In this document: positions 1-64,000 of the stretch, in pieces
How positions within the stretch are numbered: the stretch's first letter is position 1
How the letters are laid out: every line of letters starts with the position of its first letter
IMG/VR virus record: IMGVR_UViG_3300025133_000077
Location: 1-64,000 of that record
Direction: 5' to 3' (one strand)
DNA: 64,000 bases
DNA from: a virus
The notes under the pieces: generated by a model
Seen by the model: only the letters and a program-made list of their open reading frames with translations
The model's database searches: none
What the model was told of the DNA's origin: nothing
Position numbers and translations under genes: made by a program

Positions 1-1114
1 TCTCCACGTTGTCCCCGGCCTGGACCCGAACCGTTCCCGCGGCCTCCAGGAGCCACGACTTCTCCAGGGACCAGTTCACACTGCCGTCCTTGGTGATCTG
101 CATGGACACCTGCACAGCTGCTTCTTCGCCTTCCCCCTCGCCCTCCTTGTCCTGCGAGGTGCTGAACCCCAACAGAGAGTTGGCGGTGCCGGAGCGCGAC
201 ACCTTGAGCGAGGTGTCCTCCCCTGTCTGGGGGGTGGAGAGGCGGAGCTTGCCGTCGTCCAGGATCTTGTACTTCAGGCTCTCGCCCTGGAGAGCCGCGC
301 TCAGTACTCGCGAGAGCTCCTCTTCGTCCTCGGCATCTCCGTCGAGGGTGATGGTCTGCTCAGCCTTCTCTTCGCCTTCGATGGTCCGAGTCACGATGAG
401 GGTCTTGCCGTCCAGGAGCAGCGGGTAGGGGCCGAGGGTCACCTCCACCTGCGCCGGCTGAGCTCCGCCGTTGTAGACCGCCAAGCTGATGGCAGGGTCG
501 TCCGTCTCGTCCCCGTGATGACCCAGGACCATCTCCGCGACCGGGAAGGGGCTGTCCGCCTTCTCCTTCGCGTAGATCTTGCATCGAGTGGGCCGGTCCC
601 CGGTCGTCGTGGTCTCGTCTCGGTCGACCTCCCAGAGGAAGTCCCCTCCGAAGGTCCGCAGGTGGTAGGCCTCGCACATGTCCCGGATGATGTTGTTGAT
701 CGGGAGGTACAGCCGCTGGGCCAGGGGAGTGGCCTGGATCTGCACTACTCCGCCCCGCCGCACGAACACCGAGTTGCCGTCGCGGGTCCCCAGGTAGATG
801 TCCCCGGGGTTCATCGGCCGCCGGCCGGACTGGTAGCTGCCCTGCTCGTTCCAGGCTGCTCCGAAGCCGAGGATGAACGCCTTGTCGTCGAACTCGCTGG
901 ACTGGCAGACCCAACACATGCTGCCGGCCTCCGGCATCACCGAGATGCCTTCCCCCTCGGCGTGGTGCAGGTAGGGAGACATCAGCGGGATGCTCATCCA
1001 CCTCTTCGCGGAGTTCTGGGAGGCGACGTCGACGGAGTAGGTGCGGACGTTGACGTCGTAGACCACCCCGGACTCGATGACGGGCGTGCCGAACGAGGAG
1101 ACGGCTGCGGTCAC
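1..1114 (-). CDS. Baseplate spike/hub-like protein (3' end outside window)
   Basis: The reading frame is open from a GTG at 1114 to the window edge, about 371 codons, so the C-terminus is missing. The GTG overlaps the TGA of the upstream nuclease gene (GTGA). The N-terminal ~60 residues contain SVDVASQNSAKRWMSIPLM and ISVMPEAGSMCWVCQ, the pattern of an OB-fold gpV/gp5-type spike module (short strands, a Met/Pro-Gly turn, a hydrophobic closing strand). The next part is mixed beta sequence, followed by an acidic stretch. Tail-spike function is inferred from this pattern and from the many baseplate genes on the same strand; a generic virion protein is the alternative. It is the last visible gene of the RNAP-polyvalent-nuclease series. 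Confidence 0.55.
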   Translation of the reverse strand, partial: MTAAVSSFGTPVIESGVVYDVNVRTYSVDVASQNSAKRWMSIPLMSPYLHHAEGEGISVMPEAGSMCWVCQSSEFDDKAFILGFGAAWNEQGSYQSGRRPMNPGDIYLGTRDGNSVFVRRGGVVQIQATPLAQRLYLPINNIIRDMCEAYHLRTFGGDFLWEVDRDETTTTGDRPTRCKIYAKEKADSPFPVAEMVLGHHGDETDDPAISLAVYNGGAQPAQVEVTLGPYPLLLDGKTLIVTRTIEGEEKAEQTITLDGDAEDEEELSRVLSAALQGESLKYKILDDGKLRLSTPQTGEDTSLKVSRSGTANSLLGFSTSQDKEGEGEGEEAAVQVSMQITKDGSVNWSLEKSWLLEAAGTVRVQAGDNVE

Positions 1115-1467
1115 GGGCACTCCTCGGCGAGCCCCTGGGCTAGCAGCAGGCTCGCCAGGTCACCGGCGAGGGGCTCCCCGTGGCTGTCCATGGGGTACAC
1201 CAAGGCCAGCCAGCGGCCGTACTTGCCGCTCTTGTCCTTGAAGGTGCGGAGCAGCACGGGCTTGTTGAGCACGCGCTCCCTCACGAAGTCGCGGGCCTCT
1301 CGAGCCAGCGCCTTCGTCTCCTCGGTACCTCCTCGGAGCTCGGGCGTGTCGATGCCCTTGAGGCGGAGCTTCTGCTTCTTGAGCACGACGCCGAAGCCGA
1401 GGTCGATGTCCACGGTGAGGGTGTCGCCGTCGTAGACGGCCGTGACGAAGGCGCGGTACTCGTACAT
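1111..1467 (-). CDS. Staphylococcal nuclease-like (thermonuclease) protein
   Basis: 118-residue SNase-fold nuclease that would hydrolyse DNA or RNA with Ca2+. The active-site set of the family is present: DGDT near residue 13, RLKGIDTPE (equivalents of SNase Arg35, Asp40 and Glu43) and YGRWLALVY (equivalent of Arg87). I chose the ATG at 1467 because it forms a TGATG overlap with the stop of the upstream polyvalent gene; an in-frame ATG at 1488 would overlap by 20 bases. No signal peptide is visible, so it acts in the cytoplasm or travels with the particle. Its placement directly after the RNAP and polyvalent genes suggests host nucleic-acid degradation or processing, which is inference. Confidence 0.85.
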   Translation of the reverse strand: MYEYRAFVTAVYDGDTLTVDIDLGFGVVLKKQKLRLKGIDTPELRGGTEETKALAREARDFVRERVLNKPVLLRTFKDKSGKYGRWLALVYPMDSHGEPLAGDLASLLLAQGLAEECP

Positions 1468-4400
1468 CAGGTCCCCTTGCGGGCCCATCCCTGGCGCTTC
1501 TTGTAGCGGATCGGCTTCGGGCGGCCCTGCCGGCGGACGCTCTTCAGCAGCTTGTTGGCGTTGGTGTCCATCTGCTTCGGCAGGATGCCACGGCCCGTCT
1601 TGTCCTTGGCCAGCCCCTTCTTCGGGGCGACCCCGACGAGCCCTCGCTCCGGGATGTAGATCTTGCGGTAGTCCACCGTGACCTCTTCACCCGCCTCCAG
1701 CTCCCGCAGAGCCACCAGGTAGCGGGCCTTGCCCTTCTTCTTGATCTCGGCGTTGGGCTCGTAGCTGTGGTTCGTCTTCCGGCCCTCCGGCGACTGCATC
1801 CCGCGCTCGTCGAAGGCGACGGCGATGGGCTTGCCCTTCTTGACGGGCTCGTCGGTGAAGAAGCCCTTGCCGTGGATCTTGGACGGGTGGACGGCTGCCT
1901 TCTTCTGCAGGGGCAGGTGGTAGCGCAGGAACATCGAGCTCGGCTGGTACTTGTGCAGGAACTCCGACGGCACGTCGGAGGGCCTGAAGTCCTTCCCCAG
2001 CAACGGCTTCCCGTCCTTCGCAGCCCCGCGGTTGTGCTCCTTGCGGATCCTCCTCCGCTCAGCACGACTTCCGAAGCGGATGCCTGGCGTCTTCGCCCAG
2101 ACCGCCTTGCCCTGGTCGTCGGCCTCGGCCCCGACGTGGGTGGCTCCCAGGGACTTGCCGGCCTGCGCGATGCCCTTCATCCCCGCCGCTCCGATGCCAC
2201 GACGACGGAACTCCGGCTTCAGGTACATCGAATCCGCCTCGACGTGCCACTTGCCGCGCAGCAGCTTCTTCTTGAGCGTCAGGTCCGCGGTGCCGTACGA
2301 GAAAGCGTGATCGTCCTCTTGGAAAGGGTTCTTGTCGCCGTCGGTGCGCAGATGGATGGTGGCCTTGGGGCTCATGAACCCCAGCCCTCGGTACGTCTCC
2401 ACCTTGTGGAGCTTGGTGTGCTCGGGCAGGTGCTGCGGAATCGCCTTCTCCAGGTGCTCCCGCAGCACCTTCGGCCGATCCCGCCACCTGGTCTTCGCCA
2501 GCAGCTCGGAAGCCTCCTTCTTCCGCGGGGTCCGAGAAAGCACGAAGCGCTCCTGGGCCGTCAGCGCCTTCTTCCGCCCCTTCGCCACCTTGGCCATCAC
2601 CAAGGCCGTGGAGATGCGCTTCCCGCGCACCGAGCGGTTCCTGAGCGCCTTCTTGAAGTCCTCCACCGAGCAGGCGGAGAGCGAGCCGAAGAACTTGGGG
2701 TTGTCGTAGGCGCGCAGGTACTCCCGCTTCGCCTCCTTCGCCGAGGTGAAGCCGAGCATCACCTTGTCCTCGTCGAAGACCTTGAAGCCGGGCGCCTTCA
2801 TCTGGTGGACGATGTAGACGATGTCGCTCTTCTCGTTCGGGCCCACGTAGACGTCGACGGGGTCGCCGTCGGCGCCGAGGCTCCGCGGCACCTCGCCGTA
2901 GTGGTGCGGCATCACCGTCCGCCACTCCTTGCCCTTGGGGCCCTTGCCCTTGCGCACGGAGCCGCGCTTGTTCTCGATGTTGATCTTGATGCCCTGGAAG
3001 GTGCAGGTGCCCTGGTAGGGGAACTCCTTCCGGTTCCTCTTCGGGGGTGACGTGATCTTGACGGCCGCCGTCTTCGCCTGCCCCGGGGGCTTCGGAGGGG
3101 CGGGCGGCTTCGGCAGCTTGAAGATCTTGCCGCCGGACTCCACCTGCGCTGCTCCCTGCGGAGATCCGAACCGGCGAATCTGCTGCTGCAGGGCGGCCGG
3201 GGCGTGGACCATGCGCTGATCTTGCCCAGCGTCTGCGGCTGCGGTCCTGCCCCGGCGGAGGGCGGACCACGCCCTGTGCATGGGGCTGCCTCGGTACTGC
3301 TCCGTCGGGGCGTTCGAGATGCCTCCCTTCGCGCGGATGAAGCCGAATGCCTGCTTCTGCATCGCGGCCTCGCGAGCATGCCGCTCCCGCCGGGCGCGCA
3401 AGAGGCGGTGCACCCCGTACCCCGCCAGTGCCGTGGCACCGACTGCCGCTCCGCCGATAGCCACCTGTCTGCCTGTCGGCCTCCAGCCGCGCGCTGCGGA
3501 GGGGGGAGCCGAAGTAGGAGTCGGAGCTGGAGTGGGCCGGGAAGCCACCACCTTCTCGGCCACCTGCTTCGCCGCCGGGGCAGCGGCGGGAGCCGGGCGG
3601 GAAGCCACCACCTTCGCAGCTACCTGCTTCGCTGCGGGCGCGGACTTGGCCGCAGCCTCTTGCTTCACCTTCGCTGCAGCAGCGTCCCGCTGCTTCTGGA
3701 AGGCAACGGGACTGACCCCTGCTCGCCGGGCAGGACGCACCACGTCCCGGTGATACCTCTGGTTCTTCAGAGTCTGCTGGTGCCAGTCCAGTTCCTCCGT
3801 CGGCCTACCCGTCCTGACCTTCTCCTGGAGCAGCTCGTGCAGCTTCCTGTGCCGGTGCTCCACCGGGCCCGCTCGATTCTTGAGCAGGTGTCGACTGTGC
3901 CGAAGTTGCGACCTGTCGCCGCCTTCGCGGACCTTCTTCTCGAGGTCCAGGCTGTCCAGGTACTCCAGACGCTTCCACGTCTGCATGTCCTGGCGAGACG
4001 GTTCTCCCGGCCTCCACTTCGGCTCGGCAGGCCGCTTGAGGGTCGAGGGATCCCGCTCTCGCAGGTACCGCGGCTTCCCTGCCATCTTCTCGTGTCCGCC
4101 CAGCACCTGCCGCACCATCATCTGCACGACCGCCCAGAGCTCTGGGCGGTCCATGTCGTCAAGGTGCTGCTTGCCAACTGCCCGTTGACAATCCGCCATG
4201 AAGGCGGGGGAGTTGTCCCATTCCACCCCCAGGTGGTCAGCGATTGCGTGGACCTGCTCCTGGTCGAGCTCCGTGAAGCCGCGGCCCTTGCCCAGGTTCT
4301 GCAGCCACTCCGCGGTGTGCTGGGGCGTGCTGTACCTGCGCTCCTTCCACAGCTGTGGATGAAGGCTGTGGGCAACCCCGTGCCGCTCGAAGAGGGCGAT

Positions 4401-4769
4401 GGTCTGGTCGAGGCCGAACTTGTCGCAGGCCATCTCGAGGTGGATGGTCGGCCGGAAGTCCCGGAGGTACTCCTCGTCGGTGCGGGCGTCGACGACGTGA
4501 CCGAGGTCGTGGTAGCCGGACCAGGCCCGGTCCTCCAGGGAGACCGGGACTCCGCGCCGGCGCATGGCGAGGTAGATGACCTTGTTGACCTCGTCCTGCG
4601 CCGCGTAGCTGGGCATGTCCTCCAGGATGTGGAGGCGGTACCCGTACTTGGCGAGCTCCCCCTCGAGGTTCGAGAGCACGAGCTTCCACGCCCGGCCCTC
4701 CTCCCTCTCGGGAGGACGGTCTACCGCAGCTCCCGTCTTGACGAAGTCGACGAAGTCTTCAGTACGCAT
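1467..4769 (-). CDS. Multidomain polyvalent protein: zincin-like, TM, pyrophosphatase-like, GNAT and SET domains
   Basis: 1100 residues. Residues ~80-125 carry YHDLGHVVDA and HLEMACDKFGLD, a zincin-like arrangement in which HExxH reads HDxxH. A Pro/Ala/Lys-rich linker (~350-425) leads to a membrane-like Gly/Ala segment (~436-456) followed by an Arg-rich stretch. Residues ~583-709 match the InPase-like domain known from phage polyvalent proteins (HHYGEVPRSLGADGDPVDVYV, then a VYIVHQ strand and FDEDKVMLGF). Residues ~833-885 look like a GNAT acetyltransferase (YLKPEFRRRGIGAAG). Residues ~955-1040 are a SET domain: HGKGFFTDEPVKKG, TNHSYEPNAE and GEEVTVDY hold the AdoMet and lysine-channel residues. 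The gene starts 11 bases inside the RNAP gene's end. Polyvalent proteins are thought to enter the host with phage DNA; targets here are unknown. Confidence 0.8.
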   Translation of the reverse strand: MRTEDFVDFVKTGAAVDRPPEREEGRAWKLVLSNLEGELAKYGYRLHILEDMPSYAAQDEVNKVIYLAMRRRGVPVSLEDRAWSGYHDLGHVVDARTDEEYLRDFRPTIHLEMACDKFGLDQTIALFERHGVAHSLHPQLWKERRYSTPQHTAEWLQNLGKGRGFTELDQEQVHAIADHLGVEWDNSPAFMADCQRAVGKQHLDDMDRPELWAVVQMMVRQVLGGHEKMAGKPRYLRERDPSTLKRPAEPKWRPGEPSRQDMQTWKRLEYLDSLDLEKKVREGGDRSQLRHSRHLLKNRAGPVEHRHRKLHELLQEKVRTGRPTEELDWHQQTLKNQRYHRDVVRPARRAGVSPVAFQKQRDAAAAKVKQEAAAKSAPAAKQVAAKVVASRPAPAAAPAAKQVAEKVVASRPTPAPTPTSAPPSAARGWRPTGRQVAIGGAAVGATALAGYGVHRLLRARRERHAREAAMQKQAFGFIRAKGGISNAPTEQYRGSPMHRAWSALRRGRTAAADAGQDQRMVHAPAALQQQIRRFGSPQGAAQVESGGKIFKLPKPPAPPKPPGQAKTAAVKITSPPKRNRKEFPYQGTCTFQGIKINIENKRGSVRKGKGPKGKEWRTVMPHHYGEVPRSLGADGDPVDVYVGPNEKSDIVYIVHQMKAPGFKVFDEDKVMLGFTSAKEAKREYLRAYDNPKFFGSLSACSVEDFKKALRNRSVRGKRISTALVMAKVAKGRKKALTAQERFVLSRTPRKKEASELLAKTRWRDRPKVLREHLEKAIPQHLPEHTKLHKVETYRGLGFMSPKATIHLRTDGDKNPFQEDDHAFSYGTADLTLKKKLLRGKWHVEADSMYLKPEFRRRGIGAAGMKGIAQAGKSLGATHVGAEADDQGKAVWAKTPGIRFGSRAERRRIRKEHNRGAAKDGKPLLGKDFRPSDVPSEFLHKYQPSSMFLRYHLPLQKKAAVHPSKIHGKGFFTDEPVKKGKPIAVAFDERGMQSPEGRKTNHSYEPNAEIKKKGKARYLVALRELEAGEEVTVDYRKIYIPERGLVGVAPKKGLAKDKTGRGILPKQMDTNANKLLKSVRRQGRPKPIRYKKRQGWARKGT

Positions 4770-7700
4770 AGGGCTTCTTCTCCGTGCCCTTCCCGAACTG
4801 CGTGCCCAACACCAGCCCGGGGATCGGGTTCGTCCCGTGGATGTTGGTCTTCCAGCCCTGGGCTCCGCCCTCGGTGAGGGTCTTCTTCAGCTCACGGTAG
4901 TTGAGCCGGCCCATCCAGTCCTCGCTGGAGGCCATCGAGACCTCCTGGATGCCCTTGAGCACGGGGTCGTGGTCAGCTCCCTTGCCGCCCTTCTTCCCGA
5001 TCTCCCGGTTCACCTGCTCCAGCTTGGTGGTGGGGACCATGTCCCCTCGCAGGAAGCCGGTGTCCCCGGGCTGCTTGATCATCGAGAGGTTGGTGAGCGA
5101 GCGGACCACGGTCTCCATGTTCCGCTTCTTCACCTTGCCGCCGTAGGCGCCGTGCATCTCGTCGGTGAGGTAGCCCTTGACGCTCTCGATGCCGGCGACT
5201 TCCAGCAGGTGGTGCGGGTTCACGGGGCCGGAGGACAGAGCCTCGCCGAGAGCGACCTCGATCATCAGCGTGCCGCGGAGTGCGCGCATGACCTTGTCGG
5301 AGGGCTTGTTCCTGGCGGGGATGTAGTGGCTCTTCGGCGTGGGGAAGTACTTCCCGTACCGATCCTTGCCGCGGATGTGGACACGCCAGCCGCCGGCGGG
5401 GTCCACCTCGGCCTTCATGATCTGCCCCTTGTACGAGGAGATGGTGGCCTCGCCCGGCAGGGACTTCGTCAGGTGGAGCAGCTGCCCGAGCCGGGTGAAG
5501 GAGTCGGTGCGGCTGGCCTCGGCCTTGCTCACGACACCGCCGGTGTGGAAGGCGTTCATCGAGAGCTGCGTCGCCGGCTCGCCGATGGCCTGGGCCGCCC
5601 AGATGCCCACGTTCTCGCCGAGCGACGGGGAGCTCCCCGCCTCCGTGACGCCGTAGCACATCGCGCACACGCCCTCGGACTCCTCGCACTTCAGCGGGGA
5701 GCGGACGAGGACCTGGGCGACGCCCGAGTTCTTGATCTTGGTCAGCACCTCGGCGGTGAGCAAGGTCTTGCTGGGCACGTCGCCCTTCTTCAGCTTCACG
5801 GGGACCGCGGTGTAGCGGTCGTGGATCTCGGAGTCGGCCACCGACATCAGCACGCCGTTGGTGGTCCCGCAGTCGGGGGAGGTCACCAGCTGGTTGATGT
5901 TGGCGCTGACCAGGTCCTTGGTCAGCTCTCCGGGAGCCTGGGTGCCCTTCACCTTGCCCAGGGTGCCCATGCGAGCGCCGGACAGCGACGCCCAGTACTC
6001 CGCGGCGCTCAGCCCCTCGGAGTAGCTCTTCTTGATGGGGATCGGGACGGCGCTGCCGTTGGGGTCGGTGACCAGCACCGGGGCCAGAGTGAGCTGCTTG
6101 AACTGATCCCAGTTGCCTCGCGCGCCCGACTGCACCATCTCGTACATGCGGTTGCCTGTGCCCTTCATCTTCGCCTTGCCCTCGGCGTCGATCTTGTTCA
6201 GCGCCCCCATGTACGCGTCGACGACGGCCTTGTCGCGGCCCTTGCCCTTCTTCATCGCCTTCGCGGCCTCGCGGTCGGCCTCGGCGAAGTGCTTGTCGCG
6301 GATGTCCGGGCGGGACAGCACGTCCTTCAGGCTGAAGGAGTAGCCCGTGTCGTAGGTGTGCTTGTTGCCCAGCTGGTTCAGCTTGTTGACCGTGATCGAG
6401 AACCTCTGGGGGTGCGCCTTGGCCAACGGAGCCAGCAGGGAGGACACCGCGCCCTTGGTGAGCACCAGCGCCGGGTCCGCCAGGACCTTCTGCCTCTCCT
6501 TGGAGCCCGCGGGGAAGCAGTTGGCCAGCATCAGGCGGCCGACCGTGGTCTTCTGCTGGCCCGCCTCCTTGATCGTCTCGTCGATCTCCGGGGCCCAGTG
6601 CGAGCCTCCTCGCCACCACGCCGCGGTCTTGGTGATCACCGAGGAGCCCACCGTGATCTCCTCGGACGCGGTCACCTTCCCCTTCTTGTACGCCTTGATG
6701 GCGTCGTCGGCGGAGACGAAGGTCTTGCCCGTGCCCTTGCCCCACTTGCTCAGCTGGTAGAGGCCGAGCTGCGCCTCCTGGCTGGGCAGGTTCATCAGCC
6801 GGCCGGAGGAGGCGCTGAACAGGTTGTTCGAGGGCACCATCTTGCGGGCCTCGGCCACAGCCTCCTGGGTCAGTGGAACGTAGATCGCCGTGGTGTCGCC
6901 GTCGAAGTCCGCGTTGAACCCGCCGGTCACCAGGGGGTGGATGCGGATGGCCTTCCCCTTCACCAGCTTCGGGTGGAAGGCCATGATCCCGTGCTTGTGG
7001 AGCACGGGGTCACGCTTCATCAGCACCGGGCGGTCCCGCACGACGGACTCGAGCGCCTTCTTCGCCACCGGATCGTTCTGCTTCACCGCGAGCTGGGCAC
7101 GCAGCGGGGAGTAGCCGAAGACCTGGACCAGCTCCCGCACGACGAAGGGCTTGTACATCTCCATCGCCGCCTTCTGGGGCAGCCCCACCTCGTCCAGTCC
7201 CATCGACTGCTCGGGGATGATCGTGGAGCGCATGGACAGGTCCATGCGGCGGCCGATGATCTTGTTCTGGAAGTAGCCCGACTTCGGCTGCGTCCCCTTC
7301 ACGGTCTCGAGCACGCCGCGGTAGTGCCGGCCCTGGTACTTCTGGCCGTCCATGGTCAGCGCCTTGAGCCCGTCGTACAGCTCGCGGTACAGCGGCACCT
7401 TCTGGTTCTGGGGGAGGCCGGGGTCGAAGTCGCGGAGCTTCTGGTTCGTGAGGGACAGCCCCTTGTAGAGCTGGTTCACGTCGGCCGCCGTGGTGTTGCC
7501 GCTGTCCATCACGGACACGGGGCGGAACTTGGGCGGCATGATCGGGATGTGCTTCCGCATGTACGCGTCGGCGGGGTTGAGCTCGGCCGCCTTCAGCGCC
7601 TGGAGGTAGCGGACACGCCGGCGCAGCCGGCTGAGCTTGTACTTGCGCGCACCCTTCAGGGCGGTCAGCGTCTTCTTCAGCTCTGCGTCCAGGTCCAGGC

Positions 7701-10700
7701 CCCGGAGCGCCTTCTCGATGCCCTCGGCGCCCTTGCCTCCGCCGGGGACCTCCTTCTCGTGCCCCACGATCGCAGCGATGTCCCCCTTCTTGAGGTCCAG
7801 CAGCGACGTGATCGCGTTGTCGAACAGGGGGTTGGGCAGCGCTGTCTCCAGGGTCATGTGCCCCCAGCGCTGCTTGTCCGCGTGCTCCGGGTGCAGGGAG
7901 CCGAAGATCTTCTCGTCGAAGATGCCTCCCTTCTCCGGCTTCATGTCCTTGCCCCGGAACATCCGGCCCGGGTCAGCGACGTGCCCGTTGCTCAGCCCCA
8001 GGACCTGCTTGTCCGTGAGGGGCTTGAGCTGCATCTCGTCGCCCTTCTTCTCCACGTCGAGCCCCATGGTCTTCAGGAACCCCTCGAACTTGTGGTAGGT
8101 GAAGGGGATCTTGGGAGCGGGAAGGGCCTGGCCGGAGTGCAGGGCCGTCCACATGTCGGCGTTGTAGTCCGACTTGTGGGTGTACATCTCCCGGAGGTTG
8201 TGCCGCGCGCCGTGGGCGAGCATGGAGTACAGGCCGAGCGCACTCAGGGACTGGGCGCTGGTGCCACCTCCCTCCTTGGGGGAGCGGTCCAGGTTGTACG
8301 GCGCCGACGTGCCACCGGAGCGGGAGGTCATCTTCTTGGAGACCTTGTGCTTCATCTTGAAGATGTACTGGTTGCCGATCAGCACATCCCCCATCTTCTT
8401 GCCGGTGTCGGGGTCGAAGAGCTCCTCCGTGTCGGACAACCCGTGCTTCTTCAGCTCGGACTGGACCACTCGGCCGTAGTCGGCCTTGCCCTCCTCCTGG
8501 GGGAAGTTGTCGACGTGGTACGCCTTGCCGGACTTCTCCGCGATCTTCCCCGCCAGGGTCTCGAGCACCTGGCCGACGTTGATGCGGGACGGGACGCCGT
8601 GGGGGTTCAGGGCGATGTGGATCTGGTTGCCGTCCTTGGTGACCGGCATCTCCTTGTCGTGCACGATGCGGGAGATGATCCCCTTGTTGCCGTGGCGGCC
8701 GACCAGCTTGTCGCCGACCTGCGCCGGCTCCTCGGTCTTGATGTGGACCTCGATCTGCTTCGCCGTCCGGATGACGCGGACGACCTTGCCCTTGTAGCCC
8801 TTGTCCCAGAGCACCGATCGGTTCGAGTAGTCCTGCACCTTCGAGCGCTTCAGGGCCTGGTAGGCCGCGGCCTCCGAGCCGATCTCCCGCTTCTGCAGCT
8901 TGGCGATGAGGACGTCCCCCTCCTCGACGTCGGAACCGTCCTTGATCACCCCGCGGGGGTCGAGCTTGGCCATCTGCGCCGTCGTCACGGTGCCGGGCGA
9001 GATGTGGGCGAGGAACTTGGCCTTGTCGAACACCGAGTTGCGGTCGATGGTCGTCGACATCCGGTACATGTGCAGGCTGGTGAGCATCGAGGACGCGGAC
9101 TGGGAGATCACCACCCCGTCCTCGAAGTTGTAGCCCTTGAAGGGGACGTAGCCCACGCGGAGGTTCTTGCCGAGGGCGAAGGTCCCGTCCTTCGTGAAGT
9201 TGGTGTCGGCCAGGAGCTGCCCACGCTTCACGCGGTCGCCCACCTTCACCTTCAGGTGGGCGTCGAGGTAGGCCTCGTCCTGGTTGAGGGGGAAGTCCTT
9301 GTAGACCTGGACCTCGTGCTCCTTGCCCGTGCTGTCGCGGATGAACACCGCGTCCTTCACGATCTTCGTCACCACCCCGTTGACCGGCGCCTGGTGGGAG
9401 TTGAAGGAGCCCATCATCTGCTCGAAGGTGTGTCCCTCGCCGGCGTCGGTGGCGCTCTGCACCAGCGGGGCCTCCCGGTGCTTCAACGAGACCACCTGCT
9501 CCTGCATCCGGGACGCCGTCATCGTGCGGTTGCCCTGGTTGTTGTGCAGGAAGGGGATCAGGTTCGTGGGCAGGGAGTACATCCCCTTCGAGGTGAGCAT
9601 CACGTGCGTCACCTCGTTCCAAGGGCGCATCATCACGTCGTTGCCCTTGCCGGCGACGGCGACGTTCTTCGCGTTCTTGGGCAGAGGCATCTCGCCCGCC
9701 CACTTCACCTGGTCGGAGAAGGCCACGACGTACCCCTGGAAGTCGTGCGGAGCCACCTTGTCGATCTTCTTGGTCTTCCGGTTGTACAGGGAGACCCGGA
9801 GCTCTCGGCCCTCCTTCTCCACGCCCAAGGGCAGCTGCAGGGTGATGCCCGTCTTCGCGCCCTCCGGAGTGGTGATGGGGTCCAGGTAGTTCAGGTGCGT
9901 GTTGTTGATCCGCAGTGCCTCCTTCGGCACACGCTGCAGGTCGGACACGGCGCCGGGACCCATGATCGTGGTTCGCATCTGCCCCGACACGAACTCCAGC
10001 GGGTTCGTCTGGTTGGGCATCTGGGCCAGCGACGTGGAGAAGAATGAGCCCATCGGCTTGCCGAAGACCGCGGGGTTGACGATCTGTCTGACCGTGCCCT
10101 TCTTCCCGTCCAGGCCCTGCCGCAGTCGGCGGCCGATCTCAGCGCGGGAGCGGTGCAGTCGGTCGGAGAGGTGGTCCTCGATGGACAGCACGTCCTTGAA
10201 GGCCAGGGACTCGCGGTCGTCCGGGGCAGCCTCACCGCGGGCGAGGCTCAACAGCTTCTTGGAGGAGGTCAGCATGGCCTCCCCGTTCACCGCGGCGAAG
10301 GGCTTGCCGAGCGTGAGCTTGGTGCTGTCCTTCCGCAGCTCCGCCGCGGACAGCGTCTTCCTGACCTCGGCCTGCGCCTCAGCGAGCGTCTCCGCCGACC
10401 CTCCGGTGGTCCTCTTGAGGATCTTGTTCAGGGACTGCAGCTGCTTCTTCTCGTCCCCGTACTTCTTGACCGAGGCGTCGTAGATCTCCCCGCCCCACGC
10501 TTTCTTGATCTTGTCGTCGGGCTCCCCCATCGCCCGGAGCACCGGGTACAGGCCGATGTCCTCCATCGAGCCGAACTTCAAGGTGAAGACGCGCTTCTCG
10601 GGGTGGAAGTAGGACCAGAAGCGGTCCGCCTTCGCGCCCTCCCAGTTGTTGATGTTCCACTGGGTCACCAGGCGCCCCGCCTCGTCCTCCCGGTGGTAGA

Positions 10701-11058
10701 CGCCCGACTTCAGGCGGAACTGGTTGTCGACCTGCCGCTCCTTGCCGTCGACGATGTAGGAGTAGCGTCGGGTGATCTTGGGGATCTTGGCCACGGTGAT
10801 CGTGGACTTGTCGATCACCTCCCCCGTGGTCTTGTCGATCAGGGAGAGACGGGCCTTGACGGGCACTGCCCAGGAGCGCCCGTGCAGCTTCGCCTCCCGC
10901 TGCGAGCGGATGTCGTCGAGGCTCAGGTCGTCGGCGACCCAACACTTCGACATCTCGAGGCGGCGGTTCTGTCCCTCGAAGGGGAAGTGATCGGCGACAG
11001 CCTCCGCGACACGGCTCTTCAGCGTCTCGAAGGCCTCTTCTGGGTCGAGCTGGGCCAT
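4759..11058 (-). CDS. Fused beta-beta' DNA-directed RNA polymerase, single chain
   Basis: 2099-residue DNA-directed RNA polymerase joining the bacterial beta and beta' cores. Beta signatures: NFEDGVVISQSASS (~640), GDKLVGRHGNKG (~781), LNPHGVPSR (~819), a KMTSRSGGTSAPYNL region (~910). Beta' signatures: IIGRRMDLSMRSTII (~1270), a VLMKRDPVLHKHGIMAFHP block (~1345), the catalytic Mg site NADFDGD (~1381-1387), VQSGARGN (~1642), bridge-helix GARMGTLGKVKGT (~1700), a Cys cluster CEESEGVCAMCYG (~1790) and QAIGEPATQLSMNAFHTGG (~1825). No stop separates the halves. The start at 11058 has GAGG 4 nt upstream; an upstream in-frame ATG at 11184 would cover the promoter. No alpha, omega or sigma gene is visible. 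It should transcribe phage genes; which class and in which compartment is unknown. Confidence 0.95.
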   Translation of the reverse strand: MAQLDPEEAFETLKSRVAEAVADHFPFEGQNRRLEMSKCWVADDLSLDDIRSQREAKLHGRSWAVPVKARLSLIDKTTGEVIDKSTITVAKIPKITRRYSYIVDGKERQVDNQFRLKSGVYHREDEAGRLVTQWNINNWEGAKADRFWSYFHPEKRVFTLKFGSMEDIGLYPVLRAMGEPDDKIKKAWGGEIYDASVKKYGDEKKQLQSLNKILKRTTGGSAETLAEAQAEVRKTLSAAELRKDSTKLTLGKPFAAVNGEAMLTSSKKLLSLARGEAAPDDRESLAFKDVLSIEDHLSDRLHRSRAEIGRRLRQGLDGKKGTVRQIVNPAVFGKPMGSFFSTSLAQMPNQTNPLEFVSGQMRTTIMGPGAVSDLQRVPKEALRINNTHLNYLDPITTPEGAKTGITLQLPLGVEKEGRELRVSLYNRKTKKIDKVAPHDFQGYVVAFSDQVKWAGEMPLPKNAKNVAVAGKGNDVMMRPWNEVTHVMLTSKGMYSLPTNLIPFLHNNQGNRTMTASRMQEQVVSLKHREAPLVQSATDAGEGHTFEQMMGSFNSHQAPVNGVVTKIVKDAVFIRDSTGKEHEVQVYKDFPLNQDEAYLDAHLKVKVGDRVKRGQLLADTNFTKDGTFALGKNLRVGYVPFKGYNFEDGVVISQSASSMLTSLHMYRMSTTIDRNSVFDKAKFLAHISPGTVTTAQMAKLDPRGVIKDGSDVEEGDVLIAKLQKREIGSEAAAYQALKRSKVQDYSNRSVLWDKGYKGKVVRVIRTAKQIEVHIKTEEPAQVGDKLVGRHGNKGIISRIVHDKEMPVTKDGNQIHIALNPHGVPSRINVGQVLETLAGKIAEKSGKAYHVDNFPQEEGKADYGRVVQSELKKHGLSDTEELFDPDTGKKMGDVLIGNQYIFKMKHKVSKKMTSRSGGTSAPYNLDRSPKEGGGTSAQSLSALGLYSMLAHGARHNLREMYTHKSDYNADMWTALHSGQALPAPKIPFTYHKFEGFLKTMGLDVEKKGDEMQLKPLTDKQVLGLSNGHVADPGRMFRGKDMKPEKGGIFDEKIFGSLHPEHADKQRWGHMTLETALPNPLFDNAITSLLDLKKGDIAAIVGHEKEVPGGGKGAEGIEKALRGLDLDAELKKTLTALKGARKYKLSRLRRRVRYLQALKAAELNPADAYMRKHIPIMPPKFRPVSVMDSGNTTAADVNQLYKGLSLTNQKLRDFDPGLPQNQKVPLYRELYDGLKALTMDGQKYQGRHYRGVLETVKGTQPKSGYFQNKIIGRRMDLSMRSTIIPEQSMGLDEVGLPQKAAMEMYKPFVVRELVQVFGYSPLRAQLAVKQNDPVAKKALESVVRDRPVLMKRDPVLHKHGIMAFHPKLVKGKAIRIHPLVTGGFNADFDGDTTAIYVPLTQEAVAEARKMVPSNNLFSASSGRLMNLPSQEAQLGLYQLSKWGKGTGKTFVSADDAIKAYKKGKVTASEEITVGSSVITKTAAWWRGGSHWAPEIDETIKEAGQQKTTVGRLMLANCFPAGSKERQKVLADPALVLTKGAVSSLLAPLAKAHPQRFSITVNKLNQLGNKHTYDTGYSFSLKDVLSRPDIRDKHFAEADREAAKAMKKGKGRDKAVVDAYMGALNKIDAEGKAKMKGTGNRMYEMVQSGARGNWDQFKQLTLAPVLVTDPNGSAVPIPIKKSYSEGLSAAEYWASLSGARMGTLGKVKGTQAPGELTKDLVSANINQLVTSPDCGTTNGVLMSVADSEIHDRYTAVPVKLKKGDVPSKTLLTAEVLTKIKNSGVAQVLVRSPLKCEESEGVCAMCYGVTEAGSSPSLGENVGIWAAQAIGEPATQLSMNAFHTGGVVSKAEASRTDSFTRLGQLLHLTKSLPGEATISSYKGQIMKAEVDPAGGWRVHIRGKDRYGKYFPTPKSHYIPARNKPSDKVMRALRGTLMIEVALGEALSSGPVNPHHLLEVAGIESVKGYLTDEMHGAYGGKVKKRNMETVVRSLTNLSMIKQPGDTGFLRGDMVPTTKLEQVNREIGKKGGKGADHDPVLKGIQEVSMASSEDWMGRLNYRELKKTLTEGGAQGWKTNIHGTNPIPGLVLGTQFGKGTEKKPYAY

Positions 11059-11086
11059 AGATCCTCGGGCTGACGGACGTGGGGGC

Positions 11087-11116
11087 AGTGTAAGGGACCC
11101 TTGCAGTACAGCACAA
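11087..11116 (-). promoter_or_regulatory. Sigma70/sigmaA-like promoter of the RNAP operon
   Basis: Read on the minus strand: TTGTGC (11116-11111), an 18-nt spacer, then TACACT (11092-11087), which fits TTGNNN-18-TANNNT. Transcription would start about 20-25 nt before the RNAP ATG at 11058, leaving room for the GAGG ribosome site. The host-type boxes suggest the phage polymerase gene itself is read by host RNAP. Motif match only. Confidence 0.45.
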
Positions 11117-11124
11117 TCACGGAG

Positions 11125-11140
11125 GATGCCACGGCATAAG
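11125..11140 (+). promoter_or_regulatory. Candidate phage promoter/operator with CGGCATAAG
   Basis: CGGCATAAG at 11132-11140 follows GAGGAT and lies 36 nt before the first plus-strand start. It includes a small inverted repeat, ATGCC-AC-GGCAT. The same CGGCATAAG, also after GAGGAT and an inverted repeat, sits 32 nt before the other plus-strand operon at 16413. No host-type -35 box is found at the right distance. It may be a promoter for the phage RNAP or an operator. Confidence 0.35.
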
Positions 11141-11176
11141 CAGAGTAGAGGAACACCCCTCGTAGGAGACAAAGCA

Positions 11177-11308
11177 GTGGCCAACGATCAGCAGAAGAAG
11201 AAGACGCCCCCCAAGGTCGAGAAGCGCTCCAGCGTGCGCCGCTTCTCGAACAACGTGAAGAAGGCGGTGGGCGGTCACCGCCGTCCCGCCCCCAAGAAGA
11301 AGGAGTAG
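11177..11308 (+). CDS. Small Lys/Arg-rich protein
   Basis: 43-residue very basic protein rich in Lys, Arg, Pro and Ser (KKKTPPKVEKRSS, PAPKKKE at the end), probably unstructured and able to bind nucleic acid by charge. The GTG at 11177 is preferred because AGGAG lies 8 nt upstream; an ATG at 11126 in the same frame abuts GGAGG and would begin inside the promoter-like motif. First gene of a four-gene plus-strand cluster. No family recognised. Confidence 0.55.
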   Translation: MANDQQKKKTPPKVEKRSSVRRFSNNVKKAVGGHRRPAPKKKE

Positions 11309-11312
11309 GACC

Positions 11313-11435
11313 GTGAGGTGGTTGCTCCTGTCGGGCTTCTACTTCGGCTTCCTCCTCGCACTCCACGACGGCATCCAGCTCGAGAAGATTCGAGTGCGTG
11401 CCCACATCGCGAAGGACGAGGACGAGGAGAAGTAG
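11313..11435 (+). CDS. Small single-pass membrane protein
   Basis: 40-residue protein starting at GTG 11313, 4 nt after the previous stop, with AGGA just upstream. Residues ~3-18 (WLLLSGFYFGFLLALH) form one hydrophobic segment and the C-terminal half is charged (KDEDEEK), so a single membrane span is likely. The stop TAG is followed immediately by the ATG of the next gene. Early phage membrane proteins of this size often alter the host envelope, but nothing here identifies a role. It could also be a small holin-like protein. Confidence 0.5.
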   Translation: MRWLLLSGFYFGFLLALHDGIQLEKIRVRAHIAKDEDEEK

Positions 11436-11750
11436 ATGGCCTACTGCCCCCTGTTGCCGGGGCACTGCCGGAACGCCACCGACTGTGGCGGGTGCAGCAC
11501 GTTCTCCGACGTGCTGCACCCGTACGCAGACGAGCTGTTCTGGGTCTGTCCCGATTGTCTTACGCCCCGTCGAGAGCCCAGCGGCTTCACCCTCCTGGGC
11601 CACTACCAGGAGATCGACTGCGACATCTGCAGCAAGCTCTCCAACCTGTGCCAAGCGGCTCTGCCTCCCGACGTACTGACGGCAGCCAAGTGGTTCGAGA
11701 TGCTCCAGCGCATCCTGGAGAAGGCGACCGAGGAGAACGAAGATGGATGA
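11436..11750 (+). CDS. Cys-rich (zinc-binding type) small protein
   Basis: 104 residues with seven or more cysteines arranged as CPLLPGHC, CGGC, CPDC and CDICSKLSNLC, a pattern expected for one or two zinc ribbons. The C-terminal ~30 residues are helical and acidic. The ATG directly follows the TAG of the previous gene, and the end overlaps the next gene by 8 bases, so it belongs to the same transcript. Family not recognised; nucleic-acid or protein binding is the usual role of such ribbons. Confidence 0.7.
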   Translation: MAYCPLLPGHCRNATDCGGCSTFSDVLHPYADELFWVCPDCLTPRREPSGFTLLGHYQEIDCDICSKLSNLCQAALPPDVLTAAKWFEMLQRILEKATEENEDG

Positions 11751-12108
11751 CTGCTGTGCCCAGTGCCAGGAGCAGTTCGAGCTCCGGGAGACCGGCATCC
11801 TTGAGGTCTACGAGGGGGAGGTCGGCTTCAATGACGAGGGGGAGGTCGCCTTCATCCCCGACGACTTCGCCCAGTACATCCACACCAAGTGCGCGTCGCG
11901 GTACTTCAACCCCGGCGAAGAGGCCGAGGTTCGCAGGGAGATCCGCGAGGAGGTGCTCTTGGATGGAGCCGCCCAGGTGAACGCCTACCTGGGTGGCGTG
12001 GAGAAGATGCGGCAGCGCGAAGAGGAAGAAGAGGAAGTCGCCGAGGAGTGGGTTCGCCCGCCCGCTCGGCGACGCTCCTCTCGTGGGGGGAGGTGGGGAG
12101 GACGATGA
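11743..12108 (+). CDS. Acidic hypothetical protein with N-terminal CxxC
   Basis: 121 residues. It starts MDDCCAQCQEQFELR, has a third Cys in HTKCASRYF, and ends with a long acidic helix (REEEEEEVAEEW) followed by an Arg/Gly-rich tail. Two CxxC-type cysteines plus His/Cys could bind one zinc. It overlaps the preceding gene by 8 bases and is the last gene of the small plus-strand cluster, followed by a strong hairpin. Function unknown. Confidence 0.65.
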   Translation: MDDCCAQCQEQFELRETGILEVYEGEVGFNDEGEVAFIPDDFAQYIHTKCASRYFNPGEEAEVRREIREEVLLDGAAQVNAYLGGVEKMRQREEEEEEVAEEWVRPPARRRSSRGGRWGGR

Positions 12109-12113
12109 TCCTG

Positions 12114-12133
12114 GCGGGCCCGAAGGGGCCCGT
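12114..12133. terminator. Hairpin terminator between convergent genes
   Basis: GCGGGCCC, loop GAAG, GGGCCCGT: an 8-bp stem with one G-U pair between the plus-strand gene ending at 12108 and the portal gene ending at 12142. No long T tract, so it may act in both directions or only as a transcript end. Confidence 0.6.
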
Positions 12134-12141
12134 CGCTTAGC

Positions 12142-14148
12142 TCACACCAGCGCCCTGCCGGGGTCTCGCCGGGGCGGCTTCTGCGACGGGAGCGGAGACT
12201 GCTGCGCGTCGAGCGGGTCCCGGGTCTCCTTGGAGCCCTGCATGATCTGCAAGACCAGCGAGTAGAAGTGCGGCTGCGTCGACTTCATCTTCTGCATCGC
12301 CGCGTAGGCGTCCGGCGGCTTCGTCTTGAGCAGCTTCCGCAGCTCGTTCGCCGTCCGCTTGGCCACGTAGAAGACGTCCTGACCCGTGCCCGGGTCAGCC
12401 GTCAGCTGAGAGGACGCCTCCTGCGGGACGCCTGTGACCGGAGAGGACTGCCCGTTCTCCGGGTACAGCTTGGCCCCTGCCGGGCCCTCGACGGGGCCGC
12501 TGCCGCCCTCCTGGCCACCCTCCTGGCCAGGGCCGAGCTGCATGGCTCCGCCCCCGCCCACGAGGTCGGACTGGGCCGCCTGCATGTAGAGCTGCATGAC
12601 CTGCTGAGCCTCGCCCTGGCCGACGGCCGCGGAGACCTGGGCCCGTCGCTGGTCCTCGGCCTGCTTCCTCGACTCGGAGCTGAGCAGCAGCCGCTCGGTC
12701 TCGTAGTCCTCGTTGAGTTCGCGCAGGAAGGTGTGGTCGGAGATCTTGTTGGCCTGGTTGGCCTGGAAGTAGATCATCGTGCGCTGCAGGTCGTCCGCCA
12801 TCTTGAAGCGGCGGAACTTCTTGCCCACGCGGGGCCAGCCCAACCACGCGCCGATGGAGTCGAACACCCAGTCCGTGAGGCCCTGGATGTCGGCGCGGTA
12901 GTTGATGAACTCGTTCTCTAGGTTCCGCATGGAGACCTGCGTGCCGGAGTAGCCGAGGCCGCCGAAGATAAACTCCTGCGGGACGTGGAGGCCGGCGACG
13001 ATGTTCTCTGCCCAGACGCGGTACTCCTGGTGGAGCACCATCGCTCGGCCCTGGCCGCCGACCATCTGGTGTCCCACGGGGAGGGGCAGGATCGGGATGT
13101 AGTTGGGGTCCCGCCGCCACCGCTCGATCTCCTCCTCCATCTGGCTCTTCCAGCCGGTGAGGGGCATCGTGGTGTACGGGTCGCTGGTCCCGGAGCCGGG
13201 CTGCGGGAAGATCATGCGCAGCGGCACGATGTGCTCGCGGGCGATGGCTTCCTGGCCCTTCTTGAGGATCTGCAGGTAGTAGGAGTCCTTGAGCACCGGC
13301 AGGATGCGGGACAGACCCCAGCCCTTGTCGTTCCCGTTGCCCGAGATGGACGGGCGCCGCATGTGGAAGAGCTGGCCCGGGGCGAACCGGAGGCCGGTCT
13401 TCTTGCGGGCGGCCTCGACGAAGACGTTGGGGATCTCCTCCTGAAGGTGGTTCCTTCCGATCATCAGCCGCGCCCGCGTGCGGGGGCTCATCTCGTAGTA
13501 GTACCTGCAGTGCCCGGTCTCCTCGTTCACATCGATGGCGATGCGCTCGGGGTCCCACCGGACGAGCCCGATCTTGTACGGGCTCCGCTGCCAGACATCG
13601 AGGGGCTTGGCGTTGCCCACCTTCCTGCACTTGGGGCAGGTGAGGCGGTAGTTCAGCTCCCGCCACTTGTAGTGGGGCCGCAGCTTCTTCGCCGGCGCCT
13701 GGTACTTGCAGTGGTTGCACTGCAGGAACTTCACGAAGGGGTAGTTGATCGAGGTGAAGGAGTTGCCGTAGCACTGGTAGTCCAGGCCGGTCTCCACCTG
13801 GAAGCTGCGGAACTTCAGGATCTGGTCCTTGAGGTACTTGTACTTCCGCGCCACCGCCTCGTGCTTGCTCTCGAACACCAGGTCGGTGATCGGGTACGAG
13901 GCCATCTTGTAGATGACCGCGTTCACCAGCGGGTTGGTGAAGAAGTAGTAGCGGCACCAGCGGAACAGCTTCTTCTGCGACGAGGGCAGGTAGGTGTGCG
14001 CTCCGTCGAAGAAGGGGCTGGGGTACGGCACGCCGGCCCGGCCCGAGGCCCCGAAGAAGCCCGAGCGCAGGTTGGCGAAGCCGCTGCCTCCGGCGGTGCC
14101 GCCGCTCACCCCGTACGTGGGCAGCCCGAAGTCGAATCCCTCAGCCAT
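12142..14148 (-). CDS. Portal protein with zinc-ribbon insertion
   Basis: 668 residues, the usual length range for large-phage portals. Portal-like features are the aromatic N-terminal region (RWCRYYFFTNPLVNAVIYKMA), the GLHVPQEFIFGGLGYSGTQVS block, and the long helical ENEFINYRADIQGLTDWVFDSIG stem region. The C-terminal ~130 residues are low-complexity Gln/Gly/Ala. Unusual is a CNHC...CPKC pair near residues 142-172, which looks like a zinc ribbon inserted in the wing. The portal would form the dodecameric DNA channel at one capsid vertex and dock the terminase. It is the last gene of a three-gene minus-strand operon. No capsid or terminase gene is in the window. Confidence 0.75.
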   Translation of the reverse strand: MAEGFDFGLPTYGVSGGTAGGSGFANLRSGFFGASGRAGVPYPSPFFDGAHTYLPSSQKKLFRWCRYYFFTNPLVNAVIYKMASYPITDLVFESKHEAVARKYKYLKDQILKFRSFQVETGLDYQCYGNSFTSINYPFVKFLQCNHCKYQAPAKKLRPHYKWRELNYRLTCPKCRKVGNAKPLDVWQRSPYKIGLVRWDPERIAIDVNEETGHCRYYYEMSPRTRARLMIGRNHLQEEIPNVFVEAARKKTGLRFAPGQLFHMRRPSISGNGNDKGWGLSRILPVLKDSYYLQILKKGQEAIAREHIVPLRMIFPQPGSGTSDPYTTMPLTGWKSQMEEEIERWRRDPNYIPILPLPVGHQMVGGQGRAMVLHQEYRVWAENIVAGLHVPQEFIFGGLGYSGTQVSMRNLENEFINYRADIQGLTDWVFDSIGAWLGWPRVGKKFRRFKMADDLQRTMIYFQANQANKISDHTFLRELNEDYETERLLLSSESRKQAEDQRRAQVSAAVGQGEAQQVMQLYMQAAQSDLVGGGGAMQLGPGQEGGQEGGSGPVEGPAGAKLYPENGQSSPVTGVPQEASSQLTADPGTGQDVFYVAKRTANELRKLLKTKPPDAYAAMQKMKSTQPHFYSLVLQIMQGSKETRDPLDAQQSPLPSQKPPRRDPGRALV

Positions 14149-15018
14149 CTACGCCGCCTTGCTCTGGAGGAGCCACGAGAACTCTCGGGCCTGCACAGCT
14201 TCCTGCTGGCGCCGGTGCACCATGTAGTTGTGGGCCACGAGCAGCTTGCCGCAGACGACATCCTCGCGCACATCGTCGCTCAGGTCTGCCCCTTCCCCAC
14301 CGTGCACCTGCCTCCACCGGGCGGCGACCGGGCGGGGGTCGTTCTTGTAGAAGGTCGAGACGTTGCGGCCTACCTCGTCCGGGATGCCCCGCGCCGGCCT
14401 GCCGTTCACCGTCTTCTCGTCCATGTCCGGGTTGAACCGCCCCACGCAGACGTCGCACCGCCCATCCTCGAGGTCGTCGTCGTCCTCGTTGCCGCAGTCC
14501 CCACAGCGGTAGGTGGGCTCGGCCACCACGCGCTGCGCGACGGCGAGGGGGCCCGGCAGGAACCAGACGCCGCGCTCCAGAGCCGAGGCCGCCATGAACC
14601 GGACCACCTCCTCCTGGTACGGCTCCTTGCGGATGTCCGAGACCATGTCGACGGCCGCCATCATCTGGGCAACTGTCGGTTGCTGAAGTGTCATGAAGTC
14701 GGGGGTGTTGTTGTTCAGCGCCTGCACCAGAGGGGCAAACACCGACCACGACGACCAGAAGCCGTTGGCCAGCAGCAGGTTGCGGATCGCCTGGATCTTG
14801 TTCTTGTTCAGCGCGCTGACCGTCACCCTGTGGGGACGGGAGTAGTGCTTCTGGAAGAGCTCCGAGAAGTCCTGCTCGATCTCGTACCAGAGCACATCGG
14901 AGTCCCACTCCAGCCAGTCCGACTTGAACACCGCGAAGAGGAGCCCGGCCAACACCGCCGGGTGCGCGTCGTGGTAGCCGAAGAAGAGGGCCGGCGACTC
15001 AGGCGCTGATGGTTCCAC
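14149..15018 (-). CDS. Zinc-ribbon protein next to portal
   Basis: 289 residues from GTG at 15018, chosen because AGGAG lies 8 nt upstream and the codons further upstream look non-coding; it overlaps the end of the preceding gene by 20 bases. A ribbon-type motif CGDCGN followed by an acidic DDDDLEDG run and CDVC sits near residue 155. The C-terminal part is helical and charged. It stops one base before the portal ATG. The position suggests a head or head-tail role, but no family is recognised. Confidence 0.6.
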   Translation of the reverse strand: MEPSAPESPALFFGYHDAHPAVLAGLLFAVFKSDWLEWDSDVLWYEIEQDFSELFQKHYSRPHRVTVSALNKNKIQAIRNLLLANGFWSSWSVFAPLVQALNNNTPDFMTLQQPTVAQMMAAVDMVSDIRKEPYQEEVVRFMAASALERGVWFLPGPLAVAQRVVAEPTYRCGDCGNEDDDDLEDGRCDVCVGRFNPDMDEKTVNGRPARGIPDEVGRNVSTFYKNDPRPVAARWRQVHGGEGADLSDDVREDVVCGKLLVAHNYMVHRRQQEAVQAREFSWLLQSKAA

Positions 15019-16300
15019 GGGCGTGGCTCCTGCTGGCCGCCAGCCGCGCCACGACCACCTGCTTGGGGTAGGGCAGGGACTTGAAGACGGTGACGGGCTT
15101 CGCCATGAACTGGTCCGCCGCGTCATCGCCGAGCGCATCCCGGACACGGCCGAGGTCGTTGCGGGAGAGCCTCAGCAGGTCCGCCCCCGTCACCTTGTCG
15201 ATCCCCTTCATCCAGTGGTAGCCGGCGTCCTCGGACGCTGTCTTCTCGGAGAGGGCTGCGCGGTACGGGTCGGGCAGGGAGCGGTCCCACTCCTGGCTGA
15301 GCCCGTAGTGCTCGTCGAACTGCGTCAGCGCCTTGCCGAAGGCGTCGGGACCCTGGTGCGTGGCGACCGTGGCCAGCTTCATCAGGATGGCGCCGCCCCG
15401 CTCGTCGACCCGGCCCGCCCTGGCGTTGAGGTGGAGGACGAAGCTCTCGTTGAGCTGCTCGCCCCCGTACTGCGCCACCTTCTCGGTGACCTCGACCTCG
15501 AAGTGGTCGGCGGCGAGCTTGACGTTGCGGCAGTACTCCCGCCGGTCAGCGGGGTGGAAGCGGTCCCCGTACTCGTCGAAGTAGGCCATCGCCTGCTTGA
15601 CCTGCTCTTCGGTGTCAAGCGGGTAGCGGTCGTCGAGGGCCGCCGTCTTCCTCCGGGAGTGTCGATCCAGTGCGGCGTACGCTCCGTAGCCTGCCCCGAT
15701 GCCAAGAAGTGCGCCGCCCGCCCCCTTCGCTGCGCCACCGGCGGTGCGCTTCAGGGTCTCGGTCTTCGTCGCCCCCTGTTGCCGCGCCTTGCGGAAGCCG
15801 GCAGCCGCGCCGACCGTGCCTGCCCCAAGAGGGATGCCGGCCACGATGCCGGCTTCGATGAGGGTGAACGCCTGCTTCTCCCAGGCCCGGATGTCGACGA
15901 CGGCCTCGGCGATGCCGGCCACCTTCATCAGCATGCCGTCGCGGGAGCCGATCTCGGGCACAGCCGAGGCGACCTTGGCGACGAGCCCGGGGACGGTGTA
16001 GCCGCCCTCGTCCATCGTCTCCATCAGCTTGATGCCGGCGACCACGGCGGCCGTCTTCGGCATCTGGTCCCAGGTCCGCTCGAGGTACTGGGCACTGAGC
16101 CACGCCACCTCGGGCGAGGTGCAGGCGAACTTGCGGAGCTTGCCCTCGCTGCTGAGCATGACGACTCCGAAGTCGGAGTCGGGGTAGCGCGACAGCTCAT
16201 CGCGCTCGGGCAGTGACGCGGTCGCCACCTTCTCGGGGAGTGAGACCGACGCTGCCTTGAGCAGCCCCGGTCCCAGATCGTGCGGGTCGACAGCGAGCAT
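14999..16300 (-). CDS. Ala/Gly-rich membrane-type protein upstream of portal
   Basis: 433 residues from ATG 16300, which has GGAGG 4 nt upstream. Two hydrophobic Gly/Ala segments (~170-195, FTLIEAGIVAGIPLGAGTVG, and ~220-240, GGALLGIGAGYGAYAAL) resemble the membrane-like segment of the polyvalent protein. The chain contains many short K-x-A-[ASF]-type tetrapeptides (PKTAAV, AKVASA, EKQAFT, RKTAAL, EKTASE), also found in the polyvalent protein. It could be an internal or ejected virion protein, a maturation factor or an anchor; no family is recognised. First gene of the portal operon. Confidence 0.55.
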   Translation of the reverse strand: MLAVDPHDLGPGLLKAASVSLPEKVATASLPERDELSRYPDSDFGVVMLSSEGKLRKFACTSPEVAWLSAQYLERTWDQMPKTAAVVAGIKLMETMDEGGYTVPGLVAKVASAVPEIGSRDGMLMKVAGIAEAVVDIRAWEKQAFTLIEAGIVAGIPLGAGTVGAAAGFRKARQQGATKTETLKRTAGGAAKGAGGALLGIGAGYGAYAALDRHSRRKTAALDDRYPLDTEEQVKQAMAYFDEYGDRFHPADRREYCRNVKLAADHFEVEVTEKVAQYGGEQLNESFVLHLNARAGRVDERGGAILMKLATVATHQGPDAFGKALTQFDEHYGLSQEWDRSLPDPYRAALSEKTASEDAGYHWMKGIDKVTGADLLRLSRNDLGRVRDALGDDAADQFMAKPVTVFKSLPYPKQVVVARLAASRSHARGTISA

Positions 16301-16321
16301 GGGGCCTCCGATGACGGCTCG

Positions 16322-16351
16322 ATGATGTCTGCGGAGACGTCCTGATGTCAA
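16322..16351 (-). promoter_or_regulatory. Sigma70/sigmaA-like promoter of the portal operon
   Basis: On the minus strand TTGACA (16351-16346) is followed by 18 nt and CATCAT (16327-16322). The -35 box is a perfect consensus and the -10 box matches TATAAT at 4 of 6 positions. Transcription would start near 16315, just before the GGAGG and ATG at 16300. The spacer length equals that of the RNAP promoter. Confidence 0.6.
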
Positions 16352-16362
16352 CGCAAGAACCC

Positions 16363-16380
16363 CGAGGATCTCGGCATAAG
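16363..16380 (+). promoter_or_regulatory. Second copy of the CGGCATAAG motif
   Basis: CCGAG-GAT-CTCGG, an inverted repeat, runs into CGGCATAAG (16372-16380), 32 nt before the ATG at 16413. It repeats the element at 11125-11140 before the other plus-strand operon. Promoter for the replication block or operator; not decided by sequence. Confidence 0.35.
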
Positions 16381-16412
16381 GACAGTGCCTACCAACAACA
16401 GGAGCCTATCAG

Positions 16413-16784
16413 ATGGCGATCAGCCGGGTCGGTGCTATCCCCGACCCTCCCTGCTTCGGCAAGCCCAGTTTTTACAACGAACGAGACGAGGACTGCCGCA
16501 CCTGTCACGCGAAGATCAGGTGCAAGGTCCAGGTCCGACAGAAGAAGAAGGGAGTCCCTGCCAAGAGCAAGAACTCCCGAGTCGACAGATCCTCCGTGGT
16601 GGAGGAAGATGACGCCCCCACTTTCAGGACCAGGAAGGAGCGCTCGACCACCTGGTTCGGCGCCCTCAAGCACAACTCCTTCATCCGGCTGTGTTCCACG
16701 TTCTTCCGCGAGCTGGCGTTCGGGGTGGAGCAGATTCCTTTGGAGCCGTACTCGGACCAGGAGGCGGAGGAGATCGATGACTGA
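16413..16784 (+). CDS. Hypothetical basic protein with CxxC
   Basis: 123 residues, starting at an ATG preceded by AGGAG (9 nt). It has DPPCFGKPSFYNERDEDCRTCHAKIRC, four cysteines that could hold one zinc, then a Lys/Arg-rich region (VRQKKKGVPAKSKNSR) and a helical acidic end. First gene of the long replication operon; the end overlaps the XRE regulator by 8 bases. Family unknown; a DNA-binding or regulatory role is plausible from charge and position. Confidence 0.65.
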   Translation: MAISRVGAIPDPPCFGKPSFYNERDEDCRTCHAKIRCKVQVRQKKKGVPAKSKNSRVDRSSVVEEDDAPTFRTRKERSTTWFGALKHNSFIRLCSTFFRELAFGVEQIPLEPYSDQEAEEIDD

Positions 16785-17235
16785 CACCATCAACATCGGG
16801 GGGCTCATCCGGGCTGCTCGAAAGACGCGCTTCGGCAGCATGAGGAAGGCCGCAACGGCCATCGTCATCACGGATGCTCGTGGCACCCGCTCCCTGTCGG
16901 GAGAGGGGCTGCGGAAGATCGAGACGGGCCTCTCCCTCCCGTCTGCGAACGTGCTTAGCGCCCTGATCACCGGGTGGGAGCTCGGCAAGAAGGAGGCCGA
17001 CCAGCTGCGGTACGCCGTGCATGCGGCGCACGAACGCAAGGCCGGCTACGAGCCCCGGCAGAAGGAGGACCTCGGAGAGAACCGAGAGGCGGTCATCGCC
17101 TCTGCCGTCGGCGACATCCTCAGCAAGAGCAAGATCCTCGTCGAGGGGATGGTCGAAGAGGAGGATGACCAGGAAGCCTTCCTGGAGGAGCTGAAGACGA
17201 TCGCGGACAAGACGCTGCGAGAGTACTTCCGGTGA
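16777..17235 (+). CDS. XRE/Cro-type helix-turn-helix regulator
   Basis: 152 residues. Residues ~6-65 follow the XRE pattern: IGGLIRAARKTRFGSMRKAA, then GEGLRKIETGLSLPSANVLSALI, with the conserved Glu/Ile and Pro-containing turn of the five-helix fold. The C-terminal half is an acidic helix, probably for dimerisation. The ATG at 16777 has GGAGGAG 5 nt upstream. A longer in-frame reading from 16345 would contain the previous gene's sequence out of frame and is rejected. It likely controls early or late transcription; the inverted repeat just upstream (16363) is a possible target. Confidence 0.75.
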   Translation: MTDTINIGGLIRAARKTRFGSMRKAATAIVITDARGTRSLSGEGLRKIETGLSLPSANVLSALITGWELGKKEADQLRYAVHAAHERKAGYEPRQKEDLGENREAVIASAVGDILSKSKILVEGMVEEEDDQEAFLEELKTIADKTLREYFR

Positions 17236-18566
17236 CCCTGTACACCTTCTGCAGGAGGGACCCGGGCAGCGCCTACATCGACCGGAATCTCTGGCTGCCG
17301 AAGGTGCGGCTGGGCCTCCGGCCTATCAAGCAGCGGCTGTCCTTCCGAGTCGCGACCGGCAAGAACCGGGACAAGATCGTCAAGATGTTCGCCTACCGAG
17401 AGGAGGAACATCACCTGGTTGTGCCCCGCAACTTCATGCCTCCCCAAGAGCTGCTCGACCAAGACATCCCCGTCATCGATCTGCGCCCCGCGTCTTACCC
17501 TCGGGTGGTGATGGCGCACTCCATCATCCCCCGGCCTCATCAGGTGGAGCCGCTCGCGAAGCTGGAGAAGATCGGCGACGGCACCCTGAACGTGGGGTGC
17601 GGCCGAGGCAAGACGGTGATGGCGCTGTACGAGGCCGCTCGAGTGGGCGCCCCGACGATGGTCATCTGCCAGAACAGCTCCATCCTCCAGCAGTGGGAGA
17701 GGGAGATCAACGACAAGCTCGACTTCAACGGAGACGTGCGGTGGGTCAAGGGGAAGGGCCTGCCGGGAGACGACACCTCCTTCGCCCTCGCCACCATCCA
17801 GTCCCTCTACGACCGAGCGGGGGAGCTGCCTCGCAGCTTCACGCACAGGTGGGGGACGGTCATCTTCGACGAGGCTCACCACGTCTCGGCCCCGAAGTTC
17901 TCGAAGGCCGCGGACATCTTCCCAGGGAGGAGGCTGGCGCTCACCGCGACGGCGAAGAGGAACGACGGGCTGGAGAAGATCTACCAGTACCACCTCGGCG
18001 ACATCTTCCACGTGGACCTCACGCAGGACCTGGTGCCGAAGATCATCTTCCTGGAGTTGCCGGGCTTCGAGCCACCGAAGAGCGTGTACGACGACGTCAG
18101 CCTCAAGACCTGGCTGTCCAAGAACCCCGACTACAACGCCATCATCGCCAAGGAGACCCGCGCCGCTTTGAAGAAGGGGCGGACGGTGATGGTGCTCTCA
18201 CATCGAGTCGATCAGCTGCTCGCTCTGGAGAAGCTGGTGCCTGCGGGCAAGGCCATCTACGGGCCCGTCAAGTTGGAGGACCGCGACGAGATCCTCCGCT
18301 CCGCCAACCCCATCTTCGCGTCCATGAACCTCGCCCAGGAAGGGCTTGATCGGCCTCAGCTCGACACCGTGCTGTGTGCCACTCTCTTCAGCAACCCCAA
18401 CTCGTTCCAGCAGGTCGCCGGACGAGCTCTCCGAGAGTTCGCAGGGAAGATGGACCCCGTCATCGTCTTCTGCGTCCCCACCATCCGCCGCTGCCGCAAC
18501 CAAGCGAAGCGGCTCGCTACCTTCGCCCGCAAAGCGGGCTACCCCGTGGAGTACCACCGAGCATGA
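17232..18566 (+). CDS. SF2 DNA helicase (UvsW/RadD-like)
   Basis: 444 residues starting at a GTG that overlaps the previous stop (GTGA). Motifs in order: I GCGRGKT (~122), II DEAHH (~216), III LTATAKR (~238), V MNLAQEGLDRP (~365), VI FQQVAGRALRE (~393). The Q-tip/RPHQ sequence before motif I (IIPRPHQ) and the size fit branch-migrating or fork-reversing SF2 helicases such as T4 UvsW. It would unwind branched or R-loop structures during recombination-dependent replication; exact substrate is not visible. It ends by ATGA overlap with the next gene. Confidence 0.9.
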   Translation: MTLYTFCRRDPGSAYIDRNLWLPKVRLGLRPIKQRLSFRVATGKNRDKIVKMFAYREEEHHLVVPRNFMPPQELLDQDIPVIDLRPASYPRVVMAHSIIPRPHQVEPLAKLEKIGDGTLNVGCGRGKTVMALYEAARVGAPTMVICQNSSILQQWEREINDKLDFNGDVRWVKGKGLPGDDTSFALATIQSLYDRAGELPRSFTHRWGTVIFDEAHHVSAPKFSKAADIFPGRRLALTATAKRNDGLEKIYQYHLGDIFHVDLTQDLVPKIIFLELPGFEPPKSVYDDVSLKTWLSKNPDYNAIIAKETRAALKKGRTVMVLSHRVDQLLALEKLVPAGKAIYGPVKLEDRDEILRSANPIFASMNLAQEGLDRPQLDTVLCATLFSNPNSFQQVAGRALREFAGKMDPVIVFCVPTIRRCRNQAKRLATFARKAGYPVEYHRA

Positions 18567-18970
18567 GCAACACCAAGAAGAACGTCAGCAAGCTGGCCGT
18601 CGTGATGATGGTCAACCGGACCGCCTGGATCGGCAAGATCTACGACACCGACGAGCCGCCGACCATGATCCGGGACGCATCCATCGCGTTCCTGAACCCG
18701 CAGAAGGGCCCGCAGCCGGACATGATGGCGCTGTACCCCATCCGCATGCCCTACGGGCTCGCCGGCGAGACGCTGAAGCGTCTCCGCCTGAACCCCGTCA
18801 ACGTGGAGTCCTGGGCCTTCGTCGAGGACATGACCGCCCTGGACCAGAAGCAGATCAAGGGCTTCCTCAAGATCCAGAACGAGCGCGAGTCCAACGACGG
18901 CGCCACGGCGGCCGGGATCGTCCTGCCCACCGGACAGGACATGGAGGCCATCCGCCGAGGCCGCCGATGA
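18563..18970 (+). CDS. Hypothetical protein between helicase and UDG-like gene
   Basis: 135 residues; ATG 18563 overlaps the helicase stop and its own stop overlaps the next ATG. The sequence is a compact alpha/beta protein with KLAVVMMVNRTAWIGKIYD near the start and a charged C-terminal end. No recognised motif, membrane segment or cysteine pattern. The strict overlaps on both sides mean it is co-translated with the SF2 helicase and the glycosylase-like gene, so a DNA-metabolism role is likely but unproven. Confidence 0.6.
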   Translation: MSNTKKNVSKLAVVMMVNRTAWIGKIYDTDEPPTMIRDASIAFLNPQKGPQPDMMALYPIRMPYGLAGETLKRLRLNPVNVESWAFVEDMTALDQKQIKGFLKIQNERESNDGATAAGIVLPTGQDMEAIRRGRR

Positions 18971-19713
18971 TTCCGACGCTCAAGGATCTCTTCGAGATCT
19001 ACGTCACCAACGAGTGCGACAAGTGCCCGCGGTTGGTGGAGAGCAGGACCAGCCTCGTGTTCGGTGAGGGGCACCTCGACCCGGACATCGTGGTGGTCGG
19101 GGAGGCTCCGGGGTACTGGGAAGACGACCTGGCTCGCCCCTTCGTGGGTCAGTCAGGCGTCCTCCTGGACTCCTTCCTCGCCTACTTCGGCCGGAAGTCC
19201 AACTCCTCCCTCTGGGCCGTCGGCGAGTCCGTCTCCAAGGGGAAGGAGCTCTCCGGCGACGTCGCCGACACCGTTCGTGATGCCCTCATCGAGACGGAGA
19301 AGGTGCACTACCTGAACGCCGTGCTCTGCCGGCCGCCGGAGAACGTGGCGCCCAACCGCCTGGAGCTGGAGGCCTGCCGAGAACGGCTCGTCCAGACCAT
19401 CTACCGCCTGGACCCCCTGATCGTGCTGGCGTGCGGCAAGGGGGCCGCCAAGTCCCTGCTCGGGAAGACGCTGAACGTGCAGGACAACCGGGGCCAGGTC
19501 TTCGACCTCGAAATCCCGGGGGTAACTGGCGGCATCAGGTACCCGATGCTCCTGACGTACCACCCCTCTTACGTCAATCGCGTGGGGGACTTCTTGAGCA
19601 AGACCGGGCCGGGTGTGCAGTTCGCGGAAGACCTCGAACGGCTCTTCACCCTGACCGATGAGACCCGACATCTGACCTGTGGCATGGAGATGCCCGAGAG
19701 GAGGAAGTGGTGA
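18967..19713 (+). CDS. Uracil-DNA glycosylase superfamily (family 4/5-like)
   Basis: 248 residues. Cysteines in CDKCPRL at the N-terminus and CRPPENVAPNRLELEAC in the middle fit the four Cys of the iron-sulphur cluster of family 4 enzymes. The active-site strand is VVVGEAPGYWEDDLARPFVG, with the GEAPG...PFVG.SG pattern, and the C-terminal motif is LTYHPSYV (HPS). It should remove uracil from DNA, or be a related Fe-S glycosylase. Family 4 enzymes are usually about 200-220 residues; extra sequence is at the C-terminus. It lies in an ATGA-coupled chain of replication genes. Confidence 0.8.
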   Translation: MIPTLKDLFEIYVTNECDKCPRLVESRTSLVFGEGHLDPDIVVVGEAPGYWEDDLARPFVGQSGVLLDSFLAYFGRKSNSSLWAVGESVSKGKELSGDVADTVRDALIETEKVHYLNAVLCRPPENVAPNRLELEACRERLVQTIYRLDPLIVLACGKGAAKSLLGKTLNVQDNRGQVFDLEIPGVTGGIRYPMLLTYHPSYVNRVGDFLSKTGPGVQFAEDLERLFTLTDETRHLTCGMEMPERRKW

Positions 19714-20177
19714 TCCCGAAGAACGTGGAAGACGTGGACACCAGCGCTGCCGAAGAGGCGGTGCAGGCGTTCGAGGAAGCGGAGGAAGAGTTCAAGGCTC
19801 TCCTCCAGGACATCAAGGACAGCCTGGGAGAGGACTGGTACGAGTACCTCCTCGAGACCATGGACAAGCGGCGGACCCTCTGCACCCGGGCGCGGCAGGC
19901 CGTGCGCGGGGTGAAGACGGGGGTGGGCAACTTCGGCGTCCGCGCCGTCACGAAGAACGCATGGGACCCGGCGGCGGCCGTGGAGCTGGCTCGGGTCCGC
20001 GACGAGCGGGACGAGCTCATCGACGCCGGGGTGCTGAAGTACTCCTTCGACCACAAGCGCGCGAGCGAGGTCCTCGAGCCGCACGTCATGGCCATCTACA
20101 AGGAGAAGGCGCACAGCACCTACCCCGGCACCACGCAGGTCCTCGGCCCGAAGCCGGACGATGACCTCTTCAAGTAG
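19710..20177 (+). CDS. Hypothetical helical acidic protein
   Basis: 155 residues. A long N-terminal acidic helix (EEAVQAFEEAEEEFKALLQDIKD, ~12-34) suggests coiled coil, followed by a mixed region. Starts are two adjacent GTG codons (19707, 19710); 19710 is preferred because AGGAGG is then 5 nt away and it forms a GTGA overlap with the glycosylase gene. No recognised family. Likely a small replication or nucleoid accessory, by position only. Confidence 0.6.
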   Translation: MIPKNVEDVDTSAAEEAVQAFEEAEEEFKALLQDIKDSLGEDWYEYLLETMDKRRTLCTRARQAVRGVKTGVGNFGVRAVTKNAWDPAAAVELARVRDERDELIDAGVLKYSFDHKRASEVLEPHVMAIYKEKAHSTYPGTTQVLGPKPDDDLFK

Positions 20178-20193
20178 GACGACGCCCCGCATC

Positions 20194-20514
20194 ATGATCC
20201 GGCGCAGCGCTGTGAAATCCGGGATGGCCCCGGAGGACCAGTTCTGCGACGATTTCCAGCCCTCGGAGGAGCACATGGACAAGGCGAAGAAACTGGTGGG
20301 CAACGGCAAGGCGGAAGTGTCCGTCGGCATGGACATGGGGGAGAAGGACTTCGGCAACGGCTTCGGCGTCTTCGTCTCCGTGAAGCTCACATGCAACCAG
20401 GACGAGAACTCGATCGATGCGGCGCAGGCCCTCGGCCAGGAGATGGTCAAGAGCTACATCGAGATGCAGCACGGAGAGGCGAAGGACCTGTACCAGTACC
20501 TCGCGGGAACCTGA
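20194..20514 (+). CDS. Hypothetical protein before DnaB-like operon
   Basis: About 106 residues if the ATG at 20194 is used; ATG 20161 and ATG 20224 are alternatives and none has a clear ribosome site. The C-terminal part is a regular alpha/beta sequence (GFGVFVSVKLTC, AAQALGQEMVKSYIEMQ). It ends in a TGATG overlap with the next gene. No recognised family. Confidence 0.55.
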   Translation: MIRRSAVKSGMAPEDQFCDDFQPSEEHMDKAKKLVGNGKAEVSVGMDMGEKDFGNGFGVFVSVKLTCNQDENSIDAAQALGQEMVKSYIEMQHGEAKDLYQYLAGT

Positions 20515-20762
20515 TGGGGCTGCCCATCGCCGAGAACGACCTCTTCACCGCCAGCCTGATCAAGCTCGAACTCGAGCGGGCTGACGGAACGGGGGCCGTG
20601 TTCCAGCTGATGTACGAGGTCGAGATCCGCAATCGGAGTACCGGCGTTCACGCCGTGCTCCGTGCGCGGGACCTTCCTCCGGACATCCAGGGGCACCTCC
20701 AGGAACTGCGCGCCATGCTCGAGCAGCACGCCGGCGAGAGGCTCTTTTCAACCGGCACGTAG
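20514..20762 (+). CDS. Small hypothetical protein
   Basis: 82 residues. ATG 20514 overlaps the previous TGA. It has a short beta segment (LIKLELERADGTGAVFQLMYEVEI) and a helical end (IQGHLQELRAMLEQHAGERLF). No motif recognised. Eight bases separate it from the helicase start. Confidence 0.6.
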   Translation: MGLPIAENDLFTASLIKLELERADGTGAVFQLMYEVEIRNRSTGVHAVLRARDLPPDIQGHLQELRAMLEQHAGERLFSTGT

Positions 20763-20770
20763 GAGACGCA

Positions 20771-22201
20771 GTGGCAGCGCTGGAACCCACCCTGATCTCC
20801 AACATCCTGCGAGACCAGACCCTGAAGCCCGTCATCGAGGCGGGCATCACTGAAGCCGACTTCCAGACCCTCGAGGGGGCTGAGTGGTTCCGGTTCATCT
20901 ACCGACACTTCCGGAACCGATCTACCTACGGGCAGATCCCCAGTACCGGGCAGTTCAAGAGGAGGTTCCGGGGGTTCGACTTCTCTCCCTCCACCGACTC
21001 CATCGCGTCGCTCTGCCAGGAGCTGCGGGACAACCAGATGGTCCTGGAGGGGGCGGACCTCGCCGACAAGATCCAAGACCTCCTGGACGACGACGACCTG
21101 GACGACGTGCTGTCCAACCTCTCGGGCTTCCTGCGCAAGTGGACGTCCAAGCGAGCGGACGGAGGTGACCTCGACCTCGCACAGGCCGTCGGCACCCTCA
21201 AGGACCAGTACTACGCCGTGAAGGACGGCGACGGACTGCTGGGCATCCCCTACCCCTGGGAGCCAGTGAACAACGAGACGCTGGGCATGCTCGCCGGGCA
21301 GCTCATCATCATCTACGGCCGGCCGAAGGCGATGAAGACCTGGGTGGCGCTGTACATCGCCGTCTACGCCTACCTGTTCTGTGGGGCGAGGGTGCTGTTC
21401 TACAGCCGCGAGATGGACCGGGTGCAGATCCTGCGACGTGCTTCCAGCATCGTCGTCGGGCTCGACTACCGGGACATCAAGCGGGCCTCCCTCACCGACG
21501 TGGCAGAGCAGGAACTCTGGGGCGCGATGGAGGAACTCTCCGAAGGAGAGGACCTGGGCAACGGGCAGCGCAGTCGCTTCGTCATCTCGAACGACCGCGG
21601 AGCCAACAACGCCGCGACCGTGGACTTGATCTTCCAGAAGGCGCGGGACTACGAAGTCGACCTCGTGGTCGTCGACGCGGTCTACAAGCTCCAGGACGGG
21701 AGAACGAGCAAGAGGGACGCCGACTGGAAGACCCAGATGCACGTGCTCCAGGACATCAAGGACGGTGCCGTGGACATGGGCATCCCCGCCATCGCGGTCA
21801 CCCAGGCCAACCGCTCCGCTGCCAAGAACAACGTGAAGCAGGTGGACACCTCTGAGGTGGCGTTCACCGATGCAGCGGGCATGGAGTGCGACGGCATGTT
21901 CCGGGTCATCAAGGGGACCGACCCAGAGACAGGAGAGAACGAGCTGGCCCTGGTGTGGGCGGCGACTCGAGACGAGGAGCTCGACGCCATCCTCATCAAC
22001 GGCCAGCCCGGCTACAACTTCCGACTCAAGCGGGAGCACATCACTCTCGACGAGCTGGTGGAGCGCAAAGCGCAGGAGGACAAGGACCTGAGTGCGGGAG
22101 ACCCCGCACCCAAGAAGACAGGCAGAGCAGCTGGTCGTCGGAGCGCGCGCGGCAGGTCCGCCGTGTCGCTGGCACGCCAGGGAGCCAAGAGGAAGAAGTG
22201 A
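20771..22201 (+). CDS. DnaB-like replicative helicase (RecA-fold ATPase)
   Basis: 476 residues from GTG 20771, with AGGAG 5 nt upstream. An N-terminal helical domain (~1-140) precedes a RecA-type ATPase core. Walker A reads YGRPKAMKTW (~177-186) with Lys and Thr but Met where most helicases have Gly. Walker B is VDLVVVDAVYKL (~297-308), followed by a sensor-like AVTQANRS. The last ~40 residues are basic. It would move as a hexamer 5'-3' on the lagging strand and work with the primase encoded next, whose GTG overlaps this gene's stop (GTGA). Confidence 0.85.
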   Translation: MAALEPTLISNILRDQTLKPVIEAGITEADFQTLEGAEWFRFIYRHFRNRSTYGQIPSTGQFKRRFRGFDFSPSTDSIASLCQELRDNQMVLEGADLADKIQDLLDDDDLDDVLSNLSGFLRKWTSKRADGGDLDLAQAVGTLKDQYYAVKDGDGLLGIPYPWEPVNNETLGMLAGQLIIIYGRPKAMKTWVALYIAVYAYLFCGARVLFYSREMDRVQILRRASSIVVGLDYRDIKRASLTDVAEQELWGAMEELSEGEDLGNGQRSRFVISNDRGANNAATVDLIFQKARDYEVDLVVVDAVYKLQDGRTSKRDADWKTQMHVLQDIKDGAVDMGIPAIAVTQANRSAAKNNVKQVDTSEVAFTDAAGMECDGMFRVIKGTDPETGENELALVWAATRDEELDAILINGQPGYNFRLKREHITLDELVERKAQEDKDLSAGDPAPKKTGRAAGRRSARGRSAVSLARQGAKRKK

Positions 22202-23196
22202 ACGTCTCCTCCGTCGTCCGCCGCATCGCAGACGAACACCTCACTCGGTACAGGGAAGGAGCGGATCACGAGATCATCGGCTGCTGCCCCCTCCACGAGG
22301 ACAGCAGTCCCTCCTTCGCCATCAACGAGAAGACGGGGCTCTGGTGTTGCTACGGCGGCTGCGGTGGAGGGAGCCTCACCTACCTGCTCTACCGGCTGGA
22401 GTACAGCCGGCGGAACATCGACCGGCTCGTCGAGCCGATCAGGGCCCAGCTCCAGCGCCCACCCAAGAAGAGGATCAAGGATGTCGCGGACCCCTTCCGC
22501 GCACTCCACCCTCTTCCTGAAGCGCTGCTGGGCGTCTACGACGTCGACCGGCCGCACCCCATGCTCGTCGACATCTTCGAGGCAGATCTGCTTCGTCGGT
22601 ACGACGTGGGGTACGACCGGCACAACCACCGCATCACCTTCCCCATCAGGGATCTGTACGGGAACCTCGCAGGGTTCAGCGGGAGGGCCACGGCCCGTAC
22701 CCCGCCGGGCCCCGGCGGAGACATCCCGAAGTACAAGATCTACGACAAGGAGCTCATCCAGGACTACCCCGACTACAAGATCGACCGCGCAAGGCACCTG
22801 TACAACGCCGACCACGTCTACCCGAAGCTCTACTACTCCCGCGAGGAGGAGTGGCTGATTCTGGTGGAGGGGTTCAAGGCCGCGCTCTGGCTCATCCAGT
22901 GCGGCTTCCCCAACGTGGTGGCCTTCATGGGCGCCTCCCTCACCAACTCCGGGACAGCGTTGATCCAACGGATGACAGACCGCGTCATCCTCTTTCTGGA
23001 CAACGACATCACCGGACGGAAGAAGACCACCAAGGTGGGACGGATTCTGTCCGGGCCTGTCCGTAGACTGAAGGTCGTCGAGTACCCCTTCGACGCCTTC
23101 GCCCAACCCGATCACTTCGACCAAGAAGAGCTGACCTGGCTCTTCGATGACCACTGCCTGCCGTTTCGACGGTGGGCCAGGAGATACGCAGCATGA
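22198..23196 (+). CDS. DnaG-like primase
   Basis: 332 residues from GTG 22198. An N-terminal CHC2-type zinc region (CCPLHEDSSPSF then CCYGGCGGGSLTYLLYRL, ~27-60) is followed by a TOPRIM fold: ILVEGFKAALWLIQCG (~220-235) with the metal-binding Glu and GFKA, and ILFLDNDITGRKKT (~262-275) with the DxD-like pair. It makes RNA primers for the lagging strand. The chain is shorter than DnaG (~580-660) and lacks a recognised helicase-binding C-terminal domain, as in other phage primases. Confidence 0.88.
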   Translation: MNVSSVVRRIADEHLTRYREGADHEIIGCCPLHEDSSPSFAINEKTGLWCCYGGCGGGSLTYLLYRLEYSRRNIDRLVEPIRAQLQRPPKKRIKDVADPFRALHPLPEALLGVYDVDRPHPMLVDIFEADLLRRYDVGYDRHNHRITFPIRDLYGNLAGFSGRATARTPPGPGGDIPKYKIYDKELIQDYPDYKIDRARHLYNADHVYPKLYYSREEEWLILVEGFKAALWLIQCGFPNVVAFMGASLTNSGTALIQRMTDRVILFLDNDITGRKKTTKVGRILSGPVRRLKVVEYPFDAFAQPDHFDQEELTWLFDDHCLPFRRWARRYAA

Positions 23197-24536
23197 GCAC
23201 TTTCCGTTCCCGCACCCGCCGTTCCCGCAACGCCTCCAGCAAGCGCCGTGGAGGAGGCGGTGCCCGCGCCTTCTTCTCCGACGAGATCCGCTTCAAGTCG
23301 GTCCCCGTCAAGACCAGCGGCATCCCGACGCTCTTCATCGACGCCAAGTACCCGAACCCCCGCGGCGACGCGGGTGAGTGGGACGCCGAGTCGCCGTACT
23401 ACGTCTACAAGCAGGGCACCGCGGTCATCAAGGTCCGCGGGGAGTTCAAGGGCATGCGGACCGACTGCATGCCGGGCTCCATCAAGGCCCCCGACGAGAC
23501 CTACCCGGCCGACGACCCGCGCGTCTACCACAACCGGGACGACTTCCAGGACTCCTTCTGGAACTACCTGGACGACCAGAACGACGCCCGGATCAGCATC
23601 GGCTACAAGAACGTGCTGAACCTGCTGGACCTCCGGCCCCACCACGAGGTCGAGAAGACCAACCGGGACGGGGACATCATCAAGAAGCAGAGCGGCGACG
23701 CCGTGATGCACCGCGTCCCCTACGAGAAGGGCGGGGAGTACGACGGGGAGCCGATCGTCGTCGGTCGCCGGGGCTACTCGGTGTTCGGCGCCCGGCACAT
23801 CGAGCAGGTCATGGACCTGGAGCTGCAGGTCGAGGACTTCTGCCGCTCCTGCCGCGACGGGATCATCGTCCGGGAGGCCTTCATCTGCTCGCGCTGCGAC
23901 GAGGTGATGGTCGACCTCACCCAGGCCAACCTGAGCGAGGAGGAGGCGGAGAAGATCTACCAGACCGGCATGAAGTGCCCGCACTGCAAGGGCGCGGGCG
24001 TCTACCCCGAGGAGCTCCTCGGCTGCCGCATCCCCGACGACGAGGGCGACCCCTCCGACGACGTCTGCTGCGATCAGCCCTCCCGGGCGTCGCTGTTCGA
24101 CGTGGTGTGGCACGTCCGCAAGACCGGGACGGGCACCGACACGGCCGTCAGCTCGTACCGGAAGGGCAAGGACCGGAGCTGGGTCTGGCTGGAGAACTTC
24201 GAGGTCCTGGACGGCGAGGCGCTCATCGATCCCGAGTTCGAGGTCGAGGAGACCGAGACCGGGTTCAAGCCGAAGTACGTGTGGCACGAGGACGTCGCGA
24301 AGATGCTCACGCCCTACGACTTCAACAAGGTGCGCAACATCGGAGTCAAGGGCCTGCCGAACCACAACCTCGCCGACTTCCTCGGCATCGACCTGACCGG
24401 CGACCTCGCCGAGTACAACGACAAGAAGGCCGGGGATAAGGACGACGGCGGCAACAGCCGCGGTGGTGGCGGGGGCTCCCGGCGCTCCGGCTCCGGTCGT
24501 CGCTCCAGCCGCGGTGGCTCCGGCAGCCGTTACTGA
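23193..24536 (+). CDS. Zinc-ribbon protein, ssDNA-binding protein candidate
   Basis: 447 residues; the ATG at 23193 overlaps the primase stop. Residues 1-25 are basic (SRTRRSRNASSKRRG). Around residues 215-270 lie CRSC, CSRC, CPHC and a later DVCCDQ, a two-ribbon pattern. The C-terminus is Gly/Ser/Arg-rich and disordered. It sits between primase and DNA polymerase, where single-stranded-DNA-binding proteins are usual, and T4 gp32 also has a zinc site, so an SSB or recombination-mediator role is proposed. This is inference: the OB fold is not directly visible, and the basic Gly/Arg tail differs from the acidic tail of SSB. Confidence 0.55.
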   Translation: MSTFRSRTRRSRNASSKRRGGGGARAFFSDEIRFKSVPVKTSGIPTLFIDAKYPNPRGDAGEWDAESPYYVYKQGTAVIKVRGEFKGMRTDCMPGSIKAPDETYPADDPRVYHNRDDFQDSFWNYLDDQNDARISIGYKNVLNLLDLRPHHEVEKTNRDGDIIKKQSGDAVMHRVPYEKGGEYDGEPIVVGRRGYSVFGARHIEQVMDLELQVEDFCRSCRDGIIVREAFICSRCDEVMVDLTQANLSEEEAEKIYQTGMKCPHCKGAGVYPEELLGCRIPDDEGDPSDDVCCDQPSRASLFDVVWHVRKTGTGTDTAVSSYRKGKDRSWVWLENFEVLDGEALIDPEFEVEETETGFKPKYVWHEDVAKMLTPYDFNKVRNIGVKGLPNHNLADFLGIDLTGDLAEYNDKKAGDKDDGGNSRGGGGGSRRSGSGRRSSRGGSGSRY

Positions 24537-24548
24537 TCAACCTGAGCC

Positions 24549-24574
24549 TGGGGCGGCCCTTCGGGGCCGCCCCA
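24549..24574. terminator. Hairpin terminator with UUCG loop
   Basis: TGGGGCGGCCC, loop TTCG, GGGCCGCCCCA: an 11-bp perfect stem with a stable UUCG tetraloop, between the zinc-ribbon gene and the DNA polymerase. Little T-tract. It separates the helicase-primase segment from the polymerase segment and could act as a partial terminator or RNA-end stabiliser. Confidence 0.65.
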
Positions 24575-24587
24575 TTGGAGGACCTCG

Positions 24588-26603
24588 ATGCTCCGACCTC
24601 CTGCAGAGTTCGTGGACACCCAGGAGAAGGCCGAGAAGGTCCTCCGTTACCTGATGAAGCACCGGCGCGTGGGCGTCGACACCGAGACCACCGGCCTCAA
24701 GATCCACCGGGACGTCGTCCTGTTCTGGGGCCTCGCGACGATGGATCGTCGCTTCTGCATTCTGGGGGACCTGCTCCCCTACTTCTCGCCGCTCTTCATG
24801 GCCAAGAACATCACCAAGGTGTTCACCAACGCCAAGTACGACCGGCACATCATCGCCAACTCCGGCGGCGGCCTCTTCCAGGGACGGATCGTCTGCACGC
24901 TGGTCCAGGACTGGCTGCTGGACGAGAACCGCCGGAGCCACGGCCTCAAGCAGTGCGTCAAGGATCACTTCGGCGACCCCATGCCGGCCTTCAAGGACGT
25001 GTTCGGCAAGGCCGTGCGCGCTGAGAACCAGGCCGGCGAGATGCTGGCGATGCTCCACTCCCCGATCCAAGAGGAACGGGACAAGGCCATCGAGTACACC
25101 AGCCGTGACCCCTGGGAGTCCCTGCGGCTCGCCAACCACCTGGAAGCGCAGCTCGAAGAGCAGGTGGTCGACGACGGCGGCTACAACCTGCTCCAGCACT
25201 ACTGGGACGTGGAGGAGCCCTTCGGCCAGGTGCTCTGGAACATGGAGCGCCGCGGGGTGATGATCAACTCCGACTACCTGGAGGAGATCGCCCCCGGCAT
25301 CGAGGAGCAGATCGACCTGATCGAGCGGAAGATGAACCGGGCTGCCGGCCGCGTCGTGAACCTCAAGTCCACGCCCCAGCTCCGCGAGCTCTTCTTCGAC
25401 CAGCTCGGGGTGATGCCCACCAAGTTCGGCAAGCCCCACGCCAAGACCGGCAAGGTCATGCCGTCCTGCGACAAGGAGATCTTGGCCGCCTGGGCGGAGG
25501 GAGACATCGGCTTCTGGGACGGCGAGCGGGAGATTCAGGGCGACGAGGAGGACGTGGCCTACGTCCAGGACCTCGCCGGCGCCTTGACCGAGCACCGCGG
25601 GCTGTCGAAGTTCCTGGGGACCTACGTGCACGGCATGGAGCCGTTCATCGATGAGAACTTCCGCATCCACGGGGTGATCAACCAGCACATCACGCGCACC
25701 GGGCGCATCTCGATGAGCAAGCCCAACCTCACCAACATCCCTCGCCTGGAGAACGACAAGTTCGGCATCCGCTACGCCTTCATCGCCGACGGAGGGCGCA
25801 CCCTGCTGGTGCGCGACTACGAGCAGCTCGAGATGCGGGTCATGGCCCACTTCTCCGGCGACAAGAACATGATCCAGACCATCCGCAGCGGGAAGGACAT
25901 GCACGCGTTCACCGTCGGTGAGATGCCGATGGGCTTCTCCTACGCCGAGGTGGTGGCGGCCAAGGCGAAGAAGGACGCCGGGCTCCCGCTGACGGCGCGG
26001 GAGAAGGAGGCGTGCACGAAGAGGACGGGCGCCAAGGCTGTGGGCTTCGGCCTCATCTACGGCATCGGGGAGGTGAAGCTCGGGCGTCAGCTCGGACTGC
26101 CCATCATCGTCCGCATCGACAAGAAGGGGAACAAGCGCGAGACCTGCCCCGAGGCGAAGAAGCTGATCGGCCACTACTTCGGGGTCTTCCCCGGAGCCAA
26201 GCGGTTCATCAAGGACACGCACAGCTGGACCCACAGCGAAGGCTACGTCCAGACCTACCTCGGCCGGTTCCGTCGGCTGCCCACGATCTTCTCCAGCAAC
26301 CGGCGGTTGTCGACTCAGGCCGAGCGCCAGTCGGTCAACTCCATCATCCAGGGGAGCGCGGCCGACATCGTGAAGATGGCGATGATCAAGTGCGAGAACG
26401 ACCCCGATCTGCAGGCCGTGGATGCGCGGATGCTGCTGCAGATCCACGACGAGCTGATGTTCAGCGTCCCCGACCACGACGACATCAAGTCCGACGTGGA
26501 CCGGAGGGTGCAGGAACACATGGAGAGCCCGTTCAACGAAGAGCTGGCCACGGCCCTGCCTACGTCGGGCGGCTACGCCGTGAGCTGGGGAGAAGCCAAG
26601 TAG
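24588..26603 (+). CDS. Family A DNA polymerase (PolA-type)
   Basis: 671 residues. The N-terminal 3'-5' exonuclease has VGVDTETTGLKI (DxE, ~29). Polymerase motifs: A RDYEQLEMRVMAHFSGD (~410), B RTGAKAVGFGLIYG (~477), C LLQIHDELMFSV (~615). There is no 5'-3' exonuclease domain, as in T7-type and many phage polymerases. GGAG stands 8 nt upstream of the ATG 24588. It should be the replicative polymerase acting with the helicase, primase and SSB candidate. It is followed after a 36-nt AT-richer gap by an HNH endonuclease. Confidence 0.95.
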   Translation: MLRPPAEFVDTQEKAEKVLRYLMKHRRVGVDTETTGLKIHRDVVLFWGLATMDRRFCILGDLLPYFSPLFMAKNITKVFTNAKYDRHIIANSGGGLFQGRIVCTLVQDWLLDENRRSHGLKQCVKDHFGDPMPAFKDVFGKAVRAENQAGEMLAMLHSPIQEERDKAIEYTSRDPWESLRLANHLEAQLEEQVVDDGGYNLLQHYWDVEEPFGQVLWNMERRGVMINSDYLEEIAPGIEEQIDLIERKMNRAAGRVVNLKSTPQLRELFFDQLGVMPTKFGKPHAKTGKVMPSCDKEILAAWAEGDIGFWDGEREIQGDEEDVAYVQDLAGALTEHRGLSKFLGTYVHGMEPFIDENFRIHGVINQHITRTGRISMSKPNLTNIPRLENDKFGIRYAFIADGGRTLLVRDYEQLEMRVMAHFSGDKNMIQTIRSGKDMHAFTVGEMPMGFSYAEVVAAKAKKDAGLPLTAREKEACTKRTGAKAVGFGLIYGIGEVKLGRQLGLPIIVRIDKKGNKRETCPEAKKLIGHYFGVFPGAKRFIKDTHSWTHSEGYVQTYLGRFRRLPTIFSSNRRLSTQAERQSVNSIIQGSAADIVKMAMIKCENDPDLQAVDARMLLQIHDELMFSVPDHDDIKSDVDRRVQEHMESPFNEELATALPTSGGYAVSWGEAK

Positions 26604-26627
26604 AAAATAACTCATTTCGGATTGGGG

Positions 26628-26633
26628 TATGCT
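26628..26633 (+). promoter_or_regulatory. Leaderless -10 box (TATGCT) of the HNH gene
   Basis: TATGCT ends 7 nt before the ATG at 26640 (spacer GGCGCC), the geometry of a leaderless transcript that starts on the A of ATG. It lies in a short AT-rich gap (26600-26630) with no good -35 box and no ribosome site. The same TAYGMT-N6-RTG layout is found at 48257 and 63243. Confidence 0.5.
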
Positions 26634-26639
26634 GGCGCC

Positions 26640-27209
26640 ATGAAGAGATTCTCGGACCGTTTGAAGGAGAAGGGCGTCGTAATGCGCCCCGCCAGCGTCC
26701 CCAACCCCATCGTGCGCTCCGAGGAAGGCGTGTGGGTGATCGTAGAGGCCCGGGACAGGTCAGAGCGCTGCCGCTTCCTCGTAGACGAGGACGTCTATGC
26801 CGCGCTGGTGGCTCCCCACAGGTGGAACGTGGGGGGCGTAGAGCGCAACCGCGTCTACCACTCGGGGCGCACGCCCTCCGGCAACTCCACGGTGCTGCTG
26901 GCAAGGTTCATCTTCGACCCGCCCGCAGACCGCGAGGTCGACCACATCAACGGTGATCCCCTGGACAATCGCTACGAGAACCTGCGGGTCGCGACCCGCA
27001 AGCAGAACGAGGAGAACCGCCATGTGTCGCGGGGCAAGAGCAAGTACCGCGGCGTGCACCCCTGCAAGCAGACGGGACGATGGAGGGCCCAGGTGACCCA
27101 CAACTACACGGCGCACAAGAGCCCTCGCTTCGACACCGAGGAAGAGGCTCGTGCATGGGCAGTCGCAAAGCGGGACGAGCTGTTCACCCACCACCGGCAG
27201 TCCTCATGA
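26640..27209 (+). CDS. HNH homing endonuclease with AP2 domain
   Basis: 189 residues. The HNH core is VDHINGDPLDNRYENLRVAT (~101-120), with DH, the catalytic His and the Asn. An AP2-type DNA-binding domain follows (KYRGVHPCKQTGRWRAQV, ~135-152). This HNH-AP2 order is typical of free-standing phage homing endonucleases. It sits directly after the DNA polymerase, a favoured target for such mobile genes, and has its own leaderless-type promoter; both suggest a later insertion. It would cut unoccupied alleles of related phages. Confidence 0.9.
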   Translation: MKRFSDRLKEKGVVMRPASVPNPIVRSEEGVWVIVEARDRSERCRFLVDEDVYAALVAPHRWNVGGVERNRVYHSGRTPSGNSTVLLARFIFDPPADREVDHINGDPLDNRYENLRVATRKQNEENRHVSRGKSKYRGVHPCKQTGRWRAQVTHNYTAHKSPRFDTEEEARAWAVAKRDELFTHHRQSS

Positions 27210-27538
27210 CCGAGCCCCTCATCAAGTGGCAGAGCTGGGAGGTCGTCGGTGTGGAGGTCTTCCTCTGGGCCGACGACCTCCCGGAACACACCAACCCGCT
27301 CACGGACCTCCCCACCATCACCGAGGAGGAGGGCATCAAGGAGGGCGACTACGTCATCGTCGGGAGCATCCTCGGGTGGGTCAAGGCGAGGATCTACAGC
27401 GGGGAGGGGAGCCTGTACGCCAAGAGCGACACCGGCTCCATGATGTACTTCCTGGAGTTCGCCAAGGACGCTCGAAAGTGCTGGGTCTGCATCGGCTCCG
27501 GCAACCTCGCGGCCATCAAGAAGCTGGAGCTGAAGTGA
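27206..27538 (+). CDS. Hypothetical protein after the HNH gene
   Basis: 110 residues; ATG 27206 overlaps the HNH stop. Beta-rich pattern (WEVVGVEVFLWADDLPEH, GDYVIVGSILGWVKARIYS) with one CWVC pair near the C-terminus. No family recognised. It overlaps the HU gene start by 4 bases. Confidence 0.6.
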   Translation: MTEPLIKWQSWEVVGVEVFLWADDLPEHTNPLTDLPTITEEEGIKEGDYVIVGSILGWVKARIYSGEGSLYAKSDTGSMMYFLEFAKDARKCWVCIGSGNLAAIKKLELK

Positions 27539-27828
27539 CGAAGACGGAGCTGATCGAGAGGGTCGCCGAGAACCTGGACATGGGGGGCAACAAAGCCCTG
27601 AAGAAGGGCCTAGTGGCCGACGTTCTGGGGTGTATACTCGACGAGGTCGAGGGCGCGATGCGGGACAAGATCGAAGTGAAGATCGAGGGCTTCGGCACCC
27701 TGAAGCCCGTGTTCCACGCAGAGCGCTCACAGCACAACATCCAGACAGGCAGGACGGTCGTCCGAGAGGCTGGCTACAGCCTCCGCTTCCGTCCCGCCAA
27801 GCGCCTCAAGCAGGCGTTGAAGGAGTGA
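27535..27828 (+). CDS. HU/IHF-family DNA-binding protein
   Basis: 97 residues from GTG 27535. The helical N-terminus (TKTELIERVAENLD) and the arm region IEGFGTLKPVFHAERSQHNI, with TGRTVVREAGYSLRFRPAK, match HU/IHF (GFGxF ... NPQTG...F.pgK.lk). Length is normal for the family. It would bend or compact phage DNA, or assist replication or recombination. A GTGA overlap couples it to the preceding gene. Confidence 0.88.
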   Translation: MTKTELIERVAENLDMGGNKALKKGLVADVLGCILDEVEGAMRDKIEVKIEGFGTLKPVFHAERSQHNIQTGRTVVREAGYSLRFRPAKRLKQALKE

Positions 27829-27830
27829 TC

Positions 27831-28004
27831 GTGGAGAAGTACGGCGTCGTGACCGAGAAGCCCAAGCCCGGCGAGAAGACCGCGGCCCGCAACGACCAGG
27901 AGAGGCGCGGCTCGAACGTGCCCATCTCCGACTCCCAGGGCACGAAGCCCTGGGAACCCAAGAGCCCTCCGCCGCTGAAGAAGCCGGCGACCCCCAACAA
28001 GTAG
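27831..28004 (+). CDS. Small Pro/Lys-rich hypothetical protein
   Basis: 57 residues from GTG 27831 (AAGGAG 5 nt upstream); a GTG at 27825 overlapping the HU stop is possible. Composition is Pro, Lys and Gly (EKPKPGEK, KSPPPLKKPATPNK), so mostly disordered. No function assigned. Confidence 0.45.
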   Translation: MEKYGVVTEKPKPGEKTAARNDQERRGSNVPISDSQGTKPWEPKSPPPLKKPATPNK

Positions 28005-28030
28005 ACCTCCTCTCCTGAGGAGCCAGAGAC

Positions 28031-28049
28031 GGGCCTGTGACGCAGGCTC
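28031..28049 (+). terminator. Weak hairpin upstream of recA
   Basis: GGGCCTG, loop TGACG, CAGGCTC: a 7-bp stem with one G-U pair (8 with C28030-G28050) in the 58-nt gap before recA. There is no T tract. It may be a weak terminator, an RNA-stability element or chance. Confidence 0.3.
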
Positions 28050-28062
28050 GAAGGAACCCCCT

Positions 28063-29274
28063 ATGGCCAAACGAAAGACCGCGACCCGCGGCCCCACCCG
28101 CAAGGAGCGCCTCGAGGCGTTCGAGAAGCACGTCGGCAAGGAGTACAAGGGCAAGGGCCTGCTGATGAACGGGGACGAGTACGAGGCGCCCTTCATGGTG
28201 CGCCGGATCCCCACCGGCATCCTGGAGCTCGACCTCGCCCTGAACGGCGGCTTCCCCTGTGGCGGCGTCTCCGAGATCATCGGAGCCGAGTCCTCGGGCA
28301 AGACCACCCTGCTCAACCAGGTGTTCCGGTACCAGCAGCAGATCCTCGGTGACGAGGCCGCCCTCGCCATCGGCATGACCGAGCAGCCCTTCGACAGAGG
28401 CCACGCCAAGTTCAACTGCGGCGTCGACGTCGCCATCCACCCGAAGGAGATCGACGCCATCGAGGCCACGCTGAAGCGGAAGCTCACCAAGGAGGAACGG
28501 ACCGCGCTGGGCAGCCAGACGGGCTACTTCAAGGAGCTGGTCGCCGGCACCGTCGAAGCGCTGTACGACATGCTCCTCGACGCCGTCGCGTCCAAGGCGT
28601 TCCACGTCATCGGCCTGGACTCCTGGGGCTCCATCCTCACCGAGGCGGAGCACGACTCCACCATGCAGGACAAGAAGTACGCCGGCGGCGGCGGGGCCAG
28701 CGTCAACGCCTCCTGGGCTCGGCGCCTCTCCCCCGAGTTCGTCATCCCCAAGGACGGGGAGCGCAACTACACCGCGCTGATCGGGATCAACCAGTACCGC
28801 GTGAAGATGAACGCCAACCCCAAGGCCGGGGCCATGAAGCAGATGAGCGTGCAGGGCGGCTACGCCCTCAAGCACATCAAGCTGGTCTCGATCTTCCTGG
28901 AGTCGTTCGATCTCACCGAGGAGGTCCGCGGCCGGCGCACCACCGTCGGCAAGCGCGTCAAGTGGACCGTGATGAAGGGGAAGGCCGGCTGCCACGACGG
29001 ACACAAGGGCGAGTACGAGATCCGCTACGGCCTCGGCATCGATGTGCTCCGCGAGCACCTGATGGCGGGCCTGCTCCGCGGGGTCGTGGCCAACAAGGGG
29101 GCCTGGTACTACCTGCTGGACCCTGATGACGGCACGGAGGTCTTGAAGGCCTGCGGCAAGGACGCCTTCCTCGACCTGCTCAAGAACGAAGACGGAGCCC
29201 TGGAGTGGCTCCGCGACGCCGTCATCGACTACGAGGTCCGCGAGAACGGCGCCTCCTTCATCCCACCTCGATGA
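28063..29274 (+). CDS. recA: RecA-like recombinase
   Basis: 403 residues. Walker A GAESSGKT (~74-81), Walker B HVIGLDSWGSI (~179-189), a Gly-rich loop followed by NASWARRLS, and INQYRVKMNANPK around the L1/L2 region. It is in the size range of RecA/UvsX proteins but lacks an obvious C-terminal acidic tail. It would form filaments on single-stranded DNA and pair strands for recombination-dependent replication. The surrounding genes (nucleases, resolvases, UvsY-like protein) fit this role. The gene ends by ATGA overlap. Confidence 0.93.
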   Translation: MAKRKTATRGPTRKERLEAFEKHVGKEYKGKGLLMNGDEYEAPFMVRRIPTGILELDLALNGGFPCGGVSEIIGAESSGKTTLLNQVFRYQQQILGDEAALAIGMTEQPFDRGHAKFNCGVDVAIHPKEIDAIEATLKRKLTKEERTALGSQTGYFKELVAGTVEALYDMLLDAVASKAFHVIGLDSWGSILTEAEHDSTMQDKKYAGGGGASVNASWARRLSPEFVIPKDGERNYTALIGINQYRVKMNANPKAGAMKQMSVQGGYALKHIKLVSIFLESFDLTEEVRGRRTTVGKRVKWTVMKGKAGCHDGHKGEYEIRYGLGIDVLREHLMAGLLRGVVANKGAWYYLLDPDDGTEVLKACGKDAFLDLLKNEDGALEWLRDAVIDYEVRENGASFIPPR

Positions 29275-29483
29275 TCCTCGCTGCTGTAGCGATCATCTCT
29301 GTCTCTGCCGTGATCGGGTTCCTTCTCGGAACCCACCTGCTCGGTCAGCGACGGCGCAGGGTGCCCCTCAACGACAGCGGCTACGGAAGGCCCTGCCCTG
29401 TCTGCGGGGCGGGGCCTACCACTCTGTGCCGCGAAGACGGCGCCACGCTCCTGTGGGAGATGCACGAGAGGAGAGCAGGATGA
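29271..29483 (+). CDS. Small membrane protein with Cys motif
   Basis: 70 residues. One N-terminal membrane segment (ILAAVAIISVSAVIGFLLG, ~2-20), a basic stretch (QRRRR), then CPVCGAGPTTLC, a half zinc ribbon. The ATG at 29271 overlaps the recA stop. Function unknown. Confidence 0.6.
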   Translation: MILAAVAIISVSAVIGFLLGTHLLGQRRRRVPLNDSGYGRPCPVCGAGPTTLCREDGATLLWEMHERRAG

Positions 29484-29911
29484 GGCTCTACTTGCGAGTC
29501 GCCGGAGGAGACTGGTTCTCTGGCTTCGCCGTAGTCGACATCGGCGCGGAGTACCTCAACACGCTTCGGCGCCGGCTGCAGCGCATCCAGCAGATGCACG
29601 AGCAGGACTCCGAGGCGTACCGGCACGTCTACTGGGACGGCTCCCCCGACATCTTCGAGGGAGACCCCTTCGAGGGCCAAGCGCCGCAGGCACAGGCCGA
29701 GCTGCAGATGAACTGCGTCGACGCCTACGGAGGCGTCTACTGGAAGTGGGTCATCAAGCACACCAATCGCGATCTGTACACCGAGATCCTGAAGCTGCCC
29801 CAGATCGAAGAGGCCCTGGCCGACGGAGGGTTCTGGGTCAGCCCGGAGCTGCAAGATCTGTGGCTGGAAGACGGGATAAGCGAGGCAACACCCACCATGG
29901 AGAAGCACTGA
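29480..29911 (+). CDS. Hypothetical protein (143 aa)
   Basis: Starts at ATG 29480, overlapping the previous stop. Mixed alpha/beta with a helical segment (YLNTLRRRLQRIQQMHEQD) and several Trp (YWKWV, LWLED). No family recognised. It ends on the start of the HAD phosphatase gene (TGATG). Confidence 0.6.
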   Translation: MRLYLRVAGGDWFSGFAVVDIGAEYLNTLRRRLQRIQQMHEQDSEAYRHVYWDGSPDIFEGDPFEGQAPQAQAELQMNCVDAYGGVYWKWVIKHTNRDLYTEILKLPQIEEALADGGFWVSPELQDLWLEDGISEATPTMEKH

Positions 29912-30441
29912 TGCACCCGATCACCAACACGGACCTGCTGGTCCTTGACCTCGACCAGACGGTCCGAGGGAACGCTGTCGCCAACTGGCGCCCGCCCAAC
30001 GACACCGGCGAGCAGTTCATCTACCCCGGCGTCGCTCAGGTCCTCGCGACCTACGTGGACTCCGGCGTCACGGTGAAGTTCGCCACCAACCAGGGCGGCA
30101 TCGAGGCGGGGCACATCACCCGCATGAAGACCGAGGAGATCCTGGAGGAGACGATGGATCTCCTCAACAAGGAGATCGGTCGGGAGATCTTCGACCTCGA
30201 CGACGTGGCGTACTGCCCCGCCGTCAACCGCAACCACCCCAACCGGAAGCCCAACCCCGGCATGCTCGACGGCTGGGCCAAGTACGAAGGGATCGGGAAA
30301 TCCGATGAGGCGCGGCTGCGGTGCACGTACATCGGGGACCGCAACTCCGACCAGCAGGCCGCCCACAACGCGGGGTTCGAGTTCATGTGGGCCTGGGACT
30401 TCTTCGAGAACGTCCCCGAGCGCCCGGAGAACAAGCGATGA
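29911..30441 (+). CDS. HAD-superfamily phosphatase (PNK 3'-phosphatase-like)
   Basis: 176 residues. HAD motifs: I LLVLDLDQTVRG (~9-20, DxDxT), II KFATNQGGI (T in TNQ), III RKPNPGM (Lys), IV YIGDRNSDQQAAHNAG (GDxxxD). The TNQGGI and KPNPGM forms are shared with the 3'-phosphatase of polynucleotide kinases and with histidinol phosphatases. A DNA or RNA 3'-end repair role is likely in this block of recombination genes; no kinase domain is attached. Confidence 0.82.
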   Translation: MHPITNTDLLVLDLDQTVRGNAVANWRPPNDTGEQFIYPGVAQVLATYVDSGVTVKFATNQGGIEAGHITRMKTEEILEETMDLLNKEIGREIFDLDDVAYCPAVNRNHPNRKPNPGMLDGWAKYEGIGKSDEARLRCTYIGDRNSDQQAAHNAGFEFMWAWDFFENVPERPENKR

Positions 30442-30623
30442 GCACCCTGACGGTGAGCTTCAAGACGCCGGACGCCTTGGATGACGCCCTGGAGGGCCTG
30501 GAAGAGGGCTCCCTGGAACGAGAGAAGGCCGAGGCAGTGGCCGAGATCTTCATCAAGTACGGGGAGTACGTCACCATCGAGATCGACGTCGAGGCCAGCA
30601 CCGCACGGGTGGTGAGGGCGTGA
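30438..30623 (+). CDS. Small hypothetical protein (61 aa)
   Basis: Alpha-beta protein: FKTPDALDDALEGLEE, then a helix and EYVTIEIDVEASTARVVRA. The ATG overlaps the HAD gene stop and its own stop overlaps the next GTG. No family recognised. Confidence 0.55.
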   Translation: MSTLTVSFKTPDALDDALEGLEEGSLEREKAEAVAEIFIKYGEYVTIEIDVEASTARVVRA

Positions 30624-31120
30624 AGGACTGCCCCAGCTGCGGGTCGAACTCCTGGAAGCCCTTCTTGGGGCAGGACCGCAAGCTCCAGTGCCGGAGCTGC
30701 GAGAGGGTCTTCCCCAAGAAGGATCTGAAGACCAAGGAGAAGAAGCGCAGCCACGGGCGAGGAGCAGCCAGGCAGCGGATCCGCCGGAGCAGGAACAACG
30801 AGTTCCGGCGGGCCGCTGCCATCGGCGGGGAAGTCACCCCTGGTTCCGGCAACCGAGGAGCCTTGTCCGTGGGCGCCGACGTGTTCCTGAAATCTGTCCT
30901 CCGCGAGGAGGATAAGGAGACCGAGGCCTCGAGCTACTCGATCAAGTTCGCCGAGCTGATGAAGGTCGAGCGGCAGGCCAAGGCGAATGGCGAGCTCCCC
31001 GCTCTGCGGTTCATGTTCCTTAGGGATCGCCAGCGGCATCCCTACATCGTGCTGCGCGAAGAAGACTTCGATCAGCTGCTGACTCTGCTTAGGAGAGAAG
31101 TTGAAGATCCACACTCTTGA
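30620..31120 (+). CDS. Zinc-ribbon protein with Holliday-resolvase-like C-terminus
   Basis: 166 residues from GTG 30620. An N-terminal ribbon (CPSCG, CRSCE, residues ~4-28), a basic linker, and a C-terminal ~90 residues with ASSYSIKFAELMKVERQA and ALRFMF..YIVL resembling small PD-(D/E)XK resolvases. The catalytic pair is not clearly in place, so the enzyme could be diverged. It would bind or cut DNA junctions. The next gene starts at a TTG inside it. Confidence 0.5.
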   Translation: MKDCPSCGSNSWKPFLGQDRKLQCRSCERVFPKKDLKTKEKKRSHGRGAARQRIRRSRNNEFRRAAAIGGEVTPGSGNRGALSVGADVFLKSVLREEDKETEASSYSIKFAELMKVERQAKANGELPALRFMFLRDRQRHPYIVLREEDFDQLLTLLRREVEDPHS

Positions 31121-31931
31121 CGACCTGAAGAGGGCGGGCGAAGCCGTGGCGATGGGGGTCTTCAAGACCTTCTCGTTCCGCAACGACCTGCTCAAGTACA
31201 TGCGGGAGCACCGCAACCGGCGGAGCGGGGACCGGACGACCAAGGAGTTCTTCTGCCACCCCTGTGAGGGCACGGGAACCCTCAAGGAGCGCCCGCGCTC
31301 CGTCGACGTGCTGCACCCGTCCAGCTTCGGTCCCTACGGCTGCCACCAGCGGCTCTGGTACGACTTGCACGGCGTCATCGAGGAGGTCAGCTGCTTCGAC
31401 CCGGAGCTGCTGCTCATCTTCGATGTGGGCCACTCCCTGCACGGGATGCTGCAGACCTACGCCCACCGGATGTACGGGGACGCCTTCGAGGACGAGGTGC
31501 GGACGAAGGACAGGCTCGGGCTGATCAGCGGCTCCACGGACGGCCTCTGGACCTTCCCGAGGATGCGGATCATCTGGGAGATCAAGACCATCAACCGGAA
31601 GGGGTTCGAGGGCCTGTCCAAGCCGAAGCCGGAGCACATCTGGCAGGCGATGACCTACGCCCGCCTGAACAACGTCCCCTTCATCCTCTTCACCTACATC
31701 TGCAAGGACAACTCCCAGATCGTCGAGTACTACGTCCTCTACGACGAGGAGATCTGGCAGAAGGTCAACGCCTTCATCACCGCCGTCATCGAGTGCGACT
31801 CGGATGACGGACCTGGCGCGACCACCGCCCTGGGCAAGCCGGTGAACAAGTTCGCCTGCAAGAGCTGCGGCTACCGCAGCGAATGCGTCGTCAGCAAGTA
31901 CCAGCCGCCGAGGAGGAGGAAGCAGCGATGA
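31101..31931 (+). CDS. Cas4/RecB-like PD-(D/E)XK nuclease
   Basis: 276 residues. Motifs: FDVGHSLHGMLQTY (~113), GSTDGLW then IIWEIKTIN (ExK, ~155), and PEHIWQAMTYARL (~175-187, QxxxY). Cysteines near the start (CHPCEG) and end (CKSCGYRSEC) could bind a 4Fe-4S cluster as in Cas4 and AddB-type nucleases. The start is a TTG at 31101 with AGGAG 5 nt upstream. It probably resects DNA ends for RecA. Confidence 0.82.
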   Translation: MKIHTLDDLKRAGEAVAMGVFKTFSFRNDLLKYMREHRNRRSGDRTTKEFFCHPCEGTGTLKERPRSVDVLHPSSFGPYGCHQRLWYDLHGVIEEVSCFDPELLLIFDVGHSLHGMLQTYAHRMYGDAFEDEVRTKDRLGLISGSTDGLWTFPRMRIIWEIKTINRKGFEGLSKPKPEHIWQAMTYARLNNVPFILFTYICKDNSQIVEYYVLYDEEIWQKVNAFITAVIECDSDDGPGATTALGKPVNKFACKSCGYRSECVVSKYQPPRRRKQR

Positions 31932-32506
31932 CCGGACGAAGCCGCGGGCGCCGTCGCCTGAAGGCGGACATGGAAGAGAAGCACGAGAAGGCCGCCGAGC
32001 TGTACGCGAAGGCGTACGACGAGGGGGTGGAGGAGCTCATGGGCAAGGGAGTGGATCTGTCCGTGGAGCCGCCCGAGCTGGACTTCGACGGCTCCATCCC
32101 CACCAACCTGCCCGACCTGGACTCCCGAGAGCTGGGAGACCTGCTGGGCCAGTGCACCGAGTGGTTCAACTACGTCTCGCGGCTGATGGCTCTCGTCGAC
32201 GCCCGCAAGACCACCCTGGAGCAGGCGCTCAAGGCCGCGGAGGCCGAGGTCCGCCGAGAGCTGACGCGTGACGCAGAGACCAAGAAGTACGAGAAGGACG
32301 ACGCCGTCCGCCTCGACGTCCGGGTGGTCAGCCTGCGCTACGAGTTCCTGCGGGCCGAGGTCCAGCACATCCTGCTGTACCGCAGCATCGTCCCCACATC
32401 GGAGAAGGCGTACGCCGCCGTCAGCCGAGAGGTGAGCCGTCGGGACCAGGAGCAGCACCAGCACAACCGCACGGGCGCCGTGGGGCGGCGCAGGAAGGGA
32501 CGCTGA
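31928..32506 (+). CDS. Helical protein, UvsY-like recombination mediator candidate
   Basis: 192 residues, entirely helical and charged after a basic start (RSRGRRRLKAD). The central and C-terminal part (QALKAAEAEVRRELTRDAETKKYEKDDA, then RLDVRVVSLRYEFLRAEVQHIL) resembles the heptad pattern of T4 UvsY, including the KYEK stretch, by eye only. UvsY loads UvsX onto ssDNA covered by gp32. The context (RecA, nuclease, resolvase) supports this, but the match is weak and another DNA-binding helix bundle is possible. The ATG overlaps the nuclease stop. Confidence 0.4.
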   Translation: MTGRSRGRRRLKADMEEKHEKAAELYAKAYDEGVEELMGKGVDLSVEPPELDFDGSIPTNLPDLDSRELGDLLGQCTEWFNYVSRLMALVDARKTTLEQALKAAEAEVRRELTRDAETKKYEKDDAVRLDVRVVSLRYEFLRAEVQHILLYRSIVPTSEKAYAAVSREVSRRDQEQHQHNRTGAVGRRRKGR

Positions 32507-33090
32507 TGCCCGAGCTGCTGGTCGTCTACCCCGAGCTCCCCCTGACATCGAACCACGCCTACGCCACGGTGCGCGGAGACATGCGCGTGCTCAAGACGGA
32601 GGGGAAGCGGTGGAAGCGAAAGTTCCACGACTTCCTGTGGGAGAAGTATGGAGTGGCCCTGGACGAGCTGCTTACGTCTGCCGGCGACACCCAATGGTTG
32701 CTGGTCTCCTACCACTTCTTCTTCCCCTCCCTCGTGAACGCGGCCTTCATGGAGCGGCACAAGACCTCCCTGCCGGAGAGGCCGGGGAAGCGGGGGAAGA
32801 AGAAGATCACCCTGCCTGCTCAAGTGAAGGGGGAGCGGAAGACCCAGGTGCGCTTCAAGAAGCTCGACGCGAGCAACCGCCTGAAGCTCGTCGAGGACGC
32901 CCTGTCCGAGTCCCTCGACTTCGACGACAGCCGATTCCAGCTGGGGCCCGTGCTCAAGTACATGGACCCCGACAACCCGCGAACCGAGCTGCTGATTGAA
33001 GTCGTCGATCCGGTCGACTTCGGTGTTCCAGAGGAGTACGTTCGTGATCCCTCAAGTGCCGTGCCCGGCTCACGGCACGTTCGCCGATAG
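32506..33090 (+). CDS. RusA-family Holliday junction resolvase
   Basis: 194 residues. The RusA signature is LDASNRLKLVEDALSESLDFDDSRF (~125-149): an Asp, DALS and DDS that match the D-x-DN-K...DAL...DD pattern of the metal-binding site. A basic RFKK precedes it. The C-terminus (~40 residues) is extra. It would resolve branched DNA before packaging. TGATG overlap with the previous gene. Confidence 0.8.
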   Translation: MPELLVVYPELPLTSNHAYATVRGDMRVLKTEGKRWKRKFHDFLWEKYGVALDELLTSAGDTQWLLVSYHFFFPSLVNAAFMERHKTSLPERPGKRGKKKITLPAQVKGERKTQVRFKKLDASNRLKLVEDALSESLDFDDSRFQLGPVLKYMDPDNPRTELLIEVVDPVDFGVPEEYVRDPSSAVPGSRHVRR

Positions 33091-33418
33091 CCAGGGCCGA
33101 ATCCGCTACGCCCGTTCCGAGTCCAGGGTCATCTGCTTGATGGAGCGCTACTCCGCATGCTCCGACTGCGAGCACAGGAACTTCTCCCTGCTGGTGCTGA
33201 AGGGCGACAGCGAGGTGTCCTGCCCCATCCTGGAACAGGTCCTGGACGGAACCACCTGCGATGATGACCCGGTGCGGATCGCCGACGTCCAACGCATTCG
33301 GAAAGGAGGTGCGATCGACAGCTCGAACGTCACCATCGCCGCCTGCAACTCTTCCCCCCTTCAATCCTGTGCTGGATGTGAGGTCCGAAGGACATGGCTC
33401 TGCTCGACGAAGAAATGA
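33044..33418 (+). CDS. Cys-rich hypothetical protein
   Basis: 124 residues from GTG 33044 (AGGAG 8 nt upstream; overlaps the end of the RusA gene by 47 bases). About ten cysteines in groups (CPAHG, CLMER..CSDCEH, VSCP, CNSSPLQSCAGC, LC). One or more zinc sites are likely. First of three successive Cys-rich genes. No family recognised. Confidence 0.55.
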   Translation: MIPQVPCPAHGTFADSQGRIRYARSESRVICLMERYSACSDCEHRNFSLLVLKGDSEVSCPILEQVLDGTTCDDDPVRIADVQRIRKGGAIDSSNVTIAACNSSPLQSCAGCEVRRTWLCSTKK

Positions 33419-33711
33419 ACCTCACCGAGCTCCTGGCCTGCGCGGAAGCGCAGCAGCTGGGGGTTCTCCGGAGGAGCATCCCCCGCAAGAGGCTCGAGAG
33501 GATCGTGGAAGGGGAGGAGTCCCCTCGCGACTCGGACGAGTGCTCCACCATGGACCTGCGCAAGGCCACCACTCGCTTCGTCGCCCGCTACCGGGACCGG
33601 ATCACCCTGCCGATTAGCGCCGGCGGGGTGGAGTGCAGCGGGGATTGCACGTCCCACGGCTGTCCCGCAGCCATCGCGATCAACTGCAACCACGACATCA
33701 AGCGGCGATGA
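33415..33711 (+). CDS. Cys-containing hypothetical protein
   Basis: 98 residues if ATG 33415 (ATGA overlap with the previous stop) is used; ATG 33394 would give 105. N-terminal helix (NLTELLACAEAQQLG) and a C-terminal group CSGDCTSHGC..C. Similar in style to the genes on both sides, which suggests a zinc-binding cassette. Function unknown. Confidence 0.55.
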   Translation: MNLTELLACAEAQQLGVLRRSIPRKRLERIVEGEESPRDSDECSTMDLRKATTRFVARYRDRITLPISAGGVECSGDCTSHGCPAAIAINCNHDIKRR

Positions 33712-34511
33712 CCATCGCTGCGAACACCTGCCTCTCTTGCCTCTCCATCGCGGAGTGCGCTGACGCGAGGAAGGCCGGACCAGATCGACTTACGGAACAC
33801 TCCTGTTCCTCCTGGAGCAAGGCTCCTTCCTTCGTCCTGGCTGCCCGCCAGGACACCCTGAAACTGGGCCGCCCGGGGGCGCTCGCGCTCCTGAACACGC
33901 CCACCCACCTGACCGGAATCGAGACACCTGACATGGCCAACGAGAAGTACGAAGCGCGACAGGAAGAGCTGTCCAACAAGCACCGCCCCGCCCTCAAGCG
34001 GGAGCTCAACGCCCTGCTCAAGCCCCTCTCGGGCAAGCAGCTGCGGGCCGCCCTGCAGACCTTCAAGCCCGAGGAGGACTGGCCCGCGGACGACGACGAC
34101 GCGAAGAAGCGCGCGAACGCGCTGTCGCTGCGCACCCCGCAGCAGGAGATGGTCGAGTCCCTGCTCGCCATCGAGTTCCCCGCCGAGACCGAGGGGGAGG
34201 AGGAGGTCGAGGAGAAGCCCGCGGCCAAGCCGAAGCGGGCCGCCCGCAAGAAGGCGGCGCCCAAGAAGGCGGCTGCCCCGAAGGAAGAGGCCGCGGATGA
34301 GTCCGGCGTCGGGGCCAAGGTCGCCGAGCTCGGCGTCGTCCTGAACGACGTCGCCACCTTCATGGAGGAGGAGCGCGAGGCCCGCATCAAGTTCGAGGAG
34401 AACGTCGGCCTGGCCCTGGTGGTCATCGCCAACGGCGTCGACCTCGAGAACGGCTACGGCAGCCTCGAGGAGATCGTCGAGTTCGGCAAGGAGCTGACCG
34501 CGGAGGGGTAG
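33708..34511 (+). CDS. Cys-motif N-terminus fused to Ala/Lys-rich helical protein
   Basis: 267 residues from ATG 33708 (ATGA overlap). Residues 1-32 carry CLSCLSIAEC and a further Cys, like the two preceding genes; residues ~75-170 are charged helices with a low-complexity PAAKPKRAARKKAAPKKAA linker; the C-terminal ~80 residues are a helical domain. An internal ATG at 33933 (MANEKYEAR) could start a 192-residue protein, so this may be two genes joined or one with an alternative start. The histone-like Ala/Lys linker suggests DNA binding. Confidence 0.5.
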   Translation: MTIAANTCLSCLSIAECADARKAGPDRLTEHSCSSWSKAPSFVLAARQDTLKLGRPGALALLNTPTHLTGIETPDMANEKYEARQEELSNKHRPALKRELNALLKPLSGKQLRAALQTFKPEEDWPADDDDAKKRANALSLRTPQQEMVESLLAIEFPAETEGEEEVEEKPAAKPKRAARKKAAPKKAAAPKEEAADESGVGAKVAELGVVLNDVATFMEEEREARIKFEENVGLALVVIANGVDLENGYGSLEEIVEFGKELTAEG

Positions 34512-34522
34512 CAGCCCGTCCA

Positions 34523-34804
34523 GTGCGGGAGGCTGCGAGTGGGAAGTCGGCGCCGAAGAAGCGCCGGCCTCCTGCTCGCAGTGCCGGACGGGTCGATCCC
34601 CCGACCGACGAGGACCTCGTCCGGGTGAACTCGGAAGAACTCCGGGGCATGACGGACGAAGAGCTGGTGAAGTGGGCGTCCACGATCCTGGGTCTGCAGA
34701 TCCAGGAGGCCGACCTGGTCTACAAGGGCGACCGCATCGTGGGCTACAAGCGATCCAGGATCCTCACCAGGATCCTGCAGCTCGCCTACCTCGTCGAGGA
34801 GTAG
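34523..34804 (+). CDS. Small hypothetical protein closing the plus operon
   Basis: 93 residues from GTG 34523, without a clear ribosome site; the basic N-terminus (KSAPKKRRPPARSAGR) makes a later start possible. The C-terminal half (LVKWASTILGLQIQEADLVYKG) is regular alpha/beta. It ends 2 nt before a terminator. No family recognised. Confidence 0.5.
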   Translation: MREAASGKSAPKKRRPPARSAGRVDPPTDEDLVRVNSEELRGMTDEELVKWASTILGLQIQEADLVYKGDRIVGYKRSRILTRILQLAYLVEE

Positions 34805-34806
34805 AG

Positions 34807-34834
34807 GGTGAGCCGGTCTGCGGACCGGCTCACC
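34807..34834. terminator. Bidirectional hairpin terminator
   Basis: GGTGAGCCGGTC, loop TGCG, GACCGGCTCACC: a 12-bp perfect stem between the convergent plus and minus blocks. On the plus strand CGCCCCCTCTTCTT follows, on the minus strand CTCTACTCC. The right arm contains the stop codon of the minus gene ending at 34830, so one hairpin serves both operons. Confidence 0.8.
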
Positions 34835-35087
34835 GCCCCCTCTTCTTAGCGTGCAACCGCGTCGTGCGGCTCTTGGCGATCTCCGTCACCCGGTTCTGGT
34901 GCTCCGCGTAGTCGGCGCTCCGCGCGTGCACCTGCTTGCGCCTTCGCTCGACCTTCCACGGCGTGTCGACCACGAGCGTGGCCGCTGGAGACATCTGGGA
35001 CGGCTGCGGCTCTCGAACGGGGGCCCTGCGCCGCGGGGCAGTGCGGGTGCCCTGCTTCTGCTTCTCGGCGAGGTCCCGCGGGTTCAC
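34830..35087 (-). CDS. Small Arg-rich protein ending the tail block
   Basis: 85 residues from GTG 35087, which overlaps the stop of the 1838-residue gene (GTGA). Very basic (TRTAPRRRAPVREPQ, ERRRKQVHAR, LHAKKRGR). Its stop lies in the shared terminator. Could be a DNA-binding or scaffold-type protein; family unknown. Confidence 0.5.
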   Translation of the reverse strand: MNPRDLAEKQKQGTRTAPRRRAPVREPQPSQMSPAATLVVDTPWKVERRRKQVHARSADYAEHQNRVTEIAKSRTTRLHAKKRGR

Positions 35088-38000
35088 GGGTTCATCCGGG
35101 TGTAGCGGCAGCCGAGCGTGGCGCCGCGGAACCGGAACCGGGTGAAGTCACTCCAGTTCGGGGAGCTGCCGGAGTCGTGGTTCGGGATTCCCCACCGAGT
35201 CGCTCCGGGGAAGGCGTAGTCCCCGGCGACACCGATCCCGTCCAAGAACTGATACTCCGTGATGGACCCGACACCCCAGCACTTGATCACCAGGCTGTAC
35301 GAGTACTGCCTACGGTCGACCTGCAGGAGCCGCTCGTTCTTGGGGGTTCCGAAGGGGTCCGTCAAGTCGATCTTCGTCAGCAAGAAGGCGTCGTCGTTGT
35401 AGAAGTCCCCTCCCGTGAGGATGCTGCAGTCGGTGTGGAGCGAGTTGATCGTGGAGATGGACTGAGGGTCGGGCTGCGCCGGGAGCGGCACCCCCTCGAG
35501 GTCCACTACCTCCTGGTGAATCAGCTCGCCGAAGCCTCCCCCGAATGCCTGCCAGGACACCACCTCCGTGGCAGCCACCGTGTTGCCGCGTGGGTCCTGG
35601 GGCAGGTTCTCTGTGGGAAGCACCGACTGGCGCCACACCTCGATGAGGAAGCCCTCGCGCGCGATGCCCGTGCCCTGCAGCCCCGGGTCGCTCTCGCAGT
35701 CCACGTCCCGGAACACGCACCACGTCGGGACGTGGCTGCCGTCGTCCTTGGTCTTCATGACGATGGGGTTGATGGCGGGGAAGATGCTGGTGACGACGCT
35801 GAGGGTGGAGAGGATCGACCCGTGTGGCGGGTCAAGAGGGACCACGTGGCCCACCATGCCCCCTCGCCGACCTGCATCCAGGGTCTTGTGGCCCAGGGTC
35901 CCTCCTCCCACGGACACCGGCGGAGCGAACTTGCCGCCCAAGAAGATGAAGGCAGCGTCGTTGCGTCCACGGAACCAGTAGTTCGCGGGAGACATCATGT
36001 CGATGAACTCTTCGTTCTCGTCCTTGCGGATCCACGACACCGTAGGTGGGTCAGCGTACCCGTGGTCGTCCGTTCCCACCGCGCCGTACGCCCGCATGTC
36101 GCCGTACCCGATGCCTCCGTACGGCCCGGCGTTCCCCGGGCCGTAGCTCTTCCAGTCCAGCGCCTCGGTATGCAGCTCGAACCCAGACGCAACGGTCGCG
36201 CCGGTCGTGACCAGGTGGCCTGCGACGGCTGACCTCTGCATGTTCTCGACCGCGGCCTGGAAGACGTAGAGGTCGAGGCTGGACGCTGCTTCGGGAGGCA
36301 GCGTGTCTCCGAGCGCGAGGCGCAAGATGACCGGAGAGCCCGACTCCAGCGCGTCAGCTGTGTCCTCGCGGAGGTCGAAGCCCATCTCCGCGCTGTTGAA
36401 CGTCAGCTGGACCGCCTGCTCGTCCTCGGGGTCGAAGGTCATCGTGAAGCTCTTCTCCACGCTGATCAGGTTGCCTCCGATCCCATCGACGAGGGCGACA
36501 CGAATCGTCTTGTTCTGCCCCGTGGCCTGCGGCCCCGCAGCCAAATGCTTGAGCCGCAGCGTCACCTTGTAGCTGTAGTGGTGCTTGAACGTGTGCTGCC
36601 CCGTCTTGACGTAGGCGAACAGGTCCTCGGGATTGAAGGGGTTGCCTCCGTCCAAGGCCACATCCCACCGGATGTGGATCCCTCCCGATGTCTCCCCGTC
36701 GAAGGACTCGTCGAAGCGGGTGTCGATGTTGTACTTGACCGGCCCCGATACTCGAAAGGCCCACTCCCCGCTCTCGAAGTTCGTGAGGGCAGTGGCCGCC
36801 CCCCCGTCGCCCAACGGCTCCGCCAGGGGGTGCCACGCCTCATTGGCGATGGGGTGCCGGGAGGTGCCCAGCTGCAAACCCAGGCTCCAGGACCCGGGGT
36901 TCGCGTTGATGATCCCTGCCCCGTTGGCGTAGTCGCGGCGGGCCGCTGGAATGGTGCTGTCGAGCGACAACGATGTGACGCCGGCGATGGCCCCCAGGTC
37001 GAACGCGGCCACCTTGCCGGCCTCGATGCGGCGCGTGCCGAGCATGGCAAAGCTCTCGAGGTCGACGTTGGCGAAGTGCCATCGGCTGCCGAGGATCGAC
37101 GCCTTGTTCTCCCCGATGTCCGTCGGAAGAGTCACCCCCTCCTTGAGGACTTCCACCCAGTAGCGAGGGTTCTCCCCCTCGGGGATGTAGACGTTGATGA
37201 TCGTGTAGACGCCGTCGTACTGATCGTCCACGGCATCGAGCTTCATCTGCTGCCCGATGTAGGCGGCCGGGTCCTCTGTGATCTTCCTCTCGCTGGCATC
37301 CCCGTCCCACACCAGGAAGCCGCTGCTCCTGGCGGAGCGGCTCTTGGTGGGGTCTGGCGGGAACAGGAGCACCGAGAACGACGCCGAGTCGTGCTTGGGC
37401 GGAAGGACCTGTCCCGGCTGGCCCAGCCGGGCGAGCTTCATCGTCCCGTCGACGGCCGTCGTGTGGTACCGCGTGGCGTCCACCGCGATCGGGGAGTTCG
37501 AGAAGCGCGACCCCATCGGCAGCTCGGTGTAGATGCCGCCGTACATGTTGTGGAGGTTGCCGCCCTCCGACCAGAAGCTGCGCGGATCCCACTGGTACAG
37601 GGCGCCCAGGAACTCGCCGGCGCCGCTCTGCATCATGGACCACTGGTCCTCGCGCGCGATCACAGCCGTCGCCTTGCCGTCGACGAAGGTGAGGTCGTCG
37701 GGACTCGGAGGGGTCGAGTGCACGCCGCCGTTCTGCCAGCCCACCGCCACCAGCGCGGAGTCCGTCCCCTGCTGGGCCAGGTACAGGGCGGTGCCCCGCA
37801 TCAAGGGGTCCTGGGCCGAGCCGTCCATGGAGTAGGTGTCGGCCAGGAAGGCCCCTGCCCAGCCGCCACGCTCCAGAGCCGTCGCAGGGTTGTTGCCTTC
37901 GGGGCTGAGGTCGTCCCCCTCCTGGGCGCCGGAGTGCCAGCTCTCGAGGCCGTTGGCCGGCATGTACGAGGAGAGGTAGGCCGCGGAGCCGACGGCCGCG

Positions 38001-40600
38001 TCGCCACGCTTGTAGGCGACGAAGTCGGAGTCGTTGATGTAGGCGAAGAAGCCGTGGGAGTTCCCGCGCCAGTCCACCCCGAGCACGCCCATCTGCGTGA
38101 TGGTCCCGTTCACCGTGTCCTGCAGCTCGATCGCATCCTCGAAGAAGGTGTGGCCGACGCGGGAGAAGTCGTTGCCGCTCCGGTGCAGGAAGAAGCCCTG
38201 GGTCTGGTTGTAGATGTGGCCGCGCCCGCCGTCGGCAGCCGACGGCGTGAACACGGGGCGAGAGCCGTCGAAGTTCATCAGCCGGAGCGACTGGGTCGCC
38301 CCATCGATGTCGGTGACCAGGTACCAGCCGTCGTTGTTCTCGGTGTCCGTCAAGCGGATCATCGACTGGGAGTAGCTGGGGGCGACTCCGGCCAAGGCTC
38401 GGATGTTGGAGGTCCCGCCCGGCGCGAAGTTGACGTGCACGAAGCCGTCGGCAGCGTCGACGGCGGAGAACTCCACCACGAAGTGCCGCAGCTCCTCGGG
38501 CTCAGCGGGATCGGTGTGCGTGGTCGCTTCGCGCACCGCCAGCATGTGGTGGCCGTACGCCCGGCCGGCGACTCGATCCTCCTCGTGCACGTAGCCCAGG
38601 CGGCCGTAGCTGTCGCTCTGGAGGACGTGGGTGCTCATGGCCGCGGGGAAGCCGTCGAACCGCCCGGACACGACCTTGTAGCCGTAGTCGCCTCCCGAGG
38701 GGACCGTGGGGTTCCACTCGCCCGGCTCGACGACCACGTGCTCCATGTCGAGGTAGTCGATGATCACGAACGCGGCACGAAGACGCAACGCCCCCGACAC
38801 CTTGCTGACGATCAGGATCTGGCGGCCCACGTCGTCGATCGTGAACTTGGCGCCGTCTGCGTAGACGATGTTGCCGGCCAGGATGGTGGCGCCGGTACCG
38901 GACTGGGTCTCTTCGGTGTGCGCCGAGGGAACCGCGGGGGTGCGGTTGTTCCACTCCGGGGCATTCCAGTTCACCTCGACGAAGAAGCCTCCGCCTCCTC
39001 CCAGGCCCTGGCCGTCGTAGGCACCCTGCAGGGTGGTCCGGCGATGCAGGAACTCCATCGAGATGAGCGGCTTCCCGGTGCCGTCGAGGGGCCCAGAGTA
39101 GACGAAGGGGTTGCCCGGGATCGCGTGGGCGAAGGGTGCCTCGGTGAAGTCGTCGGTCGAGTCGACCAACGGCCCCTTCATCTCCTGGATGACCTGCTGG
39201 ACCAGAGAGTCCACTTCCTCCGATGTGGAGACCGCGAGCTTCAGCAGGTAGTCCGTCGGCAGGGTGCGCAGCTGGTAGCCGCCACCCACCACGAGGCGGA
39301 AGCTCTTGCCGGCCGGGATGGGCGGGTCGAAGGACAGCCACACGTCGGTGGCGAACTCGCTGTTGGAGAAGACCTCGACGTTGCCGAGGACGCCGGCAGC
39401 ATCGTTGAGCTCGCCTCGGTCCTCGGGTACCGCTCCTCGGAGGAGGAGCATCTCGTCGGAGTAGACCGACTCGACCTGGTACGTGCCGTCGTGGTTGAAG
39501 GGCACGTCGACGCCGGCCCCGCTGACCTCCACGCGGTCGTAGACATCCACGCCATCGGCCTGGAAGGTCGCGCCGGTGGAGCGGATCGCGGTGTTGTACG
39601 CCACGGCCGAGATGGCGACGGAGCCCGTCTTCGGGAAGCTGACCCCAAGCAGGTTGCCTCCGTCCATCGGCACCCACGCTGCCACGTCGGGCACCGGGCC
39701 CGCGGGAGGGGTGACTTCGTCGATGAAGGTGGGGGCGGCCACGACTCGCTGCCCGCGCGTCACCGCGGCGACCCGGACGGTCTTCGGGCCCACCATCATC
39801 TCGGCGAGGGTGCCCTCCTCGACGACGGCGAAGTACTGCGAGATCTGCCGCAGAGTGGAGAGCTTCGACAGCCCCTTGCCCAGGTAGATGCGGTCGGACA
39901 GCCCGGAGTCGATCGCACTGATGCCTCCCAGGTTGACCTGCGCCACGTCTCCGCCGGACAGCACGACCCTCGCGGCCCACGGTGCTGCCGTCGGGTCGAT
40001 GTTGTCGATGACCATCGGCAGCGCGATGAGCCGGTCCAGGTTGGCCGCGAGGTAGTCCGCGTTGTAGGCCAGGGCGTCGACGGCGCGGTTCAAGACCCCG
40101 GCGGTGACGTCCTCTCCGCCGGTGGCGTAGTGGGTGCCAGCGGGATTGAGCTCGTTGAGTCCTGCCGGGGAGTAGGAGCGGTCTCCTCCGTCGGACGTCG
40201 CCAGGGGATCCGGGTGCAGGGCGAAGCCGATGGAAGGGGCTGCGTCGGCAGGCAGGCCCACGACCGGCTCCACGCGCAGCTGGGCTCCGTCACCTGTCCC
40301 GTGTCCGGTGATGACGAGGAAGCCGCCTTCGTCCGAGGCGGTGGCGTCGATGAGCCCGGTGACGGGCGCGTTGAGCGCGGTGACGACGTCGTTGATGACG
40401 TTGGAGGCCAGGTTCACCGTGCGCAGGGTGGCGACGCCACCGATGGTGACGCGCACCGACAGGCGAGCGGGGACAGCGAAGCTGAACGCGAGCGTGGCGT
40501 CGTCCCGTCGGTTCTCGCTGCGCAGGGAAGGAGGTCCCTGCACCAACGAGTCGGTGTTCCCTCGGAGGAAGGGGCGTCGGAGGAAGCGGAAGTCGCTCAT
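35084..40600 (-). CDS. Very large tail/baseplate or fibre protein (1838 aa)
   Basis: 1838 residues of mostly beta sequence with no catalytic motif seen. It has YxVxxV modules (HDGTYQVESVYSDEMLLLRG near residue 380, DGVYTIINVYIPEGE near 1135, NNDGWYLVTDIDGATQSLRL near 760) like those in the other giant tail proteins. Many Gly/Asp/Asn turns suggest stacked beta-sandwich domains of a baseplate or receptor-binding fibre. It precedes a 219-residue tail-type gene's end and is the last large gene of the block. Identity by context and composition only. Confidence 0.6.
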   Translation of the reverse strand: MSDFRFLRRPFLRGNTDSLVQGPPSLRSENRRDDATLAFSFAVPARLSVRVTIGGVATLRTVNLASNVINDVVTALNAPVTGLIDATASDEGGFLVITGHGTGDGAQLRVEPVVGLPADAAPSIGFALHPDPLATSDGGDRSYSPAGLNELNPAGTHYATGGEDVTAGVLNRAVDALAYNADYLAANLDRLIALPMVIDNIDPTAAPWAARVVLSGGDVAQVNLGGISAIDSGLSDRIYLGKGLSKLSTLRQISQYFAVVEEGTLAEMMVGPKTVRVAAVTRGQRVVAAPTFIDEVTPPAGPVPDVAAWVPMDGGNLLGVSFPKTGSVAISAVAYNTAIRSTGATFQADGVDVYDRVEVSGAGVDVPFNHDGTYQVESVYSDEMLLLRGAVPEDRGELNDAAGVLGNVEVFSNSEFATDVWLSFDPPIPAGKSFRLVVGGGYQLRTLPTDYLLKLAVSTSEEVDSLVQQVIQEMKGPLVDSTDDFTEAPFAHAIPGNPFVYSGPLDGTGKPLISMEFLHRRTTLQGAYDGQGLGGGGGFFVEVNWNAPEWNNRTPAVPSAHTEETQSGTGATILAGNIVYADGAKFTIDDVGRQILIVSKVSGALRLRAAFVIIDYLDMEHVVVEPGEWNPTVPSGGDYGYKVVSGRFDGFPAAMSTHVLQSDSYGRLGYVHEEDRVAGRAYGHHMLAVREATTHTDPAEPEELRHFVVEFSAVDAADGFVHVNFAPGGTSNIRALAGVAPSYSQSMIRLTDTENNDGWYLVTDIDGATQSLRLMNFDGSRPVFTPSAADGGRGHIYNQTQGFFLHRSGNDFSRVGHTFFEDAIELQDTVNGTITQMGVLGVDWRGNSHGFFAYINDSDFVAYKRGDAAVGSAAYLSSYMPANGLESWHSGAQEGDDLSPEGNNPATALERGGWAGAFLADTYSMDGSAQDPLMRGTALYLAQQGTDSALVAVGWQNGGVHSTPPSPDDLTFVDGKATAVIAREDQWSMMQSGAGEFLGALYQWDPRSFWSEGGNLHNMYGGIYTELPMGSRFSNSPIAVDATRYHTTAVDGTMKLARLGQPGQVLPPKHDSASFSVLLFPPDPTKSRSARSSGFLVWDGDASERKITEDPAAYIGQQMKLDAVDDQYDGVYTIINVYIPEGENPRYWVEVLKEGVTLPTDIGENKASILGSRWHFANVDLESFAMLGTRRIEAGKVAAFDLGAIAGVTSLSLDSTIPAARRDYANGAGIINANPGSWSLGLQLGTSRHPIANEAWHPLAEPLGDGGAATALTNFESGEWAFRVSGPVKYNIDTRFDESFDGETSGGIHIRWDVALDGGNPFNPEDLFAYVKTGQHTFKHHYSYKVTLRLKHLAAGPQATGQNKTIRVALVDGIGGNLISVEKSFTMTFDPEDEQAVQLTFNSAEMGFDLREDTADALESGSPVILRLALGDTLPPEAASSLDLYVFQAAVENMQRSAVAGHLVTTGATVASGFELHTEALDWKSYGPGNAGPYGGIGYGDMRAYGAVGTDDHGYADPPTVSWIRKDENEEFIDMMSPANYWFRGRNDAAFIFLGGKFAPPVSVGGGTLGHKTLDAGRRGGMVGHVVPLDPPHGSILSTLSVVTSIFPAINPIVMKTKDDGSHVPTWCVFRDVDCESDPGLQGTGIAREGFLIEVWRQSVLPTENLPQDPRGNTVAATEVVSWQAFGGGFGELIHQEVVDLEGVPLPAQPDPQSISTINSLHTDCSILTGGDFYNDDAFLLTKIDLTDPFGTPKNERLLQVDRRQYSYSLVIKCWGVGSITEYQFLDGIGVAGDYAFPGATRWGIPNHDSGSSPNWSDFTRFRFRGATLGCRYTRMNP

Positions 40601-41260
40601 CTACACGACCCTCAGCTCGTAGATGACCTCGAGCGTGCGGTTCAGGTTCTTGGTGAAGGGGTCGAAGGGCTTGTAGCCGACCGGCGCCTGGATGGAGGCC
40701 GTGGCGTGATCGGTCGGGCGGCCCACTGCGTTGTTGTTCGCGGGGTCGCCGTCGGTGAAGCAGCCGAACTCCGTCAGGGTGACGGGCCCGCCCATGCTGA
40801 GCTCGTTCTCCGCGTACTCGCGCTTGAGCTGGACCGCGGTACGCGCGGTGCCGAGGGAGGCGGACGGGAAGGTCGCGGGGACCTGGGCAGGGGCCAGGAA
40901 CTCACCAGCGCGGTACTCCACGGGAGCGACCAGCCGAGACACCTCTGCGACCTCGGGGGTCGCCCCGGTACCGAAGCCGAAGTAGCGCAGCGCGTCGTCG
41001 CGGTGCTTGGCTCTCGCGGGGACCAGGGCAGCGAGGGTGATCGTCTCGACGATGAACTCGCGCCCGGTCAGCGTCCAGATGTTGTGGCCCTCGCGACGGG
41101 TCACCAGCTTGCCGCGTTCGCGGAGCTCCATCTTGAGGAAGCCGCCGATGCGGGGGCCGTCTTCGCCGCCCCCGCCGCCCGAGCCTCCACGGAAGCCGCG
41201 CCGGCCGCCGAAGAAGATGCGGTCCAGAATCGCCGCCTTCTCGCCGAACTTGAAGTCCAT
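40601..41260 (-). CDS. Tail/baseplate-associated structural protein
   Basis: 219 residues. After a Gly/Arg-rich start (RRGFRGGSGGGGGEDG) it has EGHNIWTLTGREFIVETIT followed by FGFGTGATPE, a pattern common in small phage tail or fibre-linked proteins, and a C-terminal beta region ending ELRVV. The stop comes directly before the 1838-residue gene's ATG. It may connect fibre to baseplate. Function inferred. Confidence 0.55.
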   Translation of the reverse strand: MDFKFGEKAAILDRIFFGGRRGFRGGSGGGGGEDGPRIGGFLKMELRERGKLVTRREGHNIWTLTGREFIVETITLAALVPARAKHRDDALRYFGFGTGATPEVAEVSRLVAPVEYRAGEFLAPAQVPATFPSASLGTARTAVQLKREYAENELSMGGPVTLTEFGCFTDGDPANNNAVGRPTDHATASIQAPVGYKPFDPFTKNLNRTLEVIYELRVV

Positions 41261-41262
41261 GT

Positions 41263-44200
41263 CTACCTCTTGACTCGCAGGATCCTACCAGTTGTCGCCC
41301 CCAGGGGCAGACTCCTCGTGAGCGTGAGCGTGCCCGCCGACACCTCTGCGATCACGTAGTTGCCCGGGGAGACGGAGAAGGTCTCCAGCTCATCCCCAGG
41401 CCGCACACCCAGAAGACCGAAGTCCACTCCGAGCAGGGAGACTACCTGATCCCCCGCACCCACCACGTTGAAGTCCGCCGAGTCCCTCAGGACGCGAGCG
41501 TTCTCCAGGCCGGCGCCCTGGAGATGAGCTGCCACCCCGAGGGAGACACCTGCCACAGAGTCCAGCAGGTACACCCCGCTGTCCACCCCTCCTTCAACCT
41601 GGAGGAAGTCCGTGGGGACTGCGCCGGCGGGAGGAGCGGTGGCGGTGAAGACGCTGCCTGTCGAGCTGACCTGGAACCCGGAAGCAACCACTGAACGAGG
41701 CCGGTAGAGGGCCAGGACCAGCTCGGTCTGCGGGAAGAAGTCGAGGACCTGGTTGGCGAGCATGCCGTCGAACTCGGAGAGCTCGGCGCGGGTGATGGTC
41801 GCGTTGGCCGGCTTCCCCGCGGCGCTGGGTGGGGCGGGGCGGACGTAGACGTCGGTGTCGGACAGCACGTCGACGACCTGGTACGTGCCCTTGCCGGCCT
41901 CCCCGAGCACCTTCAGCTCGTCGCCGAAGCGCAGCATCTTCAGGTCGAGGTCGGCTCCGGCCATGACGACGACGTTCGTGCCGTCGGTGATCGCCTGCGC
42001 CTCCACCAAGGGATTGGTCTCGAGCACGGGTCGCCGGATCTCGTAAGACACCGACGCCCCTCCCAGCGGAGGAGCCGGCTCCACCACCAGTTGGAACCAG
42101 GGGTAGAGGCCGGGGCCGGGGTTGAGGACCTCCCGGATGTGGTACACGCCTCGGCCCGTGGCGCTGGTGATGATCAGCCGGTCGTCGACGGACACACCCT
42201 CGGTGAAGAGGCACTTCCCCGAGAGGTCCTGCACCACGTTGGGCGCAGAGGGGTGTCCTCCGTCCAGCGTGAGCGTGGTCCCCGTCGTGATGGGGTTCCG
42301 GGCGGGCCGGAAGACGAAGAAGGACTGCTCCGTCCCGGCCTGCACTCCCAGGAGTGCAGGGGAGGGGACGTCGTACTGCGACTGCGCCGTCACCTCGATC
42401 GCGGTGTCCGACGGGACGGAGTCCACGAGGAACCACCCCTTGTTGGGTCCCTCGAAGATCCGGAGCAGGTCCCCGGGCCTGACCAACGGGGAGCCGTGCT
42501 GCACCGTCACCACGTCGTACCCGACGTACGGAGCAACGGTCAGTGGGTCGATGAAGCCGCCCCGGGCCGACGTGAAGGTGAGCGGCCCCGCTCCTCCCGC
42601 CGGCGTCTCCAGGTCCCTGCCCATGAAGAGCATCCTGGAGTTCATGGGGCCGATGTTCACGTGCTGCAGGATCAGGCCCGAGCCGTTCGTCGAGTCCGCG
42701 GCGGCCAGGGCCTCGATGCGGCCGAAGGGGTCGTCGATGAGGCGGGAGCGCACGGCGAAGTAGAGACCGTCCTCGATCGTCACCTCGTCGACGAGCGGCT
42801 TGACCATCACCACGTCCACGTCGGTCCAGGCCGGGTCCATCGCCCGGGCGAACTGCTCCACCAAGTCCATGTCCGAGGAGTCGGTGACGTCGACGTTGGC
42901 CCTCAGCGTCCAGGTGTGGAACTTCCTCAGCTCTGCGGCGGTGTCCCCCTGCAGGAACTTCCCCATCCACCAGCCGGGGGTCTCGACGTAGTCGGTGGTG
43001 ATCACGCCCTTGGCCAGGGACGCGAACCGCTCCACGGTGTCGCCCACTGCGTAGGGGCGCCCGGTCACCGGGTTCGTCTCCAGGCCGGAGTAGTCGGTGA
43101 GCGTCTCGTTGGTGAGGGGCTTGTAGAAGTAGAGCCGCACCACCCCCGCGGGCTCGCCCTCCTGGGTCAGATCCTCGACGAGAAGGCGGCCAAGCTCCGC
43201 AACGCCGTCGGCGTCGACGCGGTAGTCGTCCTTCACGTCCCGGATGATCCCCCGCACGTCAGCCAGGGGGAGCCCCAACAGGACCTGGGCGCCCAGGCGC
43301 AGGTTGCTGAGGAGCGGTCCGGTGGCCCAGGCGTACATCAGGGCCAGGACGGCCTCGCGGTACGTGGTGGAGGAGGTCTCCTGGTCGGAGAGCTGCTCGC
43401 GGGTGAGGGAGACGAGGGTGCCGAAGTTGTTCTCGATCGCCTCGGAGTTGTCGACGAAGGTGGTCTCGGCCCACAGCCTCTCGGGCGCGGGACTGGTCGG
43501 GCCGTAGGTGCCAGGGACGAAGCGGAGGTACTTGTCCGGCAGCCGGCGGATCAGGGTGTAGGCGAGGCCGGTGCCCGTGACCGAGAAGACTGCCCCGGTC
43601 GTCACCCGGACGGCCTGGAGCTGCGTCTCGGAGAGGGCCTGGAGCACGACGTAGTTCTCGTCCAAGACCTCGAGGAGGTCGCCCACCTCGACCCCGCGAC
43701 TGAGGAACATGCCCGTCGCCGAGGTGAAGATCTCCGACCCCGCGCTGATGGCCCCGTCCGTGCCGAAGAGATCCCCCTCTCCCTCGATCACGTAGTCCCG
43801 GTTCTCCACGAGGTCCGCGGGGTCCCGCGGGATGGTGGTCCTCGCGCCGTCTCGAGTCAGGATGTCGAAGGTGCCGTCGTCGCCCTCGATCGCGAACGTC
43901 TTGCCCACGTACTCCTGCAAGCAGGGCACGGACACAACGTCCTCGTCAACGGGGAGGAGGGTGTTGCGCGACAGGTACTGCGCCGAGATCCGGAAGGAGA
44001 ACCCGGCCACGGTGAAGACGGTGTCCTTCGTGTGGGGCAGGTTGTTGTACCGGGCCCGGAAGGCGAGGCTGCTCAACGCGGTGTCGACGGCGAGAGCTTC
44101 TCCCTCCAGGAGGGGATCCCCCATCGCGTCGTAGGAGGCGCCGGGGATCCCCAAGGCCAGGGCGAGGTCCACCTTCTCCTTGGTCGTCAGCCCCGTGGGG

Positions 44201-45969
44201 CCTCCCGGAATCACGGGCTGGGTTCCGACGACGACGCCGGCTCGCCCTGAGGCCGCTCCGACGATCGTGCAGGGCACCTCTGCGGAGCGCCCCGAAGAGA
44301 TGTTCTCCACCCGCAGAGCGAGAACGTCCCCTGCCCGTGCCCCGAGGTCCTCGAGGTCGGTGTTCGGGGTGTACAGCGTGGCGGGAAGACGCCACGCCAC
44401 TCCGGAGACCCCTGTGACGAGGGAGGGCTCGTCCACCACCGCCAGGCTCACTGGGCCGGGGCCCAGCGGGGCCTCGAGCTGCGCGGAGTCGTTGCGGACC
44501 CTGCGCAGAGCGTAGGCGCGGTCGTTGAGGACCAGGACCCGGCCTTCGGCCGTGGCGATGGGCGGGAGCCGGAACGTCACCCCTTCCTGGGGGAAGGTGC
44601 CGGCGAATCGACCGGCGATCAGGTACCCGTCGCCGGCTCCGTTCAGTCCGCTGATGACGTACTGCCCCGAGGTCTGTGCCCCGAAGACTCCGATGGACCT
44701 GCCCACGGCAGCGGGCCACGCGAACTGCTCCCCGACCACGATCTCCCTGGGACTCCGAATCGTGGCGAGGCCCTCCTGCTCCTGTCCGTCCAAGAGCGTG
44801 AAGTCGCCCTCCGCGGAGGGCACCCACACGACGTCCGTGTACGGGCTCGCCACCGCGGCCTCGACCAGCCCGCTGACGACGTTGTGCAGCGTGTAGGTGT
44901 CCGTCCTCGTCGAGGACATCTCCCGGTCCAGCTGCAGCGACAGAGGAGTGGGGGTCCCTACGGCGGCGATGAGGTAGTCCCCTGCGTTCGGGCCGGAGGG
45001 GACCCTCAGCACGTCGCCGGCGTCCAGGCCGGCGATGAGGGTGAAGTTCGTCGCCGGCGTCGTGACTACGTCGCTGCCCTCCACCGAGGACAGGTCCAGT
45101 CCCGTGCCCAGCTGCTCCCCGGCCACGTCGGGGAAGGGCGTGGTCCGCGACATCAGGTAGGACATCCTGTGCCCGGTGACCGCGTAGATGGTGTAGCTGC
45201 CCAGGTTGGCGCCGGCGCTGGTCAGGAGCTCCAGGGTCTTGCCGACTGCGTCCGCCTTCACTGCCCCGGCAGTGACCACGAACTCTCTGTCCGAGAGCAG
45301 GTAGCCCGACAGCGGCTCGCCCACGGTGCCCGTGGTCGCGGAGGTGCCGTCCGCTTCCCCTCCAAAGAGGAAGGTGTACTCCTCGTCCACCAGGGGGATG
45401 CGGGGCAGGTACTGCTCCCACCGGCGCTGCCGAGACTCGAGGATGGTGTGGATCGACTTGTCGTAGTCGGCCTGAAGCGCGTCCAGCAGAACCGCCGCAC
45501 CCTGCTGCTGGAACCCAGACCACACGATGGGCAGCACTTCGCTGTCCGCCATGTGCTGCAGGAAGTCGTTGATCACCCTGAAGAAGAAGCGGCCGTCCGG
45601 CTGGATGTCCGAGCAGAGCGGGACCTGCACCACCTGCACGTTGACCGTGGCCTGGGAGAGAGAGCTGGAGTACTGCCCGTCGTTGACGACCAGCCCCACC
45701 ACGTAGGTGCCGGTGATGTCGGGAGCGAAGCCGACCGCCGAGCCGTCGGGAGCCAGCTCCTCGAAGGAGCTGGCGCCGAGGGCGCTGCCGATGGGGACTT
45801 CGACGAAGGACCAGGTGTAGCTGAGCGGATCCCCCTCGGGATCAGAGCTGCCGCGCCCGTCCAGACGGACGACTGCGCCGACCATGCTCCTCTGCTCCGC
45901 CGGGTACACCCGTGCCGTAGGGGCTTGGTTCCCTGGCTGCATCCCGACGTTGAAGAACTGGTCGACCAC
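41263..45969 (-). CDS. Giant baseplate/tail protein with PKD domain (1568 aa)
   Basis: 1568 residues. Residues ~15-110 form a PKD-like Ig fold (VRLDGRGSSDPEGDPLSYTWSF, then ITGTYVVGLVVNDGQYSS). A helical region (~125-190) follows, then a long series of short beta modules with the core GxxxGxYxIxxV, for example GPNAGDYLIAAV, GPNKGWFLVDSV, GEAGKGTYQVVDV and SPGNYVIAEV. The C-terminus ends in one more module (LTLTRSLPLG). Similar modules occur in the gpJ-like and 1838-residue proteins. Probably a baseplate or tail-fibre component that binds glycans or proteins at the cell surface. Overlaps the next gene by one base. Confidence 0.65.
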   Translation of the reverse strand: MVDQFFNVGMQPGNQAPTARVYPAEQRSMVGAVVRLDGRGSSDPEGDPLSYTWSFVEVPIGSALGASSFEELAPDGSAVGFAPDITGTYVVGLVVNDGQYSSSLSQATVNVQVVQVPLCSDIQPDGRFFFRVINDFLQHMADSEVLPIVWSGFQQQGAAVLLDALQADYDKSIHTILESRQRRWEQYLPRIPLVDEEYTFLFGGEADGTSATTGTVGEPLSGYLLSDREFVVTAGAVKADAVGKTLELLTSAGANLGSYTIYAVTGHRMSYLMSRTTPFPDVAGEQLGTGLDLSSVEGSDVVTTPATNFTLIAGLDAGDVLRVPSGPNAGDYLIAAVGTPTPLSLQLDREMSSTRTDTYTLHNVVSGLVEAAVASPYTDVVWVPSAEGDFTLLDGQEQEGLATIRSPREIVVGEQFAWPAAVGRSIGVFGAQTSGQYVISGLNGAGDGYLIAGRFAGTFPQEGVTFRLPPIATAEGRVLVLNDRAYALRRVRNDSAQLEAPLGPGPVSLAVVDEPSLVTGVSGVAWRLPATLYTPNTDLEDLGARAGDVLALRVENISSGRSAEVPCTIVGAASGRAGVVVGTQPVIPGGPTGLTTKEKVDLALALGIPGASYDAMGDPLLEGEALAVDTALSSLAFRARYNNLPHTKDTVFTVAGFSFRISAQYLSRNTLLPVDEDVVSVPCLQEYVGKTFAIEGDDGTFDILTRDGARTTIPRDPADLVENRDYVIEGEGDLFGTDGAISAGSEIFTSATGMFLSRGVEVGDLLEVLDENYVVLQALSETQLQAVRVTTGAVFSVTGTGLAYTLIRRLPDKYLRFVPGTYGPTSPAPERLWAETTFVDNSEAIENNFGTLVSLTREQLSDQETSSTTYREAVLALMYAWATGPLLSNLRLGAQVLLGLPLADVRGIIRDVKDDYRVDADGVAELGRLLVEDLTQEGEPAGVVRLYFYKPLTNETLTDYSGLETNPVTGRPYAVGDTVERFASLAKGVITTDYVETPGWWMGKFLQGDTAAELRKFHTWTLRANVDVTDSSDMDLVEQFARAMDPAWTDVDVVMVKPLVDEVTIEDGLYFAVRSRLIDDPFGRIEALAAADSTNGSGLILQHVNIGPMNSRMLFMGRDLETPAGGAGPLTFTSARGGFIDPLTVAPYVGYDVVTVQHGSPLVRPGDLLRIFEGPNKGWFLVDSVPSDTAIEVTAQSQYDVPSPALLGVQAGTEQSFFVFRPARNPITTGTTLTLDGGHPSAPNVVQDLSGKCLFTEGVSVDDRLIITSATGRGVYHIREVLNPGPGLYPWFQLVVEPAPPLGGASVSYEIRRPVLETNPLVEAQAITDGTNVVVMAGADLDLKMLRFGDELKVLGEAGKGTYQVVDVLSDTDVYVRPAPPSAAGKPANATITRAELSEFDGMLANQVLDFFPQTELVLALYRPRSVVASGFQVSSTGSVFTATAPPAGAVPTDFLQVEGGVDSGVYLLDSVAGVSLGVAAHLQGAGLENARVLRDSADFNVVGAGDQVVSLLGVDFGLLGVRPGDELETFSVSPGNYVIAEVSAGTLTLTRSLPLGATTGRILRVKR

Positions 45970-48254
45970 TAGATCCCATCCACCTGCACGACCAGCTCCG
46001 AGAGGGAGTCGAACACGAACTCCTGCTCCAGGGCAGGTACCTCCGGCCGCACGGCGACATCGTACCCATCGCCCACGGCGTAGACGACACGCCTCCAGTA
46101 GCTGGTCGAAGCTCGGTCTCCGTCAAACGATCCGAAGCCCACCCCAGCGCCGAACAGGGTGGGAGCCAAGTCCACCTCGTCCCAGGGAATCGAGATCTTC
46201 TGGACGCCGTCCACGAAGAGACGCAGCGCCTGGCGCGGCTTCTTCTCCAGCCGGTAGGTGTGCGTGGAGAGGAAGGAGACCTCTGTGGAGATCGCCTTGC
46301 CTGCGTCCGTCTGGTTGATGACCTCGAGGAGAGAGGCAGCGGGGTCAGCGCCCGGCAGGTAGGCGAACTGTCCGCCCGCCGTGGCCACGAACCGCAGCTG
46401 AGCCGCCTCCGCACCGTCGTCGAGGGCTACGCCGGCAGAGACGGGCGTGTTCAACGCTCCGACCCCTCCCAGGTCATTGGTGAAGGAGGAGACCCTGAAG
46501 CGGGCCTCGACCGACATGCCCAGCAGGGCGCTGAAGGAGGGCACGGTGCGCCAGAAGTACCTGACCTCGGTGCCTGCCCCGTACCCATCGTCCTGGATCT
46601 TCAGCTCGGCGCCCACAATCGCGTCGGCCCCGGGGCCCGGCGACACACGAGTCCACGCAAGGGAGGCCGCGTCCGGCACAGCCCCCTCGACCGCGTCGAA
46701 GCCGCGGGCGTTGGTGCTGTAGAGGAGGCGGCGGAGCTCCGTCTTGCCGAAGACGTCGCGACCTGCGTAGGAGTAGACGTGGCCAATGCGGATCTGCCCA
46801 GAGGTCACGTCGGCGGGGAGTGCAGAGAGGGTCCCCGTGGCGTAGGGGGTGTCATCGTCGCCGATGAACAGGTCCACCCGGTCCAGGTCGGGGTTCGCCC
46901 AGAGCCGGACCGTGACCGGGACCTCCCAGTCGACTTCCGCCCCTGTCGCGTACGAGGTCCCGAGGTGCGCTCCTCCCGCCTGCAGCACCCCGACCCGCTT
47001 GATGGCGTAGTCGTCGAGGAGCGCCACCAGGAGAGCGTCTGCTCCATCGAAGATCTCCACGCCGATGCCCGTGGCCTCCACCGCCAGATGGGCGACGTCA
47101 GAGGCCAGCAGCTCCATCTCCAGCCAGAACCCCTCCGCCAGGTCCAGGCTGGGCTCCTCCCGCACCAGGTAGCCCGGGAGTCCTCCGTTCGCGGTGCCCG
47201 AGAGCTTGTCCAGTCGGAGGCCTCCCGCGACCTGGACCATCGCCACATCTCCGCTCTGCAGGGACGTCCGCCACGGGAGGTCCGCCTTGTCCGGAAGGGC
47301 AGAGAAGTCGGCCTCGACGATGTCCGACGGCCGCAGGTACAGGTGCACCCCGGGGCGAGGCAGCCCTCCCTCGATGAGCAGCTTGCCGAAGCCGAAGGAG
47401 CGGATGAAGTCACACTGGATCTCATCTCCCGGGGTGGCGCTGTCCAGGTTCACCAGGGCGTAGATCTGCTGCGGAGCGTCTGCTGCGGACCCCAAGGGAA
47501 CTTGGTCCAGGGCCACTCCACTGATGAAGGACGGCTCGGTGCTCAACGTGGCGGAGTACGCCTTCGTTGCCACGGCATCGGGATCGTCGACATCCCGCAG
47601 GTACACGTCGACCTTGTCGAGGAGCAGGTCCCACACCGTCTTGATCGCGACGCCCAGGGACCAGTCGTACACCACGCTGGAGCTCCCTGGGCGAGTGCCT
47701 GACCCGTCATCAGCCGGGGAGACCAGCAGCGACTTCGTGACGCCGTCGTCCATGAGGAAGACGAAGATCCCCTTCTTGGTGGGCCCGTGGACGAAGCCGG
47801 CACAGGCGCCCTGGTAGTCCGCGTCGGCGATGTAGGCCTCGGCGCCCGCGGTCAGGGTGACGGGCCGCAGCGAGACCTCTGCCATGTGCAGCGCCCCCTG
47901 TACCGGAGAGGAGACCACCTGCGCCCCACGGTGGGCTGGCGCCCCCGCCCTCGTCATCACCAACTTCCCGCCGACGAGGGCGCGGGCCACCTCGACTCCG
48001 GCGGGGACCGCAGTGGGGCCTGCGTCCGAGAAGGCGGCAACTGAAGAGTTGCCTCTCTCCATGACCAGAGGATCGTCCTCCGGCAACAGCAGGTTGGCGG
48101 TGAAGTTGGCCTGCGAGTACGACGCCTGTACGCACAGAGTGGTCAGGTCGATCCGCGTAGCCACGTCGCGTAGCCCGAGGTGGTAGTCGTCCTCCAGCAG
48201 CATCCCAGTTGCTTCAGGGGGCGGCTGGCGGTTGCCGATCCAGGGGGAGGCCAT
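45969..48254 (-). CDS. Tail protein with LamG/concanavalin-like region (761 aa)
   Basis: 761 residues, beta-rich. Two segments resemble concanavalin-type lectin sheets: ~400-480 (WLEMELLASDVAHLAVEATGI..VEIFD) and the C-terminal ~200 residues (THTYRLEKKPRQALRLFVDG, then AGVGFGSFDGDR). Such domains in phage tails bind surface glycans. It lies directly before the PKD-containing giant gene and directly after the lone plus-strand zinc-ribbon gene. Function inferred; no catalytic residues seen. Confidence 0.6.
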   Translation of the reverse strand: MASPWIGNRQPPPEATGMLLEDDYHLGLRDVATRIDLTTLCVQASYSQANFTANLLLPEDDPLVMERGNSSVAAFSDAGPTAVPAGVEVARALVGGKLVMTRAGAPAHRGAQVVSSPVQGALHMAEVSLRPVTLTAGAEAYIADADYQGACAGFVHGPTKKGIFVFLMDDGVTKSLLVSPADDGSGTRPGSSSVVYDWSLGVAIKTVWDLLLDKVDVYLRDVDDPDAVATKAYSATLSTEPSFISGVALDQVPLGSAADAPQQIYALVNLDSATPGDEIQCDFIRSFGFGKLLIEGGLPRPGVHLYLRPSDIVEADFSALPDKADLPWRTSLQSGDVAMVQVAGGLRLDKLSGTANGGLPGYLVREEPSLDLAEGFWLEMELLASDVAHLAVEATGIGVEIFDGADALLVALLDDYAIKRVGVLQAGGAHLGTSYATGAEVDWEVPVTVRLWANPDLDRVDLFIGDDDTPYATGTLSALPADVTSGQIRIGHVYSYAGRDVFGKTELRRLLYSTNARGFDAVEGAVPDAASLAWTRVSPGPGADAIVGAELKIQDDGYGAGTEVRYFWRTVPSFSALLGMSVEARFRVSSFTNDLGGVGALNTPVSAGVALDDGAEAAQLRFVATAGGQFAYLPGADPAASLLEVINQTDAGKAISTEVSFLSTHTYRLEKKPRQALRLFVDGVQKISIPWDEVDLAPTLFGAGVGFGSFDGDRASTSYWRRVVYAVGDGYDVAVRPEVPALEQEFVFDSLSELVVQVDGI

Positions 48255-48262
48255 GCTACGCT
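48232..48262 (+). promoter_or_regulatory. Leaderless promoter of the lone plus-strand gene
   Basis: TTGCCG (48232-48237), a 19-nt spacer and TACGCT (48257-48262), then CCCGCC and the GTG at 48269. The -10 box ends 7 nt before the start, so the transcript would begin at the G of GTG. No ribosome site is present. Same layout as the HNH and 63236 genes. Confidence 0.55.
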
Positions 48263-48268
48263 CCCGCC

Positions 48269-48574
48269 GTGATCTTCACGACGATGCCGGAAGAGCAGCT
48301 GCTGGCCCTCACCGACGGCGAGGAGTGCATCCTGCAGGACGTAGACGACGCGGCGCGGGAGCGAGTCCGCTCCAAGCGCTGCCCGGAGTGCTCCCAGGGC
48401 GTGATGCCCGTCGTGGACCCAGACAAGCCGTTCGACAACCAGACCGCGGGCTTCCGGTACGTCGCCCGGTGCACCGCGTGCGGCTGCGTCTTCGATCCGG
48501 AGAGCGGGGTCATCCGCAAGATCGGCTGCTCCAGTCCCATCCTGCCTCCTACGACAGCACGAGTGGGAGGGTGA
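48269..48574 (+). CDS. Lone zinc-ribbon protein in the tail block
   Basis: 101 residues from GTG 48269. The ribbon CPECSQGVM ... CTACGCVF spans ~36-72. It is the only plus-strand gene between 34830 and 64000, lying in the gap between two tail genes and overlapping the 3' end of the 2140-residue gene by 26 bases. It has its own leaderless-type promoter, so its expression is independent of the surrounding tail operon. Function unknown; a regulator or host-takeover protein inserted later is one option. Confidence 0.65.
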   Translation: MIFTTMPEEQLLALTDGEECILQDVDDAARERVRSKRCPECSQGVMPVVDPDKPFDNQTAGFRYVARCTACGCVFDPESGVIRKIGCSSPILPPTTARVGG

Positions 48575-51500
48575 CCCTCAGCGCGCGGATCATGTCGCCG
48601 GGCTCCAGGTCAGCCTCATCGACCCCGCTGGTGTCCTTCCCGGGGATGAAGTAGCTGAGGCGGTTGCTGCCGTTGAAGAACTGCGGCATCGCGCCGCCGA
48701 TGCGGTCCCTGGACCTGTTGCCCACAAGACGGCGATCGAGGTCGTGGGTGACCGACACCACGTAGATGTCGTGCTCCCAGTCCGACGCCTTGGCCTCCCG
48801 CAGCGCCGTCTCCACCGCCGCGGCCACCGACAACGAATCGGTGGCCTCCAGCGCCTTGATCTTCGAGCTGATCCTCTCCGCCACCGAGCTCGGGGCCTCC
48901 CCACCGAAGTAGCGCAGCTCGATGCTGATGTAGGCGGGCAGGAAGTGCCTCGCGATGGGGTTCGCGCAAGTGGTCCGCGAGCCTGGCTCGATCAGCATCC
49001 GGTGCACGTCAGCGACGTCCGGAGAGTTCTCGTAGGCGATCTGGAGTCGCTGGCCGTTCAGCGGGATCTTGTTGATGGCCACGTCGTCCCTGCCCGCAGG
49101 CAAGAAGGAGGGGCTGAGGCGCAGCGCCACCTTCTCCTCCGGAGAGAAGGTGAAGTTCGTGTCCTCGACCTCGTAGTAGTAGCCGTCCGAGAGGTAGGTG
49201 CCGAAGACGGCCTCGAACCGCTGCTCAGCAGGCACGTTGTGCACCTCGTCGGTGCCGAGCGCCCGGGCGAGCACGTCGAAGTAGTAGAGCGAGCCCTCGC
49301 GGTTGGCCTCCATCTGGGTGCTGGAGATCCGCTGGATCCCCGGGCGGGCGATGCGGAAGGGCTGCTTGGTGCCCCGGAAGACCGCTGACGCAGGCTGATC
49401 GGCTGCCCAGGCGTAGAAGTTCGCCGTCTCGGGGTCGAGGGAGTCCGAGACACCCACCACGCTGAACGTGGCAGGGGCGCCCTCGTAGACGCGGATCCTC
49501 CGACCGACCACGAGCTCCGTTCCCTGCTCCAGGTCCGCGGGGGCCAGTGCCGGAGCCTCGGTGATTGCCCAGATGACCGCCGTCTCCGCTCCCGCCAAGG
49601 AGCCGTCGATGGTCACCCAGGCCCCTGCCGCTCCGTCCGTGGCCAAGATCTCGTACGAGCCCACGTTGTCCGGCAGGTGCGAGCTGAAGATGGACAGGAA
49701 CTTGCCGACGTCCGTACTGAGGAAGGTGTTCGGGGGAGCGTTGAACTTGGTCGGGTCCGCCGCGACGTCGTAGCTCCCGGCGGACCCGCTCTTGTTCGCC
49801 GGCAGGGAGGTATCCACCAGGGGGCGGTCCAGCTGCGCCTGCGTCGCGCTCACCACCTTGGTCACCGTGTAGCCGCCCGCGTCCGCGCCCTCTTCGATGA
49901 AGAGGAGATTGCCGACCCTCAGCGGGTTCCGGCCGTCGGCTGCCGCAGGCCCAAGACCCAGCAGGTTCACGTCCGGGGTCAGGACGGTGACGATGTTGCT
50001 GCCGTTGCGGGTGGCCACCACGATTTCGCGCACCGTGTCGGAGACCCCCGAGACGTCGGAGCGCAGGAGGATGACCTCTTCGTGGATCTCGATCTCGTCG
50101 GCGTAGGCCCGGATGCCCAGGGCCAACGGGGCCTCTCGAGTGGCTCCGGTGATCTGCAACGGCGTGAACACGTTGCCGCTCACGCTCAGCGGCCCCGAGA
50201 CCTGGAGGTCTCGTGGGTAGTCCATCGGGGGCGTCGGGTCCACGGTCTCCTGAGGCGGGAGCACCTGGTAGTCCGGGGCCCGCTCATCGCCGCCGAAGAG
50301 CACCTCCGCCGACCCGATCGTCGTGCTGAGCAGCGTGGGAACCCGGCTGTCCAACACGACCGGGTCCGCTCCGGTGCCGAAGCTGCCGATGCCGGAGGTG
50401 AACAGGCAGCTCCACAGACCGGCCATCTTCCCGAAGGTGTAGCCCGCGCGGTACTCGGCGGCCTCCGTCGGATCCACCGGGGGCGAGAAGCTGGCGCCCG
50501 TGCCGTGCGACGTGTGGATCAGCTCCAGCTCCATGAAGGCGGTCAGCGCGATGCCGTCGGCCAGGCCCGCCGCGAACCCGGCTGCCGTGTCGGCGGTGGC
50601 CGGGGAGAGGGCGCCTCCCAGGTCCAAGCCCCAGCCGATGCCGTAGCCCTCCGAGTACCCGGTGTTGTAGGCCGCGAGCTGGTAGCCCTCGGGACGGTAG
50701 CTCTTCCCTGCCACAGCCAGGACGTCGTCCTCGTAGGTGGCGGGCAGCCCGGCCGCCAAGTCGGCGAAGGAGTAGCCGAGCTCGTCCGACCCGCCCATGG
50801 GGTCGGTCAGGCCGTCGGCGTAGCCGGCGAGGACGCCGGCGATCCAGTCCGCCTCGAGGGCGTTCCCGTCCCAGAAGTCGTCGCACCCCGTGGAGTCGTA
50901 CGGGAACTGGGCGGGGTCTGCGCTGGTGGGATCGTAGAACACGACGCACCTGCCGCCGGCGTCGACCTCCATCGTCGTCGGCTCGTGGAAGTACAGGCGG
51001 ACCGTCCCTGGGCACGTTCTGGCGCCGACGCAGTACGGCACCTTCATGCCGTTCAAGACGCCAGCCAGGATCTCACTGAAGGTGACGTCGAAGGTCTCGG
51101 GCAGGTCGAAGCCCAGGGCGTTCAGGGAATCGAACACCCACGCGATGAGGTCGACCAGAAGGTCGAACGGGTCCGTGTTGTCGCCGTAGCTGTCGCAGAG
51201 CTCGGCCTCGAAGGTGGGGACCGCCGGCAGCGGGGGCACCGTCGGGAACCCAGAAGCGAACATCTCGCAGTACGGCTGCCAGGGGTCCACGGGGAACTGG
51301 CCCCGGATGCCGACGGCGCACATCTTCAGCACAGGGGTGAACTCGTCCAGACCCGTCTGGAAGGTGGCCAGCAGCTGCTGGGCTGCCTCCGTGTTGCCTC
51401 CGGGCTGGAGCTCCGCCAGCAGATCGCTGAGCAGGCTGTTGGCTGCCGCGTTGTTGGACGTCGCCTGCAGCGCCGACGCGACCGCCAGCCCTTCGATGAG

Positions 51501-54500
51501 GTGGAAGAGGTCACCGCCCTCCGTCACCTTCTGGGTCATCATCAGCCCGAGCCCGGAAGCCAGAGGCGTGACATCGAGGGACAGCTCGTACGTGGTCTCC
51601 ACCACGTAGCCGCCCGCGTTCGGACCAGAGTTGAGCTGCAGGGTGTCTCCCTGCACGGACTGGCACAGGCCGGGCTCACCGGAGGGGAGGAGGTTGATGA
51701 TCTCCCGCAACAGCTGCAGAGCCTCGTCAGAGCCGATGTCTCCTCCGTCCACCGCCTGCACCCAGTCCGACATCTTGCGGAGCATCAAGTCCAGGTCGAC
51801 GTCGGGGAAGGCGATGAAGAGGTTGCTGCAGCAGCCCACCAGCTCTGCGGGGATGCACACCTCGAACATGATCGAGGTGTTGACGGCGTCGTCCTCCAGG
51901 CCGATCGAAGAAGTGCGGTTCCAGTTGATCCGCATGCCTCCGTCCACGGCCTCCACCAGAGGAGGTGTGTTGGGCACGAAGGAGGGGAAGAAGGCGGAGA
52001 TGGTCTTCGTCAACCAGTCGGTGATGTCGTTGACGTAGGTGCGCCCTGCCGCCGGCAGGTCGTAGTTGATGAAGATGCCTGCCGGATCCAGCGTCACGCA
52101 GAAGATGTACCCGTCGCACTCCAGGCAGTCGTCCGAGTACTTGCTGGGGGCCGACAGCAGCCGCATCAGCAGGTGGGCGGCCTGCTCTTCGGCGTCGGTG
52201 CTCGGGTCCTCGGAGGGAGCCACCGGGAAGACGTCGGCGTAGGTCAGGCCCGCCCGAAGGAACAGGGACCAGAAGTAGCCGAGCGTGTAGCCGTAGCCCC
52301 ACGCGTCGTCGAAATCCGCGGCGTCGCAGGTACCGCGGTTGGGGGTGACGAGGGCCGGGGCGGCGGGCTCGTCCGGGAACTCCTCGTAGGGGCCGCCGGC
52401 GACGAGGGCGGTCACGATGTCGTTCCGGCCTTGCCCGAAGCCGGTGAGGATGCCCTGCGTCTCACAGGGCATGCCCGCGAGGTAGTTCAACCTCACCTGG
52501 ACGGCCAGGTTGTACCCGATGACGAAGCCGCGATCGTAGGACGCTACGTGCCGCGCGCCCACGCTGTAGTCCGGGTGATCCGACGGAGCGTTGGAGTCGA
52601 GGTAGGTGTCCGCCTCCAGCGCGGAGGTAGCCATCGAAGCAGCCCACCCATCCCCAATGCCGGCAGCGATGTCGTTGTAGACCCCTCCTGGGATGGCTAC
52701 CCCGAGGTCGTCCGTGACCACGATGCTGGAGAGCTCGAGCTCGAAGAGCGACGACGAGACGTCCGGGTACGGGTCCAGGTCCAGCAGAGCTCCCGGGAGC
52801 TCGCCCAGAGGCACCAACCCTCCCTGGACCAGCTCCAGCGCGTCCTCCAGGGACGAGGGGCATGCCTCGCCCGCGTTCTCGAAGGCGAGGCCCAGCCCGG
52901 GCATCGTGAAGCCGAGGTCTCCGCACCCGCGGGTGAACGCCCCCGTGAACGTCTGCAGGGATCGCGCTTCAACGGGGAGAGCGTACGGGACCGAGATGTC
53001 GGTGGGCTGGTCCGAGCTGTCCAGCAGGCGGATGCCTCCGGCCGGGATACGGATCAGCGGCAGCTGCACCCCAGGCTCTGCCCGGAAGATCTGGTACGAC
53101 AGGCCGCTGGCGCTGTTGGACATGGGGCGGTCGATGATCGGCGTGGTGCCGCCGCCCGAGGGGTCGAACGCGCTGATCAGGTAGTCGCCGGCGTCGTCGC
53201 CCTCGAGGATGCGCAGGGTGTCTCCTCCACGCACGCCGAAGCTCAGGCTGTTGGTGCTGTTCAGCACCACGATCGAGGACCCGATGATCGTCTCCAGGTC
53301 GTTGCCGGGCGCGTCCGTGCCGAAGGGGATCTTCAGGGCGCGCGGCTGCACCAGGTCCAGCTTCAGGCCGTCCACGATCCTGAAGCGGATGCCTACGTCC
53401 GTGGCGGTCAGGTCCGCGTCGATGACCAGCTGCGTCTGCCGCACGACCAGCACTCGGTACACGCCTACATCGGCCCCCTCCTCCACGGAGAGGTACATGC
53501 CGGGGAGGACCCCGCGGTCCTCCCAGTCGATCGTGATGTCCGACGACGACACCACATTCGGTGTGGGAGTCGCCCCGAATGTCTGAAGGCTCAGGCCCAC
53601 CACGAGGGGGTCCTCGTCCTCGACGCTGACGGTCATCGTCGCCTGCGACTGCGACTGGGGACGCAACCACACGTCGTGGTGGCCCCCGATGTGGACTTCT
53701 CCGTCGTTGATCTCCACCACCCCAGCGTCGGTGATGGGGGCCTGGATCCCTCCGGGAATGTCAGAAATGCGGATCTTGCCCGGCCGGGTGATGGCCACGG
53801 ACACTCCCGGCAAGAACCCTGGGATCGCCCCGGACACCGTGCTGGTGGGCGTGGGATCGTGGTTCAGGCGGAGCAGCAGGATGTTCGGCAGCTCGGGGAA
53901 GGCGCCGCGGCTGTCGTAGACCACCGAGTCCACCACGAAGGACTCGTGGCTCTGGCTCGGGGGCAGGCCGTAGAGGATCTTCCCGTAGTGGAGCGAGACG
54001 TTGAACCCCGGCTGGACGAACACCTCGTCGGCGATGCCGCGGTCCTCGTAGCCTGACCACACCAGGAGGCTCGTGCCGAAGACCATGCCCATGCCGGACA
54101 GGTGCAGCTTCCCTTCGCCGGCGCCCGTGAGCAGGTCACGCTGCATCTCCGGGTCGTTGTACTTGACCACCGCGGTCTGGGCGATCGTGCCCAGCTCTCG
54201 GATGCGGGCTCGGATGCCCCGCGGGCTGGTCATCGACCGCTCGACCAGCGCTGTTCGGCCGCGCCGGAGGAAGGCGTCGTTGTCCTCGCGATCCCTGCCC
54301 GGGGAGGCGGAGGCGAGGTTGGTGACGCGGTTGTGGTTCGGGAGGCCGTCGACCCCGCTGATGGCCCCCGCCGCGACGGAGTACTCCTCTCCCGGGAACT
54401 CGGCGCGCACGAGGAACTCGGCGTAGTACTCCTCGCCCACCTTCTGTGCCGCCATCTCGACGCTGGTGACCGTCTGGGTGGAGACCGGGAAGAAGTTCAG

Positions 54501-54971
54501 CCCCGTGCCCGTGTAGAAGCGATGGGCCGGGTTCACCGACGCCGGGGTCGGAACGGTGTAGAACACCCGAACGTAGGCCGTGGGGCGCAGGCCCGTCTCT
54601 CGCTCGACGAACCAGTTGCCCATCAGGTCGTCGGCCTCGACGTCCGTCAGCAGATCCGGGCGAGCCAAGGACTGCCTCTGCTTGATCCGCAGCACCTGGT
54701 CGCTCAGCGCGCCCACGACCAGGGCCAGGGGCTTGCCCACGGCATCCATCAGCGGCTCGTCGTCGTCCAGCGCCATGGAGGGGTACTCCTTGGCGACGCG
54801 GTCCTTGACGAAGGCCATCGGAGACGTCTGGAGGGGGTCCGGGCCCAGGGCATCCAGGATCGGCGCCACCACCTCGGAGTAGAAGGCCGACCCCTCCGAC
54901 ACGTCCAGTGTCGGGTCGAAAGACGTGGCTCGCTGCTGCAGGAGGGCCTTGATGTCTTCTCGGTGCGCCAT
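48549..54971 (-). CDS. Giant baseplate wedge protein, gpJ-like N-terminus (2140 aa)
   Basis: 2140 residues, several times longer than typical gpJ proteins (~300-400). The first ~300 residues have the baseplate J pattern: DVSEGSAFYSEVVAPILDAL, then DLLTDVEADDLMGNWFVERE, a beta-barrel (~150-230) and a DNDAFLRRGRTALVERSMTSPRG helix block. The rest is inserted: YxVxxV beta modules (EGADVGVYRVLVV, EGDDAGDYLISAF, EGADAGGYTVTKVV), a Gly/Ala-rich middle with Cys pairs (CLECDGYIFC), and a C-terminal wedge region with RIIE-type helices (SVAERISSKIKALEATDSL). It probably forms the baseplate wedge and its large insertions may contact the host. Confidence 0.75.
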   Translation of the reverse strand: MAHREDIKALLQQRATSFDPTLDVSEGSAFYSEVVAPILDALGPDPLQTSPMAFVKDRVAKEYPSMALDDDEPLMDAVGKPLALVVGALSDQVLRIKQRQSLARPDLLTDVEADDLMGNWFVERETGLRPTAYVRVFYTVPTPASVNPAHRFYTGTGLNFFPVSTQTVTSVEMAAQKVGEEYYAEFLVRAEFPGEEYSVAAGAISGVDGLPNHNRVTNLASASPGRDREDNDAFLRRGRTALVERSMTSPRGIRARIRELGTIAQTAVVKYNDPEMQRDLLTGAGEGKLHLSGMGMVFGTSLLVWSGYEDRGIADEVFVQPGFNVSLHYGKILYGLPPSQSHESFVVDSVVYDSRGAFPELPNILLLRLNHDPTPTSTVSGAIPGFLPGVSVAITRPGKIRISDIPGGIQAPITDAGVVEINDGEVHIGGHHDVWLRPQSQSQATMTVSVEDEDPLVVGLSLQTFGATPTPNVVSSSDITIDWEDRGVLPGMYLSVEEGADVGVYRVLVVRQTQLVIDADLTATDVGIRFRIVDGLKLDLVQPRALKIPFGTDAPGNDLETIIGSSIVVLNSTNSLSFGVRGGDTLRILEGDDAGDYLISAFDPSGGGTTPIIDRPMSNSASGLSYQIFRAEPGVQLPLIRIPAGGIRLLDSSDQPTDISVPYALPVEARSLQTFTGAFTRGCGDLGFTMPGLGLAFENAGEACPSSLEDALELVQGGLVPLGELPGALLDLDPYPDVSSSLFELELSSIVVTDDLGVAIPGGVYNDIAAGIGDGWAASMATSALEADTYLDSNAPSDHPDYSVGARHVASYDRGFVIGYNLAVQVRLNYLAGMPCETQGILTGFGQGRNDIVTALVAGGPYEEFPDEPAAPALVTPNRGTCDAADFDDAWGYGYTLGYFWSLFLRAGLTYADVFPVAPSEDPSTDAEEQAAHLLMRLLSAPSKYSDDCLECDGYIFCVTLDPAGIFINYDLPAAGRTYVNDITDWLTKTISAFFPSFVPNTPPLVEAVDGGMRINWNRTSSIGLEDDAVNTSIMFEVCIPAELVGCCSNLFIAFPDVDLDLMLRKMSDWVQAVDGGDIGSDEALQLLREIINLLPSGEPGLCQSVQGDTLQLNSGPNAGGYVVETTYELSLDVTPLASGLGLMMTQKVTEGGDLFHLIEGLAVASALQATSNNAAANSLLSDLLAELQPGGNTEAAQQLLATFQTGLDEFTPVLKMCAVGIRGQFPVDPWQPYCEMFASGFPTVPPLPAVPTFEAELCDSYGDNTDPFDLLVDLIAWVFDSLNALGFDLPETFDVTFSEILAGVLNGMKVPYCVGARTCPGTVRLYFHEPTTMEVDAGGRCVVFYDPTSADPAQFPYDSTGCDDFWDGNALEADWIAGVLAGYADGLTDPMGGSDELGYSFADLAAGLPATYEDDVLAVAGKSYRPEGYQLAAYNTGYSEGYGIGWGLDLGGALSPATADTAAGFAAGLADGIALTAFMELELIHTSHGTGASFSPPVDPTEAAEYRAGYTFGKMAGLWSCLFTSGIGSFGTGADPVVLDSRVPTLLSTTIGSAEVLFGGDERAPDYQVLPPQETVDPTPPMDYPRDLQVSGPLSVSGNVFTPLQITGATREAPLALGIRAYADEIEIHEEVILLRSDVSGVSDTVREIVVATRNGSNIVTVLTPDVNLLGLGPAAADGRNPLRVGNLLFIEEGADAGGYTVTKVVSATQAQLDRPLVDTSLPANKSGSAGSYDVAADPTKFNAPPNTFLSTDVGKFLSIFSSHLPDNVGSYEILATDGAAGAWVTIDGSLAGAETAVIWAITEAPALAPADLEQGTELVVGRRIRVYEGAPATFSVVGVSDSLDPETANFYAWAADQPASAVFRGTKQPFRIARPGIQRISSTQMEANREGSLYYFDVLARALGTDEVHNVPAEQRFEAVFGTYLSDGYYYEVEDTNFTFSPEEKVALRLSPSFLPAGRDDVAINKIPLNGQRLQIAYENSPDVADVHRMLIEPGSRTTCANPIARHFLPAYISIELRYFGGEAPSSVAERISSKIKALEATDSLSVAAAVETALREAKASDWEHDIYVVSVTHDLDRRLVGNRSRDRIGGAMPQFFNGSNRLSYFIPGKDTSGVDEADLEPGDMIRALRVTLPLVLS

Positions 54972-55609
54972 CAGACCGTCGCCAGGTTGAGGAGTGCATC
55001 GCCCGCTGCGGACTGGAGGCGCACTCTACTCCGCAGAGTACCCGTATCCCTATCGAAATCCACGGACAAGACCTCCGCCCCGACCAGCCTCTCTGCTGCC
55101 GGGATGTACTGGCGGGAGCGGGCTTGGCGCCGCTGAATCTGTTCCCGGGTCCGGGAGATCGCCAAGTTGTGCCGGGCCACCAAGTCCGACACCCCGGACA
55201 CCGACGCAGCGTACCCCACCAAATCGCGGAGCCCTCCCCCGTCCTCGGGAGAGAAGATGTCGCTTCCGGGGGTCTGCAGCAGCAGCTTCGTGAAGCGTTG
55301 CACGAGCCGGGTGATGCCCTCGACCACTCCCCCTCCCAGCTGGAGCCTCACCAGGGACCTCTCGGTCATGGTGACCTGCGAGCTCAGCACCATGACCTCC
55401 CGCAGCTCGGAGCGAGGGACGGGCAAGGTGGCCAGGATGGTGGTGCGGCTCTCGATCACGAAGGTGGGGGCATCCGCGCCGTTGAACAGCACGTTCTCCA
55501 CGAAGCGGAAGTCCCTGCCGTGGAGGCGGTACGGCCCTTCGCTGGACAGCGCAGTGATGCGGGCCACGGGCAAGGAGTCGGCGAGCTGGATGACCTGCAG
55601 GGACTTCAC
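54971..55609 (-). CDS. Baseplate protein, gp25/gpW-like
   Basis: 212 residues. The central region LQLGGGVVEGITRLVQRFTKLLLQTPGSDIFSPEDGGGLRDLVG resembles the gp25/gpW core, where a helix and a TPxG...G.G loop join baseplate wedges to the tube; only shorter parts are quoted here as the key pieces: TPGSDIFSPEDGGGL. The C-terminus (FDRDTGTLRSRVRLQ) is a short beta pair. It stops at the start of the gpJ-like gene, the usual order of these two genes in contractile-tail phages. Confidence 0.6.
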   Translation of the reverse strand: MKSLQVIQLADSLPVARITALSSEGPYRLHGRDFRFVENVLFNGADAPTFVIESRTTILATLPVPRSELREVMVLSSQVTMTERSLVRLQLGGGVVEGITRLVQRFTKLLLQTPGSDIFSPEDGGGLRDLVGYAASVSGVSDLVARHNLAISRTREQIQRRQARSRQYIPAAERLVGAEVLSVDFDRDTGTLRSRVRLQSAAGDALLNLATV

Positions 55610-55902
55610 GGCTCCTCCTCGATTTCCCGGGCGCGTCGGAACGCCCCATCGTCACCGAACAGCGCGGCTTCCAGGCTCTCGAGCCTCTGGAGCCGCCCCG
55701 TCGCATGGGATCGGATAGTACTGGTCGGGTCCAGGTCCGCACCCTCTCCTTGCTGCGATGCGTCCAGGAAGAAGATCTGCTCCGTGATCAAGTCCTCCAG
55801 GGTGTACCCCGCCAGTGCGGTCGCCGTCGACATCGAACGCACCAGTGCGAAGGCGCCGCCCAGCGCCCGGCGAACCTCGATGCTGGCGGCGCGATCACCC
55901 AC
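55606..55902 (-). CDS. Small helical protein in the baseplate operon
   Basis: 98 residues, helical with a charged end (RLQRLESLEAALFGDDGAFRRAREIEEEP). It overlaps both neighbours by 4-8 bases. No family recognised; perhaps a baseplate or tail-chaperone component by position. Confidence 0.55.
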   Translation of the reverse strand: MGDRAASIEVRRALGGAFALVRSMSTATALAGYTLEDLITEQIFFLDASQQGEGADLDPTSTIRSHATGRLQRLESLEAALFGDDGAFRRAREIEEEP

Positions 55903-58645
55903 CGAAACCTCCTATTGCTCCTCGGGGCGGCTGGAAGAGCCTGGCAGCCTTCGTGAGCTTCTCCTCGGCCGAAGATGCCGAGGAAGCTCCCTCCATCCTC
56001 AGGGACGCCGCCACGTGGTACTTGCCTCGGACCAGCAGCGACCTGAACCGATCATACCCCCGCTCCTCCAGAGCAGACAGCTGAGCCTCCGCCTGCTCCT
56101 GGGTCTCCTCAGGCACCTCCGGCACCCACGACGTCAGCACGCTGAAGAGGGTGCCCGCAGGCGCTGCGGGCACCCGCAGGCCCAGTCGCTGCAGGGCTGC
56201 CGCCGGACCTTGGCCGGGCACCTCGCCGATCTGCATGGCAGCGGCGTACACCGTCCCCACTGCGTCGAGGAGCTGGTGGGTGGAGGCCGCTCCCTGGGAG
56301 GCGGCCTCCACCCGCTGCAGCGCAGCTTCCAGCTCCAACACCCACTTCCACAGGGGTCGCATCTGCAGCGCACGCAGCGCCACGCGCAGCTCCTCGAACT
56401 CGGTGGCCAGCGAGCTGAGCACCTCGAGGTCGGCGGAAGCAAGGACGCCCTCCCCGACCTCGAAGCTCCGGCGGTCCTTCGAGATGGCTGTGATCGAGTA
56501 CCTGTCCTCCCCGTTCGCCAGCCAGGCGCCCTTGAGGGCCTTGAGCACTCCCAGGTCCCGGACCGCCCGTCGCTTCTCCCCCGCGAGCCGGCCGTACACC
56601 TCGAAGGTGGTCGCGGTGCCGGGAGTGCTTCCAGAGACCAAGCCGAGCTGGGCGTGCGCCGTCCCGACGTCCACCTGGATGTGGCTCGCGAGGGAGTCGT
56701 CCAGCGACGTGAGCTGCAGCAGAGTGCGCTGCAAGGAGGACATGGTCTCCAGGTGGAGCGGGGCAAGTCTGTCGTGGAGCGGGGCCACGACCAACTCCTC
56801 GCCGACCAGAGAGGTCACGACGTAGAGCCCCACGTCGACGGCGTTGAGGATGTCCCCTGCCTGCGCCCTCGTAGCGTCGTTGGGCACCCACCTCGTCTGG
56901 GTGGAGAAGTGCCCTCTCCCGATGCCGCGCACGGACGTGGAGATCGACGCTTCCACCTCCGGGGAGGCGGACTCCGCCTCCTCCACCAGGGCCACCACGT
57001 TCTCCAGCGCGAAGTAGTCCGTGGACGCCTGGCCAGCGCCGAAGCCGAGTGCCAAGCGGTCACTGGCGGAGTAATCCGTCCACCCGAACCGGATCACTTC
57101 GGGAAAGTTGAGCGTCGCCGGATGAGCGGAGCTGAAGGGCAGCAGCAGCTCCAGGAAGGTGTTGGGTCCCGTGGCGATGGGCGCGCGGATCTCCAGCTTC
57201 CCGTCCACGACCTCCACCTCAAGGACGAAGTCGTTGCCCGGGAGGAGGTCGCCCGACACGAAGGGTGCCCACGCCAACATGGCGTCCACCACCTCCTGCA
57301 TCGACTCGTACGGGTTGCCCACGCCGTGCGGGGACGCCGGGAAGAGGATGGACCGCGGGAAGGCGTACAGGCCGGGCGGCAGCGGGGTGTCGGTGGCGGT
57401 GTGCACGTACGAGGCGAAGACGGACAGGGTCAGGCCTTCCAGGGCCATCGGGAACGTACCCTCCGCCTGGAGGTAGCTCTCCCGGACCACCTGTCCCGCG
57501 TCGCCCACGACCATGGGGTCGTCGTCGAGGAGCATCAGCTTGCCGAGGCTCCTCTTGGCGAGGCCCCCGTAGCGCTGCATGCCGCTGTTCAGCTCGTCGA
57601 GCACCTGCGCAGCGGTGCGCGGTCCCGTCGTGAGCGGTATGTCCCGCAGGAGGCCCTCGACCTCGACCAGAAGCACCCCTTCGACGACCTCGTAGGTCTC
57701 TCCGGGGATCTCGGCCTCCACCCTGTGCTGCCCGGCGCCCACCAGTTCGATGGTGCGCTGTGCCTTCCCGTTGGGGGTGTAGATCAGCGTCGCTCCGACG
57801 GGAAGGGCGTCCGGCGACCGAGAACCGATCACCGTCGCCGGCAGCAGCGGAGGGAGGGCCCGTACCTCGAGGGAGGACTTCGGGGGGAACGCGTCCGAGA
57901 CGAGGGGGGATAGAGGGTGCCGGGCCCCGCGCAAGGCCTTCATGGTGGCGGGGACGGTGAGGAGCTTCAGCACCTCCTCCTGTCGCTGCGCCAGGACGTT
58001 TCCCTCTTCGGTGCGCTGCTTGTGCGCGCGCAGCAGGGCCTCCGCTCGGGCCATGACCGCGGGCCCCACCGCCCGCTGCAGGGTGTTGACGTTGAACCAG
58101 TCGGCGGCCTCGCTGAACTCCTTCAGCCCTCTCTGCAGCTTGGTCCAGGAGGCCCGGGCCTCTGCCAGCGGAGCGGTGAGGTCGGCCTGGGCCTCCGCCC
58201 TGGAACGTGCAGAGACGTCGGCGCGGTCTCTCGGCGAGAGCAGCCCGGACCCCATGACGTAGCGGGTGATGTCCTGTGCCGCGAACGCAGCAGCCTCTGA
58301 GGACAGGGGATCCGGAACGTCGCGGCCCAGCGCCTTCAAGGCGCGAGAGAGGCCCGAGGCATCGGGGTTGGGAGGGTCGGGGAGCCGCAAGTCCGCCGTG
58401 GCCGTGATGATCTCAGCCAGTGCCGACAGAAGAGAGGCTGCCTCCTGCAGCAGCAGGTTGCGCTGCAGCACTCGATGATGGAAGAAGACGTCGGAGTGCA
58501 GGAGCAGCCCGGTCATCACCTCCCCGTGCAGGAGGCGGAACTGGTCTCGCGTGCTGCGAAGACCCATCCCCGTTCGAGGAGTTCCCTTCGACGGAGAGAC
58601 CAGGGCTCCGGCCGCCGGCGCGGTGATGTTCATTGCCTTGGACAT
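55895..58645 (-). CDS. Large tail/baseplate protein (916 aa)
   Basis: 916 residues from ATG 58645, chosen because GGAGG lies 5 nt upstream; an ATG at 58660 is weaker. The first ~270 residues are helical (ALAEIITATADLRL, ARASWTKLQRGLKEFSEA), followed by beta domains including VDVGLYVVTSLVGEELVVAP, like the modules of the giant proteins, and a helical end (~780-890, EEFEELRVALRAL-type). No enzymatic motif. The first ~230 bases overlap the end of another reading frame, see the next entry. Structural role inferred from context. Confidence 0.6.
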   Translation of the reverse strand: MSKAMNITAPAAGALVSPSKGTPRTGMGLRSTRDQFRLLHGEVMTGLLLHSDVFFHHRVLQRNLLLQEAASLLSALAEIITATADLRLPDPPNPDASGLSRALKALGRDVPDPLSSEAAAFAAQDITRYVMGSGLLSPRDRADVSARSRAEAQADLTAPLAEARASWTKLQRGLKEFSEAADWFNVNTLQRAVGPAVMARAEALLRAHKQRTEEGNVLAQRQEEVLKLLTVPATMKALRGARHPLSPLVSDAFPPKSSLEVRALPPLLPATVIGSRSPDALPVGATLIYTPNGKAQRTIELVGAGQHRVEAEIPGETYEVVEGVLLVEVEGLLRDIPLTTGPRTAAQVLDELNSGMQRYGGLAKRSLGKLMLLDDDPMVVGDAGQVVRESYLQAEGTFPMALEGLTLSVFASYVHTATDTPLPPGLYAFPRSILFPASPHGVGNPYESMQEVVDAMLAWAPFVSGDLLPGNDFVLEVEVVDGKLEIRAPIATGPNTFLELLLPFSSAHPATLNFPEVIRFGWTDYSASDRLALGFGAGQASTDYFALENVVALVEEAESASPEVEASISTSVRGIGRGHFSTQTRWVPNDATRAQAGDILNAVDVGLYVVTSLVGEELVVAPLHDRLAPLHLETMSSLQRTLLQLTSLDDSLASHIQVDVGTAHAQLGLVSGSTPGTATTFEVYGRLAGEKRRAVRDLGVLKALKGAWLANGEDRYSITAISKDRRSFEVGEGVLASADLEVLSSLATEFEELRVALRALQMRPLWKWVLELEAALQRVEAASQGAASTHQLLDAVGTVYAAAMQIGEVPGQGPAAALQRLGLRVPAAPAGTLFSVLTSWVPEVPEETQEQAEAQLSALEERGYDRFRSLLVRGKYHVAASLRMEGASSASSAEEKLTKAARLFQPPRGAIGGFGG

Positions 58646-58931
58646 GCCGCCTCCGATCATTGTGCAGCTTCAGCTGCCTCAGCTCCGCCGCCGTCAGGAC
58701 CAACACCTTCTGGCGCAACCGCTCCGGGTCTACGTCTACCAGAGCGCAGAGGGCCTCGAAGGAGTTCGAGCGCCCGGAGTGATCCTCGAACAACCACCAC
58801 TGGGCGTTGAAGAAGAGCCTCCGCTCGTGCACACGCGTCCGGCCCCGGTTGATGACGTAGTCGATGATCCCCTGCAGGATCACCGCCGTCCAGAGGTTCA
58901 GGTGCGGACCCGTGTCGGGGGCCCCGTTCAT
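58413..58931 (-). CDS. Hypothetical protein with long overlap into the next gene
   Basis: 172 residues from ATG 58931 (ATGA overlap with the preceding gene). Residues 1-95 look genuine (LNLWTAVILQGIIDYVINRG, AQWWLFEDHSGRSNSFEALC, DVDPERLRQKVLVLTAAEL), a helical domain seen in small phage proteins that end in a DPxxLR helix. From about residue 100 the frame runs 233 bases into the 916-residue gene, and its composition (Arg, Gly, Ala, Pro, Ser) is that of an out-of-frame reading. So the annotated stop may be correct with an overlap, or a frameshift may end or extend it. Confidence 0.5.
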   Translation of the reverse strand: MNGAPDTGPHLNLWTAVILQGIIDYVINRGRTRVHERRLFFNAQWWLFEDHSGRSNSFEALCALVDVDPERLRQKVLVLTAAELRQLKLHNDRRRHVQGNEHHRAGGRSPGLSVEGNSSNGDGSSQHARPVPPPARGGDDRAAPALRRLLPSSSAAAQPAAAGGSLSSVGTG

Positions 58932-60139
58932 GCGACGGACACCGTCACCGGCGTCACCGTCAGAACCACGGCGGGCACCCGCGGCATGAACGCCCTGAGG
59001 ATGGGGGTCGCCACGATCGTGGCTGAGCCGACGCCGACGCCGATCACCCTGAGGTTGTCGCCGGAAGACTCCACCTCGATCACGTCGGTGTCGCTGGAGG
59101 TGAACTCGACGAAGGTGGTCGATGCAGGGTTCGAGCTGGGGAGGATGATCCGGCCATCCGACATCACCAAGGTCGGAGCCACCAGGACTTCTCCGCCCAC
59201 CGCCAGAGCCAGTGGCCCGGCAGGCGCGTACGTCACCGTGTCCGGTGCCGGGAAGAGCAGGTTGACCGTGTTGGCCTGGGCCTGTGAGGGGATCTCGATG
59301 TCCACCGAGGAGTCGAGGTACCCGGCCGCCGTGACGGAGAAGATGCCTCCCCGCGGCAGGTCCACCTCGAAGTACCCGTTCTTGTCGGTGACGAGCTCGA
59401 CCGGGGCCTGCGAGTACCCCACTGCGCCCGGGTACAGAGCCACCGGGTTCCTCTGCGGGGTCAGGCGGAGGTAGAGGCCGGAGACCGCCCTCCCTGCCGG
59501 ATCCACGAAGAAGCCCCAGCAGCGGCACAGGCTGGGGTTTGGCGACACCGGCGCCGTGAACGTCTCAGCGACGAACTGCCAGAGGTTGCTGGGGGGCGGC
59601 ACCCTCACGTTGATCTGTCTGGGGGAGGGCACGCTGGCGAGGATGTGGTCGCCGTAGAAGCGGAGCTGGTACCGCGCGACCGGCAAGGTGAAGTCGACCT
59701 CGCCGGCGGCGTCGGTGTAGCCCGTGGCGAGGAGCTCCGTCCCCGCCTGGTCGTAGACCTGGACCCCCATGTTCTCCACCGGGAGCCCATCCTTGTCGAC
59801 CACCTGCACCTCGGCCACGTAGCCCGGCGCCCCGATGGGGATGGGCGGGCTGACGCTGACCGGGAAGACCGCGAAGGATTCGACGGAGGAGTAGGGCGAG
59901 CCGCTGTAGAGGTAGGCCCACTCGAGCGTGAAGTCGCCGGCCCCCGTCGGCGTCCAGCTGACCGTGTACGTGCCCAGGGAGGGGTGCAGCACCGGCACCG
60001 GGGTCGCAACGACGTTGCCCAGCGAGTCCTTGACCTGCGCCGTCGGCGCCGCGTCAGCGTCCACCAGGTAGTCCCCGCCCGTGGTGGACAGGGTGATGAT
60101 CATCGTGAACTCGGACGCGATGCCGACGAAGTGCGCCAT
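58928..60139 (-). CDS. Ig-like/BIg2 tail protein (403 aa)
   Basis: 403 residues from ATG 60139; the frame continues upstream, but the sequence there lies over the previous gene. The N-terminal half has repeated beta sandwiches with carboxypeptidase-regulatory-like pieces (GLPVENMGVQVYDQAG, GYTDAAGEVDFTLPVARY, NGYFEVDLPRGGIFSVTAAGY). The C-terminal ~90 residues are BIg2-like (LALAVGGEVLVAP, FTSSDTDVIEVES, GVGVGSATIVAT). Such domains in phage particles bind carbohydrate or extend fibres. No catalytic motif. Confidence 0.65.
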   Translation of the reverse strand: MAHFVGIASEFTMIITLSTTGGDYLVDADAAPTAQVKDSLGNVVATPVPVLHPSLGTYTVSWTPTGAGDFTLEWAYLYSGSPYSSVESFAVFPVSVSPPIPIGAPGYVAEVQVVDKDGLPVENMGVQVYDQAGTELLATGYTDAAGEVDFTLPVARYQLRFYGDHILASVPSPRQINVRVPPPSNLWQFVAETFTAPVSPNPSLCRCWGFFVDPAGRAVSGLYLRLTPQRNPVALYPGAVGYSQAPVELVTDKNGYFEVDLPRGGIFSVTAAGYLDSSVDIEIPSQAQANTVNLLFPAPDTVTYAPAGPLALAVGGEVLVAPTLVMSDGRIILPSSNPASTTFVEFTSSDTDVIEVESSGDNLRVIGVGVGSATIVATPILRAFMPRVPAVVLTVTPVTVSVA

Positions 60140-60141
60140 GC

Positions 60142-60801
60142 TCAGGCTCCCAGGGACCGAGAGGTGTGCCGGGTCTGGATCGCCCCCTCCACCCCGTAGG
60201 CGTAGAACGACTGGGAGGAGTCCCACCCATCGATGGAGCAGGAGAAGGAGAGGTAGTACCAGCCCACCGCCGTCGGCACGTAGTCGACCTCGAAGACCCG
60301 CTGATGGCCCGAGGGCACCGTGGCCTCGAGCAGCGTCAGGTCCGTCCAGGTGCTCTCCCCGGCCTTCCGCACCTTGCCGTCCACGGTGACCGCGCCGGCG
60401 GGCACGGTGTACGACACCTTGTAGGCCGTGCCGACCGGGACTCGTACGGCCTCCATGCCGCGCCCGATGGCCATGCCCGCCACGTCCACCGAGGGCAGCC
60501 CTGCACCTGCACCGGAGGCGTCGAACTCGATGACCTGCAGGTCACCGATCAGAATGACCAGGACCTCGATCTTCCAGTAGCCCGCGGCGTCGGGAGTGAA
60601 CTCGGCCTCGTACTCGCCGGGAGTGCCGGCGATCTCCGCCACGGTCACGGCGTTCGGGCCCGCGTAGACCGCGCCGTCCTTCCAGACGGTGACCGTGAAG
60701 TCCGCCGGGAGAGCCAGCCCCGGGAGCTTGGTGAGGCCGTCCAGATCGAGAGCAGGGAACTGCTCTCGGAAGACTTCACCTACGGTCGCGGAGCGCGCCA
60801 C
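60142..60801 (-). CDS. Ig-like tail protein (219 aa)
   Basis: 219 residues, all beta, with two sandwich-like halves: LPADFTVTVWKDGAVYAGP, EYEAEFTPDAAGYWKIEV and KVSYTVPAGAVTVDGKV, FEVDYVPTAVGWYYLSFS. The GWYYLSF and YWKIEV strands are Ig-fold edges. It ends just before the start of the 403-residue Ig-like gene, so the two likely form one adhesive structure. Confidence 0.6.
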   Translation of the reverse strand: MARSATVGEVFREQFPALDLDGLTKLPGLALPADFTVTVWKDGAVYAGPNAVTVAEIAGTPGEYEAEFTPDAAGYWKIEVLVILIGDLQVIEFDASGAGAGLPSVDVAGMAIGRGMEAVRVPVGTAYKVSYTVPAGAVTVDGKVRKAGESTWTDLTLLEATVPSGHQRVFEVDYVPTAVGWYYLSFSCSIDGWDSSQSFYAYGVEGAIQTRHTSRSLGA

Positions 60802-61116
60802 CTACGACTCCTCCCCCTCGCCGAGAGGGAACACCACGGCGGTCTTGCCGCCGTCGGTGGTCAGCATGACGCCCTGCTGCGGAGGCGGGGGCTGTGCCAG
60901 CACGCTGTCGAGCTTGTCGCGAAGCGCCCGGAGGAACGAGGGACGGCACCTCAGCCGGGAGACCACCCGGGCCTCTTGGGCCTGCGGGGAGAAGACCGCG
61001 AGATCCAGGAGCACCTCATCGTCGCCGTCCGGCAGGAGGCGAACGGCGTTGACGTACTCCCCGAACCGGAGCTCGGGGTCAACGATGATCTCGGGAACGG
61101 CCACCTCAGTGCTCAT
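60802..61116 (-). CDS. Small hypothetical tail-block protein
   Basis: 104 residues from ATG 61116, overlapping the previous stop. Beta start (VAVPEIIVDPELRFGEYV), helical middle (LRALRDKLDSVLAQPPPP) and a beta end (GKTAVVFPLGEG). No family recognised. Confidence 0.55.
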   Translation of the reverse strand: MSTEVAVPEIIVDPELRFGEYVNAVRLLPDGDDEVLLDLAVFSPQAQEARVVSRLRCRPSFLRALRDKLDSVLAQPPPPQQGVMLTTDGGKTAVVFPLGEGEES

Positions 61117-61499
61117 GCGGAACGCTCCAGGAAGAGCACAGCGGAGTCGATGATGTAGCACGCCGAGGAGGAGATCAGGCTCCAGCAGAGCATCGCCGGA
61201 ATGAGGGAGTAGGGCTGTCCGGAGTAGAGCAGACGCTCCCCCGACAGGAGCCAGACCAGGAGCCAGCTCATCCAGCCGGTGTGGAAGCCCATGCAGTAGG
61301 GGCAGGAGAAGAGCTTCGTGACGAAGGCTCGCACGGCTCCTCTCCAGCGGGAGTTGCTGAACCCCAGCGGGGCCTCCTCATCTGCCTCAGGGAGATGTCC
61401 GAGCCGCAGGAGCCAGAGCACCGGGAAGACCTTCGTCGCCTTGTTCATGGCCCCGAAGCAGAGGCCGTAGGACAGCAGCAGAGCCAGAGCGTAGATCAC
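61113..61499 (-). CDS. Membrane protein, DUF1360-like
   Basis: 128 residues from GTG 61499 (GTGA overlap). Three or four hydrophobic segments, with FSCPYCMGFHTGWMSWLLVWLL in the middle matching the CPxC...W signature of DUF1360 phage membrane proteins. An alternative reading from 61667 gives a basic, implausible start. Role unknown; in other phages members are encoded near lysis or tail genes. Confidence 0.65.
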   Translation of the reverse strand: MIYALALLLSYGLCFGAMNKATKVFPVLWLLRLGHLPEADEEAPLGFSNSRWRGAVRAFVTKLFSCPYCMGFHTGWMSWLLVWLLSGERLLYSGQPYSLIPAMLCWSLISSSACYIIDSAVLFLERSA

Positions 61500-61840
61500 C
61501 GAGAGCTCCTCTTGCGGATCAGCTTGGGCACGCCGGCCTCCTTGGGCCTGGCGCTGGGCTTCTTGCCGCTGGCCAACAGGTTGTCGGCGCGACAGCAGTT
61601 GTCCTTCGCCGCCTTCTGGAAGATGCCGATGTCGTCGGGGATCCCGTCCCCGTCTTCGTCGACGCACTCCATGACGATGTTCACAGGGTACTGATCCAGC
61701 GCCTCCGCGAGCAAGTCCCGCTCCAGCCGCCCCTTGGCGTCGATCGGCCCCGAGGAGTACTCGCGGTCCAACCGAATGAGACGCCGTACAGCGTCTCCGA
61801 GCCCCAGGGTGACCTTCTTGGTGAACCGATCTGCCGCCAT
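61496..61840 (-). CDS. Hypothetical protein (114 aa)
   Basis: Helical and charged (GRLERDLLAEALDQYP), with an Asp-rich loop (VDEDGDGIPDDIG) that resembles an EF-hand or dockerin-type calcium loop, and a single CC pair. It ends by GTGA overlap with the membrane protein. No family recognised. Confidence 0.55.
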   Translation of the reverse strand: MAADRFTKKVTLGLGDAVRRLIRLDREYSSGPIDAKGRLERDLLAEALDQYPVNIVMECVDEDGDGIPDDIGIFQKAAKDNCCRADNLLASGKKPSARPKEAGVPKLIRKRSSR

Positions 61841-61857
61841 GCGCGCATCCTACAAGA

Positions 61858-61890
61858 AGGCCCCCGTCGCGCCTAGCACGACGGGGGCCT
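61858..61890 (-). terminator. Strong terminator after the virion protein gene
   Basis: On the minus strand AGGCCCCCGTCG, a 9-nt loop, CGACGGGGGCCT, then TTCTTGT: a 12-bp perfect stem with a U-rich tail. It ends the transcript of the gene at 61914-62447 and isolates it from the genes below. Confidence 0.85.
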
Positions 61891-61913
61891 CCTGTTCAGG
61901 CCTCAGCGGGGTA

Positions 61914-62447
61914 CTAGACCACGCCGATGAACTGCGGCATCCAGACGACCTTGGAGGTGCCAGCGCCGGTGCTGTGGGTGTAGCCCACGCGCCAGATCTG
62001 GTCTTCCGAGGTGGACGGGGCCGTCTCGCTGACGCCGCCGGACACCCAGTAGACCACGGCACCCTCGGTGCTCAGCGTCTCGGAGACCTCGTAGACCTCG
62101 CCCGGCGTGCAGTACACCGAGTCGGTGTCCGCCTCGGCCAGGAGTCCCGCGGGGAACTTGTGGCTGGACGGGTTCGCCGACACGAGCGCGCCGCCGACGT
62201 AGGTCACCATGGTCTTGGCGGCCACGGTGCCGATGGTCTTGCCGTGCGCGGCGCGGCTCTCCTTGACGCCGACCGACTCGATGAAGAGCGTGCCGGACGT
62301 CGCGGTGGCCAGGGTCAGGTCGCCGCTGGTGGCGGTGATGCTGATGTTCCCCGAGTTGGCGATCGTGCCCAGCGCCGAGAAGGAGCTGACGTCGCTCTCG
62401 ACGAAGTTGTACGTGATCGTGTCGTCGCCGCTGTGGGCGCTGGACAT
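61914..62447 (-). CDS. Virion protein, highly terminated small gene
   Basis: 177 residues of Thr/Ser/Ala/Gly-rich beta sequence (FSALGTIANSGNISITATSGDL, GEVYEVSETLSTEGAVVYWVSGG). Similar beta proteins serve as decoration, tube or fibre proteins. It is followed by the strongest terminator in the window, which suggests abundant expression. No ribosome site precedes ATG 62447, and an upstream frame runs into it (62315-62614), so its start is uncertain. Confidence 0.5.
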   Translation of the reverse strand: MSSAHSGDDTITYNFVESDVSSFSALGTIANSGNISITATSGDLTLATATSGTLFIESVGVKESRAAHGKTIGTVAAKTMVTYVGGALVSANPSSHKFPAGLLAEADTDSVYCTPGEVYEVSETLSTEGAVVYWVSGGVSETAPSTSEDQIWRVGYTHSTGAGTSKVVWMPQFIGVV

Positions 62448-62614
62448 CGCCGTGCCGCCCGCGCGGCCTCCTGAAGGCGCGATCCCTCTGCCTGCTCGTT
62501 CTCGAGCGCGGCGGAGATCTTCTTCTTGAACTTGACCTTCTTCTTGAGGCGAGTACGGCGGGGGTCGAGCTTCTTGGCGGTCATCTGGCTGGGTCCTCTG
62601 GCTTGGGGGGTCAT
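62315..62614 (-). CDS. Basic small protein overlapping the virion gene
   Basis: 99 residues from ATG 62614 (overlaps the previous stop). The first ~45 are coherent: Lys/Arg-rich (RRTRLKKKVKFKKKISAALENE). The remainder reads through the start of the 62447 gene in another frame and looks like out-of-frame sequence. The -1 frame is open upstream of ATG 62447 through the Lys-rich part, so a frameshift could fuse this N-terminus to the virion protein. Confidence 0.4.
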   Translation of the reverse strand: MTPQARGPSQMTAKKLDPRRTRLKKKVKFKKKISAALENEQAEGSRLQEAARAARRCPAPTAATTRSRTTSSRATSAPSRRWARSPTRGTSASPPPAAT

Positions 62615-62844
62615 CGCCTCTTGATGAGGTCGACGGTGTCTTGGTACTCCATGACGAATCTGCGGTAGTCGGAGTTCCGGTACTCGATCTCGTACTTCTT
62701 CCCTTCGTCGTCGGGCAGATCGAGGGTAACGCGCATCCGACGAGGCTGGTCAGGATCGCGCCCCACCGTCACCACGTCAACGCCCTTGCGCCGGATGTAG
62801 GCGAGGAGGAAGGCGTCTGAGGAACTGTACTGCTTCGCGCTCAC
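62611..62844 (-). CDS. Small hypothetical protein (77 aa)
   Basis: From GTG 62844, overlapping the previous stop. It has a helical start (SSSDAFLLAYIRRKG), a beta middle (RMRVTLDLPDDEGKKYEIEY) and an acidic helical end. It ends by ATGA overlap with the basic gene. No family recognised. Confidence 0.55.
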   Translation of the reverse strand: MSAKQYSSSDAFLLAYIRRKGVDVVTVGRDPDQPRRMRVTLDLPDDEGKKYEIEYRNSDYRRFVMEYQDTVDLIKRR

Positions 62845-63236
62845 GACAGAACAACCTCTCGCTCGACGGCGAAGCAGATCTCGGTGGCTGACGCCGCGTG
62901 GCCCAGACGCTGCTGGTGGCCGGCGACTGGAAGAGTCTCGGTGATGGCTCCCGGGATCGACGGGTCCGCCCACAAAGCCTCCCCCCGGGTCCACGACCAG
63001 GCGGGGTTCGTCACACTGTGGCCTTGCCTGCCTTCCACCAACACCCTGCCGCCTCCCAGCACCCGCTCCACTACCCCGATCGCCGGCATGAGGGCAGGGG
63101 TCATGGGGTCCGCCAGCGTCACTTGGCCGTCCACCGTGGGGTCCAGGCACACGAGGCTGTATGCCACCACTCCCGCGGCTGCGGCGTAGATTCTGGGAGA
63201 GTTCACTCTCCCCAGCAAGCTGAGAGACCGGGCCAT
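62841..63236 (-). CDS. DUF2190/decoration-type virion protein
   Basis: 131 residues of beta sequence: AAAAGVVAYSLVCLDP, VTLADPMTPALMPAIGVVERV, then RVLVEGRQGHSVTNPAW and LWADPSIPGAITETL. The order (A..G.V....A.A..P.IGV......G..V.V..G...) is that of small decoration proteins such as DUF2190. It has no ribosome site before ATG 63236, but a leaderless-type promoter instead. Role inferred. Confidence 0.55.
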   Translation of the reverse strand: MARSLSLLGRVNSPRIYAAAAGVVAYSLVCLDPTVDGQVTLADPMTPALMPAIGVVERVLGGGRVLVEGRQGHSVTNPAWSWTRGEALWADPSIPGAITETLPVAGHQQRLGHAASATEICFAVEREVVLS

Positions 63237-63242
63237 GACGAA

Positions 63243-63272
63243 ATCGTACTCGCAGGGAGGTAGGTAGGTCAG
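63243..63272 (-). promoter_or_regulatory. Leaderless promoter CTGACC-18-TACGAT
   Basis: On the minus strand CTGACC (63272-63267), an 18-nt spacer and TACGAT (63248-63243), then TTCGTC and the ATG at 63236. The box ends 7 nt before the start, so the mRNA begins at the A of ATG. The -35 box is one base from TTGACC, and the 18-nt spacer equals those of the RNAP and portal promoters. Confidence 0.6.
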
Positions 63273-63278
63273 CCGCTA

Positions 63279-63701
63279 CTACGAGAAGCGGGGCTCATCC
63301 ACCGGGGAGATCCGTGCCACCTCGAACTGGTCCGGGGCCAGGGAGATGAGATCCATGAGGTCCGCCTCTGGGGCGTCCGGGATCGTGACCTTCCGGGAGA
63401 AGCCCGTCGACGTGACCGTGACCTGCACCTCGACACCCCGCAGCAGGGCGATCTCCGCGAATCCGTCAGCGTTCGTCTCCATGGAGTCCCGCATCCCAGA
63501 CAACATCGCCTTGCCCCCCAACAGCGCCAACCGAGGATTGGCCCACAGGTTGGCGAAGGAGACGACCTGGCCGACCACCGGAGCGCCCGACATGCTGAAC
63601 AGGCGCACCCAGACCCGGCACTTGTCCCCGGGGGCCGCGGAGCGGAAGGTCCTGACCCCCACCAACGGCGGAGGCAGGAGGAAGCCCTGGTAGGTGGCCA
63701 C
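63279..63701 (-). CDS. Ig-like tail protein (140 aa)
   Basis: From GTG 63701 (GTGA overlap). Beta sandwich with a carboxypeptidase-regulatory or Ig-like pattern (SMSGAPVVGQVVSFANL, NADGFAEIALLRGVEVQVTV, STGFSRKVTIPDAP). Similar to the 58928-60139 gene's domains. It probably belongs to the adhesive part of the tail. No family name assigned. Confidence 0.55.
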   Translation of the reverse strand: MATYQGFLLPPPLVGVRTFRSAAPGDKCRVWVRLFSMSGAPVVGQVVSFANLWANPRLALLGGKAMLSGMRDSMETNADGFAEIALLRGVEVQVTVTSTGFSRKVTIPDAPEADLMDLISLAPDQFEVARISPVDEPRFS

Positions 63702-64000
63702 TCAGGTCTCCCGCACGCAGAAGAAGTCGGCTCCATCCGGGAAGGCGCGGTAGGTGTCCGCGGTGACGACGACGTCGTCGAGGGCGGCGAGGGGGCCGGT
63801 GAAGGGGCGGACGATCCGGGGGAGTTGTCCCTTGATGTGCTGCCGGCCCGCCGTGAGGTCGTAGAAGACGTTCGGGGCGAGGGCGACGTGGCCGTAGTCC
63901 TCCGTGCTGAACTCCGACAGACCGACCGCGTCGGCCCAGGACTTCCTCGCCACGGACGACGAGACGTAGGCGTCGGTGTGGTGCAGCGCCACCGCGGCGG
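63702..64000 (-). CDS. Partial tail-block protein (5' end outside window)
   Basis: The frame is open to the window edge, so the gene may begin beyond 64000; an internal GTG at 63992 (ALHHTDAYVSSS) is a possible start. The visible part is beta-rich (VFYDLTAGRQHIKG, DDVVVTADTYRAF) and ends FFCVRET. Function unknown. Confidence 0.5.
   Translation of the reverse strand, partial: AAVALHHTDAYVSSSVARKSWADAVGLSEFSTEDYGHVALAPNVFYDLTAGRQHIKGQLPRIVRPFTGPLAALDDVVVTADTYRAFPDGADFFCVRET

What the first reader, a model, noticed from the sequence alone, without database searches (positions are those of the whole stretch)
1467..4769. Polyvalent protein joining zincin-like, InPase-like, GNAT and SET domains
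The InPase-like domain is known from phage polyvalent proteins; the addition of a SET lysine methyltransferase (NHSYEPNAE, GEEVTVDY) and a GNAT acetyltransferase gives two protein-modifying activities in one chain with a membrane-like segment. This combination could modify host or phage proteins, possibly the RNAP, early in infection.
Basis: partly seen in the sequence, partly recalled or inferred. Interest (0 to 1): 0.85.

Follow-up and report, generated by a model that had tools for sequence, protein, structure and literature searches.

The report
Phage head protein carrying several enzymes
A tailed phage encodes one long protein that strings together a metallopeptidase-like domain, a pyrophosphatase-like domain, an acetyltransferase and a lysine methyltransferase; it lies among the head genes beside a virion RNA polymerase, and short sequence marks between its domains suggest, without direct proof, that it is packed into the head and cut there into separate enzymes before injection.

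Summary
ORF 1467-4769 (-), 1100 aa, carries InPase (2e-39), SET (2e-6) and GNAT (9e-5) domains, all above Pfam cut-offs. The N-terminal domain is modelled as zincin-like (IrrE, selecase, Wss1), but its motif is HDLGH, not HExxH. The gene overlaps the end of a fused beta-beta' RNAP gene and lies inside the head module. The cultivated relative Arash carries the related RNAP in its virions (published MS).
In relatives this slot is empty, holds the N-domain alone or with a glycosyltransferase-like domain, or a 1695-aa version with InPase swapped for a papain-like amidase.
New here: head proteins of this phage group (MCP N-termini, scaffold-like proteins, prohead protease) are enriched in [ML]-[EVT]-K-[TQE]-A-[SA] (40 sites against 2.8 expected in one relative; tail and replication proteins near background). 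The motif also marks the polyvalent protein's domain junctions and the ends of swapped modules. I infer a head-packaged polyprotein cut by the prohead protease into separately injected enzymes. There is no direct cleavage or packaging evidence, and a motif built from distant relatives alone does not recover the junction sites. RNAP as target of SET or GNAT is unsupported.

The parts
1467..4769 (-). Polyvalent protein, 1100 aa; starts inside the end of the RNAP gene
   Evidence: ORF list and translation; hexamer gene call
4725..4769 (-). N-terminal leader-like peptide, residues 1-15 (MRTEDFVDFVKTGAA); resembles but does not match the F..ELxKxA leaders of neighbouring head proteins
   Evidence: Sequence; conserved in the L001 homologue; leader statistics for other proteins
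4095..4697 (-). Zincin-like domain, residues 25-225; HDLGH at 87-91, candidate third ligand Glu112
   Evidence: AlphaFold model and Foldseek; invariant residues in 5 homologues
4080..4088 (-). K-x-A site, residues 228-230 (HEKMAG), score 0.5
3399..3467 (-). Weakly hydrophobic glycine-zipper-like stretch, residues 435-457
   Evidence: Hydropathy 1.29
3348..3356 (-). K-x-A site, residues 472-474 (MQKQAF)
   Evidence: Score 2.5
3066..3074 (-). K-x-A site, residues 566-568 (QAKTAAV), before InPase
   Evidence: Score 2.6
2643..3014 (-). InPase domain, residues 586-709
   Evidence: PF18823 2.3e-39
2511..2519 (-). K-x-A site, residues 751-753 (KKEASE), between InPase and GNAT
   Evidence: Score 1.8
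2055..2492 (-). GNAT domain, about residues 760-905 (Pfam match 835-885)
   Evidence: PF00583 8.5e-5; Foldseek GNAT matches
1896..1904 (-). K-x-A site, residues 956-958 (LQKKAAV), between GNAT and SET
   Evidence: Score 1.3
1659..1895 (-). Short SET domain, about residues 959-1037
   Evidence: PF00856 1.7e-6; motif alignment with phage SET proteins
4759..11058 (-). Fused beta-beta' RNA polymerase, 2099 aa
   Evidence: Pfam Rpb1/Rpb2 domains; relatives in Arash and D69
6622..6630 (-). K-T-A site at RNAP residues 1477-1479, in an insertion where Arash and D69 have a gene break
1111..1488 (-). Staphylococcal-nuclease-like gene in the same slot
   Evidence: PF00565 6e-9, phrog_452 2e-29
2..1120 (-). 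Baseplate/spike-like gene downstream of the slot (assignment by appearance and synteny only)
   Evidence: only a weak unknown PHROG match
12142..14148 (-). Portal protein
   Evidence: Profile match to Arash gp204 portal, E=1.8e-69
14999..16300 (-). Head-module protein rich in K-x-A sites
   Evidence: 14 against 3.75 expected

Best explanation
The gene makes an internal head (ejection) polyprotein. It is expressed with the RNA polymerase and other head genes and enters the prohead during assembly. The phage's prohead protease cuts it at [ML]-x-K-x-A-[SA] motifs between the domains, releasing a zincin-fold domain, an InPase, a GNAT and a SET methyltransferase, which are injected with the DNA and act on host proteins and nucleotides early in infection. 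Shown: the domains, the head-gene neighbourhood, enrichment of the motif in head proteins, and motif copies at the junctions. Inferred: packaging, cutting, injection and targets.
For: Slot lies between portal and terminase/protease/MCP in relative G005. Arash virions contain the related RNAP and the enzyme encoded just downstream of it, helicase gp217 (PMC10585845). The motif is enriched in head but not tail or replication modules, conserved at MCP N-termini and in leaders (50 against 7.6), and dense in scaffold-like proteins. Junction sites in the polyvalent protein: 4 against 0.8, P about 0.007; homologue 5 against 0.6, P about 0.001. Six module boundaries lie 0-5 aa from sites, P about 5e-6. 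The fused RNAP has a site where relatives have a gene break. Related SET domains sit beside a DNA-ejection gene in a P22-like phage.
Against: No cleavage or packaging has been observed for this phage. A matrix from Arash and D69 alone does not single out the window protein's sites (1 against 0.56, P 0.44; homologue P 0.07). Site thresholds and module boundaries were chosen after seeing the data. The G005 homologue has no site scoring >=1. The prohead protease gene itself is not on the window's contig, which is a fragment.
Confidence: 0.5

Rival explanations
1. An ordinary polyvalent protein, packaged and injected as one intact chain; the K-x-A linkers are remnants of the leader peptides of once separate head proteins that became fused.
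For: Many head proteins have K-x-A leaders, and the N-domain is a separate gene in G007. N4 virion RNAP is packaged uncut (PMC5512222).
Against: Leaders that are cut in head proteins would be expected to be cut in a fusion too; the RNAP site falls where relatives have separate chains.
Confidence: 0.22
2. K-x-A is a binding or packaging motif for the scaffold or capsid, not a protease site; the protein is packaged by it.
For: The motif recurs many times in scaffold-like proteins, as a docking motif also might.
Against: Its place just before the conserved block of the MCP, its presence near the N-terminus of the protease itself, and the resemblance to assemblin Ala-Ser sites (my knowledge).
Confidence: 0.13
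3. The protein is not packaged; it works inside the infected cell, late, modifying phage or host proteins.
For: No proteomics for this phage; GNAT and SET enzymes often act in the cytosol.
Against: Head-module position, variable cargo-like slot, junction motif shared with head proteins.
Confidence: 0.1
4. The zincin-like domain cuts the protein itself, as proposed for other polyvalent proteins.
For: Zincin-like fold; published proposal.
Against: The general-base Glu is Asp in all five homologues; the junction motif is shared with head proteins that lack this domain.
Confidence: 0.05

Closest known systems
Polyvalent proteins of phages and conjugative elements (Iyer et al. 2017, PMC5512222)
   Same: Several effector domains in one phage-encoded chain; zincin-like, InPase and GNAT domains are all on their list, InPase with GNAT included
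   Different: The main text does not mention a SET domain; HDLGH instead of HExxH; K-x-A-bounded modules shared with the phage's head proteins are not described there
Prohead-protease-processed head and ejection proteins of T4, phiKZ and SPN3US (PMC5694885, PMC10052503)
   Same: Internal head proteins with N-terminal leaders and repeated protease motifs; virion RNAP packaged in the head
   Different: Those proteases cut after Glu; here K-x-A-[SA]; nearly all cuts reported for SPN3US remove terminal propeptides, not separate enzyme domains
Salmonella phage Arash and Vibrio phages D69/D148/D181
   Same: Homologous RNAP, MCP, portal and protease, same K-x-A motif in MCP and scaffold-like proteins
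   Different: RNAP split into two genes; a helicase (Arash) and no polyvalent protein downstream of RNAP
Short SET proteins of podoviruses (Rhodoferax P26218 gp30, Pseudoalteromonas PH1, ct1fd225)
   Same: Same short SET with G-x-G, NHS and DY motifs; the P26218 gene is followed by a DNA-ejection gene
   Different: Different N-terminal part; no InPase or GNAT

Membership tests
Polyvalent proteins (Iyer et al. 2017) | Two or more effector domains in one polypeptide encoded by a phage or mobile element | tested here: met
   InPase, GNAT, SET and zincin-like domain in one ORF of a tailed phage
Polyvalent proteins (Iyer et al. 2017) | Delivered into the host with the genome | not testable with these tools
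   Only inferred from neighbourhood and from Arash virion proteomics
Zincin-like metallopeptidases | HExxH motif | tested here: not met
   HDLGH in all five homologues
Zincin-like metallopeptidases | Zincin fold with a zinc-ligand Glu in the following helix | tested here: inconclusive
   Foldseek top matches are zincins but E >= 0.01 and TM-scores low; Glu112 invariant
InPase family of polyvalent proteins (PF18823) | Profile match and acidic motif | tested here: met
   2.3e-39; GADGDPVDVYVGPN in the translation
GNAT acetyltransferases | Acetyl-CoA motif R/Q-x-x-G-x-G/A and GNAT fold | tested here: met
   FRRRGIGA in the translation; PF00583 above cut-off; Foldseek
SET lysine methyltransferases | G-x-G, NHS..PN and catalytic-Tyr (DY) motifs | tested here: met
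   PF00856 above cut-off; motif alignment
SET lysine methyltransferases | Protein lysine methylation activity | not testable with these tools
   Needs assay; SET part of the model is of low confidence
Prohead protease substrates / capsid-targeted internal proteins | Protease recognition motif shared with MCP and scaffold | tested here: inconclusive
   Met with the close-relative matrix, not with the Arash/D69-only matrix
Prohead protease substrates / capsid-targeted internal proteins | T4/phiKZ-type cleavage after Glu ([LI]xE, SxE, AxE) | not tested
   A different candidate motif, K-x-A, was found instead; Glu motifs were not scored
Prohead protease substrates / capsid-targeted internal proteins | Observed cleavage in virions | not testable with these tools
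   No mass spectra at hand

The most novel reading that the evidence does not exclude
A phage lineage packs enzyme polyproteins into its head and uses its capsid-maturation protease, with a K-x-A specificity unlike the Glu-specific proteases of T4 and phiKZ-type phages, as the releasing enzyme. Protease sites delimit exchangeable effector cassettes (zincin, InPase or amidase, GNAT, SET), and the fused virion RNAP is cut by the same protease, so one phage delivers a lysine methyltransferase and an acetyltransferase as separate injected proteins.
Probability: 0.42. Interest if true: 0.82.

Novelty: new variant of a known kind. Interest (0 to 1): 0.6.

Why it matters
Polyvalent proteins have been proposed to be cut into parts, but by which protease and where is open. 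Here the motif gives exact predicted cut sites, testable in a cultivated relative by re-reading virion mass spectra. It also predicts which proteins of this phage group are head cargo (those with the leader motif), and it places SET-domain methyltransferases among candidate injected phage effectors, which bears on the unanswered question of what protein methylation does in phage infection.

Tried and rejected
Close-pattern search for SET relatives in IMG/VR gave only the known homologue. The zincin-like domain was not found in bacterial genomes with the two peptide patterns used. PHROGs and Pfam say little on most head proteins. The AlphaFold model of GNAT+SET is useful only for GNAT. Plain K-x-A counts are not significant in the window protein (11 against 7.9); only the full motif is, and a matrix from Arash and D69 alone is not. 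I considered that the K-x-A site in Arash RNAP marks the beta/beta' junction; it lies in an Arash/D69-specific insertion, so I dropped it. I considered Arash gp218 as homologue of the K-x-A-rich 664-759 aa protein; profile comparison gave 5.9% probability, so it is not claimed. No mention of RNAP fusion or processing was found in the paper on RNAP-encoding Caudovirales (PMC7481178) beyond a remark on crAssphage.

Full report
OBSERVATION. The ORF at 1467-4769 (-) is 1100 aa. Pfam finds InPase at residues 586-709 (2.3e-39), SET at 984-1034 (1.7e-6) and GNAT at 835-885 (8.5e-5), each above the curated cut-off. The GNAT region was modelled and matches GNAT structures. The SET region was too poorly modelled to judge by fold, but its three motifs align with SET proteins of other phages. 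The N-terminal domain was modelled at mean pLDDT 74 and its best solved-structure matches are zincins: IrrE/PprI, selecase, Wss1 (best E 0.01, low TM-scores). Its motif is HDLGH, with Asp in the place of the catalytic Glu in all five homologues, so peptidase activity is doubtful. The membrane-like segment is weak.

NEIGHBOURHOOD. The window is part of a 74.7-kb virus record. The gene starts inside the end of a fused beta-beta' RNAP gene. In the longer relative G005 the gene order runs portal, RNAP, slot, spike-like gene, a K-x-A-rich protein, TerL, scaffold-like and protease genes, MCP (portal assignment from a profile match to Arash gp204, E=1.8e-69). So the slot is inside the head module. 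Cultivated relatives, Salmonella phage Arash and Vibrio phages D69, D148 and D181, share RNAP, MCP and protease. Published Arash virion proteomics found RNAP gp206 as the most detected protein, with gp216 and the helicase gp217, encoded just downstream of RNAP, also abundant (PMC10585845). The authors note that abundance in infected cells could also leave such enzymes in the preparation.

THE SLOT IS A CASSETTE SITE. In G001 the homologue is 1695 aa; it keeps the N-domain, GNAT and SET, has a papain-like amidase in place of InPase (Peptidase_C92 5e-5, below cut-off) and three extra modules of about 140-200 aa. In G004, G005 and G006 the N-domain is followed by a GT-B-like region (Glyco_tran_28_C 0.004, below cut-off). 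In G007 the N-domain is a separate 226-aa gene. In G003 and its near-copy G002 the slot is empty. In G011, G012 and G018 it holds small leader-bearing proteins.

THE K-x-A MOTIF. Comparing homologues I saw K-x-A at each junction. Plain K-x-A is not significant in the window protein. I therefore took 24 proteins of the group in which K-x-A is enriched, leaving out polyvalent proteins, and derived the context: [M/L/F/I]-[E/V/T]-K-[T/Q/E]-A-[S/A], with Gly and Pro avoided after K. Sites scoring >=2 number 11, 21 and 40 in the head modules of G000, G001 and G005 against 1.0, 1.3 and 2.8 expected; tail and replication modules are near background. Some of these head proteins trained the matrix, so the contrast with the other modules, not the absolute excess, is the fair reading. 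K-[ILV]-A occurs in all 24 MCP relatives listed, just before the conserved GG..[IV]RD block, and K-E-A at the corresponding place in Arash and D69. Leaders with the motif occur in 50 of 342 proteins against 7.6 expected. Arash gp223 and D69 271 carry it every few tens of residues, as a scaffold that is chopped up would. Herpesvirus assemblins cut at Ala-Ser (my knowledge); T4, phiKZ and SPN3US proteases cut after Glu. I infer that K-x-A-[SA] is this lineage's prohead protease motif. No cleavage has been observed, and which bond would be cut is not settled.

THE MOTIF IN THE POLYVALENT PROTEIN. Sites scoring >=1 are at residues 472, 566, 751 and 956, with 228 at 0.5; they lie in linkers, none inside a recognised domain. 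Against local shuffles 4 are seen and 0.8 expected, P about 0.007; the G001 homologue has 5 sites >=2 against 0.6, P about 0.001. Six boundaries of inserted or swapped modules lie 0-5 residues from sites, P about 5e-6 for random positions; I chose these boundaries from the alignment, so this figure is optimistic. The fused RNAP of G000, G001 and G004/G005 has a KTA site in an insertion at the position where Arash and D69 end one RNAP gene and start the next; G011, G012 and G017, fused but without the insertion, lack it. Caveats: the G005 homologue has no site scoring >=1, and a matrix trained only on Arash and D69 does not single out the window protein's sites (P 0.44) or the RNAP site of G000. 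This step therefore leans on close relatives and on position.

SET DOMAIN CONTEXT. Related short SET domains occur at the C-terminus of proteins of podoviruses; in Rhodoferax phage P26218 the gene is directly followed by one annotated 'DNA ejection'. This independently suggests that some phages keep SET domains near injected proteins.

MECHANISM AND LIMITS. Most likely: packaged polyprotein, cut in the head, parts injected. InPase would clear pyrophosphate or act on nucleotides (as proposed in PMC5512222); GNAT and SET would modify proteins. Targets are unknown. RNAP as target is not supported; RNAP is constant in relatives while the slot content varies.

NOVELTY. It is a polyvalent protein, so a known kind. 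New are its SET domain (not mentioned in the main text of the defining paper), the K-x-A-bounded modularity and the predicted processing. Hence: new variant of a known kind.

Noticed in passing
window 4759-11058 (-): Fused beta-beta' RNAP (2099 aa) with a K-T-A site in an insertion exactly where Arash and D69 have a gene break.
   Followed up: yes
L059 (Arash gp220-gp226), L060 (D69 268-275), L023 387-8885 (G005): Motif [ML]-[EVT]-K-x-A-[SA] dense in scaffold-like proteins, protease and MCP N-termini of a whole phage group.
   Followed up: partly
L076 934-1809 (Rhodoferax phage P26218), L072, L073: Short SET domains at the C-terminus of podovirus proteins; in P26218 next to a gene annotated DNA ejection.
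   Followed up: partly
L001 13646-15085: The SET domain of the G001 homologue is preceded by a 143-aa insertion that repeats the start of the domain (IHGKGFFTD), and its NHS motif reads NHSPRPTAE.
   Followed up: no
window 1111-1488 (-): Staphylococcal-nuclease-like gene between the polyvalent gene and the spike-like gene, without a K-x-A leader.
   Followed up: no
L006 9986-18475 (+): RNAP of G003 is 2829 aa, some 700 aa longer than in the other relatives.
   Followed up: no
window 26622-27209 (+): HNH endonuclease with AP2 domain directly after the DNA polymerase A gene; looks like a homing endonuclease.
   Followed up: no
L065 17024-17950 (-): Protein with collagen-like triple-helix repeats beside the spike-like gene in relative G018.
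   Followed up: no
L061 19139-19528, L007 16217-16924: Small slot proteins with a leader peptide followed by glycine-rich stretches; could be membrane-active ejection proteins.
   Followed up: no

Follow-up and report, generated by a model that had tools for sequence, protein, structure and literature searches.

A TANNNT hexamer resembling a bacterial −10 element stands exactly six nucleotides before the start codon of four genes in a linear phage record of 74,702 bases (G000; the window analysed here comprises its bases 1-64000). At one of these, a lone zinc-ribbon gene inverted in the late gene block, the comparison of orthologues lends good support to a leaderless layout that has been conserved across about twenty related phages. 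The boxes are probably −10 elements read by the host RNA polymerase with its principal sigma factor, such that transcription would start on the start codon and yield a leaderless mRNA. We regard this as a real feature, namely a known promoter type, the TANNNT leaderless one, in a new setting.

TANNNT boxes at a six-nucleotide spacing

Three boxes had been described in the first-pass annotation, and each was found where it had been placed, exactly six nucleotides (N6) from its start codon: TATGCT-GGCGCC-ATG before an HNH endonuclease gene (box 26628-26633, ATG 26640, + strand), TACGCT-CCCGCC-GTG before the zinc-ribbon gene (box 48257-48262 in a 14-bp divergent gap, GTG 48269, + strand), and TACGAT-TTCGTC-ATG before a 131-aa gene (box 63248-63243, ATG 63236, − strand). 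A fourth box, unremarked until then, is TAGGAT-GCGCGC-ATG (61852-61847, ATG 61840, − strand); it is also SD-like (TAGGA, 7-nt spacing), hence ambiguous if taken alone. The base directly before the start codon, at −1, is C in all four sites. For the offset count, every in-frame ATG or GTG candidate near 66 called gene starts was taken, the start not being chosen by the motif. TANNNT is rare in this genome (69 copies in the 74.7-kb record, both strands counted), and the genome scan at −12 to −7 that had been proposed earlier as a check returned four cases at N6, none at any other offset from N0 to N20, and two at N21. The Poisson probability of an N6 count of four is about 2 × 10−6, uncorrected for the choice of motif.

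The literature describes a TANNNT placed about 12 nt ahead of the start codon as a sign of leaderless genes (PMC3160421), and at the sites found here the first T lies at this distance, with an SD sequence absent at three of them. The longest match to AGGAGGT amounts to 3 nt (26640), 1 nt (48269) and 3 nt (63236), compared with at least 4 nt in 43 of 65 genes of G000, which agrees with the earlier statement that these three genes lack ribosome sites, unlike most; the 61840 gene, with a 4-nt SD match, is ambiguous. This last site, where TAGGAT-N6 presents AGGA at standard spacing, speaks for leadered transcripts with weak ribosome sites, in which the hexamer would lie inside a longer 5′ leader or TAGGAT would be the ribosome site itself; we give that reading little credence, as TACGCT, TATGCT and TACGAT are not SD-like.

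Chance is another alternative to be weighed. AT-bearing hexamers might happen to precede start codons, with translation taking place from read-through mRNA, a very improbable explanation when all four cases in the N0-20 range fall at N6. In its favour, TAYGMT-N6-RTG also occurs within genes, twice in G000 (55201 and 46052, both − strand), so that the pattern alone is not diagnostic. Furthermore, nothing independent fixes the starts at 26640 and 63236. A caller based on codons and SD sequences chose 26682 and 63170 instead, although the alignments of some HNH homologues begin at residue 12-13 of the protein read from 26640, ahead of M15, the residue that corresponds to 26682. Because the pattern occurs within genes and the caller chose other starts, the boxes of the HNH and 63236 genes are to be seen, from sequence alone, as suggestive and not conclusive.

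The inverted zinc-ribbon gene across the clade

The zinc-ribbon gene (48269-48574, + strand; CPxC...CxxC), characterized by an alignment of 32 members and by gene order, belongs to an orthologous family that runs through a clade of phages whose RNA polymerase is a fused β-β′ chain, and the geometry of its box is conserved in this family. In nearly every record it is convergent with a long downstream gene, and in most it is divergent from the upstream gene. For 31 non-redundant members, TANNNT before in-frame ATG or GTG was counted against an expectation from shuffles: the hexamer lies exactly at N6 in 16 of the 31 (0.41 expected), at N5 in two and at N7 in three, which makes 21 of 31 for N5-N7, and in none at N0-N4 or N9-N11. 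As the members share ancestry, the 16 N6 cases do not represent 16 independent events. In the portal genes of the clade, which served as a control, TANNNT stands at N6 in 1 of 49, and other genes of the relatives show no general TANNNT excess at N6. The excess over the shuffled expectation, together with the orientation of a lone inverted gene that cannot receive read-through from neighbours on the opposite strand, means that chance is already disfavoured for the zinc-ribbon gene.

The class proposed in the first-pass annotation, TAYGMT, proved too narrow. Orthologous boxes such as TAGCCT, TAGCTT, TAGAGT, TAATGT, TACACT and TATGAT, found in the family next to TACGCT, TAGTGT, TACAAT, TAGGTT and TAAGGT, define the class as TANNNT, since the family keeps the T at −12, the A at −11 and the T at −7, while the inner triplet, the spacer and even the start codon vary. 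C occupies −1 in 11 of the 16 N6 promoters, and a C(−1) preference has been reported at mycobacterial starts (PMC4633059). The sequence GTCAAC, seen near several zinc-ribbon starts, was not enriched between genes and was discarded. In 10 of the 31 members the box is absent at N5-N7, at least five of these having an SD-like sequence instead, and the orthologues L240, L241, L245, L249 and L251 look leadered with an SD sequence. These exceptions favour leadered transcripts for some of the family; against extending that reading to G000 stand the 14-bp gap, which would make a zinc-ribbon leader begin inside the opposing gene, and the conserved T, A, T pattern, in which there is no purine run. The transcription start on the start codon, as proposed earlier from the geometry, is thus well supported at this gene by conservation throughout the clade.

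The function of the protein is a matter of guesswork. No Pfam or PHROG family was matched, and the predicted structure consists of two helices followed by a four-cysteine ribbon (AlphaFold mean pLDDT 79). Profile searches against solved structures gave weak matches; subunit RPA12 of RNA polymerase I ranks first among those related to transcription (E 0.014), such that the similarity to RPA12/Rpb9-type RNA polymerase zinc ribbons is a weak profile resemblance. Foldseek yielded no confident fold match for the model (E above 0.07), with zinc-ribbon subunits of RNA polymerase recurring at low probability. A role in transcription would be a guess on these grounds. Along these lines, one might speculate, as a rather unlikely proposal, that the clade keeps this inverted late-block gene on a leaderless promoter read by the host in order to have its product at once after infection, and that the product is a transcription factor whose target would be the host or the phage polymerase while transcription is handed over.

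Accessory genes with boxes of their own

Relatives were collected by searches with the DNA polymerase, RNA polymerase, portal and zinc-ribbon proteins, which returned two close ones, G001 (72 kb) and G002 (31 kb), and many distant ones. The HNH gene (26640-27209, + strand; HNH_3 with a weak AP2-like match, by Pfam and PHROG) lies downstream of DNA polymerase A; it is absent from both close relatives, where the DNA after the polymerase stop differs, the box included. Among HNH homologues of other phages no N6 excess was seen (3 of 59), a count that counts in favour of chance at this gene. The two boxes on the − strand at 61852 and 63248 are held by an accessory segment of seven genes (60142-63278, − strand) that is absent from G001, in which 269 nt separate the homologues of the genes on either side of it. 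It contains the 131-aa gene (62841-63236, − strand; PHROG 4368, which has no assigned function) and a 114-aa gene (61496-61840, − strand) that has no Pfam or PHROG family and is likewise absent from G001. The latter gene follows an 18-bp hairpin and a short T-rich stretch (61855-61893, − strand; fold −38.9 kcal/mol, z −4.7), which sit directly before the TAGGAT box, after the gene that ends at 61914, and which may form a terminator-like boundary after the preceding gene.

A comparison may be drawn with phage morons, accessory genes that carry their own promoter and terminator. As in morons and free-standing homing endonucleases, the HNH gene and the segment 60142-63278 are absent from close relatives, and the 61840 gene has a box of its own behind a terminator-like hairpin; unlike in morons, the promoter proposed here is leaderless. 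The HNH, 61840 and 63236 genes seem, we infer, to have brought their own promoter along. The earlier description of all three reported genes as isolated holds for the zinc-ribbon gene; the HNH and 63236 genes are co-directional within gene runs and are better called accessory. As they have no orthologues in close relatives, their boxes rest on the offset statistic of G000 and on uncertain starts, and a transcription start on the start codon, well supported at the zinc-ribbon gene, is for the HNH, 63236 and 61840 genes the best reading.

The polymerase proposed to read the boxes and its setting

In the mechanism preferred here, the TANNNT boxes would act as −10 elements of the sigma-A/sigma-70 type, recognized by the host holoenzyme. 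The six-base spacer would put +1 at the first base of the ATG or GTG, leaving no 5′ leader, and translation would proceed by direct initiation at the 5′-terminal start codon. Each gene could then be expressed singly, independent of neighbouring operons, and presumably ahead of the phage's fused RNA polymerase or in its absence. It can be rationalized that a leaderless promoter would suit both the zinc-ribbon gene, alone and inverted next to a divergent gap of 14 bp, and genes acquired as modules of their own, such as the HNH, 61840 and 63236 genes. No TTGACA-like −35 element was found 16-18 nt upstream (best 3-4 of 6 matches), and a consensus scan with a program that requires a −35 reported no sigma-70 promoters. 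In high-GC bacteria the −35 element is often weak, so its absence here lowers the probability that the boxes work as sigma-70/sigma-A promoters but does not exclude it.

The phage encodes a complete multisubunit RNA polymerase, with β and β′ fused in one chain of 2099 aa (4759-11058, − strand; NADFDGD present), the identity of which is 79% to that of G001, 57% to that of L124, and about 43% to those of G003, G004 and L122. In L122 and L123 (3001-11472) the match covers 8472 nt compared with about 6300, as if the gene carried an insertion of ≈ 2.2 kb, which raises the question of an intein or intron. The interval 1467-4769 (− strand) encodes a protein of 1100 aa that matches the InPase family and, more weakly, GNAT acetyltransferase and SET domains. 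The fused enzyme, and not that of the host, might be what reads TANNNT at a fixed distance from RTG starts, and, according to the summary in the AR9 study, the non-virion RNA polymerase of phiKZ uses a very short promoter, TATG, starting on its last base (PMC5312081). We consider such a reader improbable: TANNNT is a known bacterial leaderless signal, it is avoided within genes, it stands at N6 before only four genes of G000, and in many relatives it precedes the RNA polymerase gene, which would call for another polymerase unless the enzyme were injected. Among these RNA polymerase genes, a second control family from the clade, TANNNT is bimodal, at N6 in 4 of 47 and with a second group at N23-30, as expected of one −10 box in leaderless and leadered use. 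In several relatives among L151-L230 and L121-L125 the RNA polymerase gene has a TACGCT-type box (e.g. GCGGTACGCTG) whose distance from the start codon varies (N6, N10, N18, N27), as if one −10 were used both with and without a leader.

The avoidance was gauged by comparison with more distant positions of the same codon phase. Within genes, a T placed at the third base after TA reaches 0.63 of its expected frequency in G000 (z −3.6), 0.71 in G001, 0.75 in G002 and 0.53 in G008 (z −13). An A placed there is not depleted, and in G003 and G006 TANNNT is not avoided. This depletion would agree with TANNNT starting transcription in the host. A raw tenfold shortage of TANNNT relative to independent bases was rejected as a measure of promoter avoidance, as much of it reflects a general avoidance of TA and codon phase, TA-N0-T, TA-N6-T and TA-N9-T being low as well under synonymous-codon shuffling; only the phase-matched residue (0.63 in G000) was retained.

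As a candidate for a second promoter class, GGCATAAG is present in only two copies in the 74.7-kb genome (11133-11140 and 16373-16380, both + strand), located in divergent regions ≈ 30-40 nt upstream of + strand genes starting at 11177 and 16413, with a GCAAnnA-like element ≈ 15 nt before it. It is conserved in G001, and in G003 four of four occurrences are intergenic. The phiKZ late motif TATG was set aside, since both TTATG copies in G000 are accounted for by the reverse complement of GGCATAAG.

The leaderless TANNNT geometry is found in Actinobacteria and in Deinococcus-Thermus, beyond one phylum (PMC3160421; PMC4633059). "Actinobacterial", as the first-pass annotation had it, is therefore an analogy, and the shared geometry would not show that the host is actinobacterial. 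Portal matches in GTDB fall in MAGs of mixed phyla, including Deltaproteobacteria and Eisenbacteria, possibly through binning, and the closest cultured phages, ≈ 30% identical, infect Vibrio and Salmonella. The boxes share TANNNT, its spacing to RTG, the lack of an SD sequence and C at −1 with bacterial leaderless genes (PMC3160421; PMC4633059); unlike in those bacteria, where about a fifth of genes are concerned, the layout is found here at a handful of genes in a phage that encodes a multisubunit RNA polymerase, and is conserved at one orthologous phage gene. With the AR9/phiKZ group (PMC5312081) and the mReC Caudovirales (PMC7481178) the phage has in common a β + β′ RNA polymerase, and some promoters in those systems are very short and start near the box. 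On the other hand, AR9 late promoters are AACA-N6-TA/G and the phiKZ late one is TATG, whereas the type found here is the host-type TANNNT, and β and β′ are fused here in one 2099-aa protein; the likeness to mReC lies in the RNA polymerase domains. Among open-licence papers, no description was found of an RNA polymerase-encoding phage clade that keeps a leaderless inverted zinc-ribbon gene, which is weak evidence of novelty.

The comparison offers a demonstration, from genome sequences, that a probable leaderless promoter has been kept over long evolution at one phage gene, with the related genes that switched to leadered forms serving as natural controls. It also marks those genes of an RNA polymerase-encoding phage that probably rely on host transcription, a distinction not easily made by other means when a phage is uncultured.
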